Shown here piece after piece: positions 1-64,000 of a stretch of 64,000 nt of DNA. The stretch is from Sphaerolaimus hirsutus (Eukaryota; Nematoda; Chromadorea; Monhysterida; Sphaerolaimidae). The stretch is from assembly GCA_964036195.1 (NCBI GenBank), contig OZ038458.1:5146001-5210000 (forward strand), read 5' to 3'. Each line of letters starts with the position of its first letter. Position 1 is the first letter of the stretch. The position numbers were made by a program, and so were the translations under genes. The notes below the pieces were generated by a model. The model saw nothing but the letters and a program-made list of their open reading frames with translations, was not told the DNA's origin and did not search any database.

Positions 1-534
1 AAGGTTCAAAGTGAATGTGTAGATCGGCCATGCAAAATGACCACCTTTTTTTAGACCCCCCTTATCTCGGGACTGGGGGATTATTCGAGGAAACAAAAAC
101 ATTTCTTCATAGCCCAGACCCCAAACCCCAACATACTCAAATGGCATCAAAATCGGTCAACGTACAAAAGAATGTGGGATGCACAAATGTGTATTTGTAT
201 GAAATCGAAAAAAGACACTTCATTAGTTTACAACCTGATATTATCCTTGCCAAAGCCATTTTCTGGTTCTCGTTTTTTGGTTGCGATTTTTAGCGTTTTG
301 CATGACGTTTTTCATTTTACAGGTTATGACTTTTGACATTTTACAGGGTCTTTCTTATGACTTTTGACATTTTACATGCTCTTTTGCATGATTTTTGACG
401 TTTTACGGGTCGTTCACAGGGATAATTGACAGGGCATTTTACAGAGACTGGCACACGGTGCCCTTGATCTTTCCTGGCAATTTCCATCACCACTGTTGTC
501 TGTTATTTTCAAAAACAAAACAAGAGAATATTAC
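1..534. other. non-coding, probably intron 7 of the PLBD gene
   Basis: No coding sequence found. The exon at 535-759 ends in phase 2 at a good donor on the minus strand, so this stretch should be the intron leading to the missing last exon(s) of the phospholipase B-like gene. Bases about 300-450 repeat the motif 'gacattttacag', a dispersed repeat also seen near 34.5, 58.8, 61.5 and 62.4 kb. The family's C-terminal motifs are not visible on the minus strand here. Confidence 0.5.
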
Positions 535-3500
535 CTCATCAGTTTTGTGAGGGTTTTCATATCTTTCACAGTTCCCCAGTCTCTTTTGAATATTTGTGCT
601 CTTGATGTCTTTTCATAAGTGTAATAATCACCATATTTTTCCACCATAGATGTGAGATTTGAAATGTTGTAGAGGGATTTGAAATATGGCACATTGTAAC
701 TGGACCAGTACCCTTGTTTTTTCAAGGTTGTTGTCATGTCTTCAAAGTGAACTGTGCCGCTGAAAATTTATTTCTTCTTTTGTTATTGTGATTGAATTAT
801 AAATTCCGTTGATAAGTTCATCAAAAATGTGCTAAAAACCCACGGTAGCTGTTCAAGGATGTAAAACAGTCCAGAGTCAGGCAGGGGTTTTCCAGCTTTG
901 AATTTTTTATAATCCACAACCATCCACTGATTGTTATATCTGTGAAAATAATGACAGTAAAACAAAGTTCATATTTTTAAAGTGACATTTAGACCAAAAT
1001 TCATTGAACTCACGTCCCAGAATTCTGCAACTTGAACAACTCCACCCACTGGTGTGGATTTGATGCCAATTTATTGGCAACGAGTGCTCTTATCCACGTG
1101 AGAAGTGTGTTAGGGTTGACATGTGTCCATAAAGTTTTGTTGTAATTGGGGATGGTTGTTTCAGACACAACTAATTTGGCTGATGTGATGTAAAAGTCAT
1201 CATAAGATGCCAACTTTCCAGCATATGATGAGAAGGAAATTGTGTGACCTGTGTGAATATTTACCTATGTGGCTTTTGGATGAAATTTTTTCAAATGCAG
1301 TAGGTATGAAGATTTGTATGATAACACAGATGCACATGGAAGGTGGGTGTGTGAGCTGTATACAACCGTCAATTACATAACGTTTGACAGTTGACACTTG
1401 TTTGGCAACTTGTTTAGAAACAAATACCCTTCATCATCAAATTTCATCATGAGTGGTTCATTATTGTGAACATTTAAATTAACACAAATTTATGCTTCAC
1501 CTGGATTCTTTGCTCCATTGTTCACAAACTGCAGTGACACCCTCTTTATAATCCTCATCATTGATTCAAAAGTGATCCAAGAATTGTGTGACATCAACAA
1601 GTCACTGTTTCCATTTACAGGCTTAATGAAAGCTGAGCAATGGCCAATACCTTCTGGTCTGATCCACAATTTTTTGGGTTTTCCTAATGCCTGCTCCAAA
1701 TCATCCAGATCACCAACAAGTTGCATCCAACTGAAATAGTAATTTTTTACAATTTTCTCTGAGATACTGCAACATAAGGCGGTGTTTACACGGATTCTTT
1801 GTGACGACAAAAATTGTGATTTTGTCAACCATGTTTTTGGGTGAAAACCAATAAGTATAGAGATTGGACGCCTCAATTGATCATTATTTGATCAACCCCA
1901 TTGCATGGAACAATATTTAATTTTTATAGATTATGCAATAATGCACAACAGATAATGTATTTTTCATGTTGTCGTAGCTTTGTCGGAGGGTTTGTTCTAC
2001 GCGGCCTCGCTAGCGAGGCTGCGTAGAACAAACCCTCCGACAAAGCTACGACAACATGAAAAAAGTGTGATCTAGTGTGCGTGATTAGGGAAATTATGGA
2101 ATTTGATGTATGCCCCAGGCAGTGAAGCTGGCACAATCACGATCAATTGAGGTATCACACATGTAATATATTTCACGTTGATTGCACAAGAACAGTTATA
2201 AAAATTTCGTTTTTTGTCGTCACAGCAAATCCGTGTAAATGCCGCCTATAGAAACAAACAGTAGAGCAGGGCTTCTTTTGATGTTGGGCTCAAAGGTGTT
2301 CAAATTGACAGCACGGTATGATGAAAATCTTTCTCTATACAGTAGAGAATATGCATCATCTAATCCACTTAGTTGGTACAGTGCCAATTTGACATGTTGC
2401 CAATATGGATCATCAGTTTTCTCATCAGCCATAGACAGCATATAATTCATGTTCTGAGCCAGAAATGCATCCATTCTTGTACAAAATTCTTTCATTTTCT
2501 TGTCAGTGGGTGATATGCAATCTTTATAACCAATATTGTGCATGTGATAGCTGATCAAATCCACTGACACAGCAGCTGAAAAAACTTGATTTTAATATTG
2601 CTTAGATCAAGTCAAACTGTCAATGGATTTAAAAACTCAACCCTCTGCTAATCCAGCAGCGTATGCTATCAACTTATTGCTAAAATTCCCATTTGTTTTC
2701 ACATCCAAATATGCCCATCCAGTTTGATTCACTCCATTTTTGAGCACCGCCTCAGCAACAGGGCCTTTAGGATTGTTGCATGGATTTCCAGGCAGGTTTT
2801 CAAAATACAGTGTGTTTGGTTTATTCTGTGAAGCACACACTTTGACTGATCTAATATCTCCTGATTCATGATGGGGTCCCTCATGCTTTATGTTTTCCCA
2901 TGACCAGTTTGAGCTGGCACAGCCTGTAAGACAATGAGATTGCGGTTTTTGGTTGAATTTTGACACTTTTCAGTAAAAAAATTATGTTTTAGAGTATTTG
3001 ATTATCAGTTAGGCTTTTTCATATTTTTAATTAGTAACTAAATACCAGATGTTACATAGAAGCCAGTAACTAGTGGTGTTCATAATGTAACTGAACAGCT
3101 CAGGGGCATATGGGCTGGGAACACCAAGTGCCAGCTTGACAATGCTTTTTTGCTTTTACATTTTTGTTCTGGCTATTTTCCTCTATTTCCCTTTTTCAGT
3201 TATATACATTGAAAAAGTCTATCTGAAATACGTTTTGTTTACTCTATTACTATCAAAAAGTATACCGTATTACCTTGAATTATCCCCCCCTTGAGTTAAC
3301 CCCCCCTCGAAATACCCCCCTAAAATTCAGCTGAGGAAATAATAAACCCCCCCTCGAAATTACCCCCTTAAAATTGAGTGTAAACAGAAAGTACATGACA
3401 AATACCGCAGTTTGTGATTTGTATAATGTAGAACACGCGTTAAAACTAATGAGTGATGTTAGGGAAGGGTTTATGTGTATATACAGGTATATATGCCTAT

Positions 3501-3966
3501 AAACACATATAAATCTATGTAATTGTTTGATTTCTCTACGTGTGAGTATGGGGAATTTCTGAAAATTTCTGGCGAAATAATAGACCCACCTCGAATAACC
3601 CCCCCCCCCCCCTCGAATTTTGCTGGCGAAATAATAAACCCCCTGGGGGTATTTCGAGGTAATACGGTAAATACATAAAAGCCGAATATTCATATTTATG
3701 TAGTAAACGAAATAAATTTTAACAACTATGATTGAAACGCATTTATTATACCTACCTTCAGTTTCCTCCAAAACCGATCTAAAATCGTGATTAAGTAATC
3801 GCCTCTCAGCACTGCTGCCAAAAAGCGACGAACTTTCTGATCTTTGATAGACAAACTCAGGTTCTGAACTCAGTTGTTCTTGGATGCTGTTAAAAGTTAA
3901 CTTTAATGTTTGACAGGAAAGAAATTGAAGGAGGATTACTAGAATTATTGGGGTTACAACTTTCAT
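535..3966 (-). CDS. phospholipase B-like protein (PLBD family), 3' end cut off by window
   Basis: Predicted lysosomal/secreted N-terminal-nucleophile hydrolase related to PLBD1/PLBD2, probably an amidase or phospholipase B; the substrate is unknown. Seven exons on the minus strand: 3756-3966, 2642-2923, 2260-2575, 1501-1730, 1014-1248, 844-939, 535-759. All have GT-AG borders and phases that fit, giving about 531 residues. Residues 1-18 form a signal peptide starting MKVVTPIILVILL. Family signatures in order: 'YAAGLAEG' (end of exon 2), 'GDLDDLE', 'GIGHCSAFIK' with the predicted nucleophile Cys at about residue 301, 'SHNSW', 'DDFYITSAKLVVSETTI', 'YNNQWMVVDYKKF', 'ILEQLPG', 'GYWSSYNVPYF', 'RAQIFKR'. 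In this family the chain cleaves itself just before the Cys. Human PLBD2 is 589 residues, so about 90 C-terminal residues are outside the window. The N-terminus before the core is about 50 residues longer than in human PLBD2. Confidence 0.93.
1777..2247. mobile_element. palindromic MITE filling PLBD intron 3
   Basis: TIRs begin AGGCGGTGTTTACACGG on the left and match, as reverse complement, the right end (CCGTGTAAATGCCGCCT). Both sides are flanked by 'ata', a possible short duplication. The TIRs continue as 'ttgtgacgacaaaaa' and its inverted copy. The centre holds a second hairpin at 1961-2062. The TIR core 'gtttacacggatt' recurs in the element at 10938-11354, so they are relatives. It makes up about 470 of the 529 bases of the intron 1731-2259. 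Confidence 0.8.
1961..2062. repeat. near-perfect 50-bp-arm hairpin inside the MITE
   Basis: An inverted repeat centred near 2011: the left arm starts ttttcatgttgtcgtagctt and the right arm ends with its complement. The centre is 'cctcgcta/gcgagg'. I see one mismatch across about 50 bp. It would fold as a long stable stem in the intron RNA. Confidence 0.85.
3265..3667. mobile_element. TA-flanked MITE, CCGTATT family, in PLBD intron 1
   Basis: TIR CCGTATTACCTTGAATTA at the left and the matching inverted end GAGGTAATACGG at the right, with TA on both sides (3263-3264 and 3668-3669). Next to each TIR are several degenerate copies of a C-rich unit of the type 'tcgaaataccccccc'. TA duplication fits a Tc1/mariner-like or related transposase. 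It accounts for 403 of the 832 bases of intron 1 (2924-3755). Confidence 0.82.
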
Positions 3967-4097
3967 TCTTGCCGAATTTTTTCACAATTTAAAAATAGGA
4001 AGTTAAGGGCAACGTTTAGGTAGTTGACAATGCATTCGTTCTTATCAGTTCATTATTGTCTGGGTGTAAAGACAAACCGCATTTGATCTGTGTGTGG

Positions 4098-4105
4098 TTT
4101 ATATA
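4098..4105 (-). promoter_or_regulatory. possible TATA box of the PLBD gene
   Basis: On the minus strand TATATAAA lies about 130 bases upstream of the ATG at 3966. Initiation about 30 bases downstream would give a 5' UTR of roughly 100 bases. The call rests on position and motif alone. Confidence 0.3.
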
Positions 4106-4247
4106 AAAACATTATAAATATGTATGCGCTTTTGAGAATTTATCAGTTTTTGCTTGGCTACCGTGAAATTTTTTCTCATGGCGGAAATCATTAGCAGAAA
4201 AACCATTCAAGTGTGCGTAATGACTTATGAATGGAACGTAACACGAC

Positions 4248-4456
4248 GAGTGATGTAAAAGCGCCATGGCGTTTTTGGCGCTATCTTTGACTGGCGCCAG
4301 GAACAAAATGCATAGCGCTAGCGCCAAACCAAACAGCGCCATGGCGCTTCTGGCGATTGACGCCATTTTTCTCTAGCGCCATTGGCGCTTGGCTTTGGGG
4401 GTCGGAAAAGCGCCATGGCGCTTGGCGCCAAAGTTCTGGCGCTTTTTACATCACTA
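4248..4456. mobile_element. hAT-type MITE, gcgcca-rich, with 8-bp TSD
   Basis: The ends GAGTGATGTAAAAGCGCCA and TGGCGCTTTTTACATCACTA are inverted repeats. The 8 bases AACACGAC occur on both sides (4240-4247 and 4457-4464). The interior is almost entirely overlapping gcgccatggcgc palindromes. An 8-bp duplication and a TAGTG-type end are typical of hAT elements. A relative lies at 50667-50833. Confidence 0.85.
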
Positions 4457-5458
4457 AACACGACACGAATATGCTGCTTCCTTCAAATGGAAAAAGCATA
4501 CCTGCGCATATTTCAGTAGTTGATTCATTCAATTTATTTACTAAAATACAACATTGTAGCTTATAGCGTCGCCCAAGAACTTCACGCTCAGTCGGTTCAA
4601 TGGTGCCATATCTGGCGGTGACTTTTCTGACATTAGTTAAACAACATTCACGATAAAAGGTGACATAATGATATCGTCGCACCCCTTGCAGAAGGGTTTT
4701 GAGACACTGGCAATGTTCCAAATAAAATTGAGGTGGTGATTTAATTGCAGGGACCTCAGATAAAACATATATATTTTTCATTGTTCAATTATCTATTCGA
4801 GGCGTTTGAATGTACAAATTGTTTTCAGTGCGCGGCCAAAAAATCGCCAAAACGGACCAAAAAGGGGGTCGCTTATATTCTCTTATACTCAGAGCTGGCA
4901 AACTTTTAGACCAAATAAATACAGTTAGCGTAATGTGATGTCTTCTCTTATCGAAAAATTTATTGTCGTGTGTATCAAGGAACGTTTTTTGGTGCCGGTA
5001 GAAAGACACTTTCTCCTACAATATTTCGAAGCCTTCTGTCTTCGTGTATACAATTCTGCATAGGTATGCAAATTGAAATGCGCTCAAGCGTTACTGCGGT
5101 ACGAATGTGATACGAACCTGCTCACTCCTATTTTGGATCGCAGACATTATGTGAAGTTGGCATTTTGCCAATGAAGTCTACCTATTTTCTATTTGGATAC
5201 GATTACATATTGTACGAACGAGTGTAAAAGACACAAGATTTCCGTCCGAGTCAGTGATAACGTCCGCGGAATGCGATATAGCGACCGGATATGATCGCTA
5301 ACGGCGGCTCACGCACTAACATGCCACGCCGGTTCACCATCGTCATAGCAGTATACAAACGGGTATCCATACGGGTTTTTGGACAGGTGCCAACTTCACA
5401 TAATGTACACCATGTTTTCCTTGATTGTGAAATTAATTTAAATCATTTAAAATTTCGA

Positions 5459-5725
5459 TCATTTAAAAACGCATTTGGACGATTGCCAAAACGAAAAAAT
5501 TGCAGGATAAACCAAGGTTACAGAGTGAATGGGAACTGTGCCGACCAAAATCTTATCTGTTGAAGACATTTCATCTACAATTTCGCGCTTCATATGAATG
5601 TCGTGCGTTGAATTTATTACTTCAGAAATTTTTTCTTCGAGCCCCGTTCTCGATTTTGGTTTTGCTATCGTTGTCATGATCTTGGCACTCGTCCAATATT
5701 TTGTCTAAATAGTTTGACATAATTA
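5459..5725 (-). pseudogene. possible coding remnant with a frame change, unrecognised
   Basis: On the minus strand a frame opens with ATG at about 5722 (MSNYLDKILDECQDHDNDSK) and stops soon after. An overlapping frame one base away reads on with hydrophilic, helix-like residues (GLEEKISEVINSTHDIHMKR). A single-base difference in the GGGG or AAAAAA run between them would join the two. A GTCGGC donor-like site follows. It may be a decayed exon or chance; no family is recognised. Confidence 0.2.
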
Positions 5726-6065
5726 CTTTTCTCGCAGGACGGAGGCATGATGTGAACTGTTCAAACTAAGCTCGCAGCCGAATGCTATTGTATTTGGCTG
5801 GGGAAAACACTCGGATTTTGACTGAGGACGTTAAATGGGTAAGCATTTTTATCCGTTTCACTTTTATTTTCGGGCGGTCGGCTGGTAGATGTTAATGCGG
5901 TCTGAAAAGGCAACGGATTTTTCGATCTCCATTTTTACACCGCAATAGCACCTGTAATCACTGGTCTTGGCTTGTTGGCATAGAGCAGTTTGTCAATGTC
6001 AATTCAAAAACATGAAAATTGAGTTGACAGAGTAGAAGCTTCCGAACGTCAATTCCGCAAGAAGA

Positions 6066-6250
6066 CGGGTGACATGGAAAGTATTAGGTATGTTAAGTTA
6101 AAGGTTAAGGTTGAATAAACTAGTAAACTTAACTAACTAAACTAAACTAGTAAACTTAACTAACTAAACTAAACTAGTAAACTTAGGTGAAGTATTAGGT
6201 AGTGGGTATAAATCCAAGACTGAATAAACTAGTAAACTTAACTATGTGAC
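6066..6250. repeat. tandem repeat of aactaaactagtaaactta units
   Basis: Units of the type 'actaaactagtaaacttaa' are repeated at 6117-6240, together with two copies of a longer unit containing 'gtattaggta'. Simple tandem repeat without coding potential. Confidence 0.7.
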
Positions 6251-6473
6251 TGACAAGTATTTTTGGTTGAGTTTACTCGACACAGTTTTTTCCACTTACT
6301 TTTTTCCATTTTCCACTACTTACCACGTTTCTTGTCACTTGTCTACTACTGGAATTAGTACCAGTGCTGACGTATTCGCAAAATGCGCGCTTCGTTAATG
6401 CTAAAAATTTTTTTTGAAAACCTCGTGCCGCCATTTTCGCCCGACTACTTGCATCTAAAAGATTGTGCCTGAC

Positions 6474-6667
6474 GCCTGCGCACACTAATTTTCAATCAAA
6501 TTTTCGAAAACTAATAAATCAGTTTTGAACGTATTTTAGTTTTCTAAAATGCGTATCCGACCACTATAGTTGACGGAGATGAAAAATGACTCATCCCAGA
6601 AAACTCAAATGCGTTCAAAACTGATTTATGAGTTTTCGAAATTTCGGTTGAAATCGGTGTGTTTGCA
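6474..6667. mobile_element. palindromic MITE, gcgcacactag family, copy 1 (degraded)
   Basis: Starts gcctgcgcacactaatttt and ends with a diverged inverted copy. Inner arms 'ataaatcagttttgaacg' and 'gttcaaaactgatttatgag' pair around a 'gttgacggagatgaaaaatg' core. Better-preserved copies lie at 16317-16514 and 17166-17364. Confidence 0.65.
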
Positions 6668-8262
6668 CATTTTTGGCATTTTCCACATTTCCATCAATAA
6701 TTCCAAAGTACAGTATACAGGTACCTAATTTCGCATATTTTATGTGTGCATATGTGATTTCCTGCTTTCAGCGTGCAAGTTCTAAACGCTCTGATGCAGT
6801 CGGGTTATGCAGATTATGTCTATGCATTTCACCGAAATATTGACTTTCTGAAAGCGATCCATCGTTTGATCAGCTGGAGTTTTGGTGTATTTATGTGTGA
6901 ATTGGGTGAAAAGTGGAAAAAATTTCGGTTTTTGAATTCTGTTAAAAATTTCAGATTTCTCATTTTTCAAGTGAAACGTTTGACACATTTTCTGGTCGCT
7001 CTTTACTCAGCCCCCAATACTCAATAATACTCAATGTTACTCTGTTAAGAGAGTTCTCAGTCTTCAACAGACAGGCCTTCATTAAACTTTCCTCGAAATT
7101 TGAACATCTTGTGTTCTTGTCTCATCTAAGTCGTATGGAAACACGTAAGCTCATTTCCAGGGACACTGCGCATGGTTTCATTATTCCACACGTGAACCGG
7201 GACAAAACTCCCCCGGGGAAAGTGGGTGCAGATGTGGTAATCGGGGTTTGGTGTTTTGCTTTGGGAAATGTCAATGCTGATTTCATATTTTAAAATTTGC
7301 GAGCATACCTCTTGCGAACATCCTATTTTAAAAAAACAGTGTTTGTAAAATGTAATTTTTTAGAAAGTACCTGTCAAACTTTAAGGTTTACAATTTGGGG
7401 ACATAAATGGTTTACAATTTCGGACTGGTTAGATATAAATCAATGTTTTATCTAGAATTTCATTTGATTACATTCATTTTCATTTCAATTTTAGGTAATT
7501 TCAAGTCATTCAACCCCTTAACGTTCCTGAAATTTGGACTACCCCCCCCCCCCCACCACAAAGACACATGTGTACAGCCTTGGTCTGCGCTAAGCTTTGT
7601 GCCTTAATTTGGGGTTGATATTACATTGAATGGTGGGTCACAGCTTAAAATTTATTACACATTTTTATGGGCATTTGAGAATGGACCACCCCTCATCCGC
7701 GGGGAATGAGACATGTAACTAATCAGGCACTAAATGGCTTTGCTTCACATATCACATTTGGTTTGAACAATTGAAAATTCTAGTGAATTTTCGATTTGGG
7801 AAAGTCGACGTCAGTATTTTCACTTTTCAATTTGTATTTCTCAGAGCATCTTTATTTTTATTTTGAACCCTGCCAGTTTATGGCGGCTATGTTACTTTGA
7901 ATGAAAGCCATTCGTGAATGGACATTGCGCAATGAAATATTTTGCTACGATATTTATGCGGGCCAAAAATTTTACGACCATTGTGCAACACCAAAAGAAT
8001 TCCCCTTAATTCCTTTGAAGTCTACCGAATGTAGTGAATGAATTAATAACTGGACCATTTATTGGCATCATTTCACAGTAAAGGATCGAGTAAATATGAT
8101 AATTTTGCATTTTTGATGTTGCCAAAAATTATCCCTGACCAATATGTTCATAGAATAAGTGTTTATGTAAACCACACGTATTTTAGGTGCTTTAATAGAT
8201 TTTTTTACCTCGCAGTAGCCAGATGGATAACCCCTGGGGCCTGCACCCCCCCCCCCCCACAA

Positions 8263-8358
8263 TTAGGGTTCAAATGGGATTGACTTTTCTGGATCAGGAT
8301 CAGGATTCGTACTTTTTCAGGAATGATTTTTCAGGATCGGGATACCGTTTGAACCCTA
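8263..8358. repeat. short 'agggttcaaa' inverted-repeat element
   Basis: Begins ttagggttcaaatgggattg and ends gataccgtttgaaccctacc, an inverted pair. The interior repeats 'ggatcaggat'. It is the smallest member of the GGGATC family that fills 10.5-12.2 kb. Confidence 0.6.
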
Positions 8359-9116
8359 CCCCCAACCCAGGACTCAGCACTAAACCCCTACATTTCACCA
8401 GAAATTTGTACCCTTCAACATGTCTTCTGTTTACTGTTCCATCAAAATGCTGTCCACATTTTCCAGCTTTTATGCCAAATGTCACCCCCCGGGGGGCCTC
8501 CCTATGTTTAGATGTATGTACATATGTAATGTTTTGTGTGTCTGATTATGTATAAACAGCAGCCCTTTGATATTCACCGCCAAACAGATTCAGTAAACTG
8601 CTTTTGACCTCTTTAAACGAGCTTGTTTTTTTTCTCTGTATATTTACACTATTTATTGCCACCATCCGTATCACATTTCTGTTCAAATATATTTTTTCTC
8701 TTTTTCAATCCAGTATTCGCGGTATTTGCAATTTTCAATGAAGCGTTTTCATTTTGAAAGATTCTCAATGTAGTTGCGGAATCAAATTCCGCAAAATTTC
8801 GGTGCATCAATCATTTTCCTCCGTGGAACCTTTCACACAATTCGACGACGTAATTTATTCTGCACCTCACTTGCCGCTTTAACCAACTTTTACTATTGCG
8901 AAATCCGGAGCTAATTTTATGGCTTTCGGTTCTCACAGTTGTCTCACAGTTGAATTTTGGTGTTTAGGCTGAAATTGTTAATGACCCTCAAAATTGGATA
9001 TTCAGTTTTGTATAATTAGATAGTTAATAGAAACTTTTTACTGAGTTTTTACTTTTACTTTCTACTTTTTACTAAGAACTAACTTTTTACTACCCGTGTA
9101 TAATTTGTTTATCAAT

Positions 9117-9357
9117 GGGCCCACACACTAGTTGACATCAAAATTCATGTCAACTAAATTCAACAAAATTTTGGTTTATCATGTGATTTCAGCTTTCCTA
9201 TGTGATAGAGCATAGTTAATTCATATCACTGACAATTTTACATCGTGACAATTTTAATTGTTTCTGTTAAGTGTGATGCTTTTAAATTTTTTGTTGTGTT
9301 CTTTAGTTGACATTCAGTTGACACGAATTTGCGATGTCAACTAGTGTGTGGGTGTGC
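9117..9357. mobile_element. MITE, gggcccacacactagttgac family, long form
   Basis: The left end gggcccacacactagttgac and the right end gatgtcaactagtgtgtggg are inverted repeats. The interior contains 'attttggtttatcatgtgat' and 'gtgatagagcatag', shared with 55636-55864 and 57268-57771. About 240 bp, no coding capacity. Confidence 0.75.
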
Positions 9358-10076
9358 CGTATAGGTAATTATTGAAAGGAAATTATTTCCCTTTGAAAAA
9401 TTTGCATTAGTTATTGGTTTGGGTAAGTACTTTATGAGTTTGTAAATATGTGACAGTGTAAAGCACCATGGAAAGTGTTTTGATTGATTTGCTCCCATAA
9501 ACTTTGGAGATGATCAATCAATCATTTAAATGTCTTCAGAAGTGATCTGGTTTATATTACAACATTTTGGCATTTAACATCACCAAAGTGTGTCCTTTAA
9601 AAAAAGGAAATTTGTTTTGGTAATTTTTTAATGATAGGCAGTTGATAGTCATTTTTTAAAATCAGCTCAAATTGTTGTAATTTTGTAATTTTGCAAAACT
9701 GCTCCTTTGCACAAATAAAGTATTCCCTTGCCTTGGGAACGATTTTGTCCATCACGCGAGTTCCGTTTTTGATTCACCAGAAGATTATATCTCATGTGTG
9801 TTTGAAGGACATAAATAACATGTATTAATGAATTTTCATTTTCCATTTGTTCACTTGACACTTGTTCCCAGACCGCTGATGACCTTGCTATTTTCACATT
9901 TTTGCCATCACTGTTCATTGAAATTTTATGCTATACTTTCGGATATTGTGGGACATTGGAAAAATTTGTATTTTTGTTTTCTTTGCTTGCGGTTGTGAAA
10001 AAAACCCGCCGGGGTTAGGGTTCAAATGGGGGTGGGTTTTCGGCATCGAGAATGGCGTTATGTTCGGACGGAATTA

Positions 10077-10521
10077 CCGTATTTCCTCGAAATACCCCCC
10101 CCCCCTCGAAATACCCCCCCCCTCGAAATACCCCCCCTCAAAATGGACACTATGAACTTATAAACCCCCCCCTCGAAATACCCCCCCCCCAAATTTAGTG
10201 TATAGAGAACGTAAATGACAAAGGCTGCGGTTTGTCATCCCGGCAATGCAGAACACACGTTAAAAACGATGACTCTGTTATGTTAGAACAGTGTTTGTAC
10301 GTCTACACACTTATAAATGTCTTAAGCGTCTTATAAATGGCGATTTTTGTTGCATTTTTTGACGTCTGCGTACGTTTCAGACAACATTTAAGTACTGGGA
10401 TTTCAAAAAATTTCTGGCGAAATAATAAACCCCCCTCGAAATACCCCCCCTCGTTTAACCCCCCCTCAAAATTCTCACTCTGAAAAAAGAAACCCCCCGG
10501 GGGTATTTCGAGGAAATACGG
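10077..10521. mobile_element. TA-flanked MITE, CCGTATT family
   Basis: TIR CCGTATTTCCTCGAAATACC and the inverted right end GGTATTTCGAGGAAATACGG, flanked by TA at 10075-10076 and 10522-10523. Subterminal tandem units 'tcgaaataccccccc' occur at both ends. It has inserted into an older GGGATC element: 'agggttcaaatggg' lies to its left and 'aggttcaaactggat' to its right. Confidence 0.88.
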
Positions 10522-10523
10522 TA

Positions 10524-12160
10524 GGTTCAAACTGGATGGCTATAACGTTTCGGGATCGGGATTGATCTTTTGAATGTTCGCGATCGGGATTGTGGTCCCG
10601 AAATCGGGATTGGCATTTGTAATTTTCCGGATCAGGATTGGGGCTTTGGGATCGGTATCGGTATCGCTGAATCCCGAAACTTATCGGAATTATGGGGTCG
10701 TGATTAGGGTTCAAACGGGATTGACTTTTCGGGATTGGGATCGGGATCGGGATTGGTTTTTTGAGATTTCGGGATCGGGATCGGGATTGGCCGGGATTGG
10801 GGTCACGGGATCGGGATCGGGATTGGCCGGGATTGGGGTCACGGGATCAGGATCGGGATTGGCATTTTTTGGGATCGGGATTGGGGTATTGGGATAGAGC
10901 TTTTGGCCAATGTTCTGGCATCCACAGTTGTTCATAAGACCCCGTTTACACGGATTTTTTGTGACGACTCGACAAAAATAAAACGTTCAATAAGTTGAGT
11001 AAAAATGTTCCATATTTTTGAGAAAAAGTGATCAATTATACATCTTACCTAGGCGAATATGCGTGTCAAATTGCACAATCGTGCTTGTAGCTCATGAGTA
11101 AGAGGCGTTTGAAAACTTTTGCAGTTGTCGGACAGTTGTCGGACTGTCTCCGACAGCCAGCGACAATAGCAAACGTTTTTCGAACGTTATAAATCTTGAG
11201 CTACAAGCACGAGTCTGCAATTTGGCCTGCATATTCGCTTAGGTAGAAGGTATACTTGACCACTTTTTCTAATGAATATGGAACCTTTTTACTCAACTTA
11301 TTGAACGTTTTATTGTTGTCGAGTCGTCACAAAAAATCCGTGTAAACGGGGTCTAAAGGTCTCAAAACACTGTTGGATGCCAGAAAAGTGGCATAAAATG
11401 AACGCTGGGGGTTTGCATTCAAATTTTTACATGCAAAAATGTCATTTTTTCACTTTTGATAATTTCCACTAATTTTTCCGGGATCGGGATCCTGGACTTT
11501 GGAGTTTCTCGGGATCGGGATCGGGATTTGAAAATTTTCGGGATTGGGATCAGGATCGGGACTGCTAAATCCCGGAATTTCACGGATCCAGGATTGGGAT
11601 CCCATTTGAACCCTAGTCGTGATTGGGGTTCAAACTGGATTGACTTTTTGGGATCAGGATTGGCTTTTTAACATTTTGGTATTGGAATTGGGATTGTTTT
11701 TTGGGGGATTGGGATTGGGATTGTTTTTTTCAGATTTCAGGATTGGGGCTACGGGATCCGGATGGGGAGTGACATTTTTTTGGGATTGGGGTCTCAGTAT
11801 CAAAATTTTGGCCATAATTCTGGCATTTGGAGTTGTTCAAAGAGGTCTAAAACACACTCGGATGTCAGAAAAGAGGCATTAAATAGATGAGGGAGGTTTC
11901 CATTTGCATTTTTTAGTTCAAAAATGTCATTTTTCTTCTTTTTTTTCCACTGATTTTTATGGGATCAGGATTTCAGTCTTGGGAGCGGGATTGGGTTCTG
12001 AAAACTTTTGGGATTGGGATTGGCTTTTTTGGGATTTTGGGATTGTTATTGACATTTTGGATTGTTATTGACATTTCGGAATCTGGATCGGGACCACAAA
12101 ATCCCGAAAATTCTCAGGATTCAGGATCAGGCAGGATCCCGTTTGAACCCTAGTCGGGAT
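10524..12160. repeat. GGGATC-rich low-complexity array of inverted-repeat elements
   Basis: Long stretches of 'gggatcgggatcgggattgg' and variants at 10547-10890, 11475-11610, 11640-11790 and 11960-12145. Blocks are bounded by 'agggttcaaacggg' and its inverted copy 'cccgtttgaaccctag' (for example 11612 and 12140), so they look like several short inverted-repeat elements whose interiors are degenerate GGGATC hexamers. Another block occurs at 40588-40732. Peptide-like frames here (Asp-Pro or Gly-Ser repeats) only reflect the hexamer. Confidence 0.75.
10938..11354. mobile_element. palindromic MITE related to 1777-2247
   Basis: The left end agaccccgtttacacggatt and the right end aatccgtgtaaacggggtct are inverted. 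Complementarity continues inward through 'gtcacaaaaaatccg', 'gtcgagtcg', 'aacgttcaataagttgag' and 'gcttgtagctcatgagt' versus diverged partners. The element is nearly one large hairpin of about 417 bp. It sits inside the GGGATC array. Confidence 0.85.
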
Positions 12161-14963
12161 CCCGGTTTAGGATTGGAAAATCCCGACTTTTTGCTGAAGT
12201 CGGGTTTGGGCCGGTTTTTTGTTTTGTTTTTCGTTGTCGGGATCACCGGGAACCGAACCGGTATTTTGCAGTGACGCCAAACAGCGCCCACAGCACAACT
12301 CAGCACGCCATTTGTGGCGCCATTCTATCCCTACCGTTGTCTGATTGTGAAGTGAGCTAATATTTTCTACTTCGTGAGAAATGTCTGACCCCAAAAGACA
12401 AACAAAAATGTGCTTTTGAAAGGTGAATGATTAAATTTTTACACGAAAAAACAACCAACGACACAATTTTGAAGTGGTGGCATTAGATTTAACTTTGCGG
12501 TTATTTTTCTATAATCACACTCAATTTAAATTTTCAAAATATGTAAACTATTTAGGTATATAAAAAATATAAATAAACAACCTGTATGAAAAACACCACG
12601 GCCCACGCATGTATCATGTTATGGGTTTCCATTTCATGCATAATGACTCTTTATTGCAGATTGTGCATGATACTGACTGAATAACGGTGCCGCTTCCACG
12701 GCCGCATCACACGGCTAAATTACTACCACTTTTATTTGATTATCTCTGCATGGCACAGATGTTTCCCGATTTATTTCGACCACATATTGTCATTTTCATA
12801 TTGCCCAGCGTGTATGCCATTCTATGTATTTATATTTATGTCTATTGTGTTCGCATTTTTTTCGCTCTGAATTTTGAAAGAGCTTTGTTGCAAAATCGTG
12901 ATTTTTGAGAGGATTTTCGGCATTTGTTTCCGATTAACTGAGCTGGTGACAAATGAAGCACTTTCAATTTTTTAAATAATCTTTATTGCTCTGTATAAAT
13001 GCAACAATGTAACTATTGTTCTAACTCGATTTAAGAGATTTCATTTAAATTTGCGTATGGGATTTTGAATACGCAAAGTCACTGTAAAATATAATATGAG
13101 CCACACTGTAAACATAAATTTTTACACCATTGGTTCCATTATTTTTAGCTGAAGACACTGTTCCCTGCCGAGATTTTTATTTGCATTCGTGTTGCAGCTG
13201 CTCTCACCATTTTGAATTTAAAATAGTGTAAAATCCATCTTTTTACAGTTGTCTGTATTTTTTCGTTTCTCATGGCATAATGTGTTCTATTTATTAACGT
13301 TTCTTTTTTTTACTTTAGTCACTTAAAATTGACGTTAAGAGGTCGCAAAAAATCTGTCGGAATATTTTTTGTGAAAATTCAATATTTATAAATATGTATA
13401 TTTCATGTCTATCAAGAAGTAATTTCGAAGAATTCAAGCAATTTCTATTTTGAAGGATTTCTCAGCCCTCATAAACATAGAACTGAATGCTGTGCAGCGG
13501 CCAATCCCGCACCCTGAAAAAGTGTAAAATGTCAGAAAAAATGTGTCAAAATCATGTAAATAAAATTCCCGGTAAAACGAAAAAGAATATTTGCCATGCA
13601 CATTGCATGGCATTTGAAAAGTTAACAATTCGGTGGATATTTTCACTAAATTTTTCCCATTTTTATCATTTTGCTTTGGGTTGGAAAACGGTTGATTTTT
13701 TTTTGCTGAGGATTAATATTACAAATGAATTATTCCTTTTTTCTATTTGGGTATCGAAGTTGTCCATTTTTGCAAGTGTCAACATAAGTACATTCATTTC
13801 AAAAGCTTCTCAAGTGACTCAAAAATTTGATATCGCGTTTTTAAGAAGGTGATGATGATCCCCCGCGCAATTTTAGCCGCCTTTTTTTAAGTGAAAATGT
13901 GGCAGTTAGGTTTTTTACTTCCGTCTTTGTCTACGCTTTTTGCATATTTGAAATGCGTTGTGTATTTTCTGGCTAAAAATACATCATACGGATTCATTGT
14001 ATTTATGTAGGTTTTACCTACGTGTGACCATTTTGAGTTATGGGATGTATTTAGGATTTTGAGCGGTGGTTCAGTATTCGATCCATCGCAACTTCTCCCA
14101 AGATCAGTGAACTTTTTTTCAACTGATCTTGTTTTTGTTGTTTTTAAAGATCAAACTACAATCGATTGGAAAATCTGAAAAAAATCTAATGGAACACCCT
14201 GTACTTATAAGAATGGTAAATAATATTCGATTTTGTGAGTTATGCAGCGAGGTCGATTTTATGCCCTCTTTGTTTGCACCTGTAGCGCTGAGACAAACTG
14301 AGGATTTTCATTGCCAAACACAGACATCCTGCCATATCCTATTGATCCTGTTTTGCGGTTTTCTACAGGTGGTCCATTTTGAAATGTCGCACCAAGGTTA
14401 CTTTATTATTGTCAAATTGCGCCACCCTGTGATGACCGGTGAAAGGTGTAAATAAGGTAATTTTCAGAGTGACTTTCACTTGACATCGGTTTCGCAAGCA
14501 GCCAGTGCAAATCGTTTTGCACATGTAAATTGAGGATTCGGAAAATGCCTTATTTGTATTCGAGTAAAATAAGACGATTTGTTCACCTACACACCTGGTT
14601 ACCTATGGCAGTGACCAATCAGTATCCAGAAAATTATCGAATATCGCCAATAGTTCTAGTTTTTGCAGGAATTTGCAAGATCCCATTTACGCTTGCAAAT
14701 TCATTTCCACAGGCAGTTTGCGAACGCACTTTATATATTTGATTGACCTTTGTATTTGTTCGATTTTGGCTTACAATAGTCAAGTGATGTTTGTCCACAC
14801 TTTTAGCATTGTTAGCGATTGTTTTGATGTCAGATTTAGAATTTCCTTGAAAATAGCGCCGGTTTCAGATACTTCACCAGTAACAGATACTTTTTTCTGC
14901 GCTACATTTTTCAATGGGCAAATTTTGTGCTGTTAGTGTAGTGTATTTACTAGCTCATAAAAT
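12161..14963. other. intergenic, no gene recognised
   Basis: A gcgcca-like fragment lies at about 12270-12330. The rest is AT-rich sequence with scattered short frames; the longest, at 13487-13852 and 14129-14455, match nothing I recognise and lack convincing splice or start context. A 'aagatcagt...actgatctt' hairpin lies at 14099-14130. Confidence 0.45.
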
Positions 14964-14971
14964 GTTATAGC

Positions 14972-15648
14972 TAGAATTGGCCGATGTTTTTTTTAAACGT
15001 TTTTAAAAAAAACAACGTTTTTTTAAAAAACAAAACATGACGTCCGAAATGTTTTTTTTTTTTAAAAACATTGACCAAAATTTTTAGTACTAAGCACTAG
15101 GCATTTTGCAAAATTTTTGCGCGCAAACGCGCAATTTCACACACAAATTGACATTGGCGGTTGTTTTCATTGGTTTTGTTGCATTTTTAGTATCAAAACA
15201 TCCATTTTTATGTGCTACCATGGGTGAATAAGCCGACATATGTTGCTGTAATATATAATATTGAGGTAATGTGCTTCCATGTACCTCCACAGTGTGTAAC
15301 TTCACTCCCAAAGTAACAACCTATTTTTATAACCTTGTTTGATCACCATTCCGTGCCAAACTTTACCTGAAGTCACGAACATTCGACTATAAGGCGATAT
15401 ACGAACGATATGTCGACAAAAAATGGATATTTTTGACACAAATCACCACTTATAATGCTATCCCATGGCTCCACAGCCATTATATGGTCATATTTAACAT
15501 CACAGAGTATTGCCAGTGTCTGATATACCTATATATGTTGTCACTAGGTCATATCTGGGAGCTTTTAAAAAAAAACGTTTTTTTTTTAAAAAACGTTGTT
15601 TTTTTAAAAAAACATCGAGTTAAAAAAAACGTTTTTTTTCCAACCCTA
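14972..15648. mobile_element. hAT-type MITE, copy 1 of a near-identical pair
   Basis: The ends tagaattggccgatgttttt and tttttttccaaccctagt are inverted repeats (consensus TAGGGTTGG). The flanks GTTATAGC (14964-14971) and GTTATAGT (15649-15656) are an 8-bp TSD with one difference. Runs of T with 'aaacgtttttt' fill both ends. The core matches 58085-58737 with only scattered single-base differences over about 500 bp. Confidence 0.9.
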
Positions 15649-15744
15649 GTTATAGTAACCCACACTAATGTGGTTTTGAAACTTTGATTGCGTTTACAGT
15701 ACATAAATACACTGATAAATACAGACATGGCACTAGAGGGGGTA

Positions 15745-15980
15745 GAAACTATGCGGGGGTTTTGTAGATTTGGACCCCTGCAGGTGTAAAATAGAGAGTA
15801 AATCGCCCCTCGGAGGGATAGATAGCTGAAATTTTTTTTTTTTTGGGGGGGGGGGGTTCATGGGGCGTTTGTAATTCACATACATATACAGCTCTTCATG
15901 GCGCTGGCACCAATGGCCCATGGCATGGCGCCTAGAAAAATTTCCTAGCGCCAGGTGCCATTGAGTCACTATAAGTAACA
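15745..15980. repeat. 'gatagatagctgaaa' repeat fragment plus gcgcca-type fragment
   Basis: Bases 15757-15860 carry 'ttgtagatttgg', 'cctcggagggatagatagct' and a T12G12 run, shared with composite repeats near 23.4, 25.2, 45.9 and 62.6 kb. Bases 15893-15970 are gcgccatgg-rich and end 'gagtcactata', resembling a degraded member of the 4248-4456 family. Confidence 0.5.
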
Positions 15981-15997
15981 ATTTAGGGGGTGCTGAG

Positions 15998-16157
15998 TAG
16001 GTTCAAATGGGACCGTGGTCGAGGTCCGGTACATAGTTTGGCAAAAAGTTGGGACTGGGGTGGTCCCGGTCCCGGTCCCAACACCGTAGTCCCACTTCCT
16101 GACATTAGAAAATTTCTGGTCCCAGTCCAAAAATCTGGCCCCCAATTGAACTCTAGT
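15998..16157. repeat. 'aggttcaaatggga' inverted-repeat element with GGTCCC core
   Basis: Begins aggttcaaatgggaccgtgg and ends ccccaattgaactctag, a diverged inverted pair like the GGGATC elements. The interior repeats 'ggtcccggtccc' instead of GGGATC, so the same element type carries a different hexamer core. Confidence 0.5.
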
Positions 16158-16316
16158 GCTGAGCCCCCTAGTTATTTATCATTATTAAAATCATTTCATT
16201 TTAAAATTCTAAAATTCATTTTAAAGTCAATTTTAACCATAAATTCAGCAGACAGTGAACTACACTTTTCAAAATTGTCCTTTAAAAAGTTTTCATGATG
16301 TGTTTGTTGATTAAAT

Positions 16317-16514
16317 GGCCCTGCGCACACTAGTTTTCACAAGAAATTTCGAAAATTCATAAATGAGCTTTGAACGTGTTTGAGTTTTCCACAATGAGTC
16401 ATTTTTAATCTCTGTCAACTGTAGTTAATGGCCACCTCGTAGAAAACTCAAATGCGTTCAAAGCTGATTTGTGAGTTCTCAAAATTTCGTGTGAAAACTA
16501 GTGTGTGCAGGCAC
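16317..16514. mobile_element. palindromic MITE, gcgcacactag family, copy 2
   Basis: The left end ggccctgcgcacactagttt and the right end aaactagtgtgtgcaggc are inverted. Inner arms 'ttcataaatgagctttgaac' and 'gttcaaagctgatttgtgag' pair almost throughout, giving a hairpin of about 198 bp. Confidence 0.8.
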
Positions 16515-17165
16515 AATACAAAATTTAATTAGGAACATCAGAACCACCATGATTCAAACAACATTTCTAACTAATTTCTAACTCATTTCCTAGCCAATGA
16601 AAAAGGCTCACACTTGATGTTTCAAAACATCTGACTCCGCTTGACATATTTAAAATGTCAAAATCTAGTTGTCACACCTGGGTCACTGCCTATCATTTCA
16701 GCATGGCTGAAAAGTCTAGTGGCTTGCACATTTAACTGTGAAATTCAATATGGCTGCTTTGAGAATGGAGTTCTAAATTTGAACGTTCAATGTTTACACA
16801 TTCAAATTTTCTGTTCCGTGATTGAGTTTCAACCGTGGTTTCCCCAGTTTTCACTTAAGCGTAGCCTTGAAGTTTTTTGGACAATTGCCAATTTCACCTT
16901 AGCTTTTGGAATTAATTGTTGGCATTAACTGAACATGGGGATGGAATGCCGTATTTACATTTACAATTACTTTACTTGTAGTCTACAGTGAGCGGTGATT
17001 TCACGCTTGAAGTATGCATAAAATTTCACTGCTAATGTGTCATAGACGCAAAATCATAATTTTTCAATGTTGATGTTGTTCCATTGATCATCCGCGACTA
17101 CCCACCCAAGATATGTTGAGTTTAAATAAATATTTCTTTGCCCAGTAGTTTTAACAAGTCATTGA

Positions 17166-17364
17166 GCCTGCGCACACTAGTTTTCACACGAAATTTGGAA
17201 AACTCATAAATCAGCTTAGAACGCTTTTGAGTTTTCTACAATGAGGTGGCTGTCAACTACAGTTGACGAAGATTAAAAATGACTCATCGTGGGAAACTCA
17301 AACACGTTTAAAGCTCTTTTATGAGTTTTCCAAATTTCGTGTGAAAACTAGTGTGCGCAGGGCC
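17166..17364. mobile_element. palindromic MITE, gcgcacactag family, copy 3
   Basis: The left end gcctgcgcacactagttttc and the right end aaaactagtgtgcgcagggc are inverted. The arms carry 'acacgaaatttgg' and 'ccaaatttcgtgt'. This is the best-preserved of three copies. Confidence 0.85.
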
Positions 17365-17895
17365 AATAGCGCCTTTCTGCAAAAGGATTGCCTTCATATT
17401 GTGAAAGTAATTTTTCCGCCGCTGCTATTTAACGTGGGATGGTTCATGTTTGGAATTCATGCACTTCTGGAATTCACTTTATGCTCTACTCCTTATTCTC
17501 TTTCTGGATACCCACCCCGGGATTTCATGTTTATTTTCTTGGGGATTTTATCCAAAGTGTGGTATAGGTATTTTATTGTAAAATATGTAGGTAGCATCGA
17601 TAAAATTTGATTAAATTAAATTAAATGTAATATCAGAAAATCTTTCAAAAAAATAAAAATTATACCTCTCTTGAAAGAAACGTGGAAAAAATATAAATGC
17701 GATATTTTAATATTTTCTGATAATTTTTTTAATATCAGTAAATTTCCCAGAAAGAAAAGATAGTCAAATCAAAAATCAAAAAATCATTTATTTATATTTT
17801 TTAAATAAAAATCTCCCAGAGATTTTTTCAATGCTAATTGCTGTCACAGCCTTGGCTTTTTAATACGTGCTTCCGAACTTGGCGTCATTGCACAG

Positions 17896-18399
17896 CAGAG
17901 TTGGAAAAACTTATTTACGTTTACCTGAAATACCCGGTTATTTCGGTATTTATATTTACGTTTACATGTACGTTATCCAAAAATACCATTACGTTTTGTT
18001 ACGTTTTCCTGGTAAAATTACCCGGGTACCAGAGAAAACGTAAAAATCGTATGGAAAATGCACAAAAACAGTGAATTTTGTAAGTTTTCTCTGATACGAT
18101 AAGTACAATTTATGTTTTAGGCCAATTAGCTTCTTAATTGTTTGATAAATAACATAGGTAAGCAAGAATGTGATCGTATTAGCAGAGAAATCCTTGAAAC
18201 AGGAAAAGCAAAAGTGTTTTCAATGCATTTGATCATGGGTGGTGCACTTCAAATTTTTTTTTTACCTTTACGTTTTTTTTACGTTTACCCGGGTATTTTA
18301 GAAGTATTTTACGTTTTCAGTATTAATACTCACAATTTAGAAAAGGTATTTACGTTTACGTTTACGTTTTTCAAAAATACCAGTATTTGTACAACTCTG
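17896..18399. mobile_element. hAT-type MITE with perfect 8-bp TSD, gtttac-rich
   Basis: The ends CAGAGTTGGAAAAACTTATT and ATACCAGTATTTGTACAACTCTG are inverted at the termini (CAGAGTTG / CAACTCTG). TTGCACAG is duplicated exactly at 17888-17895 and 18400-18407. The interior is rich in 'ttacgtttac' and 'acccgggta' units near both ends. No transposase frame is present. Confidence 0.88.
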
Positions 18400-18627
18400 T
18401 TGCACAGTGGCGCTGTTGGCGCTTGGCTATGTGTGACTCAAAAGCCCCTGCTCTTTTATAATAACTAAACCTGTATCTTACACTACACTGCTATTTATTT
18501 TTGTCGATCCTTGATACAGTTTTCATTCTTCAGCTCATTCGCCGTCTTTGAACATTTCATGTTTGGTGTTTGACAAAATTGAGTGCGGGACTAGGTATTT
18601 AGAGGGACTTCCTCAAAATACTGCATA

Positions 18628-18886
18628 CCGCATTTCCTCGAAATACCCCCCCCCCCTCGAAATACCCCCCTCAAAATGGGCACTATGAATTTGTGGTCCG
18701 GGAAATGCATAACAGATGTTCAAAACACTTACTTGTTATGTTAGAACATCGTTTATACCATCTACATCCTTGTATAAGGCTGTAAAAACTTATAAGTGGT
18801 GGTTATTGTTGCACTTTTCACGTTTTTCTCTCAAAATTCTCACTCTGAAACAATCACCCCCCGGGGGGTATTTTGAGGAAATACGG
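18628..18886. mobile_element. TA-flanked MITE, CCGTATT family, short copy
   Basis: TIR CCGCATTTCCTCGAAATACC and the inverted end TATTTTGAGGAAATACGG, flanked by TA (18626-18627 and 18887-18888). At 259 bp it is an internally shortened relative of 10077-10521; the segment 'gtttata...aaaacttataagtgg' is shared in diverged form. Confidence 0.85.
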
Positions 18887-19838
18887 TACTTGAACTTTAC
18901 GTCACCCGGCCGGGTGACAACATTTGAATTTTCCCTTGTGATTTTATGTGTCTAGAAATGTTTCATTACATATGTTATCATACCTGACATATTTACACCT
19001 TTCCACATTGATGCATATTTATCAGTTTGTCAACAAGAATGTTTGTCCCGTGTGTCATAAAAAGTGTAGGTGTGTATTGTACAAATTTACTGTTTTTATT
19101 GCCCTACTAATGTGTGAGTGACATCAAAATCAAATGATATATTTTCCATGGTGCCTTCAAGGTTCAAATTCTGCATTCTTGCCACAATAATCATTGAAAA
19201 TTATCTTACAGATACACTATTTATTCACTATTCGACCTACTCGTTGCGGTAAAAAAAACGAAATTCACTTATTAATCTTAACAATGACAACAATTATCTA
19301 GCTTAAAAAGGGAATTTTCTCCATCATTTCGCAGAGAAAAAAGGTTGGCAAAAACATCCCATTTGACCCAAATGTCCGTAAAAGTGTGCAAACATTTGCA
19401 TTTTTGCTTGTTTGCCCAGTACCAAGCGACCTAATCTGCTGCATTGTGGTATGTTGTGACAGTGACCAGTGGTCAGTTTTTGTGGTTTGCTTAGAGAAGG
19501 ACCTCACATGCTGTGGGACGCTGAAAGTAAAATAGGGCTAGAAAAAATGGATTGTTTTTAATCTTGAAGGCGTAATTGGGCATTTCATTTTAATACTGGA
19601 CTGTCTGTTCGTTTTACTTTTACATACATAAATACATAAAATATGCCTGTGCAGAAGCGGATATGTAAAATGGTATGCGAAGCAGGTCAAAGAACATAAA
19701 TATGTCACATATAACACTGGCGAACAACTGTTCTGATCTTTCAAACTATTTTTTCCATATGCGGCGTCTGCTCTTTCTACGCACGAAAAAAGTGTCCACA
19801 AAAAGGTTCATAGGACATCTCTACCCAACCCTAGCATG

Positions 19839-20033
19839 TATACTCGACGGACCGCAAAGTATGCGCAGAATCCTACCGTAATTTCATGAATAAATTCTTG
19901 TTATAAATTTCATAATAAGTTATCCCATAGTAAAAACGAAATATTATGATGAAAAAACTTTTTAATTTTTGGTTCATTATTCAGATGGGTTATGGTAAGT
20001 TTCCATACTAAGCGTGATGTCCGCCGAGTATAC
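19839..20033. mobile_element. MITE with tatactcggcggac ends, copy 1
   Basis: The left end tatactcgacggaccgcaaa and the right end gatgtccgccgagtata are inverted. Internal blocks 'agtatgcgcagaatc' and 'gggttatggtaagtttccat' are shared with 56787-56978. A third copy lies at 41052-41312. Confidence 0.78.
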
Positions 20034-20109
20034 ATACATAAATACAGGCATTCCGCTGACCACTGTCCACTGTCAACACAACCGCAATACTAGGGTCCTG
20101 TTTTTATTT

Positions 20110-20520
20110 GCACAACGCCACCAATCGACGCAGGCCGTTTTGCTTGGCGCTTGTGACGCCATTTTTCTGGCGCCACGCAAAAAAGCGCCATGGACCGAGC
20201 TGCGAGCGCATCACAACTGCTAGACTTTACCGCCATTTCATCGCGCCATAGAAATGGCGCTGGCGCCAGCGAAGTCAGGCTTCGAAAGCGAGACAATTTT
20301 GGCGTGGCGCAGCATTTCCATAGGCGATCGGTCGCTTTTATCGGTTCGTGGATTGTTTTTGGCAGCTGGCCAACTGATTAGCGGTGTCTCATTTTCCATT
20401 TGTTTAAATTATCGCGCCAGTGGTTGCGAAGCAACCAATTTTGATCGATTTTCTTCGAATCTGATTAAATAGTTTGATGAATGGCGCTTGGGGACGCCGT
20501 GCAGTTGATTAATAGCGCAT
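20110..20520. repeat. gcgcca-rich block
   Basis: Dense 'ggcgccacgc', 'gcgccatgg' and 'gcgctggcgcc' units, the same composition as the interiors of the hAT MITEs at 4248, 21225, 21997 and 44338. No clean ends were found. Open frames here are a by-product of the stop-poor repeat and are not called as genes. Confidence 0.5.
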
Positions 20521-21224
20521 GCGTAGTGTTTTGATGAAACATGCAAATTAGCGTTTGTGACTGCAGGAAATCGATTTTAATTGTACACCGGTTTCGTGCC
20601 TTGGAAACAATTGCACCAATTTTCAAAGAAACTTGTCAGAACCGTAGTAGGATGCCACGTGGCGCGCAATTTTAAGACTGGATTATTTTTTCAAATGATG
20701 TCAATTAATTTTGTGTCATTACTGTTTCATTCTCTGTTAGTGTGGTAAATATTATAAGTCGTAACCCTGGGGGGTCCAAAGTGAAATGCTCGTTACTTCG
20801 TAATACGCCACATTTTTCTAACTTCTAGATTGCGCTCAGTGGGGCGTTAAGAATGCCAATGAGTCATAGTTTTTAGTGCTAGCTTGATTTACGTTTTGGT
20901 AGAAATACAGTACTTTTCTGAATGTATTTAATTTCTGAATATTCAGGTAAAAAGTGGCTCTCGATTAGCCAATGCACATTTTAATGCGATGTTCTGTGCT
21001 TTGCTGCTGTATAAAATCGAAAAAATATCATATGCATTTTATATTCAATTTCCTTCAATCTGCATGTGCTGTTCCAGAAATAGCGCCCCCAGCCACAAAT
21101 AATTTTTATTTTACATACCTATACTAAATAGGAAGCTGGGACACTAATTACCGTATACCATCGAATACTTAAACAATACATTACCTGTGCTGTGCCATTC
21201 TCGTTATCCTGCTTTCACTGTTAT

Positions 21225-21619
21225 CAGGGCCGTATCCAGGCGGGGGCGGGGGGGGGGGCTGCAGCCCCCCCCCCTCCCGGGGCGAGACCAGAAAGTGACC
21301 AGGAAATGCGACTTTTTCAACGTCAGCCTAAAAATTTTTGCGCGCAAGCGCGCATTCATCACCAGATAGGTATTATTATCATATTTGCTCCATGTGGCCG
21401 CAAATCATTAAAAATGTTGTGCTTTTTGCTGTTTTGAATGTATATTTACATACATATACAGCGTTCCATGGCGCTGACGCCAACGCCAATGGCGCCATGG
21501 CGTGGCGCCATTCCGCCACTCTAGCTAAAATTGTAGGGGGGGGGGCTGAGCCCCCCCCCCCTCGCCGGGCTCCGTAAACAAGCAGCCCCCCCCGCTCAAA
21601 AATCCTGGATACGTCCCTG
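21225..21619. mobile_element. hAT-type MITE, cagggacgtatccagg family, copy 1
   Basis: The ends CAGGGCCGTATCCAGG and CCTGGATACGTCCCTG are inverted, with ACTGTTAT duplicated on both sides (21217-21224 and 21620-21627). Subterminal G-run/C-run hairpins flank a core with 'gcgcgcaagcgcgc', 'acatacatatacagcg' and a gcgccatggcgc cluster. Non-autonomous, 395 bp. Confidence 0.92.
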
Positions 21620-21996
21620 ACTGTTATATATTGCTGCGATTTATCCCCCTCATCCCCTGGGTATGTCCTTCACAAAAAGAGATGTACATATCAAGTCAAC
21701 CTTCAAAATTGATTTTTTAGTAGAAATCACCCTCCAATGCTATCCCATACATACCCCTGGGCGCACTGAAATTACACCTCCACAGTAGACAATACATTTT
21801 ATAAAACAATTTTGCCAATAACTGTTTTTTAAAGAATGTGTTTTTTAAACACTGGCTATCTCTAGGTACCACTTCATTTTTTGGCAACTATTCAACTTTA
21901 ATTTGAATTTCAAAAATAAACTGAAAAAGTTATTTGAAAAAATTAAGCTGCTGGAAATTCTTTCTATTCCTACAATGTGCTCAGAATGGTTACATA

Positions 21997-22449
21997 CAGG
22001 GACGTATCCAGGATTTTTGAGCGGGGGGGGGGGGGCTGCTTGTTTACGGGGCCGGCGAACGGGGGGGGGGGGGGCTCAGCCCCCCCCCTAAATTTTTCCC
22101 TATATGGGTACGAATAGATGTTTTGGCGCTGCGCCATACAAAGGCGCCACGCCATGGCGCTATTGGCGTTGGCACCAGCGCCGGGAACCGCTTTATATGT
22201 ATGTAATTATGCATACATATACAGCGGAAAGTCGCAAAAATGTGTTCATTTCCAAGAATATTGGTTTAAAGGGACAAATCCGCTGAAAATACAATGCATG
22301 GGGAAGAAATTGCGCGCTTGCGCGCAAAATTTTTAAGAAACATCTAAAATTATATAGGAAAAGTCGCATTTTCCGGGACTTTTTAAGTCTCACCCCGGGA
22401 AGGGGGGGGGGCTGCAGCCCCCCCCCGCCCCCCCCTGGATACGTCCTTG
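21997..22449. mobile_element. hAT-type MITE, cagggacgtatccagg family, copy 2
   Basis: The ends CAGGGACGTATCCAGG and CCTGGATACGTCCTTG are inverted. GTTACATA is duplicated exactly at 21989-21996 and 22450-22457. The core has the same modules as copy 1 but in reverse orientation: gcgcca cluster, then 'gcatacatatacagcg', then 'gcgcgcttgcgcgc'. 453 bp. Confidence 0.93.
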
Positions 22450-23179
22450 GTTACATAGAACTGGTGAATTCAATGATATATTCATTTATAACACATTGTA
22501 TTGTTCACATGCCACAGCATCAATTTATGGCTTTGCTTCATGTTTAAGTCTAGAGTTATAAGCAAGAGAGTAGCATAGGTGAAATTGCTCAATGAGTCAC
22601 GTCACTGTACCGTTGGACCATTGGGTACTTACTACCAGTTAAAGTGGTAACTGCAAAAAATGAAGTGGCACATTGGGTGCACATGCAAATTCGTGTCAAC
22701 ACAATGTCAACTAAAGAACACAAAAAATTTCTTTACATCAGAACGCTTAACAGAAACAATGGAAATTATATTGTCTTAATGTACAATTAACTATGCTCTA
22801 TCAGGCAGGAAAGTAGAAATCACAAAATTCACTAAAATTTAGTTGACACAAATTCAGCATGTCCAGCATGTGTGACACCATTGCTTCACTGTTATTGCTA
22901 CATTTCCACTCTATTCAAATGCAGTGTGACTTCTGAAAAATCCTGAAATATTGTATTTTATTTCTTGAAGAATGTTGATCCTTTTATCTGCCTGAAGTTA
23001 TAACTATAACTAAAATATCTGAATAAATCAGACAATGCCCATCCATAAATACTTGTGTCAAATATTGACACTGAAAATCCTAGAAAATTCTGAAATTTTT
23101 TACTTGCCCCTGCTTGTGCCTTGCTGATTAGCCCCTGCTATAAATTTGCATGCTCCTGGCATTTTCCAAGTATCACCCA

Positions 23180-23878
23180 GGAGGAGGAGGGGGTGGCCAC
23201 CCCGTCCCCCAAGGGCATATCCGGGCAGGGGGGGGGTGCAGCCCCCCACTCAAATGATGACACACCTTAAAAATGGTGCCATTCTGTCATTCTGTACAGA
23301 AAAATTTTTTGGGGGGTGGGGCTGGCTGAGGCCCCCCCAGGGGTATCTTGAATTTTGACCCTCTGAGTGGTTGGAAAGATAGCAAATTGCTCCTCCGGAG
23401 GGATAGATAGCTGAAAAATTTTCTGGGGGGGTTTGGGGTTGTGGTGGTTCGATATATAGGTTTTTGGGGCATAGAAGGAGGAAAAGGGAGAAAAATCGCT
23501 AAAAGTAGGTGAAAATAGCTCAAAATGAGTATACAAGAGCATATAGTACTTAAAATAGCTGAAAATAGGCAGTTAGACGCATGAACTAGTGATTTTGGAG
23601 GTGAAAATCTATATATAGGTATGAAAAATAACGATTTTGAGCGAACATTGGGGTATAGTTTCTGAAAAATCGCTCCAGATAGGTAGATAGCTGGGCGATT
23701 TGGGGGGGGGGGGGTTAGGGGGTAGTAGCCCAAAATTTTGCCTCCGGGATAGATAGATAGCTGGGCAGTTTGGGGGGGTAACCCCCCCCCCCCCAACCCC
23801 CCCCCCATTCCCCTGGCCCCCCCCTGTTTGCCAGGCTCTGTCAACAAACAGCCCCGCTCAAAAATCCTGGATACGTCC
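23180..23878. repeat. composite G/C-run repeat with one hAT-family end
   Basis: The right end 'ctcaaaaatcctggatacgtccctg' type terminus at about 23853-23878 matches the cagggacgtatccagg family. The left side ('aagggcatatccgggcagg' near 23210) is a diverged end, and no matching TSD is found. Between them 'gagggatagatagctgaaaa' and long G- and C-runs form a second repeat family. Confidence 0.55.
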
Positions 23879-25144
23879 CTGCCCTCTGGCTGCTCCCTGG
23901 CTGAAATTTTTCATTTTTCAAATCAATTTAGCCGCAAAATAATCTCAAAATATCCAGGGCACAAATTTTGGAACGTACCCCGTAGATAATTTTTTGCGCC
24001 CGGCAAATGGTGGGTGCAAAAAGTTGTAGGATGCAGCTGTGCAATCGTTAAGCAGGGAATTGAATCGAAGCTTTCCCACCGCTCGCTTATAGCTTACACG
24101 TTTAAAATGGCATTCAATTTATACAAGAATCACTTTCGTTACACGGGGCAAAAAGGCTTGGAAACACGTCATTTTTGATGAATGAAAGTCTACAAAAATC
24201 GCCCATTTTTATATGGAAAGTGTGAAAGATTTTGTGGTGACTTGTGTCAGGGATTTGATTCGAAAAATTGTCGAATTCGTTGATAGGAAGTTCGGGAAGT
24301 GGAAAGATTTTAAAGGTGAGGTGCGAGGAATTCAAGTTCATAGTTTGAAGTAGCGATGGAAAAAATGTTTTCAGCGACCCCGTTTATTAACGATAACGAT
24401 GTTTTTAAACCGTTAACAAACTCCGGCCGTTCCTAGTTCAAGGAATGAACGTTCTCGCATAATTCATATGATTAATCCGATCACAACTCCTTATCTTATT
24501 CCCCCTTTACCCTGCTTTTCCTTTTCAGGGTCCAAATTCAAGTTTCCCGATTCTGATGTGTTTCCTGTAGTCGGGCAGGTCGCTTAAAAATGTAGACAAA
24601 TTTCCATCTGTTTGTGTGTGATCACATGGGGCAACATCAAACGGGAGTTTTGAGATTAAACTAGAGTGCCCGAATTTATTTCCTTGATCTCCCATTTGCG
24701 CATGCAAATCGATTTGCAGAGGGAAAATGCGTAGCCACTTTACTTCGCTCGATTTTTGTCACATCGGAAATTGGGAAATTTAAATTTCACGCCGGGCTGA
24801 AAAAATTCCAAACGGAAACGGAATACCTGTATTCCTTCTTAACTTCTCCACCCCAGTAAATATGTCTGTATGTAGTGTCATTTTCAGTGTCAATAGTTGA
24901 TGACTAAATAAACTAAATATTTTTCATTCAATTTGATATAAGCAAATGCGATGCAATCTGCCACTGGCACTGACATTTCTCATTTTAATCGTTTCATAAT
25001 GTTTGTGCTTGTGGCTTTTTTATGCTTAACAGCCATGCCCGGTCACGTGTTTGACTTGGTTACGTTTTAAGTAGCTTTTTTGTGATTTCACTGTGAATTT
25101 GTCACATTAATGCGACTTTACAAGATCGTAAGGGCACTCTACTA

Positions 25145-25490
25145 CACCACTGGGGTAGGAAAGGGGGGTTGGAGGGGGTAACCCCCCACCCCCCCAAATC
25201 GCCCAGCTATTTATCTATCTATCCCGGATGCAAATTTTTTGGCTACTGAACTCCCCAAATCGACCAGCTATGAATCTATCTGGAGCTATTTTTGAGAAAT
25301 TTCACCCCAACTTTTGTTCAAAATCGCTAATTTTCATACATTGTTATAGATTTTATAGATCCTGTTACTTATATTCAGTTATTTTTTATATTTACTTTAT
25401 GTGCTTTCATATTTACATATTTTTAACGATTTTCCCGCCTTTTCTGCCTTCTACACGTTGAAAAAGGCTATATATTAAACCCCCGCATGT
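25145..25490. repeat. 'agctatctatctatc' repeat, inverted orientation
   Basis: Contains 'ggggtaaccccccacccccc', 'atcgcccagctatttatctatctatcccgga' type sequence and 'ttttcataca', the reverse complement of the repeat at 23.4-23.8 kb. No ends are defined and it has no coding content. Confidence 0.5.
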
Positions 25491-25675
25491 ATGAGTTTCC
25501 CAAATTTCCCTAAGTTGTTAGGGTCGAATTTTTTAAATTTTTTTCGAAATCTTAGCGCTGGTATTCAAACTGCAACCATCTGCAAATCTGCAAGTTTAGC
25601 TCAAACTGCAAATCTGCAACAAACTGCAAATGTGCAAACCAAAATGTTGTGCAATTTACCCCCCCCCCCATTCAG

Positions 25676-25924
25676 GCACCCATCAAAATTGGCATTGTGC
25701 CAATGCAATCGCCTCAAACCGGCACAGCGCTCTACACTTTGCTAGTTCATCGATTTTATACCCACTCTGCGAGGAAAAACACATGGAATCGACTGGATAT
25801 TTGGCAAACAGCCAAAATGGAGAGAATTCGAGTTCTGGCGAAAAATTCAGCATGGCCACTATTCCGAAGGAGATGAGGCATATAAAAGAACAGCTTTTGT
25901 TGCACAGATTTGTTGTGTATGCCC
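25676..25924 (+). other. GEF exon 1 in window
   Basis: Exon 25676-25924, open throughout, ending in phase 1 at GTGAGT. It reads '...ILYPLCEEKHMESTGYLA...' and '...PKEMRHIKEQLLLHRFVVYA'. The entry acceptor is preceded by an 11-base C-run, as at other acceptors of this gene. If the ATG at 25783 is used, the protein begins MESTGYLANSQNG and the region before it is 5' UTR. No domain is recognised. Confidence 0.6.
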
Positions 25925-28900
25925 GTGAGTTTATTGGGTTTCGTCGGGATTTTTTATGTGTTTTTAATCATCTTTTTTATCGTGAACCTCGATATTGTCT
26001 CGTTATATGTTCTTTCTGACCCCTTCAAAGTTTTGCGATGCTCCTAAGTTCTATCCATCCACTGAAATTCACTCATTTACCGTATTTCGTCTAATAGGGG
26101 GGGGGGTCTCCTATTGAAGGGCGTCTGCAAATAGAACGTACACGTTTTTGACTTTTTTTGGGCCATGAAATAAATAGAAGGGCGGTCTCTCCGGGATTGT
26201 GCGAAATGCGTAAAAAATAACAAAATGTCAGCTGACACTGTTATTTAGTGGATTTGGTTCATTTATTTGGTGCATTTTGAAGATGAAGTATTGAGTGGAC
26301 TTTATGAATCGTCATTCTCTGTTACGTGACGCAACACTTTGAGAAACCTTGGCATAACTTGAAAAATTGTCTGAAAAAATGGCGAAAAAATAGAACGGCG
26401 GCTTCCAATAGAATGGCGGGTAAAAGTTGACGGAAGATAGAAGGGCGCCCTTCTATTAGAAAACATACGGTAGCTGTTAAAAAAATCGGACACCTTTTGA
26501 ACTTTCAAAGAATAGATTTTCAAATTCTTTAAAAGAAGAATATAAAAATCAAATTTATAATTCAATATTTTTAAAAACCCTTTCAGATGGTACAACGGAT
26601 GGAAATTCCCCCATAGTTGAAATCAGGCCGTCATGGCTACCCAACGAGCTTCGCCCGTCCGCCGCTGATGTATCCAGAGTATTGGCGTATATTTTTCGGA
26701 TTAATTCCAGGTGTGTATGGATTTCAGATTGCATGTTTGTACAGGTGTAAGGGGATCTTTAAATGCTTTAGAAGAAAATGTATGCTTTTGAGATTTGATG
26801 AATGTTTGGTAAGATCGATTTTGATTTGTCTTCATGCGTAGCTCGCGCTATATTTGCTCATTTGTCAAGCAATGGTCAATTTATTAGACCTAATTCGTGC
26901 ATTTGTGTGTTCAATGTGAGACATAAGGCGTGTATGTAAGGTGAAGTGCCTTGGCGGAGAATTTTTTATAATTTTTTGGTTTACCTGGATTTGACCACTG
27001 TTAAAGAGTAGTAATGTTCATTTTCTGCCGCTGAACTGTAAGTCATTATTTATTATGCAATAAAGGTGCACGGCTGACTTTCACGATTGATTATTCGGAT
27101 TAACTACCGTAAAACGACGAATACGTTGACGAAAGTTTGTAATTCAACTTCATGTCAACTTCGATGTGACTCAAATTTGAAAGCCAAAATTGAAAATCTG
27201 TCACAAAATGCAACCGCCAGCCAAGGTCATTTAATAAATACACGTGTATGTAATTCCCGCAAATCCATTTGAATGAAACCGCTGCATAAAATGCAATTTG
27301 AAACCGAAATCGTGACATGAAATGACCATTCTCATGGCCGTAATAACTGGATGAATGTTGCTATGGTGTTGGCACAGCGCCAAACAGCTCTATGGCGCCA
27401 CAGACACTGGATGTCAACTGGTTTCGGTGTGAACTCGATTTTAGCTCAATGTAGATCTCAAAAGACCCAGTTGACATCCGATAGAACACAATGTCAATTG
27501 GACTGACTAGTTTTCATTCACATTTTGAGTTGATATGTTGCGAAACCCAAATGGGTACAAATGCACATATTGATTCGTTTTCGAAATTACCGCATGTGCA
27601 CTTGAAAATTGTTTTTCTACCTAAATTGAGCTAAAATCGAGTTGACACCGAAACCAGTTGACATCCAGTGTGTTGCGTTTATGCCATTTTTGGCGCCTGG
27701 CTTTTTTCCCTGTGGCGCCACTGGCGCCAACGCCAAAAATCAGTGCTATACTCAACACTATTAATAATCTCTATCATTCGTTTGAAGTCATGCATTTGAA
27801 GCCAATTTCAGTTGTCTCATACTGACATATAATTAACTGCCAATTTTGAGTGATTTGTATATGAATTGACCTGGGGAGTGAAAGTAGAATTGGACTGCGT
27901 CATGATGTTTGGAATGTTAGAAAATAATTTTGATTTTTGCCAGGATTTTTTAAATCTGTTTGATTTTGGATTGGAATGTTTTTAAAGCGAAGTTTTTGGA
28001 TGCTTTTGGGTGTTATAATCGGATTTGAGAACAGTGTTCATTGTTCATTTTGTGGATTTTATCCTTTTGGTGTGTTGTCTCTGTTTATTTTCGGACAAAC
28101 TCTTTTTTTTTACGAATGCTTTGTCTTATTTTTGACCATAAAAAACGTTTTTCGATTTCACGCGACATTACTTTCGACCTTCGATCGCTTGCTCTGCTAA
28201 TTTCCATGGGAAAATTTGTCGAATTTCTATCACACATTGGCTCTTTTCTCAGTGGCTTACCATTCATCAACTTTGCCAGGTAAATGTTTGCTTATTTTTG
28301 CGGAAATACAATCATTTATACGAAACGTCAATGAAATTATCACGTTGTATCTAATCCAGATAAGCCGCATTTGAATGCGTCACTGATTTCAACGTAAATA
28401 CATACAAATTGCCTTCACAAATACAAATACAATGCAAAATGGCGCACTTTCACACTGGCACACGACACAAAGTGTAGAGATCGTGGTGCTTGACACTTGT
28501 GTGGCACTTTTCACTACTCAGACTTGACTCTTTGGGGAGGGGGTCCACCTGGTGCCACTCTCAGACACTGTAAAATGTCATAATTTCATGTAAAATGCGC
28601 TGTAAAATGTCATACTATTTACTTGTCAGTGATTGTCAAAACCCATTTTTGATCAATGATGTCCTGATTTTAGCTGATGTTTGTTGATGCAGTGAAAATT
28701 TTGCCAATGATATAAATAACTTTGGTCATTGAATTTGGACCCTGGTGGAATAACTTTTGGTCAGCTTCTATCCATGACTGTCCAGGTCTTATTGATACAT
28801 TTTTCCCCACTCATTGAAAAAAATTTGTGAGATTTTTTACCCCTTCAGTGCTTTAAATTCCATGCCAGACCACTGGCTGACACGTTTGTCACACAATTTT

Positions 28901-31900
28901 GGCATAATGTAATGATTCATGTGCACACTGATATTTATAAAAATATTTAGGTCATGTTTATTCCCAGTGTTGGTCACTTGATTTTCACGATGGCAGTTTT
29001 ATGACTGAGTATTTTATGTCCTCATTTTTGTAACTGACCAGGAAGTTTTTATCATGTTTTTATTCTCTTTCATATTGATATACATGTAGAAAGCATAGCA
29101 GGAACTAACTATTAAGCTAGTAAGCAAGTACACTTCATATTTCAATCAAATTTGTGCTAATCTTATTTTGCCATTTTAGCTAAAATTTTCATTGAAAATT
29201 TTAAATTACTAAGCCATGGAATCAAAATAGTAGAAATATACTGCCAGGAAACTGGCATTTAGTTTCACTTTTATGTACATTTATGGTATTTATAGGAGTT
29301 TTCACATGCCTGATTACTTGGCATTTGTGTATGTGCATTTTGACCGTGAATGGTGTGTGGAAATGATATAGAAATTGTATTACAGGGTGACCCAGAAAAG
29401 TAAAATATAAAAGTGTTTTTTGTTGTTGTTTGTTTTCACTGTGAAACTTTTGAGGTCCGAAAGTTTCGTTAAAAAACTTCACTAGCTTCGTTAGTTTCAC
29501 TTCTCGTTTCAAGTGCTTTATAGTGGTTTTTGTGTCATTGACAGGTGAAATAAGTCTGATTCATTTTCTTGGTTGCGTGATCATGAATGCTAGGCTTTTG
29601 TGTTGTAGTTCTATAGGCATTTTGTGCGTTAGGATAGTGTTTATCATTTATTTAGTTGCGTTGGAATTTCTTTCAAAGCTAGAATTTGTAGCAAGGTTTT
29701 TACTGATTTTTTCCTTTCACTTTTTCCGCATTTTTTTCGGGGAACTAGTTTTAAATAAATACCTGTACATCAATATATACATAGAAGCATTCATTTTCGT
29801 CTGAATTTAGGCGGTAATTTATTTTGATCTCAGCGGGGTTTCTGAAGAAAGAGTATCGTACGAATGACGGAAAATACTTTCTGTAAAACGAAAAAATGTT
29901 TTTTTACTTCTGAAACTAAACCCCTGACCCTTCTGCAATATTTTTCAATCAGTCAACAGATTTTAAAATCGAACAACCTTTGATTAACGAAAATTTTGTT
30001 CAAATGGAAAAATCGCCGGATGAACAAAACACTTTGAGGTGCATTTTTTGTTCCATCAAAAATATCCCATATTGTGTTATTCCTTTACACAGCACTGTGT
30101 TTTAAGTGTTGCCTTCGAAAATGAGTTGTGCAAACACATTTGTTCAATGTTAAACCCAGTTTTGTATGCCTGAGTAAGAATATGGCTGAAACAATGCACA
30201 TTATTAGTGCTGTACAAACATAGAATTGGTGCATTTAGACTTGAGTTTTCTATTTGGCCTATTTTTGTGTTCTTGAATTGCAAGATACTTTTTTATGGAT
30301 AAGAGAAAGCTAAAGTGTAAGAAGTTAAGTGCCTAACTCTGTCACTGCTTATATTGGTGACAAATATTCTTAAAATATTGATATTTTAAGCTTTAGATGG
30401 TGAGAATGCTTCCCAATTGCTCTTGTTTAATTACTATTTAAACATGACCATATTTTATCATTGCAGAATTCTTATAGCAACCCCCATTTTCCAGGCTGTC
30501 CCCCAACACACAGAAAATCCAGAACATAACATCATCAGTGTCACAAGATAATCAAACTGGAGGCAATAGCAAAAATGGCAACTCTCCTGGCCAGTTAACT
30601 GTTATTGTGGATGCAAGGGAACCTGCTGCAGATAGAAGTTTTGAAGTGCTGATAAAAGGAATTGCTACCCTCATGGTGAGTTGGCTTTGGCTCATTGCCA
30701 GTTTTTACTTCCATGATTTGTATTTTGAGTTTTATTTGTTTTGTGAGGTTGGGCAATTTCAGGGCAATTTCCTACTGACGATTTGTAAATAACGCATGCA
30801 ATGCAAATGTGGTGCCAGCCCACTGTTTGGTACTGTTGTTTTGAAATTTCGTGAGCAAATATACATCCACTGGCCTTTATGCAGTGCAGTACTAAAATTT
30901 TTCCACAAGTACCAATTTTTTTCTCGATTTTTCCCGTCTGCATAATCTAATCATACAACAACAATCCAAGTAAACATTTAGAATAAATCTACCATAAATA
31001 TTCCTAGCTTTATTTGAGAGAAAAATTATAATCATCCAAGCATAACATTACATTTGACACCTTTTGTGAGTTGTGTAAGCTGCTGTAAGCTATGAAAAAC
31101 GTGTTTTTGTCCACAGCTTGCTCTGAGATCATCCGTGTTTTGTTGTGTTGTCGTGTAAATATGTAGCGCCTGGATTTCAAGTGGCAATTTTAGGAAAAAT
31201 TAAAGTTGGTTTAGCGAAAGGTGATCCAGAAATTTGGTTGGGCGGTTTTTTTTCTTCAGTTTAAAGTTCGGTAGGAATAAGTGCTCTATGCATTTATGAC
31301 ACATTTGAGACATGATATATACCTATCGAGTTTTTGGTGTCGATATTTGAGGTTTTCAACATTTTCGATGTCTATGTTGGATCAAAAAATGATTGAAGAA
31401 ACAAGTTTCAAAGGTCTCAATATCTTGACCGAGTGCCTTCTCAGCACTTCTTGCACACAACATTCGAGTGTCACAAAAATCTGGCAACAAGCCAAGGCAG
31501 CCATTATTATAAAATGAGTATCATGACATATTGCAATGGTGCCATGCGAAAAATAGAGCCCATTGTATGGAATGTTATGTTTCCATCCAATTTTCAGTTA
31601 TGTTTTGTTTTTATGGGCCTAGCGTTTCACCTTCAATGAAAATTGCGCCCTTGGGAATATTTTGTGTGCTTGCAATTCAGGAACACACCTGTCTCCGTAG
31701 GTTTTTTTGTTGTACGCAATTGTGCAGCAGATTTGTCGCCTGGACGTCGTTCCAGGCTGGTAAGAATACAAACGTCAAAAATACATCGTGTTTTATAAAC
31801 TACTGTATATGGATTTGTTTACTATCCAAGTATTTCTTTTTTGTTGAATTTTTATTTCTTTTGGCCCAAGATGGAGTCAAGTATGCAAGTTGCAAGTAAA

Positions 31901-34900
31901 TATATGACCCCATGGATTTCTAGGCAGAAATCCGGCACAAAATTGTTCTTTTATTTTTCTGCGGCACTCAATATTTTTTGTTTTCCAAAGCTTTTCACTG
32001 TCTGCAAAAACTGGGTCCATGGCTTTGTGGTCTCGAAAGTTTGGTTGGAACTTTTCTGGGGGTCCTTTTCAAACAGCGACAATAAAACGTGAAAGTATTC
32101 AATGAAGTTACCCCCCCCCCCCTCATTTCCAAATCTGCAAGCAGTGAACATCACAGTTTAGAAATGTCATGCCCATTTTTGATTGCACACATCTCACAGC
32201 TGTTTGACAATTTTCGCCATTTTTATTCCTCTGGGAATCGCATGGAAAAGTGGGCATCCGTATTTTTGGGCATGAAAATTGACATTGAAAGCGATTTCAC
32301 GGTTCAGTGACACCGTTTTGAGACATTTTAGTTCCAATTGTACGCTGACAGAAAGTAACGATGGATTTATATTTATTTGTCATTTTACTTTTACTTTTTC
32401 GCTTTTTGAGTTTTTTTGGGCACAGAATGAGCACCCATAACCACTGCTTATGTATTTCTTTGCATTAGCAGAGTCGACTATGCAAAATCACGCATTTGTG
32501 TCTAGTGCAACAAATTTTCCTGATACCTTTTTTTGTGTGACAAATTTCAACATCTAAATATTTATTTACCTTCCGAAAAAATGATATGCTGGGTCCAAAG
32601 TGGTCCGTACAGTGACTGCAATAATGCACCTCTCCTCTACATATCCAAATGTGAATACAGGCTTTAGAATACACTTTAATGTTCAATTTTCATTTTTTAA
32701 TGAAATGCTTTAAACATGTGTTGATATTTTGCCGTGACGCCATCTGCCGCCCCATCTAAAAATGTTCAAATTCGATTTGGGGTTATATTTTCATGCAAAT
32801 TCAATCATAAAGCCATTTGTGCCACCCTAACCCGACATAACAAAATTTCACGCTTCGTTGTCGTTCGCATGCAATAAGCTAGCGCAATTTTGGGAATCGT
32901 GAAGCAACGAGAGTATAGCGATATTTAACCTACCCGATATTTAACCCATCGGTTGTAAAGCCAAAATACCTCGGTTGGTAAGCCAAAGTATGTCGTTAAA
33001 AAAGCCTCATTGTACTTTTGAAAGTGTGTCGATATTTAACCTAAAGTGTATCGTTAAAAAAGCCATTGTGTCGTTTCGTAAGCCGCAATACAATAATATA
33101 AATATAAATACGTACAATACAACCCATGTACACATAAATATGAAGAAAGAGGGAAATATAAGTGGCGGTGAGATGACAGGCATTTTTTGCAGGTAGATTG
33201 CAAATGACATATAGCAAATGACATTATTTATACTCCAGTTACTTTACACCCTGCACGCGTGGTTCCCGCTGGAAGCGTGCCAACGATTTTTTACGCATGC
33301 GATTCTCATGAAAAATTGATAAAAACCAGCTCTGTTATAACGCTAAACGTTAACTTATTCACAGCAATGATTTTTTTATCTTTTTTACAAAAACCGCATG
33401 CTTTATCATCATTGGCACGCTTCCAACGTGAGACATAAATGAGTGCGAGGGCAGAGTATCATGTACGCCAAGTATACGTACGTATTTACGTACGTAGGTG
33501 TTTTACTGCAGTGACATTTGACCCTGTGTGTGACCTGAGATTTGGTCACCGTGAGAATACATCTGACGCTTATGTATTGCCATGCAAATACAGTATTGGC
33601 TGGCATGTATAGGAGAATTTAAGTATGAACTGAATACAAGTATGAATAAGTAGAATTGCGGCGTAAATATGGCTTAAATTTCGACACAGTAGGGTTAAAT
33701 AACGACCGACTATGGGTGACGAAACGAATGAAAAATAAAAACACTTTGCGGCTTTACAAACGAGGTACTTTGGCTTTACAACCGACATAGTTTGGCTTAC
33801 GAATGGATGGGTTACGAACCGCTGTGGTTAAATATCGGGTTTTCCTCTGAAGCAACTGCTTTATGCATTTGCTTTGTTGTCAAAAATATGGGTTAGAATT
33901 TGGCTGATTTTCTCGATTTGTGACTGAATATTATGCGCCACTGCGCTGGGTATATTTTGTATTTAAAAATGATTAGGTACACTGATTAGAGATGACCAAA
34001 ATATTTGCAATACGGTTTTTTCATGATTTCGTCATCTGCATGTCTCGCTGCGGTTAAAAATTGACATTTCAACATTTCAGTGTTGAAAATGTATCAATTC
34101 TATGCGAAAATTCGGATTTTCAACCAAATGTGTCGGGTCAAATCGGATCAAGAGTGTGGAAATTATCACGGTGAAATGACGCGCCCCATTTGTGACGGCG
34201 GTGGAAAATTTCTGAAATTAGATAAATATTTACTTAACGCACTGATTTCAGGCTAAATAGTAATCAGCTGAATTCGAGCATGAAAAGTACTTTTTGAAAA
34301 TGGTGATATTCGTATGCGTCATATGCGATATTTTTCCGTCAATGACTCGATTGTTGTGACGCGATGACAAGCGGCAGCTAATAATCATTCAAAGAGCACA
34401 TGCATACCATCTTCTCACACAGTTGGCATGTGATTTTTGGATTTGGTGCTTCGTTTTTTATTGCCTGATGCCAACATTTTGTTTTGTTGCTATTTTGAAT
34501 ACTGGTGCCTCATATTATGTTACACCAGTTCCAGATCATGTAAAATGCCCTGTAAAATGTAAAATGTCATGCAAAGTGTCAAACGTAATGTAAAATATCA
34601 AACAACCAGTAAAAATAAAATAAAAATTAATATTTTCCGAAACATTTTACATGACTTTTGACACTTTCCATGACATTTGGCAAGAAAAGCCCCGCACACG
34701 CTAGTTGACATCGACACTAAATGTCAACTGGTTCCGTTCCTAATTCAAAGATTGCGTTTGAACGTTGTTCGTCCACTCGTCAGCAAACTTTGAATCGGGA
34801 TCAGCACCAGTTGACATTTGGTGTCGATGTCAACTAGCGTGTGTGGGCCCAAAGAGTCAATCTAGAGTCTCAAAATCTCAAACAACACCCCCCCCCCAAT

Positions 34901-37900
34901 TTCCAAGTCTGCACACAGTCCACAATCACACCAGCTCACCAAGGCAGATGGTTCCAAGCTTAGCTTTATTTTGCTTTGAACGTGTAATCATGAACCCTTC
35001 ATGACAGCGGATTTTCAGGGCTGTCATGTTGCTAATATAATGGGCTATGCTTGATTTAGCTGAGAGTGTGATTTTGGAGTGAGAGTCGTGTTTTTAAGGA
35101 GTTTGGTGACGTTGTGAGATGATTGTTAAGTGTTTTTTAAGTGTGTTTTTGAGGGTTACTTGAGTTGAGTGTGAGGTTATTATAAATAGTAAATATTTAA
35201 TGGATCCTAAGTTTAAGCTGATGATAGCATGAAGCACTTAGTGAGTGGATGAGTTAATATTAGCATTTAATAACATGAGTAAGTTATTGTAGAGATTTAA
35301 TAATAGACCATAATATCTTATGTGTCTAAATTAGAATTTTGTAGGGTCTATTTATCTGCCACTACAAGCATTCTTAAATATCCAAACATCTAATTATAGT
35401 CTAGTGCTCTAGCACATGTCACTTTGACACACTGGAATTTTACTATCTGTGTATGAATGCTAGTAATTCGACCTACAAGTTAAGCTTACAAGATATATGC
35501 AAGCATTCCAGTTTCATTGTGATACATGAGTATTTGCATATGTAAATATGTATATTTTACATGTGTACTTGGCTTTGTGGAGATAAGTCTATGATTGTTG
35601 TAGAGAAATTCATGGCATGGTCCCCAGGTAGCACATGAACATTTGTCACATACATGGCTAGGGTGCTATTGTTTATAAATCTTTACATGTATTTTATTTA
35701 TATTCTTTGGAAGTGCATGTTTGCTCGACATGTAGATCATCCATTTAGAATGCATCCTAGTTGACACCCATAGTTTGTTAGGATGAAAGTTTTGGTCAGT
35801 ATACTCAACATGTGTGTTTTAAACTGCAAAATGTTTGATTGTTTAGCTAAATGCATATAGGTTACTGAAATCTATTTTAGAAACTCAACTGCTGTGTAAC
35901 ACAGATTTTTCTACACGAAAGTAATATTGCATATGAACAGTCACGGTCACTGTTTGGCTATAAAAAGTGCCGCTTTCAACAACTTAAAAAGCCCTTTTTA
36001 TTTATTTACCAAACCCATTTTCAAGTGCATATTTATTTGGGTTTGCTACGCTGAAAGCTTAAACCCAGGTAAAGTTGAAATAACTTGGATCTAAGGTGCA
36101 CTAAGCTTTCTTGTATTTCACTTTACATAAAGGTAAAATACATCTTTGTTTTCCTGTCAGGTGCTATACAGTTTGTGTATTCATAAGATGACATTGCTAT
36201 GAAAATAAAGATGTTTGAATAACACTTCTCTTCTTTCAGTTCCTCTCTCTTTTTATTGACAGCTGTAAGTATTTACCATTTTTTTGATCTTTAAAAAAAC
36301 AAGATGATATTTATCTAACTTTTTACCTACTTATATCCTCTCCTCATTTTCTATTCAGAAAATATATGGTAATCAAGTTTAGAGATGTGGTAAAAACCCA
36401 TTAAGAAGTAGGGTGTGAGATGCATTTTATTCAGTAATGGGATGTGGTGCAAAGTGCATTTCTGTTTGGGCAATCAATCTATTTTCACACATTGGCTTGG
36501 GATTTTATTCATGTTTATTGAATTGATGTGCAGTTTATTTCTGGATCAACTAGTTTTTCTGTTGGTGGAATGGATAAAAAAATTTCAAAAGAGGAGTAGT
36601 GTTGAAAGAATATCTTTTTATGTTTTTAAGTGTTGTGCAATATATTTTTTTACTCAAATGCGTATGCGTTCGAAAATTTAATGGGTGGAAATATCTCGCT
36701 TGATATTCAAATCTTATTCAAGTCTTTGATTTTGATTTGATTTTTTTCGTGATAAATATCTTTCAATATATCCACGGAAAGCAACATCTTGTGTGGTCGG
36801 AGTTATTTATGATGTTTCCACCCCTTGTTTTGCACAACTCAATGGGTGGCTTCCTATGCACTCATTTATTTACCTATTTTCAATCTAAAAATGGTGTTCA
36901 ACTGCCCAAAAGGAAACAAAAATCTCCCATCCACTCTCATTCAATATTCTGACCTCTGATCTCATCACAATTTGTATTTAGGTACCTTCACTATTTTCTA
37001 TACAAATGTCAGTGACAAATGACTGGGCAATTCCTTAATTTTTGATTGATTATTGTGCCAGCTGACATTTCAGTGGCACATTGTGTTTTATTGGTGCCAG
37101 ATTTTGTTAGTAAATATAGTAGGTAAAGGTGTTTTCCGGAAATTTGGAACGCATAAGGAAGGTAATTTCCTTTTTGGTCAGTTTCGAAGATTTTTGCATT
37201 GAATTTTCATGTTCTTTTTCTTTGCATGATTTTACAGATCTGAAACATGTTTGTCTTCAATGTAGATAAATCATATTTATAACACCCAAAGTCATATTTA
37301 GCTTCCAAGCGATATGGTGTAACATCCACCACTTTCAAGCTATTAGATTCACCCTTGACCCTCGCAATTCTGTCATAAATGATGTGATAATGGGTTGAAA
37401 TACGGAGGCAATCAAAATGCTTATCACCCATCCATACGCAGACACATGGCATTCGGTTTTGGTTTGACTTTCCAGGAATTATCTTGCAACATTTTGCCGG
37501 AAAGTACCTAACAATATAGTCCTGTGTGATGTGGCAACTTTCCAAAATTTGACAGTGAAAAAATGCCACAAATTTCTCTGAAGTGAACTCGATGTTAAAT
37601 CGACCATTCAAGTTTAATTCCAAATTCCACTTTTGCCATTCCAAATTAACCCCCCCCCCCCCCTGCCAAGTGCCATTCACACGGGGGGGGGGGGGTGTTT
37701 ATGCAGTGCCACTGTTTTCCAGTGTCTACTCAATTTGCTTTGCTTAATGAGTACTGGGATGTGTTCGGTCCCCAAGTGGTTATCATCAATGTGGTATCAT
37801 ATCAGCCTTTGTGTGTGTTTGTGTGAGAGTGGACAGTGGTCACTCATTTGTGAGAAGAAATGTTTGTTTTTGCAGTTATTTATGGCTTCTTGAACTTCAA

Positions 37901-40900
37901 GTGTCTTGTTTTTCATCAGCTATTTAATTTGGTGGGATATTTTGGGTTGCTCTAGCCATACGAAAAATTACTTTCACAGTGACCAGTGGTCACTTCACTA
38001 CTATCTAACACTGATTTCACTCTGTCATTTGCAAGTAAAATCTCCTGTTTATGCATGCGAGATTTGTGCATAAATCTTGGGAAATTATTCCCTTGCTCAT
38101 GGACGCTTCACATTCTTGCAATGCATAATCGTTGCATAAGAAAACAGTGATTAAAATTCTCGACTGGGACCGGAATACTGCAGCGGCTGCATGCGCTGCA
38201 TGTTATAATTATCTCACAATTGATTGACAGCAAATTTTATTGATTTCAAAAATATTTTTGTCGATTTTCGGCGAGAAAATTCGCCCAGATTGGCCCTACA
38301 CACGCACCAAATGTCAACTGGTTCCGTTCCCAATTCAAAGCTTGCGTTTGAACGTCGTTCGTCAGCTCGACAGCAAACATTGAATCGGGATCGGCACCAG
38401 TTGACATTTGGTGTTTATGTCAACTAGCGTGTGTGGGCCCATTCAGGCGCATTACCGAAACTGATCCCCCAACAAATATATTCAGTCACCTTGCAAATAT
38501 AAAACTTACAACATTTAAATATCACCGGTGGGCGATCAAATACTCAATCAATTCGAATCAAATTATCGGGGAAATATAATTGGGGAAGAGGTGTGCTGCA
38601 AACATGTGTATTCTCAGCATGTGATAACTTCATTTCGCACGCGCAATTTCATGATAACACATTGATCATTGTGGGTCGTTTCACTAACAAAGTGTGAACT
38701 TGAGTAGTTGTGTGCAGACTGTACTACCGTATTTAATCATATATAACGGCATGGTTTTATATTTGGCCATAGATTTCATCTGTCTTTATGTTAAAGGTGC
38801 CGTTCTGTTTGGGCGACTTTCTTTTTTAGGCTATGTTTTCTTTGTGATTGCAAAATTTGAAAAATCTCTTGCCCCTGTGGATATCTCACCACCCTTGTGG
38901 CTCTTTTCTATAATAGGTAGCCATTCTATTGTGAGAAATACGGTATTTACTTTCACTGTCGATTTGACGCAATGATTTATTCAATGCGTGAATGAAAACT
39001 GCAGTTTTGGTCCAGTTTACAGTGTGGTTCATATTTGATGGAATTTTATTGGTTTTATTAGTTTAGGCTTTTATTGAAGTTTTGTTGACTCAATTTGAGT
39101 TTCAATTGAGCGCTATTTTGCCGTAAAAAATATTTGAAAATGGTAGTAAAATTTATTTACCTAGTAAATTTTTGCCGCGGGACCTTGAAACGTAATTTTG
39201 ATGTTTCATTTTGTATGGCCTGCGTTGTTTTTACATTTTTTACAGTTTACAAAATTTATTCCACGGGGTGTACAAGAACGTTGATATATACGTTTGAATC
39301 AACTTTTAAACGTTTTTAACCAGAAAGACGTACGAAATATAGATTTAGACCTATTTCTGTATTGAAATAAATATGGTTGTTTTTCATAGACATTTTTATT
39401 GATAGTGACTCTTTTCAGTCAGAAAATTTACTAAAGCTCCGTTGACACTGCGACTTGTGCCGACAATTCGAAAAGTGAAAAAGTTCCATAGTTTTGGAAT
39501 AAAGTTCCATATCTGCAAGAAAATGCAGTGAATTATACTCACTAGTTAACTGCACTCACATGCCAATTTGCAGATAAATCGTCCATGTCGTTCCAGAGTT
39601 ATAAGCGTTTTAAATAATTTCGGTTTTCGATCCAAAAAAAGAACCGACAAGCGAAATATTTTTTAAATGCTTATAACTCTGGAACGACATGGACGATTTA
39701 TTTGCAAATTGGCATGTGAGTGCACTTAACTAGTGAGTATACTTCACTGCATTTTCTTGCAGATATGGAACTTTATTCCAAAATTATGGAACTTTTTCAC
39801 TTTTCGAATTGTCGGCACAAGTCGCAGTGTAAACGTAGCTTTAGGCAAAACTTACTTAATACTTAAAAGCCAACGTTTTGCGCAAAATATTCATCTCAAT
39901 TTTGTACACTGGTGAAAAAAAATTGTCAAAAAAAGTCTCTCAACATGACGCCTTGATGCTAACAAATTCGATTTTGCATAACAAATAAAGCGTTCCACGC
40001 GGCGTTCGTTTTCACAATAAATAAATGAACAGTTTTGAACATGAGAATGACCCGCATTCCATTGCAATGAAAAAATTTTATCGAAGAAATAATCGCGTAA
40101 AATTTCCTTAAAAAAATTTCCCGCTGCCTGTTTTTGAATTTCCAGCGGTTCGAACTCGATTTTAATGGTTATTTTATGATATTTTTCGTGACTGCTTGAT
40201 TTTTTCAAATTGCCCCAACCTTCATATTTTCAATCTTAACGATATAATTTTATCTTTTCCAAACATTCATTTTCATTTTCAGGATTGGCTACCCGAATCT
40301 ATTCGGCGGATATTCTGGCTGGTTGCCAACGGGAACGAGGCTAGGCATGACCACTTTAGTGTGGCACAAAGAGCTTTTGGCCCATACAGATCTGCTGTAG
40401 ATTTGAAGGTTTGTTTCATCAATTGTTTTTATTTGTGTTTTTTACATTTTGGGTTTTTAGCATTACCTTTATGATGGCTATAAGTTGTGTGGCAGAAGTT
40501 GAAAGTTGATTGCTCTTCGTGAAACTTGGCACTTCTCGAGGCACTTGACATAAAATGCACACTGGATTGTCATTTGACAAATTTTTTCCGGATTGGGATC
40601 GGGAATTTTGGAGATCGGGATCGGGATTGCGTGTTTCCGGGATCGAAATTGGTATCCGATCGTAAATTTCCGCGGTCGGGCCCGACAAAATCCCGAAAAT
40701 AATCGGGATCTGGGATCGGTATCAGGATCCACTTTCGACTATGCCTGTCTGCTCCCCAAAAAGTTTTTTTATACATATCTATCCCACCCAGGAGGGTATT
40801 TTTCCTCACTCAGCAAACTGGGGGGGGGGGGGAGTTATTCGTAAGGGGGAATTTTCTAAAGGGGCTCATTTGGGGATTGGCGGTAACCACAGAATTTATC

Positions 40901-43900
40901 AAAGGTGCTGGCGGTATCGGAATGCGACGATTAGATATCTATTTTAAAAAACACTGGTTATTAAGACGTAAATAATTTAGGCTTTAAGCCCAGCGTTTCT
41001 ATTGCCAAACGTGTAAGCTAAAACCTGACGCCTCATTTTCAAAGGGGGTAGTATACTCGGCGGACCGCATGCTATGCATTTTTCTGAAGGAAACACTCCA
41101 TCATGACATCATCATAAATAAAATGATAATTGTTTCAGCAAAAAAGGAAAAACTTTTCGGGAAGAAACATTCGTTGCTTGTACGCGACTCCGCCTTTTTC
41201 TTTAAAAAAAATTACTTTTTTTGTGAAAGTGCGAACATAAGTATCCTGCTCGCGCATTGTCGACCAAGACATAAGTAATTTTGGGTGCATACTTTGCTGT
41301 CCGCCGAGTATAACACACCACCAAATTTTCGTTTGAAAGAATGTTTGAATCTCAATTGGAAAACGGTAAATATGGCGTTTTTATAAACATTGAAAACACT
41401 TGACTTTTACTGTTTATTGACGAGGAAATCCATCATTCTGTTGGTTTGTTTATTTGCATTTCTGTAGAGGAAACAAGATCGATCATATTCAAATTGGTGA
41501 TTGAGTTCGTGTTTGATTTTTTTGAATCAATCTATTTGTGTATGAAAACTGGTTTATGCTAAATTGATTCGTTTGAAACGAAACTGTGAAATTTCCTTTT
41601 CATATTTACCTTTTCAGAGATTTAATTTTCATTTTGAAACGTTCAATTTCAACTTATATGCTGGGCGAGTTTTCGAATGACAACGGGATGGGTCAACTCA
41701 AGTCAAGACAATGTTTTTTTACCCTTTTTCATAACAATGCAAATAATGGCCCACTTGTAATTTGTGTGGCTGCATTCTCACCTCCACTCAACTTAAACAT
41801 AAATGGAAATTTCTGCGATCCAAGATTTCGAAAGGCAGTTTGTCCCTTGCTTTTTGTGTTAGAACAAAACAAACATTGTGAACTGTATTCATATCGCACG
41901 GGATCGAGTTCTCAATTTCAAATTTCAGTTCTCGAGTTTTGGTTTGAGTCAGAAATTCGTTCACTATAACATGTATTGGATGGTGGAATTGTCTTATAGT
42001 GTCTGTGCAAATAAATAGTACTGCAGAAATTCCATGCATTTCCACACGCGATGTATTTAGGTAGTATGATTTTAGCTCGCCCCGGCTACAGTTGTAAATA
42101 GCTTGCTAACATTCATTGGCAGTGCAATGTGCAAACTTTGGCCACATTTAAGCATTGCTGGAAAATTGCCAAAAGTGTTTAAGCTCATCAATTTCTTTAT
42201 TCGATCGCAAAAAATTTTACACTGTGGTGTTTCAACCCGTGACATAATTTCTGTTGTCTTGAATGGAAAAGCAAAGCATTTTAGTGATGAAATGCTTGAA
42301 GCGCAGTCATAATTTTGCATGGCTACTTTTACACATGCAAATATGCGAGCTCACACATTACAAATAAAACGACGCTAGCACCAAAACTCTACATCCACAT
42401 ATCACCTATGTCCATTTTCCCCCAATGTCCACTCTCACACAACACTATCTCAGACAATACATTCCCACAACACGTTAGCACGTGTTCAATCTTTCCATGA
42501 ACGGTTCCTCAAATACCACCCCCCTCATACATATGTTCCCACAGTGTGCTATTTGAGCAAACATTCTGAAAAGCTTAATAGTGCCTGTAAATTGCTTTAC
42601 GATAGTTGCATTTATAGGGTAGTGGACAGTGGTCACTCAGTGCTTAAATGTGTTTGGTGACCTAAGTTTGCCAAGAGTTGTGTCTCGTTGGATTGACTCC
42701 GAGTGACCTTTGTGTTTGCACTGTTTTGGTAATGATCGATTTTGAAGGACTTGTATTGGTGTGGGCATTTATTGGTTTAAGTTGATTCAATGTTTGTGAC
42801 ACTGGAATGCGAAGTCACGATTTCAATTGTGGCCCGTATGCGAAATTATCATGCCTATTTTTATGCGATTTTATGAATATTTACCTCTTAGTTTCTCGAG
42901 ATGCGAGATTTTTAGCGTGCAAAAAAATTATCCGGTCTTCAGGTCAGCTCGGACATCCCGCTGTGTCTCCATTACGACAAAAATGATTGATTTTGTTCGG
43001 ACAAAAAGTTTTCCAGCGCGCAGTATTCGTCGTTCTCACGTATAATAACCACGACAATAAACCCCCCCAAAAATCACAGATGGACCGAGTCAACCTGGAC
43101 CAACTGCACCATTCTACTAGCTCGCGTCCCCCAGAGGACACTCGCAGTTGCGCGGGCGACGCGAGTTATATGAATGCCACCTGTAATACGGAGTTGAGTG
43201 CGGAATTGGGTGGGGAAAGACAGCCGCATGTGGAGGAGTGGATCGAGTTTAGAAAGGTTGGATTTGCGGGGGATTTTGTTGGATTTGGTTTTTGTGAGGT
43301 GATTAGGTGACCGATTCCGCGAGTGGAGAAGTAAAAAAATATTTTGAAGTGACGGTTACAAAGTTAAGTGAAAAGTAAACTTTACTTTTGACTTTAATTT
43401 ACGTTTTTTTTTCAAGTTTAACATTTTTTTACTTTTTACTTCTCACTTCAAAAATGTTTTTTTTACCTCTCCACCTGCGGAATTGACACCTGCATTATAA
43501 TTTCACTATTTTTGGCAATTAGCCGAATTTCACAGATGCGCCATGATGGTCTGTACAGTATTTAGGTTGCCACTTCTTAATGCATGAACAAACAGCGTAC
43601 TTTGCTTAGTGCGACAAAATGTTTGGCAATGATCTCTAAAATTTAAAGCCACCATTCCATTTGCCTGCCGATGCGGCCACAAAGTTTTATTGCGACATAA
43701 AATTGAAAATTCTCGACTTCGGTCGCACTGTAAGCACGCAAATGTTTCTTTTGCATTGCGGTATTTCTGATATCCAGTTTTTATAGACTCGGCTGCGATG
43801 TAAATTAATGCAGCAGATCTGTTTCAATTACCAGTGATATGTTAATGCAACTTTACTTTATGCACGTGCGCGATATGTTGTCACTTTGTGTTTGGGTCGA

Positions 43901-46900
43901 AAAGCGCCACTTTTTGACTCCATAAATTCGTTACATTTGCGCAACGACAAACTTTCAGTGTCGTTGGTCGTAAAATAATTAATTTTTTTCGTGTTTTTTT
44001 TTATTTTGCGGAAAAAAATCTGAAGTTTAAAAAAATTGTTTATGGAGGTTTGATTTTATATTACCTCTCGGTTTTATTTTCAGTGGCGCTAGCACCATTG
44101 TAAATAATTTGTTACTGACACTGTTTTTTTCAGTAAAAATCATGACCTCAGGCTTTTATTATTCTGCATTTTGAATTTTTCTTAGATTGGAAAATTATGC
44201 CATTTTCACTTTGATCGGTTTCATTTCGTCACACATTGTTGATTTCCCAATAAATATTCATTGGTATTTTATGAGTGTGCGAATGAGTTCTTTCATTTGT
44301 TTCTCCTGTTGTAAATTGTAAGATAACTGGTTGGGGCCAGGGACGTAGCCAGGATTTTTGAGCGGGGGGGGCGGATTGTATACGGAGCCCGGCGAACGGG
44401 GGGGGCGGCGCCCCCCCCCCTAAAATTTTACCCCTGTTGTAGGGGAATGGCGCCGTGGCGCTGGCGCCATTCGTAGGCGCCACGCCATGGCGCCACTGGC
44501 GTTGGCATTGGAGCTAAAACAGCAGTATACGTCTGTATTTTACAGGCATATACAGCGACATGGACAGAAATTGAGTCCATTTTCACTGGTTTTTAGGCCG
44601 CGGAGACTGGTCAGCAAAAAAGATATGTTGTGAAGGGTGAATGCGCGCTTGTGCGCAAAATTTTTTCAAACTGTCGACAAAATCGTCGTCTGAAAGTGCC
44701 ATTTCTGGCACATTTTTTGGTCCGGCCCGGGAAGGGGGGGGGCGGCCGCCCCCCCCGCCCCCCCCCTGGCTACGTCCTTGGTTGGGGCAAAATTTCACAC
44801 GTTTCGATTGAAAATCGGTATTTTTCACTTTTCCTACAATTTTCATTTTTTTCAGATAAATCTTTATTACTGGACAAGGGTTTCCAAAATCAAAGTTTGC
44901 AAAATTTTTAAGAAATGTATACCCACATCGGGCATACCTTCCGTCATAAATATTATTGCCTGCATCCTTAAATGTGTGTATTTACCTAAATATAAATCTC
45001 GTGATACAACAAGTGTATCGCTGATTTCCAACTGCTGACAGGTCTAATATTTCACGTGAATCCCGAGAGAATTCCCTCTAGAAAGTCAACATTGCATGTG
45101 ATGCATTTATCATGGAATTGATAAATCGACACGTTTTTCGATGTTTGAGGCAATCTATAAATACATTGCCATATGGATATATTAAAGGTGTTCTCAATGA
45201 AATTCAAATACTTTTAATTGAATGACCATTCTCAAATATTCAAAATCACATCGAAATTTGACAATTCTGCACTTCATAACTTAAATTTTAAAGGTTCTCC
45301 AATTTCAAAGTGACTCACTTCCTAATGTGGACACTTGATGATTTATTAGCTCCACCCTTTGTTTTGTTTTATGCGTCCACGGTGAAGTGAAATGAACTTA
45401 CTGTGTGACTTGCATTTCAATTTCACTGCCGCCCGTGGCTAATATCAAAGTGCCCCTCTGGTATTTGCAATTTCTGTGTAATAAATGTTGATTTTCATTG
45501 GTGAAGATTGGGTTAGAGTGGTTTTATAAGAGTAGAGCACTTGTCATGGTTATTTATGATAAAAAAAATTCAAAAAGAAATATGTAAAAAGGCAGAAATA
45601 TTTACATTTAAATTTCTCATATCATATGTAGAATGACGTCGTAGTGTAAGTGCACCAAATACTCTTGGGCACCTGCACCATTTATTGCCATTCCAGCCAT
45701 ACTAAATACAATGTTTTACTCACTTATCATTTGAAATGGTAGCTAATGTATCTATTTCTGATGCATATGACACCATAATAATTTTTGGATCCTTTTTCAT
45801 GAAGGCAGGGGTCTGCACTTTTTTGACCCTTGCGGGTCTGGCTAGATAAATAGCTAATTGCACAGATTGATAGCTGCAGTGCTGGGGGGGGGGTCATGGT
45901 GGCTCAATATATAGGCTTTTTCAGGGTATAGAAGGTAGAAATAGGAAAAATCACTCATATTGGGATAAAAATAGATTAAACAGCTAAAAATAGGTATATA
46001 ACCATGTATATAGTGAAAAGTAGGAATTTTAAGATGAAAATTGGCAAAATGGAGCAAACTTAAATGATTTTTTTTTGTTGGAAAAATTGCTCAAAATTTG
46101 CCCTTTGTAGATAGATACCTGAGGAATTTGGGGGGGGGGCTTAGGGGATAGTAGCCATAATTTATGCTTCATGATAGATGACAGCTCAGCTGCCTCTGGA
46201 AATATTTCGCAGTGCAGCCTCCCATTGGGGACCCCTGCTTGAGGGCACATACATTATATTTTTTTGTAACCCATAAATACAATTTTTTCGCGTTTTTTTC
46301 AAATTTCAATTTTTTTGCAATATACATGGTATTGCAAATATATATTTATTCTCTTCAAACAAGGTTTTGTATTTTTGTAAAAACAAAAATCGTGTCAGCA
46401 TTTATTGCACACTGGCATGCAAACAAATTCCTGATCGTTGTTTGTTTGCATTAACTTGGCATGCCACTTGAAAGTTCGTTCCCTGAGAGCGTTTTAGCTT
46501 TTATTCAGAATTCGTATATAATATATTCAAAGAGTATTCCAAAGGTGTCTTTCAGCGCGCATATAAATTAATATTTTTGGTTGTGCAAAACCACACTTGC
46601 AAAATCGCAACTGCATTGAGAGAAAGCCGTTGCAAACCTGAGTGGACGATGATACTGCACTCGAAAAAGCATCACTTCATATAATGTAAATGAAGTTTTT
46701 TTTGCGCAGTTATGAGTTTGCTTAGCTTGTTTTGCATATGTAAATCTACACAGAACCTTACTTAATGCCTACGCACCTGGAACATAAAATATATGAACAG
46801 GTGTAGACATAAATTTACCTGAAGTTAGCTGCCTGATTTCAATAGTTTGGTAGTGGAAAAATGATCGATGCACACCATCTTTTGCAATTTTTAAGCCATC

Positions 46901-49900
46901 TGCCGTTCGAAATCCAATTTCAATTTTAATTAAAATGTGAAACTGGTCGTGATGGATGGCGGCAGCTTCACTACCAAGACAATTTTAATGTTTAATTATA
47001 ATTTTCGAATTTTGCTGCTATGTCGGGTATTTAAATACACAGATTAATTCACGTGTGTATGTGGTGGTGTAAAACTTTTGTTAGCTATCAATCATTTTTG
47101 CATGCATACGTAATTGATCACTTTGTTAAGGCCGGGTTTTAGCTGTATCATTTTGTCCATCCACTATTTGTGTGCCGTAATAAATATATTGGGTGGGTTA
47201 AGCCAGCTAATGTAAGATAAAATACACCCATTTATGTTTGTAGTGGAGGTGTTTCTTGTCATTACATGTGACTAATTTCAACTTAAGTTTCAATATCTCG
47301 TAAAATGTCATGTAAAAGTGCGCGATTGCTCATGTGGATATCGCCTGTGAATATTTACCGAAAAACATGCCTGTAATTAAACTTTTTGATATTTATTATG
47401 CGGGACCGCCCCTAGTTGTTTGGCTTGTAAACCTCGTCGATGCCGCGCACGCCAGTTGACAATCGGATAGCAGTTAACTGAAAAAATTGTAAATACTTTC
47501 GGTCGACTGGAAGGTAAAATTCTCGCTGATGTCAAAAATTCACGACCTATGCTATTTATAGAAAGTAATTATAATACGTTATGGAAACGCGTTTAAAAAA
47601 ATATATTTTTTCAGTTGACAGAGAGCCGATGGTCAACTAAGTATTGAGCAAAAACAGTTTTGTACAACCATCAAAATCAGGCATTGATGACATCACCCTT
47701 TATACAACTTTTAACCTCCTAGATCACCCTATCACCACTCAAATACCCCCCCCCCCCTCATGCAGAACGTGGAGCACATTTTGGCTCAGTGCCAATCCGC
47801 CGGCGAACTTTACGTGGATTTATATAAGCGAATTAGAGCAGCGAAACAGTTGGACTTGTGGAATGAAGATTTGAAGGCTGATGATGTTCTGAAAGTCGCG
47901 GATGAGTGAGTTTTTATTTTACATTTTTTTGTGGGATGAAGGGAGAAAGTGGCACTCTCGCAGACGGTAAAGTTTCCTCAAATTTTCAAATCTTGACAGT
48001 GGAGCCGGTACCCTGTCATGTGGATACTATGGCTCGTTTGAACTTTCATTTTACAATGCACTTTTTGTATGGACCCCGTGTATTGACGCCCTTGTATGCT
48101 TGTGATTTTTTGGGGGCGTGCTTTTGTAAACTTTTTAAGATTTTTGCGCGTAAAATACACAAAAATATATTTTCTTTTAAATTAAAACATCCTTAATTTA
48201 CCAACACTTTCACTTAAATTTTCCCCCATCGTTATCATTCTGGTTCCATTCCAATGTGCTCCCCGCCAAAATCATCACGATGCATAGCGAATATATTTGG
48301 GTCGCGACGCCCGTAAAATATTCATGCGCTTGTGTTCCCGGATCGACCGTGAAATGTGACACTGAAAACTGGACTACTTTTGATGTTCCGAAAGGGAATT
48401 TGCATAGGTAGATTTTTACGACCCCCCCCCCCATTTCTGGCAGTGTTCCATTATAATTTAGCGTGTCGTATTTATGACGTAAAGTGACGAATATGTTTGT
48501 GGAATTTTGACGCGTGGCGGTCGGTCGTTTTGTAGATTTTTTTGTGGATGATCGCTGATTTTCTACCCTCACGCTTGATTCTGCACATGTAAATAACTGT
48601 GCAAAATCATGTAAAAATTTGTGTAAATACTAAGGTTTTGCTTACCGTAGTTCCTTGAAATAGCCCCAGGGGGAATTTTGCCAGCAAATTTTGAGGATGG
48701 GTTAATTCAAGGGGGGTTTATTATTTGTCATTCAGTTACAGTTATGTTGACATCCAGTTGACATTTTTTCGTGATGTCAACTAATGTGTGTGGGCCCTTT
48801 ATGGACAGAATTTTGAAAAGTTTGACACTTTCTCTGGTTTGGCCCCCCCACACGCTTGTTGACATCGGCACCAAATGTCAACTGGTTCCATTCCCAATTC
48901 AAAGCTTGCGTTTGAACGTCGATCATCGACTCGTCAGCAACCTTTAACTTGGGATTGGCACCAGTTGACATTTGGTGTCAATGTCAACTAGCGTGTGTGG
49001 CCCCTATGAGACAACAATCATCTGTGTTACCAATGTCCCTACACACGCTAGTTGACATCACCACCAAATGTCAACTGGTTCCGATCCCGATTCAGAGATT
49101 GCTGAAGGGCCGACGAACGGCGTTCAAACGCAAGCTTTGAATCGGGATCGGAACCAGTTGACATTTGGTGTGGATGTCAACTAGCGTGTGTGGGCCCATT
49201 ACCACCAATAGACAAGTGTGCACAATGCGCCCTTTGTTTCCGACTGTTTCCAGCGCGATTTTATTGCCTCCCTTAAATGCGAATGATTACCTGGTACTTG
49301 AATATTTGAACACCTTTCGATATTTCGGTGATGAAAATCCCCGATTTTAAGTTGGCTTTGTCTCACTATTTTTGAATGTCTCCATGACATTGTGTGTATT
49401 TGCAATTTGCATGATATTTTGTGTATGCAGATTTCTATATCAATTTGTGCATGTGTTTTGCGCTTTGTGCAGCATTGTGTGCTATAGTCGTTACATGAAT
49501 GTCAAGATAATGTGACGAAATTTCAAGGTCATAATTTTGGACGCGAAATTTGAATTTTCGAAGCCCGTAGTGGCTGGGAAATAACTGTTTCCGCTGTGTT
49601 GTGTTATGACTTATGACCGATTTTTGTCCAATTATGTTTTCGAAATGCCAAAAGAAAATTTTATGTCAGTTTCTGCAGGCATCCTAGCTTCCATTTTTGC
49701 TGTGTAATGCATAGCATATTATCGCAAAGCATTACAGCAGTCCCAAGTAAATATGTTGTCATTTAACTTTACATCAACTTCACCTAGGTAAAATGTCAGT
49801 TGTTTTCATACTACCACTGCCATAGGTTATCATTTTCCACGTGTATTTTGCTACAATATGGAATGCACAGATTACAAGAGAATTTGCTGCAATAAACCCG

Positions 49901-52900
49901 ACTTTTATGTGCCATCAAAGGCTGTGGAACATCATTTTTGTATATGATTTTCAGGTAGATTTGACCCGGATTAGATTTTTATCAGATTACAACTCAGATC
50001 GTTATCGACACGAATGCGCTGCAAATTTATGTGGTTATGTGATGCAACCGGGCAATTGAATTTATTCATTCGATTTTATCGACTTCTTCCCGGTGACCGA
50101 AATTCCGCTCGATTTTCGAACATTTTCGTGTTTTGCATGAACCATAAATGTCAATTGATAATCCGTGACGTGATGTCATGTACCCCGTTCTATTTTGACA
50201 ACATGCATCCATCAACAATTTGCATGGAAACACGGAAATGTGGGCGTGACATTGTCTCATCATTTCGCGGCGGTTAGGTGACCACTGGTCAGTATAGTGT
50301 TTTCGTGTGTATTTGCCCCCCCCCCGCATTTTTAGACCTAAAAGTATTCCCACGCTGTGAATGCTGGCAATGTGCCAATTCACGCCTCATTTGCAATGAT
50401 GCACTCTGCATGCATTCCATGTGCGTTTGTTTTACGACACTCTGGCTATTTGTTTGATTTCTTTTCGTTTTTTATTGATTGAAAAAGCGTTTTTTGTTCA
50501 TTGCGTAACTTGTCTGAAGATTGTAGTTACCTATTGTAGCTTTTGTTTCTTTTCTCTTTTTATAATCCCATTTTTCATATTCATGTGACTCAACGTGTGA
50601 AATGATGGGTAATGCTTACAAAATGAGCACGGTTAAAAATGTAACCATTTTTCCATGTATTATAATTAGTGATGTGCAAGCGCCAAGAAAAATGGTGCGA
50701 AGTTTCAATATAGCTCTTCAAAAATTTCGCCACAGATAATAGGCGCCATTTTGAAAGAGCGCCAATCTAAAATGGCGCCACGACGCCCTTCAATGGCGCC
50801 ACGACGCCCTTCAATGGCGCCATTCCATCACTAAATGTTATGTAAAGCCGCATCTGCTCTATATAATATTGATGCATGTGCTCATACATTGTGCATGCGG
50901 ATTTTTGTCTCAAGGTCGACAAACAGTAAATACTGCAAATTTTGACCTCAATTGTTTCTGTGCAGCAATAGCAGATGGAAAACGTGCATGGATTTTGAGT
51001 GACCATCTGATTTTTGTACATTTTCAAACACATTTTGGTTGTTAAAACAATTTTTTGTGTGCCAATTTTTGTGCAGCCTTGTTTAGTAGGCAATTTAGTG
51101 TCGTTTTTTTGTCGAAAAATTTCAAATTATATACTATTTTTTGTGAAAAAACTGGTACAGGTAAGAACAGGTGTGCATGCAGGTGTGTCATATCACTATG
51201 ATCACATCTTCAAACGTGCACAAACCAATGTCATTTTCGATCCATACATAAATATCTACATGTGTTTTGTAGTTGGTGGATTTGTTTGTTTACAGTGTGG
51301 TCTCTTTATAAAATATTTTGTCATTGAATGTTGCTTAGATAGAATATTTAAGTGACATTTTTTATGGCCCACCTTGTACAGATTTACTGGTACAAAATGA
51401 AGTGGGATAATGATTGTGATTTTGTTTGAGTGAGGGTCACATTTCTCCGCAAATCATTGTGTTTTTGCGGGCGGAAGTCGCCACTTGATTATTCTGGATT
51501 TGCCATTTTTGAATTGATTCACTTTTGTAAATCTCAGTAAATCATAGATCTTTTTCTGTTCGTATTTTTTTCGGATTAGGTTTTTTTCATAGCGGATAGG
51601 TATTTATGATTCAAAAAAGTAAGTTGGACGTCCGCTAAACTGTGGAGTTTTTTCATTGAATGAAATGAATGTCATTCATTTTCATTCATGTCGCTTTTGG
51701 CCGTGTTTCTTTGAATGGATGGATGTGATGATTTCAATTTTTTGTGTGTGATTCACGTGTTTTAAGTGCCATTTTCTTTCTGTACTCCTTACTTCTCTTG
51801 CCCTTTTGTGAAGTGTTCAAACATGCTGCCAAAATTAGTCAGTTGGTGTATGTCTGTGGCTGTAACTCTGTTTCCTGCGCACTGTTTCACACTGTAAGTT
51901 CATATTTTACTCAAAAACTTTTGATTTATTTTTCTGTATGCAGCCAAATTTTGACAATCGTCTCATAAATAGTATAAAGAATGCCATTCGTGTCACCTAA
52001 GACATATTATTTACCATATATTATGGTACTAAATCAGAAAGTGGTTAAGTGTGAGGAAAGTGTCAACTGTTAATTAGAGTGGTGAGCCAAAGCCAAAGCC
52101 ACCCCCTCAAACAACCCCCCCCCCCCACCCAGCATCCGTACTCAACTGCACCTGATCGAATCATCGTCAGTGTGTCAATTCGTGCGCGCGCAGTGCAGCA
52201 ACGCGCTGCACCACTTGCGCACCAGCTACGCCAACCTCGGCGAGCCGGGCAAGGTGCGCACCTACACCGAGGCAGTGCAGAAGGCCCAGGGCAGGTATAG
52301 CGCCTTGGTGGATATCATGGAGAAGGCCAATGGCAATGCTAAGAGGTGAGGGGGGTTGATTTTGGTGTGGGGTTTGAGTGGATGGGTTTTGATGTAGGGG
52401 TTTTTCAGGGCCCTCTGTCTGGTGTCCTGTAAAATGTTATTTAAGTGTGACATCAATTCGTCAAGCGCCATGAAAGTTGTCAAATGTAAAGCGCCTGGTA
52501 AAATTAAAAAGAACTTTTTTGAAGCTATGCATATTTTATCACAAATTTCGTGATGGTTTACAGTGTGTTTATATTTATGTCAACTTACGGGAACGTGACA
52601 AATGGACTTGAACTTATTGTGCTCTATACACTGAAACAATTTATGGTTCAGTCTTTTCAACAAAAAAAAAACAAACATTTTCACAAATTTTAATTACATT
52701 TAAAAAACGTTTCAGATTCTGCGGCAACGTGGAATTGACTCACGCGGCGCGCGTGTTTCTCACTCAAGCGCACGAGACTATCAATTGGTGCGATGGGGCC
52801 ATTGAGCATGCCAAAGTCGTTGACGCGGGACAGGTCGGGTGTGGGGATTTTTTGGGGGGCTTTTTTTCACGGATTGATAGATTTTTTTTTGGGGGGGGGG

Positions 52901-55900
52901 GGGTGTTACACAAACGGAATTTTGATGTTCATCGTGATAAATCGTGTATTTATTATCATTGATTTACGTACTTGAAATTCCTGTTATGGTATTTGTGAAG
53001 TTCACGATTCTGCTACAATTAGTGCCGACGGCGTTCAATCGGGCGTGCACTGATACGCACCCGTGCCCGATACGCACATATGCCCGTTTTTTTCACTTGA
53101 CACTTTTTCTAGTGATTTTCAGATATGAGTAAAGTGAAAAAAAGTTGCGCAATGACATTAGTGAACTTTTTTCACTTCACTCATATCTGAAAATCACTTG
53201 AAAATGTGTCAAATGAAAAACAGTGAAAAATGGCAATTTTTTTCACTTGACACATTTTCAAGTGATTTTCAGATATGTGTGAAGTGAAAAAAGTTCACTA
53301 ATGTCATTGCGCAACTTTTTTTCACTTTACTAATATCTGAAAATCACTTGAAAAAGTGTCAAGTGAAAAAAACGGGCATATGTGCGTATCGGGCACGTGT
53401 GCGTATCAGGCCTGCCCCGTTCAATCCATCGCTGAGAATTTTTATTCGTTTTTTAAAGTTTATTTTAACGGGGAACATTTTCACTTTTATTTATTATTTG
53501 TATAGACTTACAGAAGTTAAAATTGAACCCCCCCCCCCCCCAAAAAAAAAAGTTGTGTCCCATTTATTTGAACTCAATTTTACATCTAACACACAGAGCG
53601 CTTCCTTGGTGCGATTGAGATTAGAAGAACGGCGTTATGAGCAATTTCTAGCTAAAGCTAGAGCGAGATTGGAGGCTGGCGAGTCACTGGCGGCTAATTA
53701 CGAAGCCATGTGCAATGCGGATGAGAGTTCCATTGAACAGGTGTGCGGAAAAGGAGACTAGATTCAATGACTTTTTTTGACGGTCATATTTTAACTGCGG
53801 ATCGTAAATACCTAGGTATTTACGGGTAGAAACCAGGCATTAGATTACATTTAGAATGTCATCTCAATTTAGATGTAAATTTTAGATGACATTTACGCAA
53901 TGACGTGGGCTCCCCGTAAAACACGTGTCGGTAAATTCAACATTCGTCAGGTGTTAATAACGTCACGATTTTGCTTGAACCCTGGATGTTTTCACACTGC
54001 ACCACCGAGATAAATTCAACCATAGATTCTACTCATTACAAATATTGTAATCAATATAATCATTGTCTTTTTTAAACCGTTTTTAAGAAAAAAATAACTT
54101 TTTTGTATCCCTGGTAACAATTTAAAAACCAATTTTGATACTTAAATTACAGGCCACCCTGCAGTGTTCCTCCATTTTGGACCCGGCGCGGCGGAAAATC
54201 TTGCGCGACACTTGGTCAACTTTGGTCGATCGATTAGAACAGTGCAGTCGGCAGTTGTACGAAGCCAGGGATAGGCTGGCTGACAATTTGGTCGCTTATC
54301 ACATGTTGGAGAAGGTTTGTTTAGGGGGGGGGGGGGTGAAGCCAAAAAAAAGTGGGTGGTGAAGGAATTTTTCGGGCTGTATTTTGATTGATCGATGTTT
54401 TCTTTGAAATTTTTTTACAACTGGTTTTGCGTCTAGTTAAAGATCCACAAATGTCAATTGTGCAAGCAGGCAATCTGGTGGCAGTTCTGCACCCTGTAAA
54501 GTGACAAATAAAAAACAATTAATACTGAACTTTTACACTTTGTATTACGTTTGACACTTTAAATGTAACTTTATAGGGTTCGGGACTGGTCCTTTAAAAA
54601 ATATTTTGAAGAAAGTACTTGCCATTTTCAAATTTTCAATTCACATTCACCGCAGGTGTACGACTGGGCCCTGAACAATGCGAAATATGGCACCAAATTG
54701 TCGATTTTGATCAGCACCGCCATGGACTCGCCAAAGTTTGCGGCGGAGAATTACCACCAAATGAAGGTTAATTTTAAGACATTAGAAATATAGAAATTAG
54801 ACATTTACAAATATTTATAAATTATTCAATCAAACCTTAATTGCCAACTAAAACCCCACATTTCACAACCTCAAACAAAACAAAACTCAGACGGCCGTGG
54901 ACAAGCAGCTACAATCCTATCCATCCGAAGAACTCCGTCAACTCCCGTCAGCAGCAGTTCGCGTAAAAAACGACCAGTTGACGCAACAAGTTGACGCGCT
55001 CACTTCGCGCTGCAACGACGCTGAACGCATGCTCCAGGTGCATAGGCGGAGAATTGAAGAAATCGGTGCGGGTTTGGGCAGTGAAATTGGGTTGGGAAAT
55101 GTTCAAAGTGGAGGGAATTTGTTGGAGCCGGCCGATGAGAAGTGCGATTTGGAGCCTGGAACTAGTAGTGAAAAGTGGTGAGCGAATTTTTGTGCGAATT
55201 TCCTCTTTCAAAATTTAATTTGAATAGTTGCCCACAGGTTTTTCAACGTAAAACGTCAAATCTAACTAAAAACCCTGCTACCGATACTTATCGCACACCC
55301 AGTTAAAAAAGGCAATTAAAACCCCCCATTCCAATTTCAGTTCGCCAAAAGCACGTTCAGTCAGTCCATCCCTATCCGGTGAATATGAGCAGCCGATCGG
55401 CAGGCAAACATCGGTACCCCCTCAAAATTGCTCCAGCGCCAGTGGCGCCAATGAGAATTTGGCGCAGAATGGCCAGGGCCAGGATGTTTGTTGGCGTAGG
55501 AGGAGTTATGCTGGTGTGTTTTGCATTTTTAGCTGGATTGGAACCACCTTTTTTGCTTTTGCGGCTATTCGGTGCCATGGGCAAAATTGAATTTTCGCTC
55601 TCAATCATACATTTTGTAACGAATAATGGCGCGTAGGGCCCACACATACTAGTTGACATCAAAATTTGTGTCAACTAAATTTTGGTTAATTATGTGATTT
55701 CAATTTTACTGTGTGATAGAGCATTATATCGTGCTAATGTTAATATTGTATCGTGACAATAATTTTCATTGTTCCTATGAAGTGTGATGTTTACAGAAAT
55801 TTGTGTTATTTAGTTGACATTCAGTTGACATTTATTCACGATGTCCACTAGTGTGTGTGGGCCCATAGCAGCTACATCCACGTCAGCCTCCAGAACGTTT

Positions 55901-58900
55901 CAAAACCCACCCTGACATCATTACACACAAACATAACTTTGCGTTTAACTCCGCCTTTTTATCTCCTCAACACCCCCACACACCCCCACAGGCCGCTCCC
56001 TCACCCCCTCCACATCCGCCAGTCTCACTTCGAACCCTCTGTTCCCCGCGCGCTACCTGCCCGCGGCCAACATGTTGCCCCAGTGCGTGTCCGGCGTACG
56101 GCGCTCCGCCATGCTCCAGGGCACCCTTCATGAGGAGGAGACTTGTGTTGGGGAAGGTGTGAATGGAGATTCCGTGGAGATGTGCGTGAAGGGTGGGAGT
56201 GATGTGATCACTGATGATTTGACTGATCAGGTAAGGGAGTTTTTTGAGGGGGTGGGTATTAGTTTTGGGGGTTTGAGCTGGCTGTTTCTGAGTGAGAAGT
56301 TTCAGAAAAATCTTCAGAAAGTCAGTTTTTGTCCGCCATTTATTTTCGCATCAAACAAAACATTCCTCGACAAATCAAATTATCATATGAGATCAACCAA
56401 AAATTTCACAACCTAACCCCCCCTCCCTCCCAGATCACCACCTGCATGTCGGAATCGACTCTAAAAAAGCGTCTGGCGTCACGCAAGGGGCCAGGCGCCA
56501 ACATGCCCCCTCCACCCCCCTTACCAACCGTTCACTCCGCCCCAAATAATGCACTTTTGGACAGACGCGTTCGCTTGGGGTCTGCCAGGGGTGCGGCGGA
56601 AAGGGTGAAAAGGCCTTTTCGCAAGTTTATGAAACGGTCCATTACGCTGGATGATGTGGGCAATAAGCTTAGACCGGCTAGTGTGAGCACTGCCAGTGCG
56701 TGCAGGTGAGTGAAGTGGGGAGGTTTTGGCAGATTTTGTTGAATAATTTCCAATGTGTTGATTTTGGGTGGTTAAATTTTCGTGGATATACTCGGCGGAC
56801 AGCAAAGTATGCGCAGAATCGTACCATAATTTGTGAATAAAATCTTGTGATAAATTTCTTAATAAATTATTCCATAGTAAAAACGAAATATTATGGTTAA
56901 AAAACTGTATAATTTTTGGTTCATTATTCAAATGGGTTATGGTAGGTTTCCATACTAAGTTTGATACCTACCGAGTATAGTCATTATTCACGAAAAAATG
57001 TCAATTCGCTTCAGTGACAAATCTACGGCAATCAAATTTTATTTGTGACGCGCCCTGCATAATCCATTTTCAATTTTAGGCTGCCGTCTGTGGGCGAATC
57101 GGCACACCCGAGACAGCTACACGGACGCACGGAAAGCCTCAGCAGCTTGGCCAGGTTTGTGTTGACTTGGGTTGAATTGGGCAACTAAAACTTGGATATG
57201 TGCCAAAAATATATTTCCATACCAACGATTCACAATAAAAAATGTTAAAAATAAATATTAAAACATATATGGGTCGACATCAACATTCGTGTCAACTAGG
57301 GTGTCAACAAATTTTTTTTAACGGAAAACGGAAACGGAAAAATGTTTGCACTTGCCGGAAAACGGAAACGGAAAAATATTTGCACTTGCCGGAAAACGGA
57401 AAAAAAATTGCCTGCGGAAAACGGAAAGAATTTTGCCTGCGGAAACGGAAAATTTTTTCACTTGCCAGAAAACGGAAACGGAAATTTTTTTGCACTTGCC
57501 GGATAACGGAACGGAAAACGGAAAAAAATTGCCTGCGGAACCGGAAAACGGAAATTTGACATGCTAGTGTCAACTAAATTTTGGTTAGTCACATGATTTA
57601 ACTCTACTATGTGATAGAGTACAGTTAATTTTATATATGAACACTACATATGAGCACTACAATGTAGTGACACTTAATTTACTTTGTCCCTGTTAAGTGT
57701 GATGCTTAAAAAAAGTTGTTGCATTATTAAGTTGACATTTGATTCCGATGTCAACTAGTACGTGTGGACCCTATCCAACCACAACGTAAACTCCGCCCCT
57801 TTCCAGTCTGGACGAGGTGGCCTCCCGTTCCAGCCAATCATCGTCGGCCTACACGCCGCACCAGTTGATGCCTAGCGCCAGCGACGCCGTAAATCAAAAT
57901 TTATCGAATAGCACGTTTGCGGATTCGAGCGGGTCGCCGGGAAGCGCCGCTTTTGTCTTTACACCGGTCACGTTTGAGGGCAGCGATTTGAGGCCTAGGT
58001 TAGATTGCGCGGGGTTCTTTTTTTGCACTTTTTTGTCACAATTTGAGTGGGATTGACGTGCTAGCGTAAAAAAATTGTCAAGGCTAGGGTTGGCCGATGT
58101 TTTTTTTTAAACGTTTTTTTTTTAAACGTTGTTTTTTTTTTAAAAACATGACGTCCGAAATGTTTTTTTTTTAAAAACATCGGCCGAAATTTTTAGTACT
58201 AAGCACTGGGTATTTTGCAAAATTTTTGCGCGCAAGCGCGCAATTTCACACACAAATTGACATTGGTGGTTGTTTTCATTGGTTTTGTTGCATTTTTAGT
58301 ATCAAAACATCCATTTCTATGTGCTACCATGGGTGAATAAGCCGACATATGTTGCTGTAATATATAATGTTGAGGTAATGTGCTTCCATGTACCTCCACA
58401 GTGTGTAACTTCACTCCCAAAGTCACAACCTCCTTTTATAACCTTGTTTGATCACCATTCCGTGCCAAACTTTACCTGAAGTCACGAACATTCGACTATA
58501 AGGCGATATACGAACGATATGTCGACGAAAAATGGATATTTTTGACACAAATCACCACTTATAATGCTATCCCATGGCTCCACAGCCATTATATGGTCAT
58601 ATTTAACATCACAGAGTATTGCCAGTGTCTGATATACCTATATATGTTGACACTAGGTCATATCTGGGAGCTTTTAAAAAAACGTTGTTGTTTTTAAAAA
58701 ACATCGAGTTAAAAAAAACGTTTTTTTTCCAACCCTAGTCAAGGCCCTTGGGGGCAAGCCCAGATGCTGTGAAATGTAAAATTGTGTGCGAAGTGTCGGA
58801 AGTCCTGAAAAATGCACTGTAAAATGTCAAATTTCATGCAAAGTGTCAAAAGTCATGTAAAATTCCCCGTAAAATGGCAATAAACGAAGTGGCAATATTC

Positions 58901-61900
58901 GCATGGCATTTAACAGTTTACAGCGTCTGTGAGTGGCACCTGTCACTGTCTAATTGCGTTTTCGTTTTAGTCGGGGGTCTCCCAAAATATTCCAATATAA
59001 TTAAAGTTGTAAAAATGCCATTTTTTAATAAAAATACTAGTTTTATTTCAGGTCGCCACCGGCGAGCGCGAGCCCCGAGGAACGAATGCGGTACATGATA
59101 ATCGATGAACTTATGCAGACCGAGTTGAGCTACGTGAGCGCCATCGAATACGTTATCAAGGCGAGTGATAAAATACCTAGTGATAAAACGTGACAAAAGT
59201 CATGAAAAATGCGTGTAAAGTGTCAAAAAAATTATAATTTTTTACCTGACGTTCGACGTTTTATTCGGCGTAATTTTAATACAGGGTCTAGGATGTTAAT
59301 GATTTAATGAAATTAATGATTTCTATTGGCAGCAATGTGTGAATCCGAAATGCAAAATCAAAACTATGCTCAATGCGTTTTCAATCTAAGTGGCGGTTGA
59401 TACTTTAGCTAGCAGTAAAAATTTTGTAATTGCAGGTTCCCATATGCAAATGTTGGTTTGTAAGAAAAAACCCTTGCTCCGCGAAATTCTGTCAACTGTT
59501 AGAAATTCTGAATGTCTACATGAAATGTTGTCGTTTGTAAAATGTTTTCTCATAAATTTGTCAACACGAAATGTTTTAACAATTCCCAATTATAACGACC
59601 TCACTTTTTCAGTACTACCTGCCCGAGTTGTCGCGACCGGATTTGCCCGCTGAACTGCGTTGTCAGCGAGCTGCTATTTTTGGTAATTTGGAGCGCATTT
59701 ACGATTTTCACGTGCGCGAATTTCTACCCGCCCTAAGAGATGTCGTCAGGAGAAACTACGCGAGCAGGGCACAGGTAATTTGACAGTTTTTACTTTTTTG
59801 GGTGTGAGAATTGACGCTGTGCCGCCGTCCATTTTCATCTGAAATCCTTCAAAACGTATTTTTTTGTTGGGATATATCCTGCTTTTTAAATAAAGGGGTA
59901 CCACACTGTAAAAATTAAAAATGTTGTAAAAGAACAAATATGGTGCGAGTATTCAATTCGTTCATGTACACATGAAATCACATCGATAAACAAATTATAA
60001 TACCACCTACCTAAATCAATTTCCACTTTCAGTGCGGCACGCCATCCTGTTCGTGCATCAGCGCCAATCACAACGCCGCCAGCATGCGGCCCAATTGCGA
60101 CTGCGGCGACCTATCGCAGCTGTCCGCCGATGTGGCCACCTGCTTTCTACAGCACAGGCATAGATTTCACCTGTACGCGCTGTATAATAAGAACAAGCCC
60201 AGATGTGACCAGATTATGGCGCAGTGTGGCGCCGTCTTTTTTAAGGTTAGATAAGATTGTATTTATCAACATTTTTCCTCAACAAAACTTTTTGCACTTT
60301 CACTTTCATATCTTATGAACATATAACTCAACTCAAAAATTCACATTTCTTGTGAACGCCCAACACAAAAAAAAACACAAAAGCACTCAAAATTTCAGAC
60401 GAAACAGCTGACCCTGGGCGACCGTCTGGACCTATCTTCCTATCTGCTAAAACCGGTTCAAAGAATGGGCAAATACGCACTTTTACTGGGCCAATTGGCC
60501 AAGTCGGCCGCCAGCGGCGTCCACTCCACCAAGCACAACGAGCTGGACGACGGAAATTACGAGAGCGAAAATACGGCTGAATTGCTGAAGAGGGCTCAAG
60601 AAATGGTCACTTTTCAGTTGAGACACGGCAATGATTTATTGGTCGGTTTTGACGTGTTTTTGAGTCGTTGTGAAGTGACACATTTGAAAATGATCTCGAT
60701 TTTCAGGCAATGGATTTGATTCGCGGCTGCGACGTGAATTTGAAAGAGCAGGGCACGCTGTTGCGTCAGGATGAATTTACTGTAGAGGAAAGAAAATCGT
60801 CCAAATTGGGGTATGTCCTTTTCACAACCGGTCCATTTCACAATCTGTCCATTTCACAACCTGTTCATTTCACAAGCTTTTCATTTTCAGCCAAAACATT
60901 TCGTGGCGACGGAACAAGTGTTCAGTGCGACGCGTTTTCCTGTTTGAACATTTGGTGCTGTTTGCCAAGCCGAAACCCAGGAAGGGTTTGGTGCAGCAGC
61001 CGGGATCGTACAGTGCGAGATTATTGGCTGATACCTATGAGTATAAGCATAGTATGAAGGTGAGTATTTAGGGGGAATTGATATTTGAATGGGTTGGAAG
61101 AGGCATGTCAACTTGAAAATGAAATCTTACCAAAGCTCAACTAGAAATCTGTCCAATAATCAACTAGAAATCTTACCACAACTCAATGTGAAAACAGTGT
61201 GATATGGATATTTTTGTAGACATCGTGCCCCCATCACCATCAACGGTGCACAGATTTTTAGCGTAAATTTCGAAATGTCATGTGATGTTTTATTTTATTT
61301 ATATTGCTTTATTCTTTTTATGTAAATAATTCCAATTTGGCGGAATTGGTAAAGTGCGGTATTATAAAATCTTAAGTGACTGGCTCCTTCATTTTGCTGG
61401 GCTTAACTGATTGGGTCTGCCGTTTCATTCCTGGACCCTGTAAAATGCCAAAAAATGTTTATTTTTACTAGTCGTTTGACTTTTTCAGGACATTTTACAT
61501 GACATTTGAGATTTTGCATGATATTTGAGATTTTACAGAGCTACATTTTACATAATCTCTGAGTAGCCCCACGGGTGAATCTCATCAGCAAAATCTCCTC
61601 CCTACCCATTAACCCCCCTAACCCCCCCCCCCAGACTTCGGACATGGGTCTAACGGAATCAGTAGACGAGCAGCCGTGCAAATTCGAGCTGTGGTTCCGC
61701 CGGCACACGTCCAGCACCCGCTACGTGCTCACCGCGCAGACGGCCGCAGTGAGACACGCTTGGCTTTTGGACGTGGGCCAAATTCTGTGGAGACAGGCTA
61801 TTAGGAATAGGGGTGAGTGATGGGGGGTTGCAAGTTGTGGGACGGGTTTTTAAGGGGTGGTGTTCAACGGCCCTACTTTTGAAAAAAGCGCTTTGCTTTT

Positions 61901-63727
61901 TTCCAAAAAAATGTTCAGAGATATCAAAATGTGCCCGTTTTAAACTAAAAAAAGCGTAAAAAGCGTTTAAAAAGCGCTGGCCATCCCTCCTAGTAATAGG
62001 TAGTTATGGATCAGTTTTGTAAAATTAAATTCGTAAAAAAATATTTGTAACATTCGATCATTTCACCACCCTTATCAGTTATATTTACAATATTCCCCCT
62101 CCCCACTTATTTACCCCCCCCCCCCCCCCCCGCAGAACAACGTCAATGCGAGCTGACAGCGATGGGTTTCGATCGGTCTTCGTGCCTCGATTTGAAGGCT
62201 TCAGCCGACCGGATAGAAGACAGGGCTGTGCCCGTGCCGGCTGATAGAAGGCAACCCAGTGTATGCGCCGAAAGTGGTTGGTTCCCAGTGAATGGCTGCG
62301 TGGCCTGTTTTCACTAATCCTACAAAGTGCCCTGGGGGCAGTCCCAGACACTGTAAAATGTAAAATGTCATGGAAAGTGTCAAAAGTCATGGAAAATGCC
62401 CTGCAAAATGGCGAATCGGTTAAATGGCAAAATGGCGACGCGCATTTTACAGAGTCTGGGGCTGGCACCTGGCAGATGTCAGTATTCCGGCAAATTTCCC
62501 AATCTGGCGACAGAACAGGTGTTTTGTAGATTTGGATCCCCTTTTTCTGTTTTATTCGCTTTTTATAGATGGTAAATCGCTCCTCCGGAGGTATAGGTAA
62601 ATAGCTGAAAAATTTGGGGGAGGGGGTTCGCGGGGGTTAAATATATAGGCTTTTCCAAGGTATAGAAGGACAAAAAGAGAGAAAAATCGCTGAAAAAAGC
62701 TGAAAAAGAGAGAAAAAGGCTGAAAATGGTCAATGGAACACATGAAATAGCGATTTTGAAGGTGAAAAACTATAAAACGGTATGAAAACTCTCTCACTGT
62801 TGATCCACGCAGATTGCCAATCATCGAGCAACAATCACAACAACCAGCGCCAGCTCAGCCACACGCAATCCAGCCCGTCGATACAATCGCACGGTCGCAA
62901 TCACAATCGCAACCCCCCTCCCCCCACGATGGCGCACCCCCCACCCAATTGCCGACCCCATTCTCTGGTCAGTTCGGAGGCGTCGTCCAGTTCAAATTCG
63001 TCGGCTAGCTGCAAGTCGCACCTGAGCGGCACCAGCACCGAGGGCAACAGCCGCGACGGGGGAAGTAGTGGGCATGGAAGTTTGGCTGGCAGCAGTACGG
63101 CTAATGGGGGTGGGGGGAGGAGGTCCTGCGGCACTTCGTTGAGTCTCGGTGGGTCGAAGGGGGTTGGGTTATTTTGGTGACTTTTTGGTTTTAGTGATTT
63201 TTTTTGTCGAGGCGTCGTTGTTTGTATGTTTGTTAGCGCGTCCGACTCACGTTCCTGAATTGTGCGATTGAACTTTGAATTTTATAATTTTTAGCGCCGC
63301 GCGCGAGCAGCCAGTAAATAGCGAAATCGCGACGTAAGTAGACTTCTGAAGTGTGGGCACTTGCTTTCTGCACCCTTCAACAAATCTCCGATTAATCACC
63401 TAAAATATACCCCCTCCATCAGAATCAGGCGTCAGCGGCGACATGACGCCGGTGCGCAATAGCGCCGATCGCCCGCTAGACACAGTTTTTGAACACAATA
63501 ACGACGCGAATGGACCCGGTACTGGCACGGCGGTGTCCAACGCGATGCCCAACCTGAACGGGTCCGGCGTGGTGTTGAACGGCGCCAACGGCGGCGGACC
63601 CGATGACACGCTGGTCGCTGTGGGTGCGCAGATCGACTCCGCTGGTTTGCAGAGTATTTTGGCTGAGAAGAATGCCGTTACTGTGAGTGTGGCGGGGTTT
63701 GAGTTGTATGGGGAGCAATCTAAATAG
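25676..63727 (+). CDS. RhoGEF of PLEKHG4 (puratrophin-1)/ARHGEF40/Quattro type, about 1640 residues
   Basis: Predicted cytoplasmic guanine nucleotide exchange factor for Rho GTPases, with a CRAL-TRIO-like N-terminus, spectrin-like helices, DH and PH domains. The model has 27 exons; 25 of its 26 introns are GT-AG and one is GC-AG, and all phases fit. Exon coordinates are given in the segment entries below. Residue numbers there count from the first in-window codon. The stop is TAG at 63725-63727. The 5' end is uncertain. The first exon has an acceptor (C11 then 'attcag') at 25675, which suggests an upstream exon, but the ATG at 25783 could instead be the start. Within Dbl-type GEFs the closest matches by eye are PLEKHG4/4B: 'PELSRPDLPAELR..R..IFGNLERIYDFH', 'LYALYNKNKPRCD' and the post-PH 'MGFD...LDLKAS...DRAV'. 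Dbs/Mcf2 and Trio share the domain order but fit these motifs less well. Confidence 0.88.
26080..26470. mobile_element. TA-flanked MITE in GEF intron 1
   Basis: The ends CCGTATTTCGTCTAATAGGG and CTATTAGAAAACATACGG are inverted, flanked by TA (26078-26079 and 26471-26472). Inside, 'gaagggcg' and 'aatagaac' units recur in both orientations. It is a separate subfamily sharing the CCGTATTT terminus. It makes up 391 of the 662 bases of the intron. Confidence 0.82.
26711..30494 (+). other. GEF intron 2
   Basis: A 3.8-kb intron. It contains a gcgcca-type repeat at 27365-27400 and 27680-27745 that is interrupted by the inverted-repeat element 27404-27673. Otherwise it is AT-rich sequence without a gene I can support; 'gacactgtaaaatgtcat' repeats lie at about 28560-28612. 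Confidence 0.55.
27404..27673. mobile_element. MITE with acactggatgtcaactgg ends, nested in a gcgcca repeat
   Basis: The left end acactggatgtcaactggtt and the right end aaccagttgacatccagtgt are inverted, and complementarity continues through 'ctcgattttagctcaat' and 'attgagctaaaatcgag'. It lies between two halves of a gcgcca-rich repeat, so it is the younger insertion. It is related in its 'gttgacat' motif to the gggcccacacac family. Confidence 0.82.
32930..33842. mobile_element. inverted-repeat element with 'cccgatatttaacc' ends
   Basis: The left end acccgatatttaacccatcg and the right end cggttaaatatcgggt type terminus are inverted. Subterminal modules 'ggttgtaaagccaaaatacc' and 'aagccaaagtatgtcg' on the left are matched in inverted form on the right ('tactttggctttacaaccga', 'acatagtttggcttacg'). 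About 910 bp with no long frame. Confidence 0.7.
34689..34850. mobile_element. MITE, gggcccacacac family, short form
   Basis: The left end gccccgcacacgctagttga and the right end caactagcgtgtgtgggccc are inverted. The interior is 'aaatgtcaactggttccg', 'ttgcgtttgaacg' and 'gcaccagttgacatttggtg'. Copies of this 155-160-bp form lie at 38291, 48842 and 49036. Confidence 0.82.
37207..37680 (-). other. 157-codon open frame in GEF intron 3, unrecognised
   Basis: A frame on the minus strand reading MNGTWQ..., with 'FTSEKFVAFFHCQILESCH' and 'KCCKIIPGKSNQNRMPCVCV'. It is the longest frame in the repeat-rich part of the window. It is antisense to the GEF transcript and its start lies in a G-run. Amino-acid composition looks protein-like (nine Cys, mixed hydrophobics), but I recognise no family, and it may be a captured fragment or chance. 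Confidence 0.25.
38291..38440. mobile_element. MITE, gggcccacacac family, short form, left arm shortened
   Basis: The right end gtcaactagcgtgtgtgggc is intact. The left end reads 'ggccctacacacgcaccaaatg', missing the 'tagttgacat' segment present in other copies. The interior is the same as 34689-34850. Confidence 0.78.
38727..38943. mobile_element. TA-flanked MITE, CCGTATT family, 217 bp
   Basis: The ends CCGTATTTAATC and GAGAAATACGG are inverted, flanked by TA at 38725-38726 and 38944-38945. The interior differs from the C-rich copies, so only the terminal module is shared. Confidence 0.7.
39433..39842. mobile_element. near-perfect 410-bp palindromic MITE
   Basis: The left end aaagctccgttgacactgcg and the right end cgcagtgtaaacgtagcttt are inverted and flanked by T/A. 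The two arms of about 190 bp pair through 'cttgtgccgacaattcgaaa', 'aagttccatatctgcaagaa', 'caaatt(t)gcagataaatcgt' and 'cgttccagagttataagc'. Only a short spacer near 39635 is unpaired. Confidence 0.88.
40588..40735. repeat. GGGATC-type low-complexity block in GEF intron 4
   Basis: Repeats of 'gatcgggatcgggattg' with 'ttttggagatcggg', like the blocks at 10.5-12.2 kb. It lies about 180 bases after exon 4. Confidence 0.65.
41052..41312. mobile_element. MITE with tatactcggcggac ends, copy 2
   Basis: The left end tatactcggcggaccgcatg and the right end tttgctgtccgccgagtata are inverted. The interior differs from copies 1 and 3. It lies in GEF intron 4 (40409-43079). Confidence 0.75.
43314..43484. 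mobile_element. short inverted-repeat element at start of GEF intron 5
   Basis: The ends attccgcgagtggagaagta and ttacctctccacctgcggaat are inverted, with 'ttttgaagtga' and 'tcacttcaaaa' inside. It is 171 bp and starts about 58 bases after the donor at 43257. No clear duplication is seen. Confidence 0.6.
44338..44780. mobile_element. hAT-type MITE, cagggacgtatccagg family, copy 3
   Basis: The ends CAGGGACGTAGCCAGG and CCTGGCTACGTCCTTG are inverted. GTTGGGGC is duplicated exactly at 44330-44337 and 44781-44788. The core has the gcgccatggcgc cluster, 'aggcatatacagcg' and 'gcgcgcttgtgcgc', as in copy 2. 443 bp. Confidence 0.93.
45805..46235. repeat. 'gatagatagctg' composite repeat with G-runs
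   Basis: Contains 'aatatataggctttttcagg', 'gtatagaaggtagaaatagg' and 'gtagatagatacctgagg' followed by G9, shared with 23.4-23.8 and 62.5-62.8 kb. The ends are not defined. Confidence 0.55.
48842..49004. mobile_element. MITE, gggcccacacac family, short form
   Basis: The left end gccccccccacacgcttgtt type terminus and the right end gtcaactagcgtgtgtggcc are inverted. The interior has 'aaatgtcaactggttcca' and 'gcaccagttgacatttggtg'. Confidence 0.8.
49036..49197. mobile_element. MITE, gggcccacacac family, short form, 32 bp from the previous copy
   Basis: The left end ccctacacacgctagttgac and the right end gtcaactagcgtgtgtgggc are inverted. The interior is an inverted pair of 'aaatgtcaactggttccgat' and 'atcggaaccagttgacattt'. 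Confidence 0.83.
50667..50833. mobile_element. hAT-type MITE, TAGTGATG ends, gcgcca-rich
   Basis: The ends TAGTGATGTGCAAGCGCCA and TGGCGCCATTCCATCACTA are inverted and match the 4248-4456 element. The interior contains two tandem copies of 'aatggcgccacgacgccctt'. No clear 8-bp duplication remains. Confidence 0.75.
53041..53417. mobile_element. palindromic element with 9-bp TSD in GEF intron 8
   Basis: CGTTCAATC occurs at 53032-53040 and 53418-53426. The ends 'gggcgtgcactgatacgcac' and 'gtgcgtatcaggcctgccc' are inverted. Inner arms 'gatacgcacatatgcccg' / 'cgggcatatgtgcgtatc' and repeated 'ttttcacttgacac...gtgattttcagatatg' units make nested hairpins throughout. A 9-bp duplication suggests a Mutator-like origin. 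Confidence 0.82.
55636..55864. mobile_element. MITE, gggcccacacac family, long form, in GEF intron 13
   Basis: The left end gggcccacacatactagttg and the right end ccactagtgtgtgtgggccc are inverted. The interior has 'aattttggttaattatgtga' and 'gtgtgatagagcat', as in 9117-9357. It makes up 229 of the 478 bases of the intron. Confidence 0.85.
56787..56978. mobile_element. MITE with tatactcggcggac ends, copy 3, in GEF intron 15
   Basis: The left end tatactcggcggacagcaaa and the right end 'gatacctaccgagtata' are inverted. The interior matches copy 1 (19839-20033) closely through 'agtatgcgcagaatcgtacc' and 'gggttatggtaggtttccat'. It makes up 192 of 374 intron bases. Confidence 0.82.
57268..57771. 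mobile_element. MITE, gggcccacacac family, with an internal ggaaaacgg tandem array
   Basis: The ends 'gggtcgacatcaacattcgtgtc' type and 'gatgtcaactagtacgtgtgga' type are inverted. The family core 'aaattttggttagtcacatg' and 'gtgatagagtacag' lies on the right side. An array of 'ggaaaacggaaacggaaaaa' with 'ttgcacttgcc' or 'ttgcctgc' spacers (57315-57560, six or more units) occupies the left part. It fills 504 of the 652 bases of intron 16. Confidence 0.75.
58085..58737. mobile_element. hAT-type MITE, copy 2 of a near-identical pair, in GEF intron 17
   Basis: The ends tagggttggccgatgttttt and tttttttccaaccctag are inverted. GTCAAGGC is duplicated exactly at 58077-58084 and 58738-58745. It is nearly identical to 14972-15648 over the core ('acaaattgacattgg', 'gccgacatatgttgctgt'), with length differences confined mainly to the T/A runs. 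Confidence 0.93.
58746..58945. repeat. 'gtaaaatgtca' dispersed repeat
   Basis: Begins 'cttgggggcaagcccagatgctgtgaaatg' type sequence and runs through several 'catgtaaaatgtcaaa' units to 'cagcgtctgtgagtggcacc'. The same arrangement is at 62328-62475 ('cagacactgtaaaatg' to 'cattttacagagtctggggc'), with fragments at 300-460, 28560, 34540, 52425 and 61435-61570. Confidence 0.6.
59052..60810 (+). other. GEF exons 18-22: DH (RhoGEF) domain
   Basis: Exons 59052-59160, 59613-59774, 60033-60245, 60399-60641 and 60707-60810 (about residues 995-1271). CR1: 'IIDELMQTELSYVSAIEYVI'. Middle: 'IFGNLERIYDFHVREFLPAL' and 'FLQHRHRFHLYALYNKNKPR'. CR3: 'SSYLLKPVQRMGKYALLLGQ', the helix that contacts the GTPase. 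The Glu in CR1 (QTELSYV) needed for exchange in Dbl proteins is present. Exon 20 begins with a Cys-rich insert of about 25 residues (CGTPSCSC...NCDCGD) not expected in human relatives. Intron 18 (59161-59612) starts with GC instead of GT. Confidence 0.92.
60891..61812 (+). other. GEF exons 23-24: PH domain
   Basis: Exons 60891-61059 and 61635-61812 (about residues 1272-1387). 'VRRVFLFEHLVLFAKPK' is the beta3-beta4 motif typical of PH domains after DH. 'YEYKHSMK', 'MGLTESV', 'KFELWFRR' and the C-terminal helix 'AVRHAWLLDVGQILWRQAIR', with the conserved Trp, complete the fold. PH domains in Dbl proteins assist exchange and membrane contact. Confidence 0.9.
62136..63727 (+). other. GEF exons 25-27: post-PH motif and Ser/Asn/Gly-rich tail
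   Basis: Exons 62136-62258, 62813-63148 and 63423-63727 (about residues 1388-1641). Exon 25 has 'MGFDRSSCLDLKASADRIED' and 'RAVPVP', matching the 'MG...LDIKPS...DRA' motif that follows the PH domain in PLEKHG4 and Solo. Exon 26 is Ser/Asn/Gln/His-rich, then Gly/Ser-rich, likely disordered. The donor of exon 25 was placed at 62259 (A|GTGTAT) because the alternative phase hits a stop in exon 26. The last exon ends '...YGEQSK' and stop. Confidence 0.82.
62520..62800. repeat. 'gatagatagctgaaa'-type repeat in GEF intron 25
   Basis: Contains 'ttttgtagatttggatccc', 'aaatcgctcctccggaggta', G-runs, 'aatatataggcttttccaag' and 'gtatagaaggacaaaa', shared with 23.4-23.8 and 45.8-46.2 kb. Together with the gtaaaatgtca repeat at 62328-62475 it fills most of this 554-bp intron. 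Confidence 0.6.
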
Positions 63728-63838
63728 CATAGACGACGACAAGAAAAGTTTGAGTTGAAACTTTTCCTCTTCAAAGCGTTTGAAACTTTCTAGCATATAT
63801 TTTTTTCATCAGGTCAATTGATAAAAGTGTGAAATTGC

Positions 63839-63844
63839 ATTAAA
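63839..63844 (+). terminator. possible polyadenylation signal of the GEF gene
   Basis: ATTAAA about 112 bases after the stop codon. It is the closest canonical-type hexamer seen downstream. A short hairpin ('gaaaagttt...aaacttttc') lies between at 63745-63768. Confidence 0.4.
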
Positions 63845-64000
63845 TACTGCCATTCTTTTCAATACGGTCTTTAAATCACGGTTCAATCGGTTCAAATCCG
63901 AATCGACATTCAAGTATCACGCCCACAATTTAATTAATCTCCCATGCAGGTGTAGCCGGTCGCCTTGATGAACAGAGTGCTTTATGGGTAGTCAACAATG

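Follow-up and report, generated by a model that had tools for sequence, protein, structure and literature searches.

Gene-level, mirror-like base composition of intron ends in a nematode genome and its possible relation to splicing

In one class of genes of Sphaerolaimus hirsutus, introns are polar: their 5' ends are G/T-rich and their 3' ends C/A-rich, each end being a near mirror image of the other in composition. The two ends are coupled at the level of whole genes, the tract before the acceptor is richer in C at the expense of T, and within genes no coupling between the ends of one intron was detectable. Our tentative explanation, to which we give slightly less than even confidence, is that introns have a compositional polarity which is set for the whole gene and coupled to splicing, and to which homopolymer runs are added.

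Results

Runs of G and C at the intron ends of a RhoGEF gene

The window, a stretch of 64,000 nucleotides, comes from an assembly that totals 348 Mb in 762 contigs. Its + strand contains a gene that encodes, by profile match, a RhoGEF domain followed by a PH domain (59052-61812; PF00621, 3.7e-27; PF22697, 3.7e-27; seven exons joined by eye). An apparent GC donor, ATCAAG/GCGAGT, lies within the RhoGEF domain at 59161. A preliminary description of this gene (the GEF gene) had claimed C-runs close to acceptors and G-runs just after donors. Every one of the C-runs was present, and so were all of the G-runs, although the positions of some of the latter were off by a base or two. In our intron models, all on the + strand, C7 (43062-43068) lies by the acceptor of intron 40409-43079, the 5' end of which is T-rich; intron 43257-47765 has G5 (43268-43272) by its donor and C12 (47746-47757) by its acceptor, and intron 47906-52132 has C12 (52115-52126) by its acceptor. 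Further runs are found in introns 56231-56433 (G5 at 56248-56252 and at 56267-56271, C7 at 56417-56423), 61813-62135 (G6 at 61822-61827, C18 at 62114-62131) and 63149-63422 (G5 at 63159-63163, C5 at 63410-63414), and in the short intron of 163 nt at 55178-55340 (C6 at 55322-55327). Two introns have a G-run at the donor and a 3' end without a C-run, namely 52346-52715 (G6, 52350-52355) and 54315-54655 (G13, 54324-54336), the G13 being absent from the preliminary description. Also absent from it was a pair of runs in intron 52834-53596, where T9G13 (52882-52903, with G13 at 52891-52903) and C14A10 (53528-53551, with C14 at 53528-53541) lie at mirrored places and together make an almost perfect inverted repeat. 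Upstream of these introns, C11 (25659-25669) exists ahead of an acceptor-like site at 25675/25676, the exon at 25676 being only a candidate.

Intron 61060-61634 contains TTAGGGGG (61068-61075), C6 (61613-61618) and C11 (61622-61632), the last immediately 5' of the acceptor AG. The exact complementarity that had been pointed out between TTAGGGGG and CCCCCTAA (61614-61621) exists, but as a match it is not unusual: an 8-nt exact complement was found between the own ends of 2 of the 16 window introns and in 26% of mismatched end pairs from the GEF gene, and the match is ordinary for that reason.

Counted over the window, a run of at least five C (C5+) occurred within the last 60 nt of 9 of the 16 introns of at least 200 nt, compared with 12 of 452 interior 60-nt windows (p = 1e-9), and a run of at least five G (G5+) within the first 60 nt of 8 of the 16, compared with 13 of 452 (p = 4e-8). 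Of about 25 introns 19 were used, those with unclear ends being omitted. The exons around the first two of these (26711-40282) are only putatively part of the GEF gene, and from 40409 onward the counts were 8/14 for C5+ and 8/14 for G5+. The neighbouring Phospholipase B gene (PF04916; - strand, 534-3981; introns of 66, 74 and 832 nt placed by eye) had been said to lack the runs, and indeed none of six acceptor-like sites picked by eye had C5+ within the 60 nt before it. The contrast between the two genes fits the division of genes into two classes described below.

The runs extend beyond the GEF gene

A genome-wide sample of introns was built from exon searches for CCT chaperonins, myosins, kinesins, adaptins and class I tRNA synthetases. 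We took 44 gene stretches from the genome, 42 of which gave introns passing the score cut. Introns were modelled from profile continuity, reading frame, donor score and GT-AG ends, while runs and pyrimidine tracts were ignored. All 142 contiguous neighbouring pairs of profile matches were modelled and 133 passed the cut, the allowed profile gap being 15 positions in the first two batches and 24 in the third; 33 further neighbouring pairs, in which the profile positions were not contiguous, were left out, as were two match rows inside the taken stretches, one overlapping and one with five stops. Together with the 19 window introns, the 133 introns from the 42 stretches give a total of 152, 119 of them at least 200 nt long. 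The sampled genes were picked for exons close together, and the introns are models rather than transcript-derived. In a CCT gene (L040), open frames of 708 and 1050 codons surround separate exons, a sign that in-frame stops may be missing from some of the introns.

Among the 119 introns of at least 200 nt, C5+ was present in the last 60 nt of 33, compared with 72 of 1221 interior windows (p = 3e-12), and G5+ in the first 60 nt of 27, compared with 68 of 1221 (p = 6e-9). The opposite placement was rare (C5+ at 5' ends, 3/119; G5+ at 3' ends, 1/119). Without the window introns, C5+ was found at 24 of 103 3' ends and G5+ at 19 of 103 5' ends. The runs at intron ends are real and extend beyond the GEF gene: both kinds stand above the interior background, and the C-runs are not as common elsewhere in introns; equal frequency there was one part of what the preliminary description had named as speaking against it. 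We also searched the whole genome for the donor pattern CAGGTGAGT with a G6 or C6 no more than 25 nt further on. The forward counts were 41 and 19, the reversed-pattern controls 20 and 23 and the reverse-strand counts 92 and 41; this evidence is weak because the reverse-strand places repeat one site and because one repeat family supplies many of the listed G6 places.

Intron ends mirror each other in composition at the level of genes

In the first batch of genome introns (61 of 200 nt or longer), positions +6 to +20 at the 5' end had a composition of G 0.33, T 0.40, A 0.17 and C 0.11, positions -40 to -20 on the 3' side one of A 0.35, C 0.28, G 0.12 and T 0.25, and the intron middle was balanced. 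In many genes introns start G/T-rich and end C/A-rich, and the two ends are therefore complementary. As the gradient fades to A=T and C=G inside the introns, there is no constant transcription skew. We classed genes with a polarity above 0.4 as polar (82 introns from 25 genes, against 37 non-polar introns from 18 genes). Between 20 and 80 nt from the ends of the 82 polar introns, the 5' profile stayed within 0.07 of the complemented 3' profile, in a class whose profile is sharpened by selection because it was set post hoc on the very same ends; the first genome batch, which is unselected, shows the same mirror. Both profiles of the polar introns were at background by about 80-110 nt, and C was even higher in the final 20 nt. 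The skew peaks at intron ends and decays to zero inside, as in splicing-coupled strand asymmetry.

Gene means of 5' and 3' end polarity were correlated (rho = 0.70, p = 1e-5, 31 genes), with the same rho of 0.70 over 30 genes when the window gene was left out. Within genes, the correlation between the skews of the two ends was -0.01 (95% interval -0.22 to 0.21, n = 81), or 0.04 at n = 107, and the 5' polarity of an intron was correlated with the 3' ends of its gene's other introns (rho = 0.39) no less closely than with its own 3' end (0.31). Complementary composition is a property of whole genes. Polarity is lower in genes where more of the introns are under 200 nt long (rho = -0.66, p = 1e-5, 36 genes); it showed no relation to interior G+C or interior run density and no dependence on intron length. 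Three similar myosin genes (L041, L042 and L043) have numerous introns of 58-135 nt, and their end polarity is slight or absent.

The two ends of one intron show no significant preference for each other within genes

The paired G- and C-runs that had been expected in the same intron were in excess when ends were shuffled freely, and this excess was lost within genes. G5+ and C5+ occurred together in 14 introns, against 7.5 expected under free shuffling (p = 0.0017), and runs of k = 6 in 9, against 3.3 (p = 0.0003). With shuffling inside genes, the expectations were 13.0 for the 14 cases (p = 0.38) and 7.5 for the 9 cases at k = 6 (p = 0.21), and for k = 6 in 100 nt 10 cases were found where 7.7 were expected (p = 0.10). 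Predicted pairing gave the same result over 101 introns: an intron's own ends were slightly better than freely swapped ends (p = 0.003-0.008 for ends of 30, 45 and 60 nt) and had no advantage over ends swapped within the gene (p = 0.28-0.45). With 90-nt ends of the first 61 introns, within-gene swaps gave p = 0.22 for energy and p = 0.059 for the longest exact match, the latter being the closest to an exception. The proposal that each intron pairs its own two ends is not upheld, as the excess vanishes on within-gene swaps and the within-gene skew correlation is near zero, and such pairing is rejected as a demonstrated fact. Complementary runs, even exact matches, should not be taken as evidence of intron-specific pairing before ends have been swapped within genes.

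Acceptors of polar introns carry a C-rich tract of normal pyrimidine content

At -20 to -4, the pyrimidine fraction of polar introns was 0.67, that of non-polar introns 0.64 and that of short introns 0.60. The pyrimidine excess of the 82 polar introns is carried by C, as in C-rich polypyrimidine tracts (C 0.44 and T 0.23, against C 0.27 and T 0.38 in the 37 non-polar introns). Stronger predicted pairing went with more pyrimidines (rho of energy with content -0.29, p = 0.009), and predicted pairing was unrelated to donor score (p = 0.35) and to intron length (p = 0.74). The suggestion that pairing stands in for a polypyrimidine tract finds no support in these data, since pyrimidines near acceptors are normal and the strongly pairing introns have more of them. 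A weak tract offset by pairing was also considered and rejected, the sign having come out opposite.

Repeats in the window and in the genome

Many runs elsewhere in the window sit in repeats; at acceptors, an origin of the C-runs as mere repeat debris was rejected. Dispersed repeats at 21242-22435 and 44364-44766 have ends like cagggacgtatccaggatttttgagc followed by a G-run, as well as G-run/C-run palindromes. These ends look like terminal inverted repeats of a putative DNA transposon family, and the repeats contain many long G- and C-runs outside genes. Tandem or clustered units such as CCTCGAAATACCCCCC at 10085-10498, 3273-3367 and 18646-18670 are a source of C-runs unrelated to splicing. 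Poly-G follows gatagat-like words and T-runs at 15845-15856, 23702-23714 and 52891-52903; these sites, including the G13 of intron 52834-53596, are perhaps one repeat family. The same intron holds, at 53050-53409, an inverted repeat with 176-nt arms that are 96% complementary and 8 nt apart. TTAGGC is the nematode telomere repeat. Tandem TTAGGC is abundant in this genome (11965 forward and 5421 reverse overlapping pattern matches), with arrays deep inside chromosome-size contigs (G000:C1:28243494, C2:5287004) as well as near ends, and five copies of TTAGG gave no match in the genome on either strand. COX1 can be read without stops under several mitochondrial codes, and the invertebrate code yields the conserved residues.

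Discussion

The intron polarity described here is most likely an unusually strong, mirror-like version of a composition regime coupled to splicing. One gene class, with few or no short introns, has the first ~80 nt of its introns G/U-rich and the last ~80 nt A/C-rich, and G- and C-homopolymers, which are common in the genome, occur at the end that favours their base and rarely at the other. Selection for splicing may act on each end separately, with a strength fixed by the gene. The 5' sequence could provide G/U-rich intronic enhancers 3' of the donor; upstream of the acceptor, selection may maintain a C-rich tract in place of a U-rich one, together with an A/C-rich stretch, and U2AF and/or poly-C-binding KH proteins might recognize these sequences. 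The runs would be lengthened by slippage. Complementarity would then be a by-product of separate selection on the two ends, from which a weak, partner-unspecific pairing may result and possibly be put to use. The enrichment and orientation of the runs, the fading of the gradient inside introns, the correlation of end polarity at gene level and its absence within genes, the unchanged pyrimidine fraction, the missing G/C switch at fourfold exon sites, the fall of polarity with the share of short introns and the precedent of C-rich tracts bound by alphaCP/PCBP all count for this explanation. Several observations count against it: a near mirror in four bases with similar decay would be unexpected from two independent factor systems, as would 5' words that match the reverse-complemented 3' words more closely than base composition accounts for; in some polar introns the own ends pair better than dinucleotide shuffles; and third codon positions overall do shift along the exons of polar genes, if only slightly more than along those of non-polar genes. 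A strong mirror composition found in one gene class and absent from another offers a natural contrast for asking which of end pairing, factor binding and mutation drives it, and bears on how long introns without strong sequence signals are recognized.

The near mirror in all four bases would also arise if G/U-rich 5' ends and A/C-rich 3' ends were selected for a weak duplex joining the splice sites, with the 5' and 3' ends of a gene interchangeable as partners. This is the idea of the preliminary description minus its partner specificity, and we regard it as possible though falling well short of probable. A more elaborate form of it, a gene-wide, partner-unspecific pairing code with a G/U lexicon at the 5' end, its reverse complement at the 3' end, closure of the intron by proximity, poly-G and poly-C as the strongest words and genes rich in short introns lacking the code, strikes us as rather unlikely. 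The 4-mers of 5' ends match the reverse-complemented 4-mers of 3' ends beyond base composition (partial r 0.60 with a gene bootstrap of 0.32-0.59; a dinucleotide model lowers it to 0.35, with a bootstrap of 0.06-0.42), compared with 0.08-0.20 for inner regions and 0.13 for non-polar genes, but the match is largely not antiparallel-specific, as complemented words that were not reversed gave 0.46; with interior word usage removed, the orientation-specific partial r was 0.22-0.25 (p = 0.23, 0.09 and 0.05 at k = 3, 4 and 5). Similarly, reversing the 3' ends weakens their predicted pairing with 5' ends by 1.04 kcal/mol (random partners), but the reversal also costs interior segments 0.55 kcal/mol. 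The predicted own-end duplex is stronger in polar than in non-polar introns (-22.9 vs -16.6 kcal/mol, p = 6e-4), a difference that partly reflects the choice of polar genes, and own ends exceed dinucleotide-shuffled ends (z < -1.64) in 12 of 82 polar and 0 of 37 non-polar introns, yet the mean z over all polar introns is merely -0.27 (p = 0.14). The lengths of the longest G-run and the longest C-run are correlated (rho = 0.45, p = 0.014, 29 introns). Mirror positions of the runs are conspicuous in a few of the strongest introns only, such as the CCT intron of L070 (G11 centred at +16, C15 centred at -14), that of L068 (G12 at +13, C9 at -12) and window intron 52834-53596 (G13 at +64, C14 at -62); over all 29 introns with both runs the positions show no symmetry (rho = 0.05, p = 0.78). 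Moreover, neither pairing nor run co-occurrence is in significant excess inside genes, and predicted pairing is indifferent to intron length and donor score and increases rather than decreases where the pyrimidine tract is good.

The exons of the GEF gene look C/A-rich at their start and G/T-rich at their end, which prompted a different reading, in which a mutational or repair asymmetry at the exons of certain genes (e.g., germline-active ones) makes left flanks A/C-rich and right flanks G/T-rich without any role of splicing. The pattern is strand-symmetric around exons and of gene level, and third codon positions overall go from C-rich to G/T-rich along exons, as this reading would have it. 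From the first to the last exon quarter, however, fourfold sites of polar genes (46 exons; 337 and 254 sites) go from C 0.32 to 0.34 and from G 0.42 to 0.35, while the intron just past the junctions is strongly skewed in the same genes and intron interiors are without skew. T at fourfold sites rises about equally in both classes (0.12 to 0.22 in polar, 0.16 to 0.25 in non-polar genes). Confinement to introns would fit the missing G/C switch at fourfold sites but not the third positions overall, which change along the exons of either gene class (in polar genes, C 0.38 to 0.23, T 0.11 to 0.26 and G 0.35 to 0.40; in non-polar genes, C 0.33 to 0.24, T 0.14 to 0.24 and G 0.37 to 0.36). Because fourfold sites show no G/C switch, we demoted the exon-centred DNA process to a rival, and an improbable one; judging from the exons, the class-specific polarity seems to begin at the splice site, an indication of splicing that leaves some doubt. 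We consider it very improbable that the complementary ends are terminal inverted repeats of introners or other insertions. Several repeat families here bear long G- or C-runs and some introns have long inverted arms, but intron ends, judged by eye, share common words rather than a family-like consensus, the runs adjoin acceptors in unrelated genes, and the gradient is compositional and gene-wide.

The splicing-coupled polarity favoured here can be set beside several known systems. Intronic G-run enhancers exist near 5' splice sites. The G-runs of this genome resemble them in lying within tens of bases of the donor and differ in being linked, at the level of the gene, to C-runs at the acceptor. 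Touchon et al. in 2004 reportedly found skews that were maximal at intron extremities and faded inward, and ascribed them to splicing. As in that asymmetry, the skew is greatest at intron ends and fades inward; unlike in it, the sign flips between the ends, with near-mirror 5' and 3' compositions, the A/C-rich 3' side exceeds the pyrimidine tract, the effect spans ~80 nt, and genes differ strongly. Splicing-coupled strand asymmetry of introns is also discussed in PMC10946897, which cites that study. We found no report of poly-G/poly-C complementary intron ends among the titles and abstract starts of the open-licence literature, and neither PMC10809524 nor PMC13326754, the latter on tunicate splicing, offered anything relevant.

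In zebrafish (AC)m-(GU)n introns (Lin et al., 2016), as outlined in a section of PMC9024468, structure replaces U2AF2. The introns described here likewise have complementary low-complexity sequence at both ends. They do not show AC on the donor side and GU on the acceptor side, since by that outline the order is reversed here, with G/U at the 5' and A/C at the 3' end. Furthermore, no dinucleotide repeats are among their top words, the tract is not weakened, the pairing is predicted, and an advantage of own ends appears only against free swaps and not within genes. C-rich polypyrimidine tracts are bound by alphaCP/PCBP, possibly with U2AF65, according to PMC4797308. A C-rich tract directly 5' of acceptors is a feature shared with the alphaCP/PCBP-dependent tracts described there; in contrast to that system, which concerns mammalian cassette exons, the tract in this genome involves whole genes and includes homopolymers up to C18.
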